This document shows positions 1 through 39,968 of a DNA stretch of 39,968 bases, piece by piece. This DNA comes from Rhodoferax sp. (GTDB lineage: Bacteria > Pseudomonadota > Gammaproteobacteria > Burkholderiales > Burkholderiaceae_C): NCBI RefSeq assembly GCF_025354435.1, contig NZ_JANXMU010000037.1:1-39968 (forward strand), read 5' to 3'. The notes beneath the pieces are model-generated. The model had not been told where the DNA came from. It ran no database searches and saw only the letters and a list, made by a program, of their open reading frames with translations. Within the stretch, counting starts at the first letter, position 1. Every line of letters begins with the position of its first letter. A program made the translations under genes and the position numbers.

Positions 1-63
1 TTTGCGGTGCTGGGCGAATCCCGCTTCTTGGTCGGCGGCCAGGGCCAGGGTGTGTTGCTTCAT
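1..63 (-). CDS. IS5-family transposase, N-terminal fragment (runs off the left edge)
   Basis: An ATG at 63 on the minus strand opens a frame that stays open to the window edge and gives 21 residues beginning MKQHTLALAADQEAGF. This resembles the N-terminus of IS5-group transposases (typically MKQxTLAxAAD...F..YRK...). A Shine-Dalgarno-like AAGG lies about 8 nt upstream. Only the first 21 residues are inside the window, so no DDE catalytic residue can be seen. The family call rests on the N-terminal pattern and on the nearby inverted-repeat-like end; an unrelated protein is possible but less likely. Confidence 0.55.
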   Translation of the reverse strand, partial: MKQHTLALAADQEAGFAQHRK

Positions 64-141
64 CTTTGTCGCCTTGTGAGGGATGACAATACCAATGCAA
101 GTCACGCGCCAGGTCGGGACTTATTCAGCGTTGCCTTAAAG
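1..141. mobile_element. Probable end of an IS5-like insertion sequence
   Basis: Upstream of the partial transposase the sequence at about 116-138 (GGGACTTATTCAGCGTTGCC followed by TTA) looks like the terminal inverted repeat of IS5-group elements, which often read GxxxTxxTTCAGxxxTxCCTTA. The exact end and the target duplication cannot be set because the other end lies outside the window. From about 142 to 278 I see no gene or clear signal. Confidence 0.4.
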
Positions 142-278
142 CAAAAATCCCCCTCCAGCGCACACAAAACCTGCGCCACCAGCTATCACTACCATAGCAC
201 CCGTGTCATCAAGCCTTCATCCAAACCACGCATCCTAGCCACGCGGTATGTCGCCGCGCCAGCATCTGCGAGGACTTT

Positions 279-563
279 ATGAACACTGCCAATACCACGA
301 CCGAGTTGCCAACCGAAATCTTTGACGAAGAGTTTGAAACCGTAGGCGACCACCACCGCATGGCGGCGCACCACTTTGCGGCGGCGGCCAAGCTGCATTT
401 GCAGGCCGCCGCGGCCGATGACGAAGGCGACGACGAGGCTACAGCCCGCCACGCCTATGTGGCCTACCGCCACCAGCTCAACGGCACCCAGTACGCCGAG
501 ATTGCGGTGATGGACAGCGAAACCATGGAAGACGAAGACAGCGCAGAAATCGCTGCCGATTAA
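279..563 (+). CDS. Small acidic protein of unknown function (94 aa)
   Basis: ATG start with a good ribosome site (GAGGA, 270-274, 4 nt spacing). The product is strongly acidic: runs of D and E at residues 14-20, 47-53 and 80-90. It also has an alanine/histidine-rich middle (HHRMAAHHFAAAAKLHLQAAAA), probably a single amphipathic helix. No signal peptide, membrane segment or recognised domain is visible. It stands alone between the IS end and the convergent helicase gene, with a hairpin repeat after its stop codon. Codon use matches its neighbours, so I accept it as a real gene, but I do not recognise the family. Confidence 0.6.
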   Translation: MNTANTTTELPTEIFDEEFETVGDHHRMAAHHFAAAAKLHLQAAAADDEGDDEATARHAYVAYRHQLNGTQYAEIAVMDSETMEDEDSAEIAAD

Positions 564-597
564 GACAAAATGCGGCAGAGTTGCAATGCTCTGCTTT

Positions 598-650
598 TAA
601 TAGCTACTAGCGCAGGCAGAATCTGCGCCAGAGGCTTATTTCTTATAAAT
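598..650 (+). repeat. Intergenic hairpin repeat, copy 1
   Basis: Member of a dispersed family with the pattern AATAGCTACTAGCG-variable-CGCTAGAGGCC-T-rich tail. Left arm CTAGCGCAG (607-615) pairs with CTGCGCCAG (623-631), 8 of 9 positions. It lies between convergent genes. Confidence 0.8.
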
Positions 651-661
651 TTGACGGCAGA

Positions 662-1912
662 TCAACCGGCGGTGGCTGCAGCGCGCAGCTTGTCTTTCTT
701 GCTGGGCCGCTTGCCTTTGATACCGCCGTTGGTCTGCGCGGGCAGAGACGGCGCGGCCAGCTCTACCGGCTCGAAACCGGCCACTTCTTCGCGCGGCAGG
801 CTCAGGCCCTGGCGCTTTTCGATCAGGGCGAAATGGGCTTCGGTGTCGGCGGTGATGAAGCTAAACGCTTCGCCACTCTGCCCGGCGCGGCCGGTGCGGC
901 CGATGCGGTGCACATAGTCCACAGCAGAGCGCGGCAGGTCGTAGTTGACGATCACCGGCAGCTCAGCCACGTCGATGCCGCGGGCGGCCAGGTCGGTGGC
1001 CACCACCACGTGTACGCGCCCGGCCTTGAAATCGTCCAGCACCTGGGTGCGTTTGCCCTGGCTGAGCTGGCCGTGGAAGGGTTCGGCCCAGATGTCGGCC
1101 TTACGCAGCTTGTCGGCCACGATTTCGGCCGAGAACTTGGTGGCCACAAACACTAGCACGCGCTGCCAGCTGTTGGTCTGCACCAGGTGGCGCAGCAGTT
1201 GGGTGCGGCGGCTGGCATCCACGGCGATGGCACGCTGGGCAATGGCGGGCGCGGCGGTGTGGGTGGTGGGCTCGGCGGCCATTTCGATGCGCACCGGGTC
1301 GCGCAGCAGCTGCGCGGCCAGTGCGTCGATGGCGGGCGGGAAGGTGGCCGAGAACAACAGGTTCTGGCGCTGGGCGGGCAGCAGCGTGAGCACGCGGGCC
1401 AGCTCTTCGGCAAAGCCCAGGTCCAGCAGGCGGTCGGCCTCGTCCAGCACCAGGGCCGCCACGTGGGACAGTTGCAGGGCGTTGTGGTCCACCAGATCGA
1501 GCAGACGGCCCGGCGTAGCGACCACGATGTCGGCCCCTCCACGCAAGCCCATCATTTGCGGGTTGATGGACACGCCACCAAAGATCACCGCAATTTTCAA
1601 AGGCTGCGGCAGGTGCTGGGCCAGGCCCCGGAACACCTCGGCCACCTGGGCCGCCAGCTCGCGCGTGGGCACCAGCACCAGCACGCGGGGGCGGCGCTTG
1701 CCGTCTTGGCGCGGCGCGTCCATCAGGCGCTGCAGCAGGGGCAAGGCGAAGGCGGCGGTTTTGCCCGAACCGGTGGGGGCTGCGGCCCACACATCCGCCC
1801 CGCGCACGATGGCCGGAATGGCCGAGGTCTGGATGGCAGTAGGTGCAGTAAAGCCCTGTTCGCGCACGGCGCGCAGCAAGGCGGGAGCAAGTCCCAGGGA
1901 GGCAAATGGCAT
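662..1912 (-). CDS. rhlE: DEAD-box ATP-dependent RNA helicase, RhlE type
   Basis: 416-residue cytoplasmic RNA helicase that unwinds short RNA duplexes with ATP, in families linked to ribosome assembly and RNA decay. The core motifs are all visible: Q motif near 4-33 (FASLGL...TAIQ), motif I APTGSGKT 45-52, PTRELA about 82-87, TPGR 133-136, DEAD 157-160, SAT 188-190, and motif VI HRIGRTGR 335-342. A short lysine-rich tail (KGKRPSKKDKLR) ends the protein, shorter than in many RhlE proteins. It is monocistronic and convergent with the small acidic gene. RhlE is favoured over DbpA/SrmB by the Q motif and overall sequence. Confidence 0.9.
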   Translation of the reverse strand: MPFASLGLAPALLRAVREQGFTAPTAIQTSAIPAIVRGADVWAAAPTGSGKTAAFALPLLQRLMDAPRQDGKRRPRVLVLVPTRELAAQVAEVFRGLAQHLPQPLKIAVIFGGVSINPQMMGLRGGADIVVATPGRLLDLVDHNALQLSHVAALVLDEADRLLDLGFAEELARVLTLLPAQRQNLLFSATFPPAIDALAAQLLRDPVRIEMAAEPTTHTAAPAIAQRAIAVDASRRTQLLRHLVQTNSWQRVLVFVATKFSAEIVADKLRKADIWAEPFHGQLSQGKRTQVLDDFKAGRVHVVVATDLAARGIDVAELPVIVNYDLPRSAVDYVHRIGRTGRAGQSGEAFSFITADTEAHFALIEKRQGLSLPREEVAGFEPVELAAPSLPAQTNGGIKGKRPSKKDKLRAAATAG

Positions 1913-2116
1913 GGGAGGTGCGTCGGGCAGGACGCCTAGGAGGGGGTAGGCAGTTTAACCCCGTAGGCCAGGCAACCAAAGCGTTTGCGTGTTAAATTCA
2001 ACGCCAGCGCGCCTACTGTCTGCGTAATTTGCTATGAAGTTTGCAGCATACGCACCCGGCCCACTGGCGACATCCCCTCGCCCGTTACCCCACCCACCCG
2101 TGAAAGAAAGCCGCAG

Positions 2117-2521
2117 TTGAGCGACGATTTTGACTCCCTGTTCGACACGCCCCCCACAGCAGCAGTACCTGCCGCAGGCGTATCCAGCACAGCGGTAGCC
2201 CCCACCCTGCCTGCCCCCAGCACGCCCGAAGTAGCGGCATCTGCCGAAATCGTGCCAGAGGAAGACGCACCGCCCAGCGTATGGATTGCGCTCTACAAAC
2301 CGGGAGCCGACGTGCAGTACGAGGGCGAACCCCATACCGTCAGCCATGTGCATATCAGCCGCAACGGCCTGTTTGTGCGGCTGAAGGAAAAAGACGGCGT
2401 GGTGCCCGCCGAAAAGGTCAACATTCCCTTGACCCGCATGGTTTTACCGATGGGCGCATACCAGCCCAGCCCCCTCTTGTTGCAAGCCCCCCTGCCGCCC
2501 GGCCCGGCGCGCACCAAATAA
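2117..2521 (+). CDS. Conserved hypothetical protein with Pro/Ala-rich linker (about 134 aa)
   Basis: The start is uncertain. I prefer TTG at 2117, preceded by GAAAG and giving LSDDFDSLFDTPP; the frame stays open back to a TTG at 1985, but that 5' extension looks non-coding. Residues about 14-55 are a low-complexity Pro/Ala/Thr/Val linker. The C-terminal half is a compact domain (WIALYKPGADVQYEGEPHTV through EKVNIPLTRMVL) that looks like a small beta-rich fold. No signal peptide or membrane span. It lies 16 nt upstream of the CopD-like gene and is probably co-transcribed. I do not recognise the family. Confidence 0.6.
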   Translation: MSDDFDSLFDTPPTAAVPAAGVSSTAVAPTLPAPSTPEVAASAEIVPEEDAPPSVWIALYKPGADVQYEGEPHTVSHVHISRNGLFVRLKEKDGVVPAEKVNIPLTRMVLPMGAYQPSPLLLQAPLPPGPARTK

Positions 2522-2537
2522 CCCCACAAAAAGCCCC

Positions 2538-2993
2538 ATGTACGACATCCTCAAACTCCTCCACCTCGCCGCTGCCATCGTCTGGATGGGCGGTATGACC
2601 TTCATGCTGTTTGCGCTGCGGCCTGCCGCTTTGCTGGCGCTGGAGGCCCAGTCCCGTGCCCGGCTGATGGTGCAGGTGTGGCAGCGGTTTTTCCGGCTGG
2701 TGCTGGGCGCCATCGTGGTGCTGCTGGCCACGGGTGGCCATATGTTCGGTAGCGGCATGAAAGCCGCCGGTGGCAACCTGCCACTGGGCTGGGCGGTGAT
2801 GGCCAGCCTGGGCGTGGTGATGGTGCTGGCGTTTGGGCACATCAATTTCGCCGGATTCACCAAGTTCAAACGCGCGGTGGCGGCGGCCGAATGGCCCCTG
2901 GCGGCCAAGGCGGCCAGCCAAATCCACACGCTGGTGGTGCTGAACTTTGTGCTGGGCTGGGTGGCGATTGCGGCCGTGCGGCTATTGCACTAA
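2538..2993 (+). CDS. CopD-like integral membrane protein
   Basis: 151 residues with four predicted membrane helices (about 5-27, 50-72, 83-105, 128-150). The first helix carries H-L-A-A-A-I-V-W-M-G-G, the pattern of the CopD/YjfC-type family, whose members are small haem- or copper-associated inner-membrane proteins. Conserved histidines H9, H67, H93 and H129 lie in or near helices and could be ligands. No neighbouring copC or cytochrome gene supports a copper role, so the metabolic role is open. It follows the hypothetical gene by 16 nt. Alternative family: DUF2269-like proteins. Confidence 0.7.
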   Translation: MYDILKLLHLAAAIVWMGGMTFMLFALRPAALLALEAQSRARLMVQVWQRFFRLVLGAIVVLLATGGHMFGSGMKAAGGNLPLGWAVMASLGVVMVLAFGHINFAGFTKFKRAVAAAEWPLAAKAASQIHTLVVLNFVLGWVAIAAVRLLH

Positions 2994-3003
2994 CTTTGAT
3001 GGA

Positions 3004-3025
3004 CTCGGGGGCCGAGCACCCCGAG
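3004..3025 (+). terminator. GC hairpin after the CopD-like gene
   Basis: Perfect 7-bp stem CTCGGGG (3004-3010) with CCCCGAG (3019-3025) and an 8-nt loop, 11 nt after the stop codon. There is no U-run, so it is at most a weak or factor-assisted terminator or a 3'-end-protecting hairpin. Confidence 0.4.
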
Positions 3026-3053
3026 CCATGAAGGTTGCTATACCTTAAACCGC

Positions 3054-3080
3054 TCAAGTCACCGACCGCCCTGCCGATAA
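3054..3080 (+). promoter_or_regulatory. Sigma-28 (FliA) type flagellar promoter
   Basis: TCAAGTCA (3054-3061), 11 nt, then GCCGATAA (3073-3080). The -10 element matches the flagellar sigma consensus GCCGATAA at all 8 positions. The -35 element matches TAAAGTTT at 5 of 8, and the 11-nt spacing is exactly the canonical one. It lies 24 nt upstream of the start codon of the YjfB-type gene, which supports expression with the late flagellar genes. Confidence 0.7.
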
Positions 3081-3104
3081 GTTTATATTGCCAGGAGAAT
3101 CGCC

Positions 3105-3317
3105 ATGAACATCGCCAGCACCGCCGCCGTGCAATCGGCCACCGCAGATGCCCAAGCCCCCGCTTCCGACAGCCTGAATATCCGGGTGCTGAAAAAAGCC
3201 CTGGATGCGCAAGCGATGGCGGCCCAGGCGCTGATCGAGTCCATCCCCCAGCCCGCAGCAGCGCCCACACTCGCTACCAGCGGTAGCCTGGGCACCCAAC
3301 TCAATACCTACGCCTGA
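3105..3317 (+). CDS. YjfB-family putative motility protein
   Basis: 70-residue protein with strong ribosome site AGGAG 8 nt before the ATG. The central helix LNIRVLKKALDAQAMAAQAL and the C-terminal GSLGTQLNTYA match the pattern of the small YjfB 'putative motility protein' family (a helix containing VxKKAxDxQ followed by LGxxxN). The role of this family is unknown; it is named from its co-regulation with flagellar genes. A FliA-type promoter immediately upstream supports that link here. No signal peptide. No flagellar genes are in the window, so the gene is an outlier of the flagellar regulon. Confidence 0.75.
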   Translation: MNIASTAAVQSATADAQAPASDSLNIRVLKKALDAQAMAAQALIESIPQPAAAPTLATSGSLGTQLNTYA

Positions 3318-3328
3318 AGTTTTCAGGC
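3312..3328 (+). terminator. Hairpin spanning the stop codon of the YjfB-type gene
   Basis: GCCTGAA (3312-3318) pairs perfectly with TTCAGGC (3322-3328) around a 3-nt loop, with the TGA stop codon inside the left arm. It sits directly before the long palindrome that follows, so the two hairpins are stacked. Confidence 0.4.
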
Positions 3329-3330
3329 AT

Positions 3331-3379
3331 AAAAAGAGCTACTAGCGCATATTAAACATACGCTAGTAGCTCTTTTTTT
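3331..3379. terminator. Bidirectional intrinsic terminator made of a repeat copy (copy 2)
   Basis: Perfect 17-bp inverted repeat, 3331-3347 with 3361-3377, around a 13-nt loop. The arms contain GAGCTACTAGCG and CGCTAGTAGCTC, the signature of the dispersed repeat family, but fully symmetrical. A T7 run (3373-3379) ends the plus-strand hairpin and an A5 run gives the minus strand its own U-tract. It lies between the convergent YjfB-type and dps genes, so it can terminate both. Confidence 0.85.
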
Positions 3380-3399
3380 AATAGCAAATCACTCTTTAA

Positions 3400-3909
3400 T
3401 TACTCTTCCAGTAGCGAGCGCAGCATCCACGCGGTTTGCTCGTGCACCGTGAGGCGCTGGGTCAGCAGGTCGGCGGTGGGCTGGTCGTTGGCCTTGTCGG
3501 CCACCGGGAACAGCTCGCGGGCGGTGCGCGCCACGGCTTCGTGGCCCTGCACCAGGATGCGCACCATTTCCAGCGCCTTGGGGGGCGTGGCGGGTGCATC
3601 GGGCACCGAGGCCAACTGGCTGAACTGCGCATACGAGCCCGGCGCGGCATGGCCCAGCGAGCGGATGCGCTCGGCCACCGGGTCTACCGCCGCCCACAGC
3701 TCGGTGTACTGCACCATGAACATCTGGTGCAAAGTGTTGAACATCGGGCCGGTCACGTTCCAGTGGAAATTGTGGGTGGTGAGGTACAGCGTGTAGGTGT
3801 CGGCCAGCAGGCGGCTCAAGCCTTTAGCGATGGCGGCGCGGTCCTTGTCGCCAATGCCGATGTTGATGGCGGGCGTGCTTTTGGTGGCAGCAGTAGCAGA
3901 CTTTTTCAT
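3400..3909 (-). CDS. dps: Dps: DNA-binding ferritin-like protein
   Basis: 169-residue Dps, which forms a dodecamer that oxidises and stores iron with H2O2 and shields DNA in stationary phase. The family signature is present: [20 protein letters not shown] (about 45-64) with the ferroxidase His, then [18 protein letters not shown] (about 70-88) with the Asp/Glu ligands. A Lys/Ser/Thr/Ala-rich N-terminal tail ([13 protein letters not shown]) is the usual DNA-binding extension. The start codon follows AAGGAG. It is 36 nt downstream of the cupin gene and probably co-transcribed with it. The bidirectional terminator at 3331-3379 ends it. Confidence 0.92.
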
Positions 3910-3945
3910 AGACTCCTTGGGGTGACAGTTGACAAAAATAGGCCG

Positions 3946-4212
3946 TTATTTGCGGCCAACCAGGTACTCCACGCCCAGCGGGCCATAGCGCTCGGAATGC
4001 GGCAGTATCGCGGGCAGGTGGAACACTTCGCCAACGGCATACGCCTGCTCCACACCGGCGGCGGTGATGGTCAGCGCGCCCTTGAGCACCAAGGCCTTGG
4101 CCTCGAATGCATGGGTGTGTTCATCCATGCTGCCGTGGGGTTCGCGGGTCACGGTTACCAGCGTTTCAAAGCCCTCCAGGGCCAGGGTATCGGTAAATTC
4201 TTGGCGTTGCAT
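3946..4212 (-). CDS. Small cupin-domain protein (88 aa)
   Basis: Single beta-barrel cupin. Motif 1 is EHTHAFEAKALVLKGALTI (about 31-49) with histidines 32 and 34, and motif 2 is GEVFHLPAILPHSERYG (about 61-77) with H65 and H72. These are the usual metal ligands of a small metal-dependent or sensing cupin. I chose ATG at 4212 because AGGAG lies 6 nt upstream; the frame is open further upstream but without a site. It is first in a likely two-gene unit with dps and divergent from the flavin-reductase-like gene. Substrate unknown. Confidence 0.75.
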   Translation of the reverse strand: MQRQEFTDTLALEGFETLVTVTREPHGSMDEHTHAFEAKALVLKGALTITAAGVEQAYAVGEVFHLPAILPHSERYGPLGVEYLVGRK

Positions 4213-4314
4213 GGCAGCTCCTGGTAGATCCATTGCCAAGATTGTCCCCAAAACCTGCAGGCGCTGCTGGCCCGCGCCCAAGCGACCCCACAGCCCCTGG
4301 GCTACAGTGCGGCA

Positions 4315-4902
4315 ATGCACTTCTCTGCCCCCGCCCACGGCATTCCCGTACCCCTCGCCAAAGCCTACCGGCTGATGAACCACGGCCCCGTCGTACTGGT
4401 GTCATCGGCCCACGGCGACACCGCCAACGTGATGGCCGCCGCCTGGGCCATGCCGCTGGACTTCGACCCGCCCAAGGTGATGGTGGTGATCGACAAGGCC
4501 ACGCTGACCCGGCAACTGGTAGAGACCAGCGGGATGTTTGCCCTGAACATTCCCTGCGTGGCCATGGCCGCGCAAACTCTGGCGGTGGGCACCGACAGCA
4601 CCCATACCGTGCCGGGCAAACTGGCGCAGCATGGCATCGGCACCATTGCCGCCAGCCAGATCGCCGCGCCGCTGGTGCAAGGCTGCGTGGCCTGGCTGGA
4701 GTGCCGGGTGCTGCCCGAGCCGCACAACCAGTGCCAGTACGACCTGTTCATCGCCGAAGTGGTGGCCGCCTGGGCCGACGAACGCGTGTTCAGCGACGGC
4801 CGCTGGCACTTTGATGCCGCGCCCGATGCGCTGCGCACCCTGCATTACGTGGCCGGTGGGCAGTTTTATGCGACCGGACAGTCGGTGCAAATCGGGACGT
4901 GA
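4315..4902 (+). CDS. Flavin reductase-like (split-barrel FMN-binding) protein
   Basis: 195 residues with the split-barrel flavin-binding fold of the DIM6/NTAB flavin reductase family: GPVVLVSSAHGDTANVMAAAW (about 24-44) and FALNIPCVAMA (about 75-85) are the typical flavin-contact segments. Such proteins reduce FMN with NAD(P)H, often feeding a monooxygenase, or use the flavin on their own. No monooxygenase partner is adjacent, so the physiological role is open. Divergent from the cupin gene (102-bp gap) and convergent with the LysR gene, with no gap between stop codons. Confidence 0.75.
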   Translation: MHFSAPAHGIPVPLAKAYRLMNHGPVVLVSSAHGDTANVMAAAWAMPLDFDPPKVMVVIDKATLTRQLVETSGMFALNIPCVAMAAQTLAVGTDSTHTVPGKLAQHGIGTIAASQIAAPLVQGCVAWLECRVLPEPHNQCQYDLFIAEVVAAWADERVFSDGRWHFDAAPDALRTLHYVAGGQFYATGQSVQIGT

Positions 4903-5814
4903 TCAGCCCGCAGGCTCCAGCAAGCGCGCGAACCTGAGCGCCAAAAACTCCACCAGCGCCCGCACCCGGCTGGGCACAAAGCGGCCGCTGGGCAGCAGGG
5001 CGTGCAGCGGATAGGGCTCGGTATCCCAGGCGGGCAGCAACTGCACCAGACTGCCGTTGGCCATTTCCTGGCGCATATCCAGGGCCGATTTGAAGACGAT
5101 GCCCGCACCCGCCAGCGCCCACTCGCGGGCCAGGGACGCATCGTCCACGCTGCGGTCGCCCTGCACCCGCACCTCCGTCCACTGGCCGTTCAAGGCAAAG
5201 CGCCAGCGCCGGTGCTGGCGGCCACCGCGCACAAAGGTGATGCAGTTGTGCAGTAGCAGATCTTGCGGCGTGATGGGCGTGCCGTGCTGGCCCAGGTAGG
5301 CGGGCGATGCCCACAGCATGGGGCGGCTGGGTGCCAGCAGCCGGGCGATCAGGCGCGAATCGGCCAACGCGCCGTAGCGCAGGGCTACATCCACCTCGTC
5401 GCGGGTCACGTCCAGCGGCTTGTCGCCCACCGACAGCGCCAGGTGCAGCCCTGGGTGCAGGGCCTGGAATTCGCCCAGCCAGGGCAGCAGCACGGTGCGG
5501 GTCAGGTCCGACGGGGCGGCAACGCGCAAGGTGCCGACCAGCGCGCCCCGGTCGGCCGCCACCTGGGATTCGCCCTCGGCCAGCAGCTCGAACGCGCGCT
5601 GGGCGTAGTCCAGCAGGATCTGGCCCTGGGGCGTAAGCCGCATGGCCCGGGTGGAGCGCTCAAACAGGCGCGAGCCCAGCTGGGTTTCCAGCCGCTTGAG
5701 GGTGGCGCTGGCCGCCGCCGGGGTGATGCCCAAGGCCTGGGCCGCGGCCGTCAGGGTGCCGCCACGGGCGGTGTGGATGAGCACCTGCAGGTCGGCCACA
5801 TTTTCAATTTTCAT
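4903..5814 (-). CDS. LysR-family transcriptional regulator (divergent from the alcohol dehydrogenase)
   Basis: 303 residues. The N-terminal winged helix-turn-helix is visible (DLQVLIHTARGGTLTAAAQALGITPAAASATLKRLETQLGSRLFER, about 8-53), followed by the two-lobe effector domain (about 90-295) with LHLALSVGD and DLLLHNCITF segments typical of the CrgA/PecT-like LTTR group. It is transcribed away from the alcohol dehydrogenase across an 81-bp gap, the classic arrangement for a regulator of its neighbour. Effector unknown. Confidence 0.88.
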   Translation of the reverse strand: MKIENVADLQVLIHTARGGTLTAAAQALGITPAAASATLKRLETQLGSRLFERSTRAMRLTPQGQILLDYAQRAFELLAEGESQVAADRGALVGTLRVAAPSDLTRTVLLPWLGEFQALHPGLHLALSVGDKPLDVTRDEVDVALRYGALADSRLIARLLAPSRPMLWASPAYLGQHGTPITPQDLLLHNCITFVRGGRQHRRWRFALNGQWTEVRVQGDRSVDDASLAREWALAGAGIVFKSALDMRQEMANGSLVQLLPAWDTEPYPLHALLPSGRFVPSRVRALVEFLALRFARLLEPAG

Positions 5815-5835
5815 TTGAAAGTGATTTCATTCGAA
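5810..5835. promoter_or_regulatory. Candidate tandem operator for the LysR/ADH pair
   Basis: TTCATTTGAA (5810-5819) and TTCATTCGAA (5826-5835) are near-identical palindromic decamers with a centre spacing of 16 bp. The first overlaps the LysR start codon, the place expected for autoregulation. The link to this LysR protein is inferred from position only. Confidence 0.4.
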
Positions 5836-5895
5836 GCCATCTTATCAATATGCGCTTATCGCTCTACAGTCGAACCATCGTAAAAAGGACACTGT

Positions 5896-6906
5896 ATGAA
5901 AGCCATTGGATACCACACCAATCTGCCCGTAGACCACCCCGAAGCCATGCTCGACCTGGAGCTGCCCGCACCGGTGCCGGGGGCACGCGACCTGCTGGTG
6001 CGCGTCAAAGCCATCTCGGTGAACCCGGTGGACACCAAGGTCCGCAAAAACTCCGCGCCTGCTGCCGGGCAGGCCAAAGTGCTGGGCTGGGATGCCGTGG
6101 GCACGGTGGAAGCTATCGGCTCCGACGTGGCGAACTTCACCGTGGGCGACCGCGTGTACTACGCCGGCTCCATCATCCGCCCCGGCGCCAACAGCGAACT
6201 GCATGCAGTGGACGAGCGCATCGTCGCCCGCGCGCCCACTACGCTGAGCGACGAACAGGCCGCCGCCCTGCCGTTGACCACCATCACCGCCTACGAGCTG
6301 CTGTTCGACCGGCTGGGGGTGCCCCAGGGCGGTGGCGCGGGGCAAACACTGCTGGTGGTGGGCGGCGCAGGCGGCGTGGGCTCCATCCTCATCCAACTGG
6401 CGCGCCAACTGACCCAGCTACGCGTGATTGCCACCGCGTCGCGCCCGGAAACCCGGCAGTGGTGCCTGGACCTGGGGGCGCACGCGGTGATCGACCACAG
6501 CCAGCCGCTGGCCAGCGAACTGGTGGCGGCGGGCTTTGGCCAGGTCGATCTGGTGGCCAGCCTGACCCAGACGCAGCAGCACTACGCGCAAATCATTGCC
6601 AGCCTGAAGCCGCAGGGCCGCCTGGGCCTTATCGACGATATGCCAGTGCTGGACGCGATGCCGCTCAAGTCCAAGGCGCTGTCGCTGCACTGGGAGCTGA
6701 TGTTCACCCGTTCGATGTTTGAAACCCCGGACATGGCCGAGCAGGGCAAGCTACTGGCCGAGGTGGCCGCGCTGGTGGACGCGGGGCGCATCCGCTCCAC
6801 CTTTAGCAGCAGCTTTGGCAGCATCAACGCCGTCAACCTGCGCCGGGCCCACGCTTTGCTCGAAAGCGGTAAGGCCCACGGCAAAGTGGTGCTGGCGGGG
6901 TTTTAG
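5896..6906 (+). CDS. Zinc-type alcohol dehydrogenase family / quinone-oxidoreductase-like MDR protein
   Basis: 336-residue medium-chain dehydrogenase/reductase. GroES-like N-terminal half (about 1-130, with VKAISVNPVDTKVR and GWDAVGTVEAIGSDV). The Rossmann half carries the NAD(P)H motif VVGGAGGVGSILIQLA (about 154-169). The cysteines and histidines of the catalytic-zinc sites of true alcohol dehydrogenases are absent, so it is probably a zinc-free NADPH-dependent reductase of quinones or enones, despite the family name. AAAAGGA precedes the ATG. It is probably controlled by the divergent LysR protein. Confidence 0.85.
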   Translation: MKAIGYHTNLPVDHPEAMLDLELPAPVPGARDLLVRVKAISVNPVDTKVRKNSAPAAGQAKVLGWDAVGTVEAIGSDVANFTVGDRVYYAGSIIRPGANSELHAVDERIVARAPTTLSDEQAAALPLTTITAYELLFDRLGVPQGGGAGQTLLVVGGAGGVGSILIQLARQLTQLRVIATASRPETRQWCLDLGAHAVIDHSQPLASELVAAGFGQVDLVASLTQTQQHYAQIIASLKPQGRLGLIDDMPVLDAMPLKSKALSLHWELMFTRSMFETPDMAEQGKLLAEVAALVDAGRIRSTFSSSFGSINAVNLRRAHALLESGKAHGKVVLAGF

Positions 6907-6933
6907 CCTGCCAGGCAGCCAGACGCTACAGAA

Positions 6934-6980
6934 TCAGTAGCTACTTGCGTATGACTCACCTGCGCTAGAGGCCATTTTAG
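6934..6980 (+). repeat. Intergenic hairpin repeat, copy 3
   Basis: AGTAGCTACTTGCGT at about 6936-6950 and TGCGCTAGAGGCC at 6961-6973, then a T-rich tail. The tail overlaps the stop codon of the convergent secreted-protein gene, so the repeat forms its 3' end. Confidence 0.75.
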
Positions 6981-7534
6981 TTGTCAAACTGCCGGTGGCC
7001 CGGCCCACCGCGTCCAGGGCCACGGTCATCGCGGCCATGGTCGTTACGGTCATTGCCGCGTCCGTGGTCATCGTGGCCACGGCCGTGGCGGGGGCCGTCA
7101 CCCCGGTCACCGCGTTCGTCACGCCGGTCGTGGTCGGGGCGGGGGCCACCGTGCGGCGGCGCCCACCAGCGGTTGCGCTCGTTGACCTGCACAAAGTACA
7201 CCGGACGACCGCAGGCGTTGTAGCGCCCGCAGTAGCGGCGCCAGTTTTTAGAATGGCCCGGTGGCACGTACAGGTACAGCGGCGGCTCGGCGATGGGGCC
7301 GCGCTGGATCAGCATGGGCTGGGCGTACAGCACCGGCGGCGGGGGCCGCGAGCCAAAGTTGATCTGGCCGTACACGCCAGGGGCAATGGCACCGCCGACG
7401 GTGCCATTGATGTACACGTCTTGCGCCTGGGCCGCGCCTGCGGCCAGCCCGCAGGCCAGCGCCAGCAGGGCCGCCGCGGTACGGAAACCGGCACGGGGTA
7501 AAAATCGAGAAAAAGGAACCAATGGGTGGGGCAT
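6977..7534 (-). CDS. Secreted protein with Arg/Asp/His/Gly-rich tail
   Basis: About 185 residues from ATG 7534, which has GAGAG upstream; a TTG 39 nt further up is less likely. Clear signal peptide: basic start, hydrophobic AAALLALACGLAAGAAQAQ, cleavage after AQA. The mature N-terminal part (DVYINGTVGGAIAPGVYGQI, then PPPPVLYAQPMLI and YLYVPPGHSKNWRRYC, plus a second Cys in YNACGRPVYFV) is conserved in related proteobacterial periplasmic proteins as far as I recall. The last 55 or so residues are low complexity, almost only R, D, H, G, N and P. Two cysteines could form a disulfide. Function unknown. Confidence 0.7.
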   Translation of the reverse strand: MPHPLVPFSRFLPRAGFRTAAALLALACGLAAGAAQAQDVYINGTVGGAIAPGVYGQINFGSRPPPPVLYAQPMLIQRGPIAEPPLYLYVPPGHSKNWRRYCGRYNACGRPVYFVQVNERNRWWAPPHGGPRPDHDRRDERGDRGDGPRHGRGHDDHGRGNDRNDHGRDDRGPGRGGPGHRQFDN

Positions 7535-7632
7535 GTAGCGCTCTCGTTTTAATTTATCAAGGTAGGTCTTCAACGTGGGAGTACGCCGGGTGGAAGACAG
7601 TTCCAGGTTTTAAATTGTTTTTTGCTCCTATA

Positions 7633-7678
7633 TAAATAGCTGCTTATGCAGGTAGCCATTGCACCAGAGCCTGTTTTT
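7633..7678 (+). repeat. Intergenic hairpin repeat, copy 4 (diverged)
   Basis: AATAGCTGCTTATGCAGGTA, then TTGCACCAGAGCC and a T5 run. Arms TTATGCA/TGCACCAG pair only partly. It lies between two same-strand minus genes (upstream of 7534, downstream of the response-regulator start region). Confidence 0.6.
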
Positions 7679-7716
7679 ACCCTCAACCTTCCCAACAGCC
7701 CGCGGTCAAGCGGACA

Positions 7717-9063
<1,347 letters not shown>

Positions 9064-9067
9064 GCGG

Positions 9068-9445
9068 TCAAGTGGCCGAGACGGCGGGCACGTATTGCTG
9101 CAGCACCGTGCGCAATTGTGCAAAGTTAAAAGGCTTGGTGACGTAGCCGCGGGCCCCGGAGCGCAGGGCTTCTTCCAGGCGCTCGGGTTCGGCGCTGGCC
9201 GACAAAAAGATGAAAGGGATGTGTTGCAGTGCGGGGTGGCGTTGCAGCGCGGCCAGCACGTCCATGCCGTTCAGCGGGGACATCATGATGTCGCACAAGA
9301 TCAGCGCGGGCGGGCTGTCCAGCGCCGCTTGCAGGCCCTGTTGTCCGTTCGCCGCGCCCATGCCCTCATGGCCTTCGAGCCGAATGAAGCGCAGCAGGTT
9401 TGCACGGATCGGAGCTTCGTCTTCGATCACCAAAATACGCGCCAT
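9068..9445 (-). CDS. Single-domain response regulator (CheY/Spo0F-like)
   Basis: 125 residues, one receiver domain only: acidic pair E9/D10, phospho-acceptor D52 (LILCDIMMSPLNG), the SAS switch residue about 83, and K in TKPF about 103. There is no output domain, so it works by protein-protein contact or as a phosphotransfer intermediate. It lies between the hybrid kinase and the sigma-54 activator on the same strand and is 4 nt upstream of the latter, so the two are translationally linked. Confidence 0.88.
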   Translation of the reverse strand: MARILVIEDEAPIRANLLRFIRLEGHEGMGAANGQQGLQAALDSPPALILCDIMMSPLNGMDVLAALQRHPALQHIPFIFLSASAEPERLEEALRSGARGYVTKPFNFAQLRTVLQQYVPAVSAT

Positions 9446-9481
9446 GTCTGTTCCCGGTATACCAACGGATCGTGAAACCAG

Positions 9482-9529
9482 CCTGCCCGGGCAGGAGTGG
9501 CGTAACGAAGCGTTTACTGCCTGGGCAGG
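9482..9529. promoter_or_regulatory. Pair of repeated palindromes before the regulator genes
   Basis: CCTGCCCGGGCAGG (9482-9495, a perfect 14-bp palindrome) and ACTGCCTGGGCAGG (9516-9529) match at 12 of 14 positions and are 34 bp apart. They lie in the 130-bp gap between the kinase gene and the single-domain regulator. Either RNA hairpins that tune the ratio of kinase to regulators, or binding sites of an internal promoter. Confidence 0.45.
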
Positions 9530-9575
9530 CGTATTTTATAAGGACGCGCCGCCTGGCCACAATCCGTACCAGACA

Positions 9576-12182
9576 CTAGATGCGAACAGAAAAGCAGGTG
9601 CCCTGTGGCGCCAGGCTGCGCACCTGGATGCTGCCGCCGTGCAAATCCACCGCGTTCTTGACGATGGACAGGCCCAGGCCGGTGCCCTGGATGTCGCCGA
9701 CGTTGGAGGCGCGGTGAAAAGGCTCGAACAGATGGGCCAGATCCCCCTCAGGGATGCCGATGCCCTGGTCGGATACTTCAAACACGAGGCCACCGTCCGC
9801 CGGGAACACACGAAAACCCACCGTACCGCCATGCGGCGAATATTTGATGGCGTTGGACAGCAGGTTGCCAAAAATATGCCGCAGCAGTTTCTCGTCAAAC
9901 ACGCCGCTGGCGGGCATCTCGGCAAAGTCGGTCAACCATGCACAGCGTGCCTCGGGCTGCTGGATACGGGCATCTTCCACCAGGCTGTGGCACAGCCCGG
10001 CCAGGTCCAAGGGCTGGGGCTGGAATTCCAGCATCTGCGCCTCGGCCTTGCCCAGCAGCAGCACCCGGTCCAGCATGCGCATCATGCGCTGCACGCCGCC
10101 TTCGATGGTGTGGATGACTTCGGCTTTCTCGCTTTCGGGCAAGCGGTCGCCATAGTATTTGAGCAGCTCGTCCGACGACAAAATGATGGCCAGCGGGGTG
10201 CGGAACTCGTGCGAAGCCAGAGAGATGAAGCGCGACTTCATGTCGTTCAGCTCCGACTGCTTGTGCAGCGTCTGCCGCTGGGTGTGCTCGGCATGCACGC
10301 GGGCCGTGGCATCCACCACAAACAGCAGGGTGGCATCGCGCTTGCCCCATTCGATCTTCACGGCCGACAGCTCCAGCGAGCGCTCCTCGCCCTGCTGCGT
10401 GACCACGCGGATACCGTAGAACGACTCGACGTCTTCGCCGCGCAAGCGGCGCTCGTGGCGGTCCAGCATCGGCGCCACATCGTCCGGGTGCACGGTCGCG
10501 GTAAAAGGGCTGGACAGCAAAAACTCCAGTGGATGGCCCACGATGCGCACCAGGCTGGGGTTGGCAAACACCATGCGCCGGTCTTGCACCACCACCACGC
10601 CCACGCCCACGTTTTCAATCACGGTGCGGTAGCGCGCCTCTGACTTGCGCACCTCGTCCAGCGCCTGGTGGCGCTCAATGGCGCTGCTGACGTGGTTGGC
10701 CACAAAAGACAAAATATCCACGTCGGACGCGCTGTAGCCGATGCCCGGCTCGTAGCCCTGTACCACCAGCAGGCCGCTGACCACGCCCTGGATGTACATG
10801 GGCACGCCCAGCCAGCTGGAAAAGCTCAGGTCGCCGCTGGCTTCGGTGATGTCGCCTGCCGCTTGCAGGGCCAGAAACCGCGCATGGTCGATGAGTTGTG
10901 GCCGCCCGGTGCGCAGCACGTATTCCGACAAGCCCTTGCGATAAGGCACATCGTTGCACTGCATCACATCGCCATCGCGCTCATCCACGTAGTACGGGTA
11001 ATTGAGCACGTGCTTGCGCGCGTCGTACAGGCACACATAGCAATTCTTGGCATACAGCAGCTCGCCCAGCAGGCCGTGCACGGTTTGCAAAAAATCATAG
11101 AACGACAGATCCGCCGCGGCCCGCTCGGCAATGCGGTAGAACACCCGCTGCAGGGTTTCGGCCTTTTTCTGCTCCAGCGCTTCGGCCTGCAGCTCACGGG
11201 TGCGCTGTGCCAGCCACAGATCGGCAGCGATGTGCTGCTGGATTTTTTCCGCCTGCAGGTTCTGGTAGTCCGCTTGCAGGGCTTGGTACTGCTGTTGCAG
11301 TTGCTGTATCTGGGCGTGCAGGTCGGCTTCAGAAACCATGGTGTAGGGCGGGCCGCCGTGTGGGGGCACATCGGCAGGTTCAAGGGCGGGGTGGGCACCC
11401 ATTATGGGCGGCAACGCGGCCTGTGGGGGCACCGGCAACGGCTGCACAGGCCTGTTGTGCGGCATGCCGCATTGGAGCGTGCCGGTCGCCTTGCAGGCGT
11501 ACATCGCCTGGTCGGCCGCATGCAGCAGGTGCGGCAAATCCAACCCGTCGTCCGGGTACATGGCCAGCCCGATACTGGCCCCTACCGACAGCGTCGTACC
11601 CGAGTCCAGATGCACCGGCTCGCGCAGGGTGGACAGCAGCATGCGGCACATCTGCAGCACCTCGCGCGCGCCCTGCACCGACTCGATCAGCACCACAAAC
11701 TCATCGCCCCCCAGGCGCGCCACGGTGTCGCTGACCCGCATCGCCGCCACCAGCCGCCGCGCTACCTCGACCAGCACCGTGTCGCCCGCGGCATGGCCGT
11801 AGCGGTCGTTGATGGCCTTGAAACCGTCCAGGTCCAGCATCAGCAGCCCACAGCACGCGCCGCTGCGCTGCGCCCGCTCTGTTGCGCCCTGGAAGCGGTC
11901 TTGCAGCAGCTTGCGGTTGGCCAGCCCGGTGAGGGTGTCGTGGTGGGCCAAAATTTCCAGTTGTTGCTGGCGCACGCGCAGCTGGACGATTTCTTCTTGC
12001 AATTCAGCCACCTGTTGTTCCAACTGCGGCGCAAGCAATGGCACAGCGGCCGACGCATCGCCATAGCGGGTGCGGCGCGTATCGGCCGGTAAACGGTAGC
12101 GCGGCCGGACCCTGCGCATCCAGCCCTTCAAGGCCCCGGTCCAAGGGCCCTCGCCTGCCCGCGGACCCAGCACAGCCGCCAT
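9576..12182 (-). CDS. Diguanylate cyclase-histidine kinase fusion (GGDEF-GAF-PAS-HisKA-HATPase)
   Basis: 868 residues, no membrane span. Order: basic N-terminus, coiled coil about 50-78, GGDEF domain about 79-240, Pro-rich linker, long Gln-rich coiled coil about 285-345, GAF domain about 355-505, PAS about 510-630, HisKA about 640-710 with phospho-acceptor H658 (SHEFRTPL), HATPase about 755-868 (N box [11 protein letters not shown]1 DQGIGIP, G2 GTGLGLSI). The cyclase looks active: DTLTGLANR 82-90, GGDEF 158-162, and inhibitory I-site RVSD 149-152. So one protein can both make c-di-GMP and phosphorylate regulators. No receiver or Hpt domain; two regulators follow. ATG lies 3 nt after the stop of the small membrane protein gene. 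Confidence 0.88.
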
Positions 12183-12185
12183 GGC

Positions 12186-12398
12186 TTACTGGAAACCCGC
12201 GGCGGCCACAGAGGACGCGTCGTTCTCGGACGTTGCCTGGGACTCAGAACCGCGCCGTGGCCGTGCAGACGGTTTCAGCATACGGTACGAAGCGCCCGCG
12301 GTATCCGAAGACGACGGCGGTGCCGAAGCCACCGCCGCAATCACCAACACGAGCACCAAAGCCAAGGGAACCAGTACCAGCATGAGAAGAATAGACAT
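12186..12398 (-). CDS. Small one-span membrane protein heading the kinase operon
   Basis: 70 residues from ATG 12398 (AGGTG upstream): a single strongly hydrophobic segment (MSILLMLVLVPLALVLVLVI, about 1-24), then a Ser/Ala/Arg-rich polar tail. The frame continues upstream to a TTG at 12551, which would add a second hydrophobic stretch (PLIPLGIFLGMYLV), but without a good ribosome site. Its stop codon is 3 nt before the kinase start, so it is co-translated with a kinase that has no membrane span. It could be an anchor or sensor partner; that is inference. Some doubt remains whether it is a real gene. Confidence 0.5.
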   Translation of the reverse strand: MSILLMLVLVPLALVLVLVIAAVASAPPSSSDTAGASYRMLKPSARPRRGSESQATSENDASSVAAAGFQ

Positions 12399-12712
12399 CG
12401 GAGACACCTGTAGTGAAAACCAAACACCGGGGGACGCTGCCTGCAACAGGCCCGGCAAGGTATTCACAAGATACATGCCAAGAAAAATACCCAATGGAAT
12501 CAACGGACTGGCGGGTAGACGGGAGGGCAGCTTGTCGGGATTCACCGACAAGTTCCCGGCCTGGTTGCTAAGAAGCCAATGGAATCAATGGCTTACGGTG
12601 TCGGTGAAAGCCGACATTTTCTGGTCCCCATCGTGCGACCTTTTTGCTATATAAATAATAGCTATTAGTGTATATGGAATATACGCTAGAGGCCGATTCT
12701 TCTTAAAAAATG
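12399..12712. other. Gene-free leader upstream of the kinase operon
   Basis: 314 bp. It holds repeat copy 5 at its right end, a direct repeat CCAATGGAATCAACGG (12491-12506) / CCAATGGAATCAATGG (12576-12591), and a perfect 10-bp inverted repeat TTCACCGACA (12541-12550) / TGTCGGTGAA (12599-12608). Inside the latter lies another dyad AAGCCA/TGGCTT. No convincing sigma-70 or sigma-54 promoter could be assigned. Confidence 0.5.
12652..12707 (+). repeat. Intergenic hairpin repeat, copy 5
   Basis: Arms TTAGTGTATAT (12665-12675) and ATATACGCTAG (12679-12689), 11 pairs including two G.U pairs formed only on the plus strand, loop of 3 nt; then AGGCCGATTCTTCTT tail. Next to the 3' end of the minus-strand LuxR-type gene. 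Confidence 0.8.
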
Positions 12713-13360
12713 TCACTCTCCATCCAACAAGCCCTCTTTCACCGCCAGCCGGACCAGCCCGGTGATGTCGCTCACCCCCAGCTTGCCCATCACCCGCGAG
12801 CGGTAGGTTTCCACCGTCTTGGCCGACATGTTCAAGGTATGGGCAATGCTGCTGCTAGGCTGCCCGCGCACCACCAGGTTCAGCACCTGCCGCTCGCGCT
12901 GCGACAGGGTGTGCAGCGGCTCCAGCGGCGCGCCGGGGTCGGCGGGCAGCAGCGCTTCCTGGGCCACGCGCTCGATGGCAGCGCTCCAGTAGTGCTGGCC
13001 GCAGCAGGCCTGGCGCAGTGCGGTGATGACCTCGGCCCCCGACGCGCCCTTGAGCACATAGCCCATTGCGCCCATGCGCACGGCATCCATCACCTGGCGG
13101 GGCTGGGCCATCATGCTCAGCACGACCACGCGGCTGGGAATTTTGCGGCGCTGCAGCTCGGCCAGCAGCTCGTGGCCGGAGCGTTCGCCCAGCGACAAAT
13201 CCAGCAGCACGCAATCCGGCGGGGCGCGCACGATGTCGTGCAGGGCGGTAGGCAGGTCGCCGCTTTCGCCCACCACGTTAAAGCCGGACGGCTCCAGCAG
13301 CGCCCGCAGGCCTTCGCGCAGGATGGCGTGGTCATCGACCAGGTACACAGAATCTGTCAT
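12713..13360 (-). CDS. NarL/LuxR-type response regulator
   Basis: 215 residues. Receiver domain about 1-120 (YLVDDHAILREGL, phospho-acceptor D54 in VLLDLSLGER, K about 104), LuxR-type helix-turn-helix about 148-205 (LSQRERQVLNLVVRGQPSSS...SAKTVETYRSRVMGKLGV). The ATG overlaps the stop codon of the kinase gene (ATGA), so kinase and regulator are translationally coupled and form one two-component pair. Family members bind short dyads near promoters; the dyad at 15351-15371 upstream of the kinase is a candidate site. Confidence 0.9.
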   Translation of the reverse strand: MTDSVYLVDDHAILREGLRALLEPSGFNVVGESGDLPTALHDIVRAPPDCVLLDLSLGERSGHELLAELQRRKIPSRVVVLSMMAQPRQVMDAVRMGAMGYVLKGASGAEVITALRQACCGQHYWSAAIERVAQEALLPADPGAPLEPLHTLSQRERQVLNLVVRGQPSSSIAHTLNMSAKTVETYRSRVMGKLGVSDITGLVRLAVKEGLLDGE

Positions 13361-15315
13361 GGGGAATAGCTCAGTTCGATGACGGTGCCGCGCTCGCCAT
13401 CCAAGCTGCTGGCCGGGCAGGCGCTCAGGTGGGCACCGATGGCCTGGGAGCGTTCGCGCATGCCCACCAGGCCCAGGTGGCCGGGTTTCAGGGCCTGGCC
13501 GATGGGGCCCAGGCCGATACCGTCGTCTTGCACCACCAGGCGCAGGCCCTGGGTGCCCAGGGGCTCGATGCCCACGGTGAGGCTTTGGCAGCGGGCGTGG
13601 CACAGGGCGTTGCCGATGGCCTCGCGGGCCACCATGAAGACGGCGTATTCGACCTCGGGGTTCCAGCGGCGGTCGGCCATGGCCGGGGGAATGTGCAGGC
13701 GCAGGGCCACCGCGCTGTGGTTGGCGGCTTCGGCCTGGACTTCGTTGTCCAGCGCCACGCCCAGGCCATGCTCTTGCAGCAGCGGCGGGCGCAGCTCGAC
13801 CAGCACCTGGCGCACCTCGCGCATGCCGCGGTCGATCATGCCGGACACGCGGATCCAGCTTTTGTCGATGGCGGGCGTGGCACTGGGCGGCAGCTGGGCA
13901 CGCAGCGCATCGACCGAGATGCGCAGCGTGCTGAGCGTCTGGCCGAGCTGGTCGTGCAGCAACTGGGCCAGGCGGCGGTTGGTTTGCTGTTCGGCCTCCA
14001 TCAGCTGGCGCGACAGGGCCGAGAGCTGCTCGCGGTAGTGCTGAAGGGCCTGTTCGGATTCGACCCGCTCGGTCACGTCGCGGGCGGTCAGGGTGACGAG
14101 GATTTCGCCGTTGACGCGGGTTTCGCTGGCCGAGGCCTCCAGGTGCAGGGTCGCTCCGTCATGGCGTTTGCCCGACAGGGTGCACACCGCGCCGATCAGG
14201 CCGGGCAGGTCGGCATGGGGCAGCACATCGGCCAGCGGCAGACCCAGCAACTGTGCATCGCTGCGGCCAAAGATGCGCTGGGCGGCCGAGTTGCTGAAGA
14301 CCACGCAAGCCTGCGCGTCCAGGCCCAGAATCGCGTCGCTGGTGGTGGAGACGATGGCCGACAGCAGGGCTTCGCTGTCGCGGATTTTTTGCTCGGCCAT
14401 GCGGCGGTCGCTCAGGTCGCGGGCCACCAGCACCACGGCCACCACGGTGTTGACTTCATCGGTGAGCGGGTACAGCAGCAGGTTGCCCCAGAAACGCCCC
14501 TCGGGCTGGCGCGGCAGCCAGCCCTCAAATTCCATGCGCGCACCGCCCGCCGCACCGTCTAGCAGTGCAGGCCAATGCGCGGGCAGGTCCAGCACCTCCG
14601 CCAGATCCTGGCCCAGCACCTCTAGCGCGGGCAAGCCAAACAGGGTCTGCACATTGCGGTTCCAGCTTTGCACCCGGCCCAGCGGCGAGAGTTGCAGCAT
14701 GGCGATGTCTACCGCCGCGTCCACCAGCAGATCGACCTGCTGCTTGGCGGCGCGCACGGCGGTGTGAGCACGCAGCTCTTCGCTGATGTCCGTGTGGGTG
14801 CCGAGGTAGCCGATGAACAGGTCGCCGTCGAACAGCGGCGTGGTGTACCACTGCACCCAGGCCACATGGCCGTCGCGGCGCAGTTGCACGCCGCGCCCGT
14901 GCAGCGAGATGCGCTCGGTGCGCATGCGGTGCAGGGTGTGGTTCAGGTTGACTACCTGGTCGTGCAGTATCCACAGGCCTACGGGGGAGCGGCCCACGGC
15001 TTCGTCGGCACCAAAACCGGTCATCAGCTCGCTGGCACGGTTCTGGTAGACCACGTTAAAGTCCGCGTCGTACAGCACCAGACCCACCGGCATCTCGCGC
15101 AGCAGTTGCCACACGCGGTGGCTGTTGGAGACCAGCACCGATTCGGCCTGGGCCTCGCCGCGCTGGTCCAGCAGGTCGGCCTCGCTGAGCCAGCGCCACA
15201 CTGCGCCCTGGCCAAAGCGGGGGGCGTTTTTCAGCTTTTGTTCGCTGTAGCCGGGCACGCCCGGCAGGCCGTCGGCACCCAGGCGGTCGGTCAGAAGTGG
15301 GGGGGTGTCATGCAT
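13357..15315 (-). CDS. PAS-rich HisKA_3 sensor histidine kinase
   Basis: About 652 residues from ATG 15315; a GTG at 15345 would add ten residues and neither start has a good ribosome site. No membrane spans, so a cytoplasmic sensor. Three PAS domains (about 65-180, 190-310, 315-425; the second continues into YLGTHTDISEE-like PAC signatures), then HisKA_3 dimerisation domain with phospho-acceptor H454 (QLLHDQLGQTLSTLR) and HATPase_c about 545-650 (REAIGNALCHA, DDGIGLG, GLVGMRER). It is the cognate kinase of the LuxR-type regulator whose gene overlaps its stop codon. Divergent from the GH1 beta-glucosidase, hence a plausible controller of the sugar locus. Confidence 0.88.
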   Translation of the reverse strand: MHDTPPLLTDRLGADGLPGVPGYSEQKLKNAPRFGQGAVWRWLSEADLLDQRGEAQAESVLVSNSHRVWQLLREMPVGLVLYDADFNVVYQNRASELMTGFGADEAVGRSPVGLWILHDQVVNLNHTLHRMRTERISLHGRGVQLRRDGHVAWVQWYTTPLFDGDLFIGYLGTHTDISEELRAHTAVRAAKQQVDLLVDAAVDIAMLQLSPLGRVQSWNRNVQTLFGLPALEVLGQDLAEVLDLPAHWPALLDGAAGGARMEFEGWLPRQPEGRFWGNLLLYPLTDEVNTVVAVVLVARDLSDRRMAEQKIRDSEALLSAIVSTTSDAILGLDAQACVVFSNSAAQRIFGRSDAQLLGLPLADVLPHADLPGLIGAVCTLSGKRHDGATLHLEASASETRVNGEILVTLTARDVTERVESEQALQHYREQLSALSRQLMEAEQQTNRRLAQLLHDQLGQTLSTLRISVDALRAQLPPSATPAIDKSWIRVSGMIDRGMREVRQVLVELRPPLLQEHGLGVALDNEVQAEAANHSAVALRLHIPPAMADRRWNPEVEYAVFMVAREAIGNALCHARCQSLTVGIEPLGTQGLRLVVQDDGIGLGPIGQALKPGHLGLVGMRERSQAIGAHLSACPASSLDGERGTVIELSYSP

Positions 15316-15350
15316 GGTGTGCAAGTGTGCCGCATCGGGCCACACTCAGG

Positions 15351-15371
15351 GATACCCATAGTACGGGTGTC
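15351..15371. promoter_or_regulatory. Dyad in the kinase / beta-glucosidase intergenic region
   Basis: GATACCC (15351-15357), 7-nt spacer ATAGTAC, GGGTGTC (15365-15371): 6 of 7 arm positions are complementary. It lies in the divergent region between the two-component genes and the sugar operon, 80 bp upstream of the GH1 start codon, so it is a candidate binding site for the LuxR-type regulator. Assignment is by position only. Confidence 0.4.
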
Positions 15372-15451
15372 AAACTTTCCCTACATACCGCAACGCCCAT
15401 CGTCCCTAACATCGCGGCACTTACCCACCCTGCTGCATCTTCTGGAACACC

Positions 15452-16840
15452 ATGCCCGCTGCCCCCTCCCTGAATATTCCTGCCCTGAACATCCCCGCCA
15501 ACTCGGCCATTGCCCAGCCTGAATTCTTGATGGGCGTGGCCACCGCCTCCTACCAGATCGAAGGCACTGCCGACGAGGATGACCGCCTGCAGTCCATCTG
15601 GGACACCTACTGCGACGAACCCAGCCGCGTGCTGCACGGCGACCACGGCGACGTGGCCTGCGACCACTACCACCGCTGGGAGGCTGATGTGGACATGATT
15701 GCCGGGTTGGGCGTGGATGCCTACCGCCTGTCGATCGCCTGGCCGCGCGTGATGGACGAAAAGGGCAACCCGAACGCCAAAGGCATCCACTTCTACAAAA
15801 AACTGCTGGACGCGCTCATCGCCAAAGGCGTGCAAACCTACGTCACCCTGTACCACTGGGACCTGCCCCAGCATCTGCAAGACCGGGGCGGCTGGGCAAG
15901 CCGCGAAACCGCCTACGCTTTTGCCGAATACGCCGACCTGATGAGCCGCGAGCTGGCAGGCAAGGTGACCGCCTGGGCCACGCTGAACGAACCCTGGTGC
16001 TCGGCCTACCTGGGCTACGGCATTGGCCGCCATGCCCCCGGCGTAACCGATCTGCGCCAGACCACGCAGGCCCTGCACCACCTGCTGCTGGGCCACGGCC
16101 TGGCGCTGGCCAAGATCCAGGCCAACGACCCCAAAGCGATGCGCGGAATCGTCTGCAATACCGGCGTGTTTGGCCCGCACACCGACAGCGCCGCCGACCA
16201 GGATGCGTCGTACCTGGCCTATGTGCAGCAAAACCACTGGGTGTTCGACCCGCTGCTGCTGGGCACCTACCCGCAAGACCTGTTCCGCCTGTGGCCGGGC
16301 ACCGAGCCACTGGTGCTGGCGGGCGACATGGAAATCATCTCCACCAAGATGGACTTCCTGGGCATCAACTACTACTTCCGCACCGAGGTCGAATCGGACG
16401 GCAAAGGCGGCTACCAGGAAGCCCCCCACTCCGATGCGGTAGAGCGCACACAAATGGGCTGGGAGGTATATCCCCAGGGCCTCACCGACCTGCTGGTGGA
16501 CTTCAATACCCGCTACAAAGACATGCCTCCGGTCTACATCACCGAAAACGGCATGGCCAGCGACGACAGCGTGGGTGCCGATGGCGGCGTGGCAGACACC
16601 CAACGCATTAGCTTCCTGGAGCGGCACCTGATGGCGGTGGACACCGCCATCAAGGCCGGGGTGGACGTGCGCGGCTACTTCATCTGGTCGTTGATGGACA
16701 ACTTTGAATGGGCCTACGGTTACGAGCGCCGCTTTGGCATTACCCATGTGGACTACACCACCCAGGTACGCACGCCTAAGCACAGCTCGCTGGCGGTGCA
16801 GGCCTTTTTGAAACAGCGTAAAGAGCGCCCTGCGCGCTGA
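15452..16840 (+). CDS. Glycoside hydrolase family 1 beta-glucosidase
   Basis: 462 residues, the usual GH1 length, no signal peptide, hence cytoplasmic. It hydrolyses beta-linked glucosides (and often galactosides) with retention. Signature sites: N-terminal FLMGVATASYQIEG (25-38), acid/base E180 in TLNEPW, nucleophile E365 in YITENGM, and WSLMDNFEWAYGY near 410 for sugar binding. First gene of a plus-strand cluster followed by an ABC sugar importer, so imported beta-glucosides such as cellobiose are the likely substrate. Ribosome site weak (CTGGAA). Confidence 0.93.
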   Translation: MPAAPSLNIPALNIPANSAIAQPEFLMGVATASYQIEGTADEDDRLQSIWDTYCDEPSRVLHGDHGDVACDHYHRWEADVDMIAGLGVDAYRLSIAWPRVMDEKGNPNAKGIHFYKKLLDALIAKGVQTYVTLYHWDLPQHLQDRGGWASRETAYAFAEYADLMSRELAGKVTAWATLNEPWCSAYLGYGIGRHAPGVTDLRQTTQALHHLLLGHGLALAKIQANDPKAMRGIVCNTGVFGPHTDSAADQDASYLAYVQQNHWVFDPLLLGTYPQDLFRLWPGTEPLVLAGDMEIISTKMDFLGINYYFRTEVESDGKGGYQEAPHSDAVERTQMGWEVYPQGLTDLLVDFNTRYKDMPPVYITENGMASDDSVGADGGVADTQRISFLERHLMAVDTAIKAGVDVRGYFIWSLMDNFEWAYGYERRFGITHVDYTTQVRTPKHSSLAVQAFLKQRKERPAR

Positions 16841-16878
16841 TTGGTTTTCCTGGCAGGATCGGCGTTAGTACGCTGGTT

Positions 16879-16900
16879 CTGCCCTTTTTCCCCTGGGCAG
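16879..16900 (+). other. Hairpin in the leader of the sugar-binding protein gene
   Basis: CTGCCC (16879-16884) and GGGCAG (16895-16900) with a 10-nt T/C-rich loop, 32 nt before the start codon. No U-run follows, so more likely an mRNA processing or stability element than a terminator. Confidence 0.35.
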
Positions 16901-16932
16901 TGAGCCCTCTTTCAATAAAAACTGGAGACAAC

Positions 16933-18183
16933 ATGCAAGCACAAGTTCGTAGCTCGGTGGCCCTGGCCATTGCATCACTGGCCACTATCGGCCTTATGGC
17001 CGCCACGGGCGCACAGGCGCAAACCAAAGCGGAAGTCATGCACTGGTGGACCTCGGGGGGCGAATCGGCGGCAGTGCAGGAACTGGCCGCTGCGTTCAAT
17101 AAATCGGGTGGCCAGTGGGTCGATACGGCCGTGGCCGGTGGCGAGGCGGCCCGTGCAGCAGCCATCAACCGCATCGTCGGCGGCAATCCACCCACCGCCG
17201 CCATGTTCAACACCTCGCAGCAGTACCTGGACATCATCAAAGAGGGCATGCTCAACGACATCGATGCCGTGGCCGCCAAAGAGCACTGGGACACCATGCT
17301 GCCCGCGCCCGTCATCAGCAGCATCAAGGTCAACGGCCACTACTACGCCGCCCCGGTCAACATCCACATGCCCAGCTGGTTCTGGTACTCCAAGCCCGCC
17401 TTTGCCAAGGCCGGTATCACCAGCGAACCCAAGACTCCCGATGAACTGTTTGCTGCGCTGGACAAGCTCAAGGCCGCCGGCCTGGTGCCCCTGGCCCTGG
17501 GTGGCCAGGGCTGGCAGGAATACATCACCTTCTACAGCTGGGTGGCACAGGTCGGCGGTACCGATCTGTACCTGAAGTTCTTCAAGGACCACGATGCGGC
17601 CGTCATCAACACCCCCGCCTTCCGCAAGGTGCTGACCGACTTCAAGCGCCTGAAAAGCTACACCGATGCAGGCTCGCCGGGCCGCAACTGGAACGATGCC
17701 ACCTCGATGCTGATCACCGGCAAGGCCGGCGTGCAGATCATGGGCGACTGGGCAAAGGGCGAGTTCAACAACGCCAAGCAGGTGGCGGGCAAAGACTATG
17801 GCTGCTTCCCTGGCTTTGGCCCCAAGTCGCCTTACATCATTGCCGGTGACGTGTTTGTGTTCCCCCGCACCAAAGACCCGGCCGCCATCAAGGCGCAGCA
17901 GATGCTGGCCACCTCGATGACCTCGGCCGCCACCCAGGTTGCGTTCAACAACAAAAAGGGTTCCATCCCGATCCGCACCGATGTCGATGCGTCGCAAATG
18001 GACATGTGCGCCCAAACCGGCCTGGCCATCATGAAGGACAAGACCCGCCAGATCGGCGTGCCCGACATGCTGCTGGCCCCCGATGTGGGCGGTGCCGTGC
18101 AGGACATCATCTCCAAATACTGGAACACCAACCAGTCGGTGGACGATGTGGTCAAGGCGCTGCAGGGCGCGATCAAGGGCTAA
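16933..18183 (+). CDS. ABC sugar transporter, periplasmic substrate-binding protein (CUT1 family)
   Basis: 416 residues. Signal peptide MQAQVRSSVALAIASLATIG through AQAQ with cleavage after AQA; mature protein begins near QTKAEVMHWWTSGGESAAVQ. This WTSGGE start and the pattern NPPTAAMFN, IHMPSWFWYSK and MGDWAKGEF resemble glucose/mannose-type binding proteins (GtsA-like) of extracellular solute-binding family 1. It delivers sugar to the two permeases encoded downstream. Start chosen at ATG 16933 (CTGGAGA upstream). It is followed by a strong hairpin that could keep its mRNA more abundant than the permease message. Confidence 0.9.
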   Translation: MQAQVRSSVALAIASLATIGLMAATGAQAQTKAEVMHWWTSGGESAAVQELAAAFNKSGGQWVDTAVAGGEAARAAAINRIVGGNPPTAAMFNTSQQYLDIIKEGMLNDIDAVAAKEHWDTMLPAPVISSIKVNGHYYAAPVNIHMPSWFWYSKPAFAKAGITSEPKTPDELFAALDKLKAAGLVPLALGGQGWQEYITFYSWVAQVGGTDLYLKFFKDHDAAVINTPAFRKVLTDFKRLKSYTDAGSPGRNWNDATSMLITGKAGVQIMGDWAKGEFNNAKQVAGKDYGCFPGFGPKSPYIIAGDVFVFPRTKDPAAIKAQQMLATSMTSAATQVAFNNKKGSIPIRTDVDASQMDMCAQTGLAIMKDKTRQIGVPDMLLAPDVGGAVQDIISKYWNTNQSVDDVVKALQGAIKG

Positions 18184-18222
18184 CCCCCAGGCTGCAGTGC
18201 TGCGCATCTTTCGCCACCCCCC

Positions 18223-18249
18223 TCGTATCGGTTTAAAAAGCCGATACGA
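18223..18249 (+). other. Strong hairpin between binding-protein and permease genes
   Basis: TCGTATCGG (18223-18231) pairs perfectly with CCGATACGA (18241-18249), loop TTTAAAAAG; flanking C5 and G5 runs could extend it. No U-run after it. Its place suits a retroregulatory stem that protects the upstream binding-protein mRNA or limits read-through to the permeases. Confidence 0.6.
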
Positions 18250-18336
18250 CATGCAGGGGGCGATACCAGTGGCCCGGCGGAGCCGGTTCCACGGCATCTT
18301 GGGTGGAAGGTGCGTTATCCCTGTGAGACTAATTCC

Positions 18337-18383
18337 TAAATTTATAGCTAGTCGCGCTTCATTGGCGTGCACTGAAGGCTGAT
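18337..18383 (+). repeat. Intergenic hairpin repeat, copy 6 (degenerate)
   Basis: TATAGCTAGTCGCGC and GGCGTGCACTGAAGGCT follow the family layout but pair poorly. The GAAGG in the place of the family's GAGGCC acts as the apparent ribosome site of the permease gene. Confidence 0.5.
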
Positions 18384-18384
18384 T

Positions 18385-19299
18385 GTGCTTACAAAAAATA
18401 TAAAACCGCCGCCTCGGCGCGGCAAGCGCCAGAACTGGGCGGTCAACTTCGCCTTGCTACCCATGGCGATCACCGTGCTGCTGTGCTACGTGGGCACGGT
18501 GCTGTGGTCAATCACCGTGTCGTTCACCAGCGCCAAAACCTTTCCCAACACCAACTTCGTCGGCCTGGCCCAGTACGAAAAGCTCTTCACCACCGACCGC
18601 TGGTGGCTGTCGCTGCACAACATGGCGCTGTTTGGCGTGATCTTTGTGATTGCCTGCCTGGTGCTGGGCTTCTTTCTGGCCGTATTCATCGACCAGAAGG
18701 TGCGCGGCGAGGGCATTTTGCGCACCATCTTTCTGTACCCCTACGCCATGAGCTTTGTGGCCACCGGCCTGGTCTGGCAGTGGATGCTGAACCCCGGACT
18801 GGGCCTGCAAGAGGCGGTGCGCCAGCTGGGCTTTCCGAACTTTGAGTTCGACTGGATCATCAGCCAGGACAAGGTGATGTACGCCATCGCCCTGGCCGCT
18901 GTATGGCAGTCTGCCGGGCTGGTGATGGCGCTGCTGCTGGCGAGCCTGCGCGGTGTAGACGAGGAAATCTGGAAGGCCGCGCGCATTGACGGCATCCCCG
19001 TCTGGCGCGTCTACCTGAGCATCGTGCTGCCGATGATTGCCCCCGGCATTGCCACCGCCACGGTGCTGCTGTCGCTGGGCGTGATCAAGGTGTTTGACGT
19101 GGTGGTCGCAATGACCGGCGGCGGCCCCGGCATTGCCAGCGAGGTACCCGCCAAATTCATCATGGACTACCTGTTCAACCGCGCCAACATCGGTCTGGCA
19201 TCGGCCGCCTCGGTGGTTCTGCTGCTGACGGTGCTGGCCCTGCTGCCCTGGCTGTACGCCAAGAACCGCATGGAACATGCAAACAACAAGGGCCACTGA
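18385..19299 (+). CDS. ABC sugar transporter, permease 1 (MalF/UgpA type)
   Basis: 304 residues, GTG start with GAAGG upstream. Six membrane helices (about 23-45, 85-107, 118-140, 170-192, 215-240, 272-294). The cytoplasmic EAA loop is visible (EEIWKAARIDGIPVWRVYLS, about 193-212), which docks onto the ATPase. It forms the importer channel with the permease encoded 3 nt downstream. Preceded by a 201-bp gap holding a hairpin and a degenerate repeat. Confidence 0.9.
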   Translation: MLTKNIKPPPRRGKRQNWAVNFALLPMAITVLLCYVGTVLWSITVSFTSAKTFPNTNFVGLAQYEKLFTTDRWWLSLHNMALFGVIFVIACLVLGFFLAVFIDQKVRGEGILRTIFLYPYAMSFVATGLVWQWMLNPGLGLQEAVRQLGFPNFEFDWIISQDKVMYAIALAAVWQSAGLVMALLLASLRGVDEEIWKAARIDGIPVWRVYLSIVLPMIAPGIATATVLLSLGVIKVFDVVVAMTGGGPGIASEVPAKFIMDYLFNRANIGLASAASVVLLLTVLALLPWLYAKNRMEHANNKGH

Positions 19300-19302
19300 A
19301 CC

Positions 19303-20205
19303 ATGCGCACCGCAACCTCCCCCCTCAAAGTGCGCAACCAGCGCCCTAAACAACGCTTTTTCACCCCGGCCCGGCTCGGTATCTACGCCTTTTTGCTGAT
19401 GAGCGCGCTGTTCTTTCTGCTGCCGCTGTACGTGATGGTGGTGACATCGCTCAAGCCCATGGAAGAAATCCGCCTGGGCCAGATCTTCGCCCTGCCCAGC
19501 CAGCCCACTATCGATGCCTGGGTGGTGGCCTGGTCCAGCGCCTGCACCGGGCTGGAGTGCACCGGCATCCAGGTCGGGTTCTGGAACTCTTTGAAGATCG
19601 TCATCCCCAGCGCCGCGCTGTCCATCTTTATCGGTGCGCTCAACGGCTACGCGCTGGCCTACTGGCGCAGGCCCTGGGCGGGCTGGTTCTTTGCCATCTT
19701 GCTGCTGGGTGCGTTCATTCCCTACCAGGTGCACCTGTACCCGCTGGTGCGCGGCTTGTCGATGCTGGGCCTGTTCAGTACCCTGCCCGCCATCGTGCTG
19801 GTGCACACCATCTTCGGCATGCCAGTGATGACGCTGCTGTTCCGCAACTACTACGCCAGCCTGCCCGAAGAGCTGGTGAAGGCCGCGCACATCGACGGCG
19901 GTGGTTTCTGGCGCATCTTCTTCCAGCTGATGATTCCCATGTCCACCCCCATCATCATCGTGGCGGTGATCATGCAGGTGACCGGCATCTGGAACGACTT
20001 TCTGCTGGGCCTGGTGTTTGCCGGGCGCGAGAACCTGCCCATGACGGTGCAGCTCAACAACATCATCAACACCACCACGGGCGAACGTTTGTACAACGTC
20101 AACATGGCGGCCACCATCCTCACCTCCTCGGTGCCGCTGTTCATCTATCTCATCTCCGGTCGCTGGTTCGTGCGTGGTATCGCCGCCGGTGCTGTTAAAG
20201 GCTAA
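19303..20205 (+). CDS. ABC sugar transporter, permease 2 (MalG/UgpE type)
   Basis: 300 residues, six predicted helices (first about 27-49, last about 275-292). EAA loop [20 protein letters not shown] (about 188-207). The insert between helices 1 and 2 contains two cysteines ([15 protein letters not shown]) that could form a periplasmic disulfide, as in some glucose-type CUT1 permeases. It begins 3 nt after permease 1 and ends 5 nt before the ATPase gene: a tightly packed operon. Confidence 0.9.
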
Positions 20206-20210
20206 TCACT

Positions 20211-21290
20211 ATGGCAAGCGTTTCGATCCAACAACTCCACATCCGCCTGGGCAATGTGGACATCTTGCAAAACATGGACCTGGAAGTGGTCGATGGCGAA
20301 TTTCTGGTGCTGCTGGGCCCCTCGGGCTGCGGCAAATCCACCCTGCTGCACAGCATTGCCGGGCTGATCGACGTGCATGACGGTGTGATTGCCATCGGCG
20401 GCACCGATGTCACCTGGGCCGACCCCAAGGACCGGTCAATCGGCATGGTGTTCCAAAGCTATGCGCTCTACCCCACCATGACGGTGGAGCGCAATATGTC
20501 CTTCGGCCCGCGCATCACCGGCATCCCCAAGGACGAAATCACCCGCCGCGTGGAGCGCGCCGCCGCCATGCTGCACCTGGGGCCGCTGCTGCAGCGCAAG
20601 CCCTCGCAGCTGTCCGGCGGGCAGCGCCAGCGGGTGGCGATTGGCCGGGCCCTGGTGCGCGATGCCGGGGTGTACCTGTTTGACGAACCCTTGTCCAACC
20701 TGGATGCCAAGCTGCGCAACGAGCTGCGCCGCGAACTCAAGCAACTGCACCACGACATCGGCAAGACCATGGTCTACGTGACCCACGACCAGACCGAGGC
20801 CATGACCCTGGCCAGCCGCATCGCGGTGATGCTGGACGGCAAGATCCAGCAAATCGGCACGCCCGCCGAGGTCTACGACCGGCCAGTAAACCGCTTCGTG
20901 GCCGGCTTTTTGGGCTCGCCCACCATGAACTTCTTTGACGGCGTGATTGCCTCCGACAACGGTCAACTGGTGTGGCACGCACCCGGTCTTACCGTGAACG
21001 TGGCCGCCTACCCCTTCGCCGAGCCGCCGCACATGGGCCAGAAAGCCGTGCTGGGTATCCGCCCCGAGCACGTCGACCTGGTGCCGCAGGGCCAGACCGC
21101 CTTGGGTCATGCCACCGTCACCCTGGCCGAACCCATGGGGTCCATGGTGGTGCTGTGGCTGGATTTGGGTGGCACGGCGATGTCGGTCATTGCCGAGAGC
21201 CACACTCCGCACCAGCGCGGCCACACCCTGGGTGTGCAGTGCGATGCGCGGCGCATCTCGCTGTTTGGCGAGAACGGACAGCGGCTGTAG
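20211..21290 (+). CDS. ABC sugar transporter ATPase (MalK/UgpC/MsmX type)
   Basis: 359 residues. Walker [10 protein letters not shown] 36-44, Q loop FQSYALYP about 81-88, signature LSGGQRQR 134-141, Walker B YLFDEP 155-160, H-loop VTHDQTEAM about 190-198. A C-terminal OB-type regulatory domain (about 240-355, with [11 protein letters not shown]) marks the MalK/UgpC subfamily. It powers the importer encoded just upstream. Overlapping frames on both strands are shadows. Confidence 0.93.
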
Positions 21291-21302
21291 CGGCCAGCCC
21301 CC

Positions 21303-21320
21303 GCCCGCCCAGCGGCGGGC
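21303..21320 (+). other. GC hairpin between the ATPase and MFS genes
   Basis: GCCCGCC (21303-21309), loop CAGC, GGCGGGC (21314-21320): perfect 7-bp stem 12 nt after the ATPase stop codon. No U-run, so a partial or factor-dependent terminator at most. Confidence 0.45.
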
Positions 21321-21348
21321 ATACTTATCCGTTTGCACCGCCATTGCG

Positions 21349-22542
21349 ATGACCCTCAACGCCCGCCGTTTTTTGATTTTGATGATGTTGCAAGCCTTTG
21401 CTGTGGGCCTGTCCAACATCTTCGTCAACCTCTACATCTGGAACATCGACCGTTCGCTACTCACCCAGGCCAGCTACAGCCTGAGCCAGTCGGCCGCTAT
21501 TCTGCTGAGCTTTCCGCTGTGCAGCCTGCACGCGCGGCGCACCTCGCCCATGGCCAGTTCGCGGGTCGGGCTGGTGCTGTTCATGCTGGCCTACGCGGTG
21601 ATCTTGTGGCTGCAGGAAGACTGCGCCCAGCACGTGGTGCTGATTGGCGGCATGCTGGGCCTGGCGGTCAGCTTCTTCGTCATTGGCCAGCACATGCAGT
21701 TTCTGGAAAACGCCCAGGACGCGCAGCGCGACCGTTTCTTGTACGCCGCCAACTACATGACCAGCAGCGCCGCCATCGTGGCTCCGCTGCTGGCGGGTTG
21801 GTTGATCCAGCACATTGCGGGTGCCCCTGGCTACAGCGCCGTGTTTGGCCTGTCGCTGCTGACGTTTGCGGTGGCGACCTGGTGGTCGACCCGCATCACC
21901 GGCCAGCCGCTGGCACGCCAGTCCAACCTGCTGGGCGCGTGGCGCAACAAGCAGCGCACCTGGCGCGGCATGTTCTGGGTCAGTACCGCCATGGCCACGG
22001 TGCAGGGCACCTACACCAGCTTTCTGGTCACCATCATGGCCTTCTCGATCCTGCAGGACGAGTTTGCCCTGGGAGCCTACAGCGCCATGGTGGCGCTGGT
22101 GGGCCTGGTGTCCAGCGTGGCCTTGGCCGCGCGCAGCCAGGCCCGGCACCGGCTGCGCATCTACACCCTGGGGGCGCTGCTGGTGTGCGCTGCCTCCGTG
22201 GGGCTGGCGCTGGTGCAACAGCCCGGCATGCTGGTGGTTTATGGCATTGCCAGCGCCATCGGCATGAACACCATCACCACCTGCGAAATGGCCTGGAGCT
22301 ACGCGGCCATCGAATCCGCCCCCGACTACGACCAGCACAAGCTGGACTACATCGTGGTGCGCGAAATCCCCCTGGGCATTGGCCGCATGGTGGGCGTGGG
22401 CCTGTTCTTGCTGCTCAACAGCCAGTTTGAAAGCCAGGTGCTGACCCTGGGCTTTGTGCTGTTTGGCGCGGTGTATCTGGCGCTGGTGCCCGCACTGCGG
22501 CGGATCTGGCAACCGGCCATGCCAGCACTACAAAAAACATAG
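21349..22542 (+). CDS. MFS-type transporter
   Basis: 397 residues with about 12 hydrophobic helices in two halves joined by a loop near residues 185-210, the layout of the major facilitator superfamily. There is no clear substrate signature. It is the last gene of the sugar locus, 58 bp after the ATPase gene, so a sugar or sugar-derived substrate is possible. No good ribosome site precedes ATG 21349, which suggests coupling to upstream translation or weak expression. Its TAG stop codon is supplied by the first bases of repeat copy 7. Confidence 0.75.
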   Translation: MTLNARRFLILMMLQAFAVGLSNIFVNLYIWNIDRSLLTQASYSLSQSAAILLSFPLCSLHARRTSPMASSRVGLVLFMLAYAVILWLQEDCAQHVVLIGGMLGLAVSFFVIGQHMQFLENAQDAQRDRFLYAANYMTSSAAIVAPLLAGWLIQHIAGAPGYSAVFGLSLLTFAVATWWSTRITGQPLARQSNLLGAWRNKQRTWRGMFWVSTAMATVQGTYTSFLVTIMAFSILQDEFALGAYSAMVALVGLVSSVALAARSQARHRLRIYTLGALLVCAASVGLALVQQPGMLVVYGIASAIGMNTITTCEMAWSYAAIESAPDYDQHKLDYIVVREIPLGIGRMVGVGLFLLLNSQFESQVLTLGFVLFGAVYLALVPALRRIWQPAMPALQKT

Positions 22543-22591
22543 CTACTAGCGTAGGTAGCGTATGCGCTAGAGGCCTGAATTCCTTAAAAAA
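22538..22591 (+). repeat. Intergenic hairpin repeat, copy 7
   Basis: CATAGCTACTAGCGTAGG then TATGCGCTAGAGGCCTGAAT and a TTCCTTAAAAAA tail. Its ATAG contains the stop codon (22540-22542) of the MFS gene. It separates two same-strand genes. Confidence 0.85.
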
Positions 22592-22614
22592 CCAGAGTCT
22601 TATACGATAGGCGG

Positions 22615-24117
22615 GTGAACGCCACCCTGACACCACTCCACTTGTCCAACGGACAAGACCGCCCGCCCTGGTGGATTTACCTGCTGCTGCCGCTGCTGCA
22701 TTTCGCCAGCGTCAAGCTCACCCTCCTTTGCGCCGTCACCCCTGAAACCGAGGTCGTGGTCTGGCTGCCCAATGCCGTGCTACTGGCCGCCTTGATGCGC
22801 TACCAGGGCCAGCGTGGCTGGGCCATGGCGGCGCTGACCTACAGCTCGGACGTGCTGGCCAGTTTGTCGGCTTTTTCACCCTGGGGCGCGGTGTTGCTGA
22901 GCCTGGTCAACCTGGCCGAGGTGGTGTTCGCCTACTGGCTGATGCGGCGTATGCATGCGTCACTGGGGCTGCAGCGGTTTCGGGACTTCGGTAAATTCAT
23001 CGCCGCCGGGCCTATCGCAGCCGCGCTGCTGGCCAGCCTGCTGGCATCGGCCGTACTGCTGCAACTGGATGCCAGCACCACCACGCCGTACCTGACGCTG
23101 GTGCGGTTATGGTGGTTTGGCGATGCGCTGGGGCTGCTGATCTACACGCCGCTGCTGCTCAGCTTCTCTGGGCCGGTGCTGTCAGCCCCCATCCGCTTTA
23201 CCCTGCTCGACGGCACCGTCGTGTTGCTGGGCTTGGCACTGGCCGGGCTGGTCTTCAGCATCCACCGGGGCGAAATCGGCGGCGTATCGGTGACACCCGA
23301 CCTGCTGCTACCGCCCGTGTTGTACCTGGCCGTGCGCTTTGGCGTGCGCTGGACGGCACTGGCCGTGGCGCTGATTTCCCTGGCCACCGCCTGGGTGTTG
23401 ACCACCGGCCACCAGCCGTTCGGGGCAGTCGATGTGCACCTGGAAATCGTGCGGGCGCAAGAGTTCATCTTCACGCTGTGCACCATCGGCATCGGTTTCG
23501 CCATTTTGCTGACCGAACTGAAAACCCACGAACGCGGGCTGGAAGACAAAGTGCGCGAACGCACCCAGGCACTGGAAGCCACCAACACCCTGCTGGCCGC
23601 CCTGAGCGCCACCGACGGCCTGACCGGCATTGCCAACCGCCGCCGCTTCGACGAAGTGCTGGCCAGCGAATGGAGCCGCGCCGCCCGCAGCGGCCAGCCG
23701 CTGGCGCTGGTGATGCTGGACGTGGACTTTTTCAAAGCCTACAACGACCACTACGGCCACCTGGCGGGCGACGACTGCCTGCGCCACATCGCCCGCATGC
23801 TGGCCGCGCATTTGCACCGCACCGGCGATCTGGTGGCCCGCTACGGTGGCGAAGAATTTGTACTGCTGGCCCCGGTGCGCGATGCCGCCGAAGCCCTGCA
23901 CATCGCCGAAACCGCCCGCCAGGCCCTGGCCACCCTGGCCTTGCCACACGCGGCATCGCCCTTCGGCATGGTCACCGCCAGCCTGGGCGTGGCCCTGCAC
24001 GTGCCCACCGTGGGCGAAACCACCGACCTGCTGGTGCAGCAAGCCGACCAGGCGCTGTACCAGGCCAAGGCGCGGGGGCGCAACCAGACCGTGCTGCAGG
24101 CATCGTCCGCAGCCTAG
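22615..24117 (+). CDS. MASE1-GGDEF diguanylate cyclase
   Basis: 500 residues, GTG start. N-terminal MASE1 membrane sensor, about eight helices over residues 19-300 (WWIYLLLPLLHFASVKL, VWLPNAVLLAAL). Short coiled coil about 301-330, then GGDEF domain 331-495. Active-site motif is GGEEF (411-415), with DGLTGIANRRR (334-344) and I-site RTGD (402-405) intact, so active synthesis and product inhibition of c-di-GMP are both expected. No EAL domain. MASE1 ligands are mostly unknown. It stands alone between two repeat copies. Confidence 0.9.
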   Translation: MNATLTPLHLSNGQDRPPWWIYLLLPLLHFASVKLTLLCAVTPETEVVVWLPNAVLLAALMRYQGQRGWAMAALTYSSDVLASLSAFSPWGAVLLSLVNLAEVVFAYWLMRRMHASLGLQRFRDFGKFIAAGPIAAALLASLLASAVLLQLDASTTTPYLTLVRLWWFGDALGLLIYTPLLLSFSGPVLSAPIRFTLLDGTVVLLGLALAGLVFSIHRGEIGGVSVTPDLLLPPVLYLAVRFGVRWTALAVALISLATAWVLTTGHQPFGAVDVHLEIVRAQEFIFTLCTIGIGFAILLTELKTHERGLEDKVRERTQALEATNTLLAALSATDGLTGIANRRRFDEVLASEWSRAARSGQPLALVMLDVDFFKAYNDHYGHLAGDDCLRHIARMLAAHLHRTGDLVARYGGEEFVLLAPVRDAAEALHIAETARQALATLALPHAASPFGMVTASLGVALHVPTVGETTDLLVQQADQALYQAKARGRNQTVLQASSAA

Positions 24118-24202
24118 GCACCTTGTCTGTATGCGGGCGGCGGCGCGCTGAGGGACTTTGTTGCCGCGATACCGCGTGCGTCTCCATCGCCAAATACTAC
24201 TA

Positions 24203-24260
24203 AATCAATAGCTACCAGCGTATATACCTTCTACGCTGGAGGCCGATTTCATTCAAATCC
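24203..24260 (+). repeat. Intergenic hairpin repeat, copy 8
   Basis: CCAGCGTA (24215-24222) pairs perfectly with TACGCTGG (24232-24239). The usual CTAG...CTAG arms are changed at both partners (T to C and A to G), a compensatory change. Between convergent genes. Confidence 0.85.
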
Positions 24261-24262
24261 AG

Positions 24263-25861
24263 CTAACGGATCAGTTGCCGCTTTGGCACAGCATCCAGGA
24301 AGGTCGGAATTTGCGTGCCCAGCTTGAACACGGCCACCGAGTCCACCAGGGCCAGGGCCTGGCCTTTCAGGCTGCTGGCAGCGGCGGCCATTTGCTCGAC
24401 CAGTGCGGCATTCTGCTGCGTGGCCTGGTCCATGTGGATCACCGCTTCGCCCACCTGCGCCACGCCGGTGGCCTGCTCGGAGCTGGCCGCGCTGATCTGG
24501 CCCATGATCTCGGTCACCTGCTTGATCGACCGAACCACCTCGGCCATGGTGGTACCGGCCTGGTCCACCAGCGCCGTGCCTTGGTCTACCCGCTCCACGC
24601 TGGTGCCAATCAACGCCTTGATCTCTTTCGCCGCCTGGGCGCTGCGACTGGCCAAGCTGCGCACCTCGCTGGCCACCACCGCAAAGCCGCGGCCTTGTTC
24701 GCCTGCGCGGGCGGCTTCCACTGCAGCGTTCAGCGCCAGGATATTGGTCTGGAATGCAATGCCGTCGATGACGCTGATGATGTCGGATATCTTCTTGGAA
24801 CTGTCGTTGATGCCCCGCATGGTGTCCACCACCTGGTTCACCACCTCGCCGCCACGGGAGGCCACGCTGGAGGCATTCAGCGCCAGTTGGTTGGCGTGGC
24901 GGGCGTTGTCCGCGTTGAGCTTGACGGTGGAACTCAGCTCTTCCATCGAGGCCGCAGCCTGTTCCAGCGCGCTAGCCTGCTGCTCGGTGCGGCCCGACAG
25001 ATCGTGGTTACCGCCTTCAATTTCCACGCTGGCGTTGGACACGCTCTCGGACCCCAGCCGTACCCGCCCGACCACCTGGAACAGGCTTGCCTGCATAGCC
25101 TGCAGTGCGGCCAGCAGCTGACCGGTTTCGTCGGCCGACACCACGTGGATCGCAGATGTCAAATCACCCGAAGCCACCGTCTGGGCCACATGCACCGCCT
25201 GGCGGATCGGCCGCGTGATGGATTGGGTCAGACCATAGGCCAGGCCCGCGGCCAGCAGCGTAGCGCAGGCGGTCAGCACCACCATCAGCACATTGGCACC
25301 GTGGGCCATGGAAGCGGCCTGCGAACCAAACTCTTCCATGCCGTCGGTCTGGGTTTTTACAAAACTTTCGATCGCCGACAGGTAGGCGTTTTGCGGCTGC
25401 AGCATCTCCTTGACCAGATAGATCCGTCCTTCATCAATCTTCTCGGCCTTGACCAACGCGACCAGCTCTTGCTCGTGTTTCTTGAAGTTGGCCCGCGCCT
25501 CCAGCATGGCACTTAGTGCAGCCTTGCCTTTGTCGGTGTGCACGATGGTTTGCAACTCTTCTAACGCCTTGCCGATCACGACAGCAGAGTCCTCTACCTT
25601 GGCCAGTTCGCCTTGCACCACCGGTGCGTCGCTCGCAATCAGGGCGGTGCGCAACGCTCTGGATTGGCGGTTGACCTCGTTTTCAATTTTCTGCGCCAAC
25701 GCCACTTTGTGGTAGCGGTCGTGCAGGATGGTTTCGGTGTTCTCGTCCACCGCGTTGATGCGGCTGATGCCCACCGCCGCCATGGCGATGAGCAGGCCGA
25801 TAACGATGGAAAACCCGGTCGCCAGCCGCAAACCGATTTTCATGTTTTGGAACAATTGCAT
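24263..25861 (-). CDS. Methyl-accepting chemotaxis protein
   Basis: 532 residues from ATG 25861 (TGAGG upstream). First membrane helix about 9-31, periplasmic four-helix-bundle ligand domain about 32-190, second helix about 191-213, HAMP about 214-266, signalling domain about 280-510 with the hairpin tip [20 protein letters not shown] preceded by [21 protein letters not shown]. No CheR-binding pentapeptide at the C-terminus (ends PKRQLIR). It is divergent from rbsB across 334 bp, so sensing of ribose through RbsB, as Trg does in E. coli, is an attractive guess but unproven. Confidence 0.92.
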
Positions 25862-26195
25862 TCTGTCAACCTCATTGAGATGGTTTGTAGTCAAAGTTAC
25901 ACGTCGTTTACAAAACGTGTTTCTGCATGCTGCCACGCTGCGGTGCATATCAACAGCTATTTCTTTCGAAACCATCTCGGTACAGCCGCTGACGCGCGGA
26001 AAAACTTGCCTCCTTGCGCCCAAAACAGGGGGCGTTGCGGCTGTCTTTACCTGTTCTTGCGGGTTTGTCTGTAGATAGAAAACGTTTGCGCAAACGTTTG
26101 CCAAGTTATTATCCGCGCCACAGAAGCCCGCTCGGACCGGCCCCGCCGCCCTCGCCCGCCCGCTGTAACTTTCACAACGCCCTGGAGACAAACCC
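25862..26195. other. Divergent regulatory region between the chemoreceptor and rbs
   Basis: 334 bp without a gene. It contains the 18-bp LacI-type operator (26081-26098) and, overlapping it, a -10-like TATTAT (26107-26112) pointing to rbsB. An AT-richer stretch at about 25890-25950 may hold the chemoreceptor promoter. No FliA-type promoter was found for the chemoreceptor. Confidence 0.6.
26081..26098. promoter_or_regulatory. RbsR operator (LacI-family palindrome)
   Basis: AACGTTTGCGCAAACGTT is a perfect 18-bp palindrome with the central CG and the AACG/CGTT arms typical of LacI/RbsR/PurR-type operators. It is 97 bp upstream of the rbsB start codon and next to TATTAT, so bound repressor would block the promoter. 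The repressor encoded in the same operon (29720-30712) is the natural partner. Confidence 0.8.
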
Positions 26196-27149
26196 ATGAA
26201 ATTCACCCGCCGTACCGTCCAAACCACCCTCGCCCTGAGCATCCTGGCCGGGCTGTTCGCTGGCCCCAGCTTTGCCGCCGACAAGCCCAAGGTAGCCCTG
26301 GTGATGAAGTCGCTGGCCAACGAGTTCTTCCGCACCATGGAAGACGGTGCCAAGGCCCACAACAAGGCCAACGCCGCCAAGTACACCCTGGTGTCCAACG
26401 GCATCAAGAACGAAACCGACACCGCGGCCCAGATCCGCATGGTCGAGCAGATGATTGCCCAGAAGGCCGATGCCATCGTCATCGCCCCGGCCGACTCCAA
26501 GGCCCTGGTGCCGGTGCTGAAGACCGCCATCGACAAGGGCATTCTGGTGGTCAATATCGACAACCAGCTCGATGCCGATGCGCAAAAAGAAAAGGCCATC
26601 CAGATCCCGTTTGCCGGCCCCGACAACCGCGCCGGTGCCAAGCTGGTCGGCGACTTTCTGGCCAAGAGCCTGAAGGCGGGTGACAAGGTCGGCATCATCG
26701 AAGGCGTGTCCACCACCTTCAATGCGCAGCAGCGCACCCTGGGCTACCAGGACGCGATGAAGGCCGCCGGTGCCACCGTGGTCAGCGTGCAGTCGGGCAA
26801 CTGGGAAATCGACAAGGGCAACACCGTGGCATCCGGCATGCTGCGCGAACACCCCGACCTCAAGGCCCTGCTGGCCGGTAACGACAACATGGCCCTGGGC
26901 GCGGTAGCCGCCGTCAAGGCTGCGGGCAAAACCGGTCAGGTGCAGGTCGTCGGCTACGACAACATCACCGCCGTGAAACCCATGCTGAAAGACGGCCGCA
27001 TGCTGGCCACCGCCGACCAGTTCGGTGCCAAGCAAGCCGTGTTCGGCATCGAGATCGCGCTCAAGGCGCTGGCCGAGAAGAAGAAGCAAGCCGAAATGCC
27101 CGCCGCGATCCAGACCGACGTGGTGCTGGTGACAAAAGACACCAAGTAA
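26196..27149 (+). CDS. rbsB: Ribose ABC transporter, periplasmic binding protein RbsB
   Basis: 317 residues. Signal peptide [20 protein letters not shown] to about residue 27 ([20 protein letters not shown] follows). Periplasmic-binding-protein type 1 fold, with [26 protein letters not shown] and GNDNMALGA as the ribose/CUT2 group pattern. RbsB hands ribose to RbsAC and in enteric bacteria also signals to a chemoreceptor. Good ribosome site (CTGGAGA). First gene of the operon behind the LacI-type operator. Confidence 0.92.
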
Positions 27150-27204
27150 GCTCGGCCCCCCGTGGCGCAGGCATCCGTCTGCGCCACTCCCCATCGTGAA
27201 TCCT

Positions 27205-28737
27205 ATGACCCCCTCCCCCGTCCTCACCATCCAGTCGGTCAGCAAAACCTACGCCAGCAACACCGTGCTGCACGGCGTGTCCCTGTCGCTGCGCCCCGGC
27301 GAAGTGCTGGCGCTGACGGGCGAAAACGGCGCGGGCAAAAGCACGCTGTCCAAAATCATCTCCGGCCTGGAGCGCACCAGCCTAGGCAGCATGCTGCTGG
27401 GCGACCAACCCTTTGCACCCGCCGCCCGCCGCGAAGCCGAGGCCCAGGGCGTGCGCATGGTGATGCAGGAGCTGAGCCTGGTGCCCACCCTCACCGTGGC
27501 CGAAAACCTGCTGCTCGGCGCCATTCCCCACCGGGGCCGTTGGCGCGCCCATTGGATCGACCACGCGCAACTCCACACCCGCGCCGCCCAGCAACTGGCC
27601 AAAATGGGCATCCAGGACATTGACCCGCGCACGCCCGTGTCGCAGCTGGGCATCGGCCAGCAGCAGATGGTGGAAATTGCCCGCAACCTGCAGGACAACA
27701 CCCGCGTGCTGATCCTGGACGAGCCCACCGCCATGCTCACACCGCGCGAGACGCAGCATCTGTTCGACCAGATTGCGCTGCTCAAGGCCCAGGGCGTGGC
27801 CATCATTTACGTATCGCACCGGCTGGAAGAGCTGGTGCAAATTGCCGACACCCTGGCCGTGCTGCGCGATGGCCGCCTGGTGCAGGTCTGCCCCATGCAC
27901 AGCGTGACCGAGCCCGACATCGTGCAGCTGATGGTCGGTCACGCGGTCGACCAGGACATGCACCGCCCGCGCCGCCCGCGCGGCAAGCTGCTACTGAGCG
28001 CCAAAAACCTGGGCCGCGGCAAGGCCGTACAAGGCGTGGACCTGGAAGTCCATGCCGGTGAAGTCTTTGGCATCGCCGGGCTGGTGGGCAGTGGCCGCAC
28101 CGAGCTGCTGCGCCTGCTGTTTGGGGCCGACCGCGCCGACACGGGCGAGATCACCATCCAGGGACAGTCGCACCCAGGCTGGCGCTCGCCCATCCAGGCG
28201 ATTGCCGCTGGGATCGGCCTGGTCACCGAAGACCGCAAATCCCAGGGCCTGCTGCTGGCCCAGCCCATCCGCATCAACACCACACTGAGCGACGTGGGCG
28301 CGGTGTCCCACGCGGGCTGGCTGGACGTGGCCCGCGAAAACACCATTGCCCAAGACATGGTGCAGCGCCTGTCGATACGCTGCAACAGCCCCGAGCAGGC
28401 GGTGGGCACGCTCAGCGGCGGCAACCAGCAAAAAGTGGTGTTCGCCCGCTGGCTGCACCGCGAATGCAACGTGCTGCTGCTGGACGAACCCACCCGCGGC
28501 GTAGACGTGGGCGCGCGCGCCGACATCTACGCCGAATTGGAGAAAATGGCCCAGGCGGGCAAGGCCCTGCTGATGGTCTCCAGCGACCTGCGCGAGCTGA
28601 TGCAGATGTGCGACCGCATCGGCGTGATGGCCCATGGCCGCCTGGTCACGGTGTTCGAGCGCGGCGAGTGGACCGAAAAATCTTTGCTGGCCGCTGCCTT
28701 TACCGATACCGCGGTGCTCAACGGCACCCACGGTTAA
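27205..28737 (+). CDS. rbsA: Ribose ABC transporter ATPase RbsA
   Basis: About 510 residues with two fused nucleotide-binding domains, as in CUT2 sugar transporters. Domain 1 has Walker A GENGAGKST and LILDEPTAML with signature LGIGQQQMVEI. Domain 2 has the degenerate Walker A GLVGSGRTE, signature LSGGNQQKVVFARWL and LLLDEPTRGVDVGA, as is normal for the family. Start is ATG 27205 or GTG 27196, neither with a strong ribosome site. It sits 55 nt after rbsB. Confidence 0.92.
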   Translation: MTPSPVLTIQSVSKTYASNTVLHGVSLSLRPGEVLALTGENGAGKSTLSKIISGLERTSLGSMLLGDQPFAPAARREAEAQGVRMVMQELSLVPTLTVAENLLLGAIPHRGRWRAHWIDHAQLHTRAAQQLAKMGIQDIDPRTPVSQLGIGQQQMVEIARNLQDNTRVLILDEPTAMLTPRETQHLFDQIALLKAQGVAIIYVSHRLEELVQIADTLAVLRDGRLVQVCPMHSVTEPDIVQLMVGHAVDQDMHRPRRPRGKLLLSAKNLGRGKAVQGVDLEVHAGEVFGIAGLVGSGRTELLRLLFGADRADTGEITIQGQSHPGWRSPIQAIAAGIGLVTEDRKSQGLLLAQPIRINTTLSDVGAVSHAGWLDVARENTIAQDMVQRLSIRCNSPEQAVGTLSGGNQQKVVFARWLHRECNVLLLDEPTRGVDVGARADIYAELEKMAQAGKALLMVSSDLRELMQMCDRIGVMAHGRLVTVFERGEWTEKSLLAAAFTDTAVLNGTHG

Positions 28738-28752
28738 ACCTTTTTTTTACCT

Positions 28753-29715
28753 ATGTCTACACCCCCAAAATCCCCCACCAGCAGCCAGCTCGGCACCTAC
28801 CTGGGCCTGAGCGCCGTGCTGGTCGGCATGGTCATGCTATTCAGCAGCCTGAGCGAATACTTCTTCAGCGGCGAGACCTTTGTCGCGATTGCCAACGAAA
28901 TCCCGGCCCTGCTGGTGATGGCGGTGGGCATGACCTTTGTGCTGATCATCGCGGGCATTGATTTGTCGGTGGGCTCGGTGCTGGCCCTGTCGGCGGCGGC
29001 CACGGCCAACGCCATCCTGCTCTGGCACTGGGGCGTGCTGCCCGCGGCGGTGCTGGGCCTGTTGGTGGGACTGCTGTGCGGAGCCATCACCGGCGGCATT
29101 GCGGTGATGTGGCGGCTGCCGTCCTTCATCGTCTCGCTGGGCATGCTGGAAGCCGTGCGCGGCGGGGCCTATGTGGTGACCGACTCGCGCACCCAGTACG
29201 TGGGCGATGCCATCTCCGGCCTGGCTGCGCCCTGGGTGGGCGGCGTGTCGTCGGCCTTCTTCATCGCCGTGGCTCTGGTGGTGGTGGGCCAGCTGGTGCT
29301 GACCAAGACCGTGTTTGGCCGCTACGTGGTCGGCATCGGCACCAACGAGGAGGCCATGCGCCTGGCGGGCATCAACCCCAGCCCGATCCGCATCGCGGTG
29401 TTTGCCGCCACCGGTCTGCTGGCGGGTTTTGCGGGTCTGATGCAATCCGCCCGCCTGGAAGCCGCCGACCCGAACGCGGGCACCGGCATTGAGCTGCAGG
29501 TAATTGCGGCGGTGGTGATTGGCGGCACCAGCCTGATGGGCGGGCGCGGCTCGGTCATCAACACCTTCTTTGGCGTGCTAATCATCGCCGTGCTGGAAGC
29601 GGGCCTGGCCCAGATCGGCGTGAGCGACCCGAGCAAACGCATCATCACTGGCTGCGTGATCGTGGTGGCGGTGATCATCGACACCGTGCGCCAACGCCGC
29701 GCGCTGGCCCACTAA
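28753..29715 (+). CDS. rbsC: Ribose ABC transporter permease RbsC
   Basis: 320 residues, 8-10 membrane helices. The family signature IDLSVGSVLALSAAATANAI (about 73-92) and the ATPase-contact segment GTNEEAMRLAGINPSPIRI (about 196-214) are present. It forms the inner-membrane channel for ribose. The ATG is preceded not by a purine-rich ribosome site but by a run of eight T (28741-28748), so translation may depend on coupling to rbsA, 15 nt upstream, or on a U-rich ribosomal S1 site. Confidence 0.92.
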   Translation: MSTPPKSPTSSQLGTYLGLSAVLVGMVMLFSSLSEYFFSGETFVAIANEIPALLVMAVGMTFVLIIAGIDLSVGSVLALSAAATANAILLWHWGVLPAAVLGLLVGLLCGAITGGIAVMWRLPSFIVSLGMLEAVRGGAYVVTDSRTQYVGDAISGLAAPWVGGVSSAFFIAVALVVVGQLVLTKTVFGRYVVGIGTNEEAMRLAGINPSPIRIAVFAATGLLAGFAGLMQSARLEAADPNAGTGIELQVIAAVVIGGTSLMGGRGSVINTFFGVLIIAVLEAGLAQIGVSDPSKRIITGCVIVVAVIIDTVRQRRALAH

Positions 29716-29719
29716 CACA

Positions 29720-30712
29720 ATGGCCTCCATCAAAGATGTCGCCCGCCATGCCAATGTGTCGATCTCCACGGTGTCGCACGTGGTCAACCGCACGCGCTTC
29801 GTCAGCGACAAGGCGCGTACCGACGTAGAAGCCGCCATCCGCGCCCTCGACTACGTGCCCAGCGCGGTGGCCCGCAGCCTGAAGAGCAACACCACCAAAA
29901 CCCTGGGGATGCTGATCCCCAACTGTTCCAACCCCTACTTCGCCGAGATCGTGCGCAGCGTGGAAGACCATTGCTTTGCCAGCGGCTACACGCTGATTTT
30001 GTGCAACACCGACGACGAGCCACGCCGCCAAAGCGTTTACCTGCAGGTGCTGGCCGAAAAGCGGGTGGACGGCCTGATCATCATCTCCACCGGCGAAGCC
30101 AGCGACCTGCACGACCTGCTGCAGGGCCTGACCACCCCCACCGTGCTGCTCGACCGCGAGGTCACCCATGTGCACTGCGACCTGGTGGAAACCGCCCACC
30201 TGCAAGGCGGCCAGATGGCCACCGAGCACCTAGTGGCGTTGGGCCACCGGCGCATCGCCTGCATCGGCGGCCCGGCCGACCTGAGCCCCAGCGCCCAGCG
30301 TATCCAGGGCTGGCGCAACGCCCTGGCGGCGGCGGCCCTGGCAGACGACCTGCTCTGGCACAGCGACTTCAGCAGCCAGGGCGGCTTCAACGCCATGCAG
30401 GAAATTTTGCAATCGGGCCACCGGCCCAGCGCGGTGTTTGTGTGCAACGACCTGATGGGCATAGGCGCGCTCAGCGCCGCGCACGAGGCCGGGCTGCGCA
30501 TCCCGCAAGACCTGTCGGTTATCGGCTTTGACGACATCGAACTGGCCCGCTTCACCAGCCCGCCGCTGACCACCATCGTGCAACCCAAGCAGCGCATTGG
30601 CCAGCTGGCGGTGGACATGCTGCTCGAACGCATCCAGGGCGGGCGGCTAGATGCCAAACAAATGCTGCTGCAGCCCGAGCTGGTCGTGCGCGCATCCACC
30701 TCACCACCATAG
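29720..30712 (+). CDS. rbsR: Ribose operon repressor RbsR (LacI family)
   Basis: 330 residues. N-terminal LacI helix-turn-helix and hinge (ASIKDVARHANVSISTVSHV about 2-21, then YVPSAVARSLK about 46-56), followed by a periplasmic-binding-protein-like sugar domain (about 62-330; IPNCSNPYFAEIVR, VLLDRE, VIGFDDIELARF). It represses the operon through the palindrome at 26081-26098 until ribose binds. Gene lies inside the operon between rbsC (4-nt gap) and rbsD (5-nt gap), so it is autoregulated. Confidence 0.9.
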   Translation: MASIKDVARHANVSISTVSHVVNRTRFVSDKARTDVEAAIRALDYVPSAVARSLKSNTTKTLGMLIPNCSNPYFAEIVRSVEDHCFASGYTLILCNTDDEPRRQSVYLQVLAEKRVDGLIIISTGEASDLHDLLQGLTTPTVLLDREVTHVHCDLVETAHLQGGQMATEHLVALGHRRIACIGGPADLSPSAQRIQGWRNALAAAALADDLLWHSDFSSQGGFNAMQEILQSGHRPSAVFVCNDLMGIGALSAAHEAGLRIPQDLSVIGFDDIELARFTSPPLTTIVQPKQRIGQLAVDMLLERIQGGRLDAKQMLLQPELVVRASTSPP

Positions 30713-30717
30713 ACACC

Positions 30718-31122
30718 ATGAAACGCACCTCTTTGCTCCACGCCGAACTCTCCCAGGTCATTGCCAGCATGGGCCATGGCGACATGCTGGTGCTGGGCGA
30801 CGCGGGCCTGCCCATCCCCGTGGGCCCCGGCGCGCCACAGCGCATCGACCTGGCCGTCTGCCCTGGCACGCCCGACCTGCGTACCGTGTTGCAAGCAGTT
30901 TTGACCGAGCTACAGGTGGAGTCCAGCATCATCGCCACCGAAGCCCTGGTGGGCGACGACCGCCAACTGCCCGCCTGGTGCGCCGACCAGCTCGCCACCC
31001 AACCCGCCACCGTCAACCATGCCGAATTCAAAAAGCTTTGCGGCCAGGCCCGCGCCATGGTGCGCACCGGCGAGTGCACGCCCTACGCCAACATCATCCT
31101 GGTGGCCGGGGTGGCGTTTTAA
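30718..31122 (+). CDS. rbsD: D-ribose pyranase RbsD
   Basis: 134 residues. RbsD interconverts the beta-pyran and beta-furan forms of ribose so that ribokinase can use it. Signature pieces: LLHAELSQVIASMGHGDMLVLGDAGLPIP at the N-terminus with the catalytic His of the GHGD element, and the C-terminal ARAMVRTGECTPYANIILVAGVAF with TPYANI in the sugar site. Last gene of the cluster; no ribokinase gene follows, which is unusual. A repeat copy follows the stop codon. Confidence 0.9.
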   Translation: MKRTSLLHAELSQVIASMGHGDMLVLGDAGLPIPVGPGAPQRIDLAVCPGTPDLRTVLQAVLTELQVESSIIATEALVGDDRQLPAWCADQLATQPATVNHAEFKKLCGQARAMVRTGECTPYANIILVAGVAF

Positions 31123-31130
31123 GCCATTGC

Positions 31131-31193
31131 TATTAAATAAGTAGCTACTACCGTAGACAGCATATGCGCTAGAGGCCTATTTTTTATAAATTC
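31131..31193 (+). repeat. Intergenic hairpin repeat, copy 9
   Basis: AAGTAGCTACTACCGTAGAC, then CATATGCGCTAGAGGCC and a T-rich tail. The tail encodes the last codons and stop (IYKK-stop) of the convergent PAP2 gene. Between convergent rbsD and PAP2 genes. Confidence 0.8.
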
Positions 31194-31995
31194 CGGGTTG
31201 GGGGTACATCCAGCGCGTCAGCCCGATGCTGGTGATACAAACCACCAACCAGGCCGTGCCAGACGCAAACCCCGCCAGCACATCGCTGGCAAAGTGCACG
31301 CGTAAAAACACCCGGCTCACGCCCACCGAAAACGCCAGCGCCACCGCGGCCAGCACTAGCGGAAAATGCCAGCGTGGCGGCACAAAGCGGCACAGCACAT
31401 AGGCCAGCATGCCGTACAGCACCACCGAGCCCGAACTGTGGCCGCTGGGGAAACTGAAGCCGTGGGCCACTACCAGCCCGTCGTCGTGCACCGGCCGCAC
31501 CCGCGCAAAAATCTGCTTCAGCGTGGTGTTGAGCACGCCGTTGCCTGCCACGGCCAGCACCCAGCCCAGTGCCAGCCAGCGGCGGCCACGCCACACCAAC
31601 AGCACCGCGACCAGGATGCACAGGCCGGTGACGGTGGCGGTGTCGGCCAGACGCGTCAGCAGCGCAAACCCCTGCAGCGCGGCAAGCGGCAGCTGGGTGC
31701 GCAGGCTGTCGGCCAGCGCCTGGTCGGCCCGGCCCATGGTTCCATCGGTGCCCAGCTTTTCGGCCAGCTCGGCAAACACCCAGGCCGCGGCCACGATCAC
31801 CGCGAAGCCCGCCGCCAGCCGCACGCCCAGGTACAGCGGGGGCGACAGGCTGCTGTGCTCGCGCGGCACATGCATGCGCCGCAGCCCCCACCAGGCCACC
31901 CCGGTGGACAGCAGCAACACCACCAGCAGCCCGCCAAATATCGGCAACGCATGCTGCCCCGCCCAAGCTGCCCAGGACTCTGCATCAAACGGCAT
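31177..31995 (-). CDS. PAP2-family membrane phosphatase
   Basis: 272 residues from ATG 31995 (GGGGG upstream; overlaps the metallophosphoesterase stop by 11 nt). About six membrane helices. The three phosphatase motifs are present: KQIFARVRP, FPSGHSSG and SRVFLRVHFASDV. Such enzymes remove phosphate from phosphatidic acid, undecaprenyl diphosphate or phosphatidylglycerophosphate. With a DAG-kinase-like gene two genes upstream, a phosphatidic acid / undecaprenyl-phosphate substrate is likely. Last of a three-gene unit. Confidence 0.9.
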   Translation of the reverse strand: MPFDAESWAAWAGQHALPIFGGLLVVLLLSTGVAWWGLRRMHVPREHSSLSPPLYLGVRLAAGFAVIVAAAWVFAELAEKLGTDGTMGRADQALADSLRTQLPLAALQGFALLTRLADTATVTGLCILVAVLLVWRGRRWLALGWVLAVAGNGVLNTTLKQIFARVRPVHDDGLVVAHGFSFPSGHSSGSVVLYGMLAYVLCRFVPPRWHFPLVLAAVALAFSVGVSRVFLRVHFASDVLAGFASGTAWLVVCITSIGLTRWMYPQPGIYKK

Positions 31996-32788
31996 ACAGC
32001 CCCCGGTGCACCTGCAGAGAGGTGACTTGGGCACAGACAAAAGCGCCTGCGTCGGCAGCGAAATCCCACTGCTCTACGTCGCAACGCCGGTCGGCGGCCT
32101 GCCAGCGCAGCAGGTTCACCGAGTTCGGCGCGCCCGCGCGCACCCGGCGCGACACCGCCGTGCCCGCCTGCACCGCCCACAGGGGCCGCGCCAGGCCCGG
32201 CAATGGCAGCACAAACGGCAGGTGGATGTGCCCGCCCATCACCAGGTCGGCCCCGGCGCGCGCCCAGACGCGCTGTGCATCGGCATGGCCACGCAGCAGA
32301 TTTTTTACGTCCTCGGCCCGCTGCACCGCGATCGGCTGGTGGACCACCACCACGCGTAACTGCGCCGCGGTAGCCCCGGCCAGCAGCGTGGCGACGCGGT
32401 CGATCTGCGCGGGCGACAGCTCGCCGTTTTCATGCCGGTAGGCCCGGGTGGTTTTCACGCCGATGGCCAACAGATCGGCAGAGCGGAACACCGGCTCCAG
32501 ATCGGCCCCGAAGGCCGCGCAATGCCGGGCGTAAGGGTGTTGCCAGCGCGCCCACAGGTTGAGCAGCGGGATGTCGTGGTTGCCGGGAATCGCCAGCAGC
32601 GGCCCGCCCAGCCGGTCCATAAAGGCCCGCGCCGCGCGGAACTGGGCCGGACGCGCGCGCTGGGTGATGTCGCCCGACAGCACCAGCAAATCCGGCTGCT
32701 GCTGCCGCGCCAAGGCGGCCAGAGCCTCGACCACCGGGGCCTGCTCGGTACCGAAATGCGGGTCGGATATCTGCAGCAGCACCGTCAT
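31985..32788 (-). CDS. Metallophosphoesterase (calcineurin-like)
   Basis: 267 residues, soluble. The family's metal-binding motifs are in order: D-x-H (SDPHFG, about 8-13), GDI (LSGDITQ, about 37-43), GNHD (about 69-72), the H of VVVHQPIA (about 145-152), and GGHIH (about 185-189). It probably binds two metals and cleaves a phosphomono- or diester. CpdA-like cyclic-nucleotide and UDP-diacylglucosamine hydrolases share this fold; neither is certain. Coupled by overlap to the DAG-kinase-like gene upstream and the PAP2 gene downstream. Confidence 0.88.
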   Translation of the reverse strand: MTVLLQISDPHFGTEQAPVVEALAALARQQQPDLLVLSGDITQRARPAQFRAARAFMDRLGGPLLAIPGNHDIPLLNLWARWQHPYARHCAAFGADLEPVFRSADLLAIGVKTTRAYRHENGELSPAQIDRVATLLAGATAAQLRVVVVHQPIAVQRAEDVKNLLRGHADAQRVWARAGADLVMGGHIHLPFVLPLPGLARPLWAVQAGTAVSRRVRAGAPNSVNLLRWQAADRRCDVEQWDFAADAGAFVCAQVTSLQVHRGLYAV

Positions 32789-33735
32789 GCGCGGCTGCCC
32801 TCGGCGGATTTCAGCAGGTACAAAGGCTGCGCGGCCACGCGGAACTCCAGCGGGGTGCGCATGCGGGTGACTTCGCCGTCAAACGCCACCTTGATCTTGC
32901 GGCGGCGCGGCTGCACCACCATGCGCGAGAAAGCAAAACTGTCCACGTTGCCGGCCTCGCCCAGCGTGCCCATCGCCCCGTGCAGCATCAGGCCCACCAT
33001 GGCCAGGGTGCCGATGGGTTTGAGCATCACGGCGGCGATCTGGCCATCGTCCAACGGGCGCGCCGGGTGCTCGCTCAGGTTCACACCCACCTGCTCCAGC
33101 TGCAGCCGGTTGTTGCCCACAAACAGGGTGGGCGTGCGCACATTGCGCACCACGCCGCCCTGGTCGATGTGCAGGTGCAACTGGCGGTGGCCGCGCAGCA
33201 GCGTCATCAGAGCCGCGCCCAGGGCCACCCAGCGGCTGCGGCCAAAGCGGGCCTTGTAGGTTTCGCGGTCTTCCAGCAGCACCGGGTACAGGCCCAGGCT
33301 GGCGTTGACCAGAAACACGTGGCCGTTCACCGTGCCCACCTGTACCGGCGTGGGCACGGCCTGCATCAGCATCTGCGCGGCTTGCGCGGGCTCGGTGGAA
33401 ATGCCGTGGGTGCGGGCAAAGTAGTTAAAGGTGCCCAGCGGCACCACGCCCATGGCACAGCCCGCGGCGTGCGCGGCCTGGGACACGGCGTTGATGGTGC
33501 CGTCGCCGCCTACCGCCACCACCGCCGAGCGGGTGGCCAGGGCGGTGGCCGCGGCTTCGCGGGCCACGCGGGGCAGATCGGCAGGGCGGGTAAAGCACAG
33601 CTCGCCGGTGCGCCCGGCGGCTTGCAGGGCTTGGTCGATCACCGCCCGCTTGGCATCGGCATCGCTGCGGCCCGAGGCGGCGTTGATGATAAAAATAAGC
33701 GGTGCGGCGGGGTCCAGGTCGGGGCATTGCGTCAT
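32785..33735 (-). CDS. Diacylglycerol kinase-family lipid kinase
   Basis: About 316 residues. DAGK catalytic domain at the N-terminus with nucleotide-binding motif GGDGTIN, preceded by INAASG (typical N-x-x-S/A-G), and a C-terminal lid domain. YegS/BmrU-like soluble lipid kinases phosphorylate diacylglycerol or related lipids. Start chosen at ATG 33735 (GCGGGC upstream); ATG 33744 is an alternative. First gene of the unit, overlapping the metallophosphoesterase by 4 nt. Upstream lies repeat copy 10 and a divergent MFS gene. Confidence 0.88.
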   Translation of the reverse strand: MTQCPDLDPAAPLIFIINAASGRSDADAKRAVIDQALQAAGRTGELCFTRPADLPRVAREAAATALATRSAVVAVGGDGTINAVSQAAHAAGCAMGVVPLGTFNYFARTHGISTEPAQAAQMLMQAVPTPVQVGTVNGHVFLVNASLGLYPVLLEDRETYKARFGRSRWVALGAALMTLLRGHRQLHLHIDQGGVVRNVRTPTLFVGNNRLQLEQVGVNLSEHPARPLDDGQIAAVMLKPIGTLAMVGLMLHGAMGTLGEAGNVDSFAFSRMVVQPRRRKIKVAFDGEVTRMRTPLEFRVAAQPLYLLKSAEGSRA

Positions 33736-33769
33736 AGCCCGCATGCTAGCAGCCCCTGCCCAACACTAC

Positions 33770-33828
33770 AAAATAAATAGCTGTCTGTGCATATGGTTAT
33801 TGCGCTAGAGGTCTAAAAACCTTACAAA
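33770..33828 (+). repeat. Intergenic hairpin repeat, copy 10
   Basis: AAATAGCTGTCTGTGCATAT, then TGCGCTAGAGGTC and a T/A-rich tail. Arms pair partly, with G.U pairs on the plus strand. It is the only copy in a divergent gene gap. Confidence 0.7.
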
Positions 33829-33928
33829 ATTCGGTGCCTGCACGAAATAGCCAATACCCCTAGAATCCTAGGACTTACCCGTACTTTCATCCCCGCCGCG
33901 CTCTGCGGCCCAGCCCCCCGTTATTGTT

Positions 33929-35101
33929 ATGAACCTCCCCCTGCTGGCCCTGGCCGTTGCCGCTTTTGGCATTGGCACTACCGAATTCGTCATCATGGGC
34001 TTGCTGCCCGAAGTCGCCACCGACCTGGGCGTGACCATTCCCGCGGCGGGCATGCTGGTCTCCGCCTACGCGCTGGGCGTGGCGGTGGGCGGCCCGGTGC
34101 TGGCCGTGGCCACGGCCAAGATGCCGCGCAAAACCACGCTGGCCTGGCTGATGGCCTTGTTCATCCTGGGCAATATCGGCTGCGCGCTGGCCCCCAGCTA
34201 CGGTTGGCTGATGGTGGCGCGGGTGCTGACCTCGTTCTGCCACGCGGCCTTCTTCGGCATTGGCGCGGTGGTGGCCACCCAGGTGGTCGCACCGGAGAAG
34301 CGCGCCCAAGCTATGTCGATGATGTTTGCGGGCCTGACATTGGCCAATGTGCTGGGCGTGCCGCTGGGTACGCTGCTGGGGCAGCAGACCGGCTGGCGCT
34401 CTACCTTCTGGGCGGTGTCGGTAATCGGCGTGCTGGCCATGGCTGCCGTGCTGCGCTGGGTGCCCGCACTGCGCCAGACACTGAGCGGCAGCGCTTTGGG
34501 CGAGTTCCGCGTGCTGCGCCACAAGCAGGTGTGGCTGGCGCTGGGCATGAGCATGTTGGCATCGGCCAGCATGTTCACCATGTTCACCTACATCACGCCC
34601 ATCCTGCGCGATGTAACTGGCATCGCCCCGCAGAACGTCAGCTACGTGCTGCTGCTGTGCGGCGTGGGCCTGACCATTGGCAACCTGCTGGGCGGGCGGC
34701 TGGCCGACTGGCGGCTAATGCCGTCGCTGATGTGCATCTTTGCAGCCATTGCCGTGGTGCTGGTGACGTTCTCGGTCACCAGCCAGTGGGTCTGGCCAGC
34801 CGTGGCCACCCTGGTGCTGTGGGGCGTGGTGTCGTTCGCCACCGGCGCGCCCTTGCAGGTGCGGGTGGTGTCCCAGGCCGGGGATGCGCCTAGCCTGGCT
34901 TCCACGCTGAACATCGGTGCCTTCAACCTCGGCAACGCCCTGGGTGCCTGGCTGGGCGGCAGCGCGATTGCCGCGGGCTGGTCGCTGCGCACCCTGCCGC
35001 TGCTGGCCGCCGGGGTGACGCTGGGCGCGCTAGCCTTGACGCTGTACAGCGCGCGGCTGGACCGGGGTGAATCGGCGCGCGGAGCGATGGTCGGAGCCTA
35101 A
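33929..35101 (+). CDS. MFS transporter of the AraJ/DHA1-like group
   Basis: 390 residues with 12 predicted helices. It begins NLPLLALAVAAFGIGTTEFV, followed by GLLPEVATDLGVT and the loop-2 signature GGPVLAVATAKMPRK, the pattern of the YdhP/AraJ/PbuE-type exporters. The second half begins near residue 200. These transporters often expel arabinose, purines or drugs; the substrate is not readable here. No strong ribosome site. Its stop is next to the convergent CYTH gene. Confidence 0.85.
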   Translation: MNLPLLALAVAAFGIGTTEFVIMGLLPEVATDLGVTIPAAGMLVSAYALGVAVGGPVLAVATAKMPRKTTLAWLMALFILGNIGCALAPSYGWLMVARVLTSFCHAAFFGIGAVVATQVVAPEKRAQAMSMMFAGLTLANVLGVPLGTLLGQQTGWRSTFWAVSVIGVLAMAAVLRWVPALRQTLSGSALGEFRVLRHKQVWLALGMSMLASASMFTMFTYITPILRDVTGIAPQNVSYVLLLCGVGLTIGNLLGGRLADWRLMPSLMCIFAAIAVVLVTFSVTSQWVWPAVATLVLWGVVSFATGAPLQVRVVSQAGDAPSLASTLNIGAFNLGNALGAWLGGSAIAAGWSLRTLPLLAAGVTLGALALTLYSARLDRGESARGAMVGA

Positions 35102-35102
35102 A

Positions 35103-35570
35103 TCAGGGAGCTTGCCAATCACAGTACGGATGCGTCGCCAAGCGGGAGTTGTAGTAACGCGCATCGTCCGTCACCTCCAGGCCCACCCACGCGGGCCGGG
35201 CAAACACCTTGTCTTCGGACGTTAGTTCGATCTCGGCCACCACCAGACCGGCGTTCTGGCCTAAAAATTCGTCCACTTCCCAGGCGAATCCCCCAAACAG
35301 CACTACACGGCGGATTTTCTCAACGGTGGGCCCATCGCACAGCGCCAACATTTGCGCCGCATCGGCCAGCGGAATCGGGTATTCAAACTCGGCCCGCGTC
35401 GCGCCCTGGTTCGCCCCCTTGATGGTCAAAAAAGCCTGCTCGCCCGCAATACGCACGCGCACGGTGCGCTGCTTGTCGCGGTTCAGGTAGCCCTGGCTGA
35501 GCAGGGTGCCGGGGCCTTGGCGCCAGGCATCGCCGGTGACGAGAAACTTGCGTTCGATTTCAGTGGCCAA
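35103..35570 (-). CDS. CYTH-domain protein (putative triphosphatase)
   Basis: 155 residues. The CYTH signature EIERKFLV lies at residues 4-11, followed by the acidic and basic tunnel residues (QGYLNRDKQRTVRVRI, KGANQGATRAEFEYPI, KIRRVV, WEVDEF, VAEIELTSED). Such proteins hydrolyse inorganic triphosphate or bind organic phosphates in a metal-dependent tunnel. It is single-domain, without the CHAD domain often fused in bacteria. Convergent with the MFS gene. Confidence 0.9.
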   Translation of the reverse strand: MATEIERKFLVTGDAWRQGPGTLLSQGYLNRDKQRTVRVRIAGEQAFLTIKGANQGATRAEFEYPIPLADAAQMLALCDGPTVEKIRRVVLFGGFAWEVDEFLGQNAGLVVAEIELTSEDKVFARPAWVGLEVTDDARYYNSRLATHPYCDWQAP

Positions 35571-35725
35571 GGGGGTCTCCAGAAGGTAGATGGGCGGGTT
35601 GCCGGGGTGCGGGCCATTCTCCCAAATGGCTGCCCGGACTCCACCCGCCGCACGGTGTTATAACCAAGCCCCGCAATTCATCACCCTAGGTGGTGAGCCA
35701 AAGACCATATAGAAGGAATCGCACC

Positions 35726-36439
35726 ATGGGCGCGCAGTGGAAAGCAAAAGGTAAAGAGTTGGCAGCCAACGCCAGGGGCCGCGTATTTGGCAAATTGTCC
35801 AAAGACATCATGATCGCCGCACGCAGCGGGGCCGACCCTGCCGCCAACGCCCGGCTGCGGCTGCTGGTGGAGCAGGCCCGCAAGGTCTCCATGCCCAAGG
35901 AAACGCTGGACCGGGCCATCAAAAAAGGCGCGGGCCTGACCGGCGAAGCCGTCAACTTCGAGCACGTGATTTACGAGGGCTTTGCCCCGCACCGCGTACC
36001 GCTGATGGTCGAGTGCCTGACCGACAACGTCAACCGCACCGCGCCCGAGATGCGCGTGCTGTTCCGCAAAGGCCAGCTGGGCACCTCCGGCTCGGTGGCC
36101 TGGGACTTTGACCACGTTGGCATGATCGAAGCCGAACCCGCGGCCAAGGGCGCAGACCCCGAGCTGGCCGCCATCGAAGCCGGTGCGCAAGACTTTGAAC
36201 CCGGCGAGGAAGACGGCAGCACCACCTTCCTGACCGACCCGGCCGACCTGGACCTGGTCAGCCGCGCCCTGCCCACCCACGGCTTCACCGTGTTGTCGGC
36301 CAAGCTGGGCTATAAGGCCAAGAACCCGGTGGACCCCGCCAGCCTGAGCGCCGAGCAATTGGAAGAAGTCGAAGCCTTCCTGGCCGCGATTGATGGCAAC
36401 GACGACGTGCAAAACATCTACGCAGGTCTGGGCGGCTAA
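35726..36439 (+). CDS. YebC/PmpR-family protein (YeeN-like branch)
   Basis: 237 residues from ATG 35726 (GAAGGA upstream). Begins [20 protein letters not shown], then [48 protein letters not shown] in the N-terminal helical domain, and two acidic alpha/beta domains ([21 protein letters not shown] near the end). YebC-type proteins were described as DNA-binding regulators; more recent work points to a role in translation at proline stretches for related members. The start differs from the canonical MAGHSKW, so this is probably the second paralogue. Monocistronic. Confidence 0.88.
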
Positions 36440-36462
36440 AACCCCTTCTGCCCCATTTTTCT

Positions 36463-36478
36463 AGCCTGCGCGCAGGCT
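36463..36478. other. Perfect 16-bp palindrome between two plus-strand genes
   Basis: AGCCTGCGCGCAGGCT reads the same on both strands. It follows a T5 run rather than preceding one, so it is not a canonical terminator on either strand. Possibly a mRNA 3'-end stem or protein-binding site. Confidence 0.4.
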
Positions 36479-36503
36479 TGCCCTTACCTCTCAACACCGC
36501 TCC

Positions 36504-37109
36504 ATGGACTTTCTCATCCTGGCGATCTTGATCGCCATCGGCAGCTACGCGCTGACCTCGCGCGACCAGCGCCAGCGCATTGCCACGCTGGGCAGCCACC
36601 TTAGCCAGTACCAGATCGAAAAGCTGATGGAGACCGTCACCCAGGGCTACCTGCGGGCGCTGGGCGAAAAAGACCTGGCCCGGCAAGAGCAAATCTGGGC
36701 CCTGCTGAACACCAGCGAAGCCCAGTTGGCCGAGCAGTTCAAGCGCTTTGCCAGCGAATTTGCCAAAGCCGGTACCGAGCAGACCCGCGTCAGCAAAATC
36801 GCCATCGCCCTGCCCTATGCCGACACGCTGTTCCCCAGCGCCACCTTCGACCTGCGCAAGGTCTTCGCCATCCACGCCCAGGGCATCGCCCGTGCGGCGG
36901 ACACGGCCACCACCACCTCGGCCAAAGACAAGGCTTTCACCATGTCGGCCGAGCTGTTTTTGATGCAGCACACTTGCCACTGGTTCTGCAAGTCCAAAAC
37001 CGTGGCCTCGGCCCGCATGATGGCCCGCCACCAAACCACCTACGCCCAGCTGGTGGCCGCGGTGTCGCCCGAAACCCGCAAGGCGTATTGCAGCCTGGTG
37101 GATGCCTGA
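36504..37109 (+). CDS. Membrane-anchored hypothetical protein
   Basis: 201 residues. One N-terminal hydrophobic helix (MDFLILAILIAIGSYALTS), then a soluble, mostly helical cytoplasmic or periplasmic part with many Q, E and K residues (QRIATLGSHLSQYQIEKLME, FKRFASEFAKAG). Two cysteines and His in MQHTCHWFCKSK (about 153-164) could bind metal. No recognised domain. It begins 64 nt after the YebC-like gene without a clear ribosome site and ends just before a repeat copy. Confidence 0.65.
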   Translation: MDFLILAILIAIGSYALTSRDQRQRIATLGSHLSQYQIEKLMETVTQGYLRALGEKDLARQEQIWALLNTSEAQLAEQFKRFASEFAKAGTEQTRVSKIAIALPYADTLFPSATFDLRKVFAIHAQGIARAADTATTTSAKDKAFTMSAELFLMQHTCHWFCKSKTVASARMMARHQTTYAQLVAAVSPETRKAYCSLVDA

Positions 37110-37117
37110 TTGCTACC

Positions 37118-37170
37118 TAAAGAGTAGCTACTTGTGCTGGTGGAATAAGCACTAGAGGCCTAAAACCTTT
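37118..37170 (+). repeat. Intergenic hairpin repeat, copy 11
   Basis: CTTGTGCT (37131-37138) with AGCACTAG (37148-37155), 7 of 8 pairs. The usual GCG/CGC has become GTG/CAC, another compensated change. Between convergent genes. Confidence 0.85.
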
Positions 37171-37185
37171 GAGGAAATAGACAAA

Positions 37186-38063
37186 TCAAGCCGCCGCGCC
37201 GATGGTCTCCAGCGCCGCCAGTGCCTGGGCGGGCAGCACCAGATGCGCGGCAGCCAGGTTCTCCTGCAAATGCGCCAGTGACGAGGTGCCCGGGATCAGC
37301 AGGATGTTGGGCGCGCGCTGCAGCAGCCAGGCCTGCGCCACCTGCATGGGCGTGGCACCCAGCTCGCCCGCCACGCGGGTCAGCACGTCCGACTGCAAAG
37401 GCGAAAAGCCGCCCAGCGGAAAGAAAGGCACGTAGGCGATGCCTGCGGCGGCCAGTTCGTCGATCAGAGCGTCATCACCGCGCTGCGCCAGGTTGTACTG
37501 GTTTTGCACGCAGACGATGCGGGCGATGCGGCGGCCCTCGACGATCTGCTGGCGCGTGGCATTGCTCAGGCCGATGTGGCGCACCAGCCCCTGCTGCTGC
37601 AGCTCGGCCAGCGCCGTCAGCGGGGCTTCCAGCGAACCCTCGGCAGGCCCGTGCACATCGAACATGAGGCGCAGATTCACAACCTCCAGCACATCCAGGC
37701 CGAGGTTGCGCAGGTTGTCGTGCACCGCGGTGCGCAGCTCGGCCGCCGAAAACGCCGGCATCCACGAGGCGTCCGCGCCGCGCAAGGCACCGATCTTGGT
37801 GACCAGCGCCAGGTTGTGCGGGTACGGATGCAGCGCCTGCCGGATCAGCTGGTTGGTGATGTGCGGCCCGTAGAAGTCGCTGGTGTCGATGTGGTTGATG
37901 CCGCATCGATGGCAGCGCGCAACACGGCGAGCGCGGCTTGCGAGTCTTTGGGCGGGCCGAAAACGCCCTTGCCCGCCAGTTGCATGGCCCCATAGCCGAG
38001 GCGCTGCACACTGCGGTCGCCAAGGGGGTAGGTGCCGGCTGCGGCGGTGCGGGTGGTGGTCAT
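37186..38063 (-). pseudogene. Aldo/keto reductase of the PdxI/YdbC type, split by a single frameshift
   Basis: Start ATG 38063 (AAGGAAG upstream) gives MTTTRTAAAGTYPLGDRSVQ ... AVLRAAIDA in one frame; the rest (GINHIDTSDFYGPHITNQLI to LAALETIGAAA) continues in the next frame. The break is at about 37901-37905, where CCGC replaces an expected CCCGC (one missing base of the Gly codon). The body has the AKR barrel with NADPH-site RHIGLSN, and QNQYN, VPFFPLGGFSPLQ and LLIPGTSSLAHLQENL as in E. coli YdbC/PdxI (pyridoxal reductase). The usual AKR catalytic His region reads VVNLRLM, as I recall for that group. A true mutation or a sequencing error are both possible. Confidence 0.75.
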
Positions 38064-38167
38064 AAAAGCTTCCTTGGATGGTTGATGGAGCGACTGTAGG
38101 CGGCCATTGAGCGTGCGACAATCCATCTCACTCCGCACGGGCTGTGCGGAAAACCGAACAATCCACC

Positions 38168-39076
38168 ATGGTCAGCAACCTCGCCGACATCCACGCATTT
38201 CTGGCCGTCGCCCGCGCCGCCGGTTTTCGCGAAGCGGGCCGCGCCACGGGCAGCAGCGCATCCAGCCTGAGCGAAGCCGTGCGTCGCCTGGAAAACCAGC
38301 TTGGCGTGCGCCTGCTGAACCGCACCACACGCAGCGTGGCCCCCACCGAAGCCGGTGCGCGCCTGCTGGACCGGCTGGAACCCGCGCTGCGGGAAGTCGA
38401 TGCGGCCCTGGACCTGGTAAACAGTTTTCGCGACAAGCCTGCGGGCACGCTGCGGCTGAATGTGCCCGTCAGCGCCTCGCGCTTGGTGCTGCCCCACATC
38501 GTGCCGGCCTTTCTGGCGGCCTACCCGGACATCCGCCTTGAAGTGGTGGCCGAAGACAGCTTTGTCGATGTGCTGGCGGTGGGCTGCGACGCCGGCATAC
38601 GCTACGACGAGCGCCTGGAACAGGACATGATCGCCATCCCCATCGGCCCGCGCCAGCAACGCTTTGCCGCCGCCGCCTCGCGCGTCTACCTGGAGCAGCA
38701 CGGCCGCCCCCAGCACCCGCGCGAGCTGCTGGACCACGCCTGCCTGCGCGGCCAGTTCTCCAGCGGCGCCATACCCGCCTGGGAGTTTGAAAGCCAGGGC
38801 GAAAGCGTCAAGATCCAGCCCACCGGCCCGCTGCTGGTGCGCATCGGTGCAACCGCCGACCTGGCGGTGGATGTGGCCGTGGCAGGCACCGGCATCGTCT
38901 ATTTGTTCGAAGACTGGCTGCGGCCTTACTTTGCACGAGGGGAGCTGGAGCCTGTGCTCGAACCCTGGTGGCCGCGCTTTTCAGGGCCCTTTCTTTACTA
39001 CCCCGGCCGCCGCCTGCTGCCCGCCACGCTGCGGGCCTTTGTGGATTTCGTCAAGGCCATGCCGCCCTGGCAATGA
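38168..39076 (+). CDS. LysR-family transcriptional regulator (divergent from the aldo/keto reductase)
   Basis: 302 residues from ATG 38168. Winged helix-turn-helix about 4-60 (DIHAFLAVARAAGFREAGRA, SSLSEAVRRLENQLGVRLLNR), co-inducer domain about 90-295 (GTLRLNVPVSASRLVLPHIV, LAVGCDAGIRY, AVAGTGIVYLFEDWL). Divergent from the aldo/keto reductase across a 104-bp gap, so its likely regulator. It ends 7 nt before repeat copy 12. Confidence 0.88.
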   Translation: MVSNLADIHAFLAVARAAGFREAGRATGSSASSLSEAVRRLENQLGVRLLNRTTRSVAPTEAGARLLDRLEPALREVDAALDLVNSFRDKPAGTLRLNVPVSASRLVLPHIVPAFLAAYPDIRLEVVAEDSFVDVLAVGCDAGIRYDERLEQDMIAIPIGPRQQRFAAAASRVYLEQHGRPQHPRELLDHACLRGQFSSGAIPAWEFESQGESVKIQPTGPLLVRIGATADLAVDVAVAGTGIVYLFEDWLRPYFARGELEPVLEPWWPRFSGPFLYYPGRRLLPATLRAFVDFVKAMPPWQ

Positions 39077-39082
39077 CGGCGA

Positions 39083-39146
39083 TTTGCTATTTAAAAAATA
39101 GCTACTTGTGTAGGTGGAATATACGCTAGAGGCCTAAAATGCTTAC
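39083..39146 (+). repeat. Intergenic hairpin repeat, copy 12
   Basis: AAATAGCTACTTGTGTAGG, then TATACGCTAGAGGCCTAAAA. Left CTTGTGTA and right TACGCTAG pair with one mismatch and a plus-strand G.U pair. The tail overlaps the stop codon of the convergent flavin-reductase-like gene (39143-39145). Confidence 0.85.
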
Positions 39147-39772
39147 ATTTCATCAATCGGCGTGGAACGCTCCAGAGCCTGCGCCTCCAACGCGTAGCGC
39201 TCGCGGGTTTTGACGTAAAAGCTGGCACCAAAGCGACCCACCGGGTGGTAGTGCTGCAGGCGCACGCGCCAGGTGTCGGTGTCGATGAGCTCGTCGCGCG
39301 CATGCATCCAGACCACTTTGCCGATGAAGATCTGGCGGCTGTCGGTTTCTATCAGCTCCCACAGCGTGCACTCAAACGCCACCGGGGCCTCGGCAATGCG
39401 CGGCGGGGCAATGGCGCAAGACGGCGCGGTCGTCAGGCCCACGGCCTCCAGCTCGCTCTGGTCGGGCGGCAGGCGTTCACCACAGCGGTGCATTTGCTCG
39501 GCCAGGTCTTCGTCGCACATGTGCACCACAAACTCTTTGCTGCGCTTGATGTTGGCCGCCGTGTCCTTGAGCTGGCCGTCTTGGAGGCGGTTCAGGCTGA
39601 TCATCACGATGGGTGGCTCCTCGCCCATCATGGCAAACATGCTGAAGGGTGCGGCGTTAACCACCCCGCCCTCGCTCAAGGTGGTCACCAACGCAATCGG
39701 CCGCGGCACGATCAGGCTGGCCATCATTTTGTAGCGTTGGTATTCGGTGAGGGTAGCGAAGTCGACGTTCAT
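39143..39772 (-). CDS. Flavin reductase-like protein (second, DIM6/NTAB type)
   Basis: 209 residues. Begins with TEYQRYKMMASLIVPRPIAL, the split-barrel flavin-binding start, then VNAAPFSMFAMMGEEPPIVMISL and DTAANIKRSKEFVVHMCDED, the flavin and NAD(P)H contacts. Conserved family of flavin reductase-like domain proteins, distinct from the one at 4315-4902. Good ribosome site (GGGAGG). Convergent with the LysR gene. No oxygenase partner within the window. A half-copy of the hairpin repeat (AATAGCTATGCCTGCGGG) lies upstream near 39787. Confidence 0.85.
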   Translation of the reverse strand: MNVDFATLTEYQRYKMMASLIVPRPIALVTTLSEGGVVNAAPFSMFAMMGEEPPIVMISLNRLQDGQLKDTAANIKRSKEFVVHMCDEDLAEQMHRCGERLPPDQSELEAVGLTTAPSCAIAPPRIAEAPVAFECTLWELIETDSRQIFIGKVVWMHARDELIDTDTWRVRLQHYHPVGRFGASFYVKTRERYALEAQALERSTPIDEM

Positions 39773-39871
39773 AGGGAGGTGGCATGCAATAGCTATGCCT
39801 GCGGGGGTTGAAAGCAGGCGATAAGAAATCGCAGGAAGTCATGGACAGCGGTAGACAAAATGTTGCAGTGC

Positions 39872-39968
39872 TGACCTTGCCCTCGAAAAACGTATCCCTT
39901 GCTGAGTGTTTAAATTCACGCAAGGAGAACGGAAATGACGAAGACGGCGAGAGCGCGATACACGCTCG
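39872..39968. mobile_element. Probable left end of an IS3-like insertion sequence
   Basis: TGACCTTGCCCTCGAAAAAC starting near 39872 has the look of an IS3-type terminal inverted repeat (begins TG, followed shortly by orfA). The element continues beyond the window, so the boundary and target duplication cannot be checked. Confidence 0.4.
39935..39968 (+). CDS. IS3-family transposase OrfA, N-terminal fragment (runs off the right edge)
   Basis: ATG at 39935 with AAGGAGAAC 5 nt upstream opens MTKTARARYTL and runs off the window. This is the start pattern of IS3/IS1400-like OrfA (MTKxxRARYTLEFKQEAVRL), the helix-turn-helix subunit that is fused to OrfB by frameshifting. Only 11 residues are visible, so the call is tentative. 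Confidence 0.6.
   Translation, partial: MTKTARARYTL

Follow-up and report, generated by a model that had tools for sequence, protein, structure and literature searches.

We describe a REP-like family of hairpin elements, each about 68 bp long, which occupy fixed sites, mostly at gene 3' ends, and probably act there as two-way terminators or 3'-end hairpins. The family has sharp ends, lies at gene ends and is balanced in orientation. In the sample that could be compared between species the sites are conserved, the arms of the elements are inherited copy by copy, and the tips of the hairpins differ in concert. No description of this hairpin family was found in the literature searched, as judged from titles and the openings of abstracts, and the words Acidovorax, Polaromonas, Rhodoferax and Comamonadaceae are absent from the main texts of PMC3733652, PMC6006769 and PMC2817692.

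Copies of the element in the window and the genome

The window is the whole stretch of DNA that was analysed, 39,968 nucleotides in length. A covariance model (R1) was built from ten window copies, which score 59.7–79.9 bits by construction. A search with model R2 at E≤0.05, in contigs amounting to a quarter of the window's own genome (G000), gave 214 matches, of which 206 were used. Left out were three opposite-strand duplicates (L071 4363, L059 2298 and window 3329) and five weak matches with E values of 0.014–0.037 (L067 16719, window 135, L056 18344, L090 9197 and L083 18581). The density corresponds to an estimated 800 or so copies per genome. The copies in the window are as follows.

587–651, + strand: element in a convergent gap (R1 68.8 bits)
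3322–3386, − strand: element in reverse orientation in a convergent gap, the 'symmetrical' copy (3331) of an earlier note on this DNA (R2 60.4 bits minus, 33.3 plus; R1 46 minus, 17 plus)
6924–6988, + strand: element in a convergent gap (R1 65.7 bits)
7623–7687, + strand: element between two minus-strand genes, opposite to the genes (R1 59.7 bits; gene calls)
12645–12709, + strand: element between two minus-strand genes (R1 77.3 bits; gene calls)
18331–18395, + strand: degenerate element, at 18337 in the earlier note (R1 19 bits, E 0.15; absent from R2 at E≤0.05)
22526–22590, + strand: element between two plus-strand genes (R1 76.2 bits)
24195–24259, + strand: element in a convergent gap (R1 74.0 bits)
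31128–31192, + strand: element in a convergent gap (R1 77.1 bits)
33764–33828, + strand: element in a divergent gap, with orthologous copies in relatives G002, G005 and G007 (R1 65.8 bits)
37111–37175, + strand: element in a convergent gap (R1 70.6 bits)
39085–39149, + strand: element in a convergent gap (R1 79.9 bits)
135–199, − strand: weak, probably degenerate element in reverse orientation, outside the 206 (R2 34.4 bits, E 0.016)

The window thus holds ten clear copies on the plus strand and one on the minus strand, together with one degenerate plus copy and one weak minus copy. The repeat family proposed in the earlier note is real, with a member at all twelve places that it listed, one of them degenerate, and independent gene calls give the same tally of seven convergent, four same-strand and one divergent context. 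A word search of the window agrees: the left-arm word AATAGCTACTAGCG with up to three mismatches has 13 matches against 0.95 expected, a number reached by none of 100 shuffles, and the right word CGCTAGAGGCC with two mismatches is weaker, with 28 against 17.4 expected (reached by 2 of 100 shuffles). Rfam gave no match in the window at the gathering threshold.

Sequence and fold of the element

Alignment of 137 copies defines a unit of about 68 bp with sharp ends and random flanks. The unit begins and ends with an AT-rich arm, and between the arms lie an (A/G)TAG tag and then an imperfect hairpin. The tag occupies model positions 14–17; at its first base, alignment column 15, 111 of the 137 copies have A and 26 have G. 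ATAG therefore predominates in these copies, whereas the rule for REPs given in the cited sections of PMC6006769 is GTAG or GTGG, 0–2 nt 5' of the hairpin. Copies are diverged, with a median copy-to-copy identity of 63%, and some motifs in the arms, TGCTAT among them, show more conservation than a terminator would need.

Pairing in the hairpin exceeds that in shuffles, albeit in an alignment that had been fitted to the structure, so that the result leans towards pairing. Mean folding energies are −13.7 kcal/mol for the plus strand and −11.6 kcal/mol for the minus strand. Wobble pairs are likewise biased to one strand (T.G 122 vs A.C 46, with the fixed pair left out), independently of gene direction (25:7 in same-direction copies and 24:14 in opposite ones). 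A strand-specific factor that reads single-stranded DNA or RNA would account for this preference better than a terminator working both ways. On both strands a U-rich stretch lies 3' of the hairpin and adjoins gene ends; T reaches a frequency of 0.81–0.87 at element positions 53–55.

Location at gene ends

Gene contexts were taken from a home-made gene caller. In the 137-copy set, 50 copies lie in convergent, 61 in co-directional and 9 in divergent gaps, and 17 lie within called genes; the background of gaps of at least 60 nt is 88 convergent, 286 co-directional and 144 divergent. The enrichment of convergent over divergent gaps has a P value of 9e-18 when copies are treated as gaps. Counted by gap (60–600 nt, 206-copy set), the element occurs in 50 of the 85 between convergent genes, 80 of the 278 between co-directional genes and 21 of the 137 between divergent ones. 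The elements lie nearly flush with stop codons, at median distances of 9 and 3 nt in convergent gaps; in co-directional gaps the medians are 1 nt past the upstream stop and 50 nt ahead of the next start. At 22526–22590 the called stop codon (22540–22542, of the gene at 21349–22542) falls within the element itself. High copy number and a mainly convergent or unidirectional intergenic location are features of REPs, which lie predominantly downstream of genes between such ORFs according to the cited part of PMC3733652, yet 33 of the 206 copies are within called genes. Two of these genes, encoding SelO and MiaA, were checked for a clean in-frame insertion, and no clean 22-residue insert was found in either; SelO relatives are mostly of equal length at this place, and the MiaA linker varies.

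From their sequence and location, the elements are most likely two-way intrinsic terminators or mRNA 3'-end hairpins. With U-rich sequence downstream on both strands, such a hairpin would terminate transcription at a gene 3' end whichever way round it lies, which would explain why orientation is close to random relative to co-directional genes (27 copies run with the genes and 34 against them). Canonical terminators outside the element are rarer in convergent gaps that contain one (3 of 50, vs 9 of 35 without; P 0.023), hardly rarer in co-directional gaps (5 of 80 vs 17 of 198), and show a reversed trend in divergent gaps (2 of 21 vs 4 of 116). At the gene end with the degenerate copy at 18331, relative G005 also has the element, and three relatives without it (G002, G003 and G007) carry other hairpins instead. 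The elements share with intrinsic bidirectional terminators the hairpin, the flanking U-rich stretches, the position against stop codons and the preference for convergent gaps; they differ in forming a sequence-conserved family with lineage dialects.

Orientation and replication

Orientation is balanced in the genome. The earlier note had all asymmetric copies pointing one way, but the copy at 3322–3386 is on the minus strand, and the quarter-genome sample has 107 plus and 99 minus copies, mixed within contigs. Nor is that copy symmetrical: its minus-strand scores far exceed those for the plus strand under both models, since the TTGCTATTAAA arm is at the minus-strand 5' side. Ten of eleven one way has a two-sided coin P of 0.012, rather than the suggested once in a thousand, and the window had been chosen for its run; when the sampled contigs were divided into 124 overlapping sets of 11 adjacent copies, 10 of 11 was reached in the window and nowhere else. 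The one-way run is local and needs no mechanism.

A KOPS- or Chi-like polarity, in which the elements would point a machine towards the terminus, is scarcely tenable and has largely been refuted by these counts. The comparison of strand with replichore that had been proposed was made for the best ~150 copies in each of two complete relatives. In G007 the right arm has 39 plus and 33 minus copies and the left arm 29 and 46 (P 0.07), and in G002 the corresponding numbers are 34 and 29, and 33 and 49 (P 0.13). Pooled (292 copies), 168 point with replication (leading) and 124 against (lagging; P 0.012), a weak bias at most; at 57:43 this is far from a signal, and no strong skew within replichores was found in the two genomes. 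Neighbouring copies are alike slightly more often than expected (112 of 197 vs 98, P 0.03), also in G002 (85 of 145, P 0.026), but not clearly so in G007 (81 of 147, P 0.14) or in the own genome once the window is left out (104 of 187, P 0.07). Furthermore, the matched parts of the window (20100–39968 was searched) lie in the right arm in both relatives, in inverted order, and the copies in these parts therefore have the minority orientation there.

Fixed sites and concerted tips

For comparison between species, which are about 90% identical in rpoB (in the rpoB tree the placements of G011 and G019 are meaningless, having been read on the wrong strand), 58 of the 206 copies had collinear flanks in a relative within the limits used (a gap below 450 nt and no more than 200 nt of unaligned flank); the degenerate copy at 18331 is not among them. 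The element, read by eye, is present in all 58 gaps. The reverse comparison, starting from the relatives, placed 64 of their 142 copies (56 distinct pairs that were scored, three aligned by eye and five repeats of a place), and none of these 59 distinct places is empty. Since 50 of the 56 pairs involve copies that the search of G000 had found, most loci are common to both sets. A looser comparison left 3 of 23 cases without a clean match (587 in G007, 22526 in G006 and 24195 in G005). The hallmarks of mobile elements, empty sites and recent near-identical copies, are thus absent from this material (0 of 58 empty; no pair above 88% identity among 137 copies), and recent mobility was set aside.

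Of the 58 ortholog pairs, 57 align without gaps. Differences in the arms are particular to each copy, as expected of inheritance per locus; the tips do not vary in this way. Position 28 is A in the own genome and T or C in the relative at 43 of 57 loci, with no case of the reverse, and tips therefore evolve in concert, as lineage 'dialects'. Pair 24–42 is broken in the relative by a single change in 14 of the 57 pairs, which is odd for pure selection on the stem. Where both sides changed, pairing was kept in 60 of 72 cases (null mean 0.72, maximum 0.82); as tip states are shared across a lineage, this compensation barely exceeds chance. Within G002, 48 pairs of copies have identical tips (positions 28–38), against 3.1 expected from column shuffles and 2.9 with loop pairs kept; a first-order Markov null has a mean of 23.6 and a maximum of 64. 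The identical tips therefore do not demonstrate copying of long tracts.

The concerted tips may result from selection by a hairpin reader or from copying of tips. A factor that recognises hairpins would read the tip, or copy it, and the Y1 gene described below is one candidate for this factor. That an enzyme acting on single-stranded DNA hairpins, perhaps a TIRYT-type Y1 protein, rewrites the tips in place, copying them between loci without moving the elements, is rather unlikely; if true, hundreds of fixed, vertically inherited sites would change dialect together by short-tract conversion or single-stranded DNA editing in bacteria. REP-like repeats are usually pictured as jumping and decaying, whereas here the compared sites are fixed and the tips of most copies differ between genomes by the same bases. 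Either the reader of hundreds of hairpins has changed its taste, with copies following singly, or tips have been copied without homologous recombination of normal length, and both readings bear on the role of domesticated Y1 proteins. According to the cited part of PMC8049555, what exactly the RAYT transposase does is unknown.

Relation to known repeat families

These data also bear on what kind of repeat this is. Decayed remnants of ancient miniature mobile elements, without a present function, would account for a defined, dispersed unit with copies in genes and low identity between copies, but this is improbable: pairs exceed shuffles, the placed sample has no empty sites, and neutral change would not give the one-way difference at position 28. 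Palindromic repeats inside open reading frames are also known from Rickettsia; the present element differs in lying mostly at gene ends and in the absence of a clean insert from the two genes checked. Pairs of DNA uptake sequences (DUS) form hairpin copies at gene ends, much as seen here. A DUS-like family, whose copies mark DNA in natural transformation and are kept uniform by an uptake bias, would also give lineage dialects spread genome-wide, and a genome-wide motif differing between lineages is known from the DUS dialects of Neisseriaceae (PMC3630211). We nevertheless consider it very improbable. The present element is a long hairpin unit whose tip changes without a fixed contiguous word, and single motif copies in coding sequence are not a feature of its left arm: the arm words AGCTACTAGCG (33 of 33) and ACTAGCGTA (30 of 30) occur only inside elements. 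The right word GCTAGAGGCC has 8 of its 39 occurrences in genes outside accepted copies, where composition predicts 4.5 for all.

A REP/RAYT-type system, in which a Y1 (HUH) protein cleaves or joins single-stranded plus-strand hairpins and selection tolerates sites at gene ends, is possible but not likely. The element shares with REPs and REPINs the hundreds of copies, the gene-end sites and a tetranucleotide-like tag on the 5' side of a hairpin that pairs imperfectly; its hairpin also has a preferred folding strand. The Y1-type transposase that the earlier note suggested looking for exists: a PF01797 profile search found one Y1 gene in the own genome, and at least one in 15 of the 16 genomes searched. 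An element lies directly behind its stop codon in five members of the genus, clearly in G007 (35 bits) and weakly at the same place in G005, G003, G002 and G000 (25 to 19 bits, E 0.06–0.7; degenerate in G000). Against this, the tag is mostly ATAG, the AT-rich arms are conserved, and diverged copies stay at fixed sites. Elements behind genes are common here, so the association with Y1 may be chance, and five genomes with one to three copies detected by a model tuned to the own genome still have a Y1 gene. The REP/RAYT idea of the earlier note thus has partial support, from the REP-like family, the single Y1 gene and the element behind it, but the gene looks to be of another kind and no recent transposition was found.

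The Y1 protein scores 77.2 bits with the REP-associated transposase model NF047646, just below the cut-off of 80. Judged by its length (~240 aa) and its Y-x-LNP motif, its gene looks TIRYT-like (TnpA_Y1 subclass 2.1). Inverted repeats, GGGGTCAG... and ...CTGACCCC, flank it in G000 and G002 by eye, and fit the consensus GGGG[AT][CG]A[CG] given for subclass 2.1 in the cited sections of PMC6006769. Whereas TIRYT genes are reported there without nearby REP-like sequences, here a hairpin of the element separates the stop codon from the downstream inverted repeat.

Repeats in the window and anatomy of the element

The covariance model R1, made from ten window copies, finds its ten source copies again, all on the plus strand. 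One repeat family is indeed present at all twelve places listed in the earlier note, and our own gene calls reproduce its tally of contexts (seven convergent, four same-strand and one divergent). The claim that all copies point in the same direction fails at 3331, where a copy described as symmetrical is instead reversed, since its TTGCTATTAAA arm sits at the 5' side of the minus strand; its minus-strand match is worth 46 bits with R1 and 60 bits with the broader model R2, compared with 17 and 33 bits for the plus-strand match. The 18337 copy is degenerate (19 bits), and R2 yields one further match:

135-199, minus strand, additional weak match (R2)

The alignment shows sharp boundaries close to positions -1 and 67, outside which the sequence is random, and the consensus in the window's own genome, G000, is TGCTATTAAATAAATAGCTACTAGCGTAGGTGGAATATGCGCTAGAGGCCTATTTTATTTAAATT. 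The AGC at positions 16-18 is invariant in 137 of 137 aligned copies, a set chosen by score, among which identity has a median of 63% and a maximum of 88%. The stem joins positions 17-28 to 38-49 and usually contains an A/A mismatch at 20/46; covariation in the hairpin is 0.203 compared with 0.168 in shuffles (0/500), a value inflated by relatedness in an alignment fitted to the structure. Wobble pairs on the plus strand are mostly T.G (232 vs 47; 122 vs 46 with the fixed pair excluded), and the plus strand gives the more stable fold in 95 of the 137 copies.

Orientation

The draft assembly of G000 comprises 4.66 Mb in 89 contigs, and the window is contig C31. It contains 66 forward and 63 reverse occurrences of the word GCTAGAGGCC, and R1 matched every one of the 150 candidates scored, a lower bound on the total. 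A strand count with R2 on 1.16 Mb (seven entire contigs, 12 kb of contig C59 and the window) gave near-equal orientations, with 107 plus and 99 minus among the 206 of 214 matches accepted. The density of ∼0.18 copies per kb extrapolates to ∼800 per genome. In this sample, 112 of 197 pairs of adjacent copies share an orientation (98 expected, P 0.03), as do 104 of 187 without the window (P 0.07).

Replication-linked polarity was also considered in two relatives with complete genomes, G007 and G002, using the best 147 and 145 copies out of 150 scored candidates each, with the origin placed from dnaA and the terminus assumed opposite, sampled GC skew being too weak as a check. Best-scoring copies divide 39+/33- (G007) and 34+/29- (G002) in the right arm and 29+/46- and 33+/49- in the left, or 168 leading-oriented and 124 lagging when pooled (P 0.012). 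Those parts of the window that found a match, in a search with 20100-39968, are inverted in the right arm of both relatives, so that their copies are minority-oriented there. Any polarity is no more than a weak bias. Within the first 0.4 Mb of G002:C1, 12 of 12 copies among those listed are on the minus strand, possibly by chance. G007 has eight extra Bac_DnaA-like matches, seven with identical scores, which look like insertion-sequence ATPase copies.

Location relative to genes and terminators

The 137 copies divide into 50 in convergent gaps, 61 in co-directional gaps, 9 in divergent gaps and 17 within called genes; the background of gaps of 60 nt or more is 88, 286 and 144, respectively. 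Co-directional copies run with the genes in 27 cases and against them in 34. In the 206-copy set, elements occupy 50/85 convergent, 80/278 co-directional and 21/137 divergent gaps of 60-600 nt. Stop codons abut both element ends in convergent gaps (medians 9 and 3 nt), and co-directional elements lie a median of 1 nt from the upstream stop and 50 nt before the next start. Canonical terminators are fewer in convergent gaps with the element than in those without (3/50 vs 9/35, P 0.023); the difference is small in co-directional gaps (5/80 vs 17/198), and the trend is reversed in divergent gaps (2/21 vs 4/116).

Within called genes lie 33 of the 206 copies (e.g. at L032:2774, L052:17285, L042:12874, L061:18092 and L075:17355), of which 16 are flanked on either side by codon scores of 0.2 per codon or more; inside the element the scores are mostly negative. 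The genes include those for SelO, MiaA, a CCA-adding-type enzyme and a ComEC-like protein. SelO shows no net insertion at the element relative to most relatives, and in MiaA the element falls in a linker of variable length.

A Y1 gene near the element

The idea of a REP/RAYT system stands in part: G000 has a Y1 gene with a weakly matching element behind its stop codon, but the gene looks TIRYT-like. PF01797 is found in one gene of G000 (C59:2869-3198); among 16 genomes, 14 have exactly one, G022 has 20 and the incomplete G006 none. The 232-aa G000 product scores 77.2 bits against NF047646 (cut-off 80), and GGGGTCAG inverted repeats lie on both sides of the gene; by these features it resembles subclass 2.1 (TIRYT) genes. 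In G007 an oppositely oriented element lies 3' of the stop codon (35 bits), and weak ones occupy the same place in G005, G003, G002 and G000 (25 to 19 bits, E 0.06-0.7). The published description (PMC6006769) reports no REP-like sequences beside subclass 2.1 genes, whereas here an element adjoins the gene; the association is suggestive only. The element behind the G000 gene is degenerate, and the HHVIQRGN stretch of the protein, or its variants, has Cys in G000 (L031, C59) and Arg in the other 13 listed.

Distribution

Using R1, which is tuned to G000, at E 1e-4, 16 of 60 genomes including its own were positive: 7 of 8 within the genus, 9 of 28 from other genera of the family and 0 of 24 from other families. 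A pattern scan of named genomes matched at least 119 stretches, and genera were taken from 80 of these. The matches listed include Acidovorax, Rhodoferax, Polaromonas, Ottowia, Giesbergeria, Diaphorobacter, Simplicispira, Extensimonas, Paracidovorax and Paenacidovorax, all of which we take to be Comamonadaceae, together with Comamonadaceae records and with MAGs whose label goes no further than Burkholderiaceae, Burkholderiales or a wider group. The family is one of ordinary-looking, REP-like gene-end hairpins without a real one-way rule; we found no description of its fixed sites and concerted tips in the literature searched.

Fixed sites between species

Collinear flanks in examined stretches of G002 or G007 allowed 58 of the 206 copies to be placed, and in all 58 gaps, read by eye, the element is present in the same orientation. 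In reverse, 64 of 142 relatives' copies mapped into the sampled quarter of G000 at 59 distinct places, largely the same loci, each with an element. All placed gaps being occupied, no recent jumping is seen in the placed sample, at an rpoB identity of 90-91% between G000 and these relatives (outgroup G003, 87%). Counting against site fixity, the degenerate 18331 copy is missing from G002, G003 and G007, whose orthologous gene ends have a different hairpin, with a T run after it in G003; in G005 the element is present. Variant GTGCCGACGTG / CACGTCGGCAC hairpins in these three at orthologues of window 18184-18462 (L171, L173, L175) are possibly a second repeat family. In Rhodoferax bucti, a 108-bp duplication (L212:451-558 and 2419-2526; 99% identical, 2 kb apart) covers a gene end, left arm and hairpin, ending at the hairpin's 3' foot.

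Concerted hairpin tips

Across 57 ortholog pairs, identity is higher between orthologues than paralogues in the left arm (82% vs 57 and 53%) and right tail (73% vs 47 and 43%): the arms are retained copy by copy. Identity in the outer stem is intermediate (76% vs 65 and 64%). In contrast, orthologous tips (positions 23-43) are 57% identical, no better than same-genome paralogues (53 and 57%), and agreement at positions 28 and 38 falls to 19 and 23% between orthologues, compared with 56-72% for paralogues. Position 28 is A in G000 and T or C in the relative at 43 loci, and position 38 is T in G000 and A or G in the relative at 44, with no reverse case at either. Positions 20 (14:1), 23 (26:0), 24 (20:1), 27 (24:1) and 39 (18:0) are also one-sided, position 30 less so (21:4).

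Bases at the paired positions 28 and 38, by genome, genus or species
G000: A-T, 119/132
G003: A-T, 7/12
G005: A-T, 6/8
G006: A-T, 6/8
Polaromonas: A-T, 9/10
G002: T-A, 13/25
G007: T-A, 20/32
Acidovorax: T-A, 32/39
Rhodoferax bucti: A/A, 6/9

The concerted tips may result from copying or from selection. Model bias is not the cause of the contrast, since it is the same when relatives' copies are the start (T-A in 39/56 in relatives, A-T in 41/56 in G000). Sharing of tip words is above column shuffles but within the range of a first-order Markov null.
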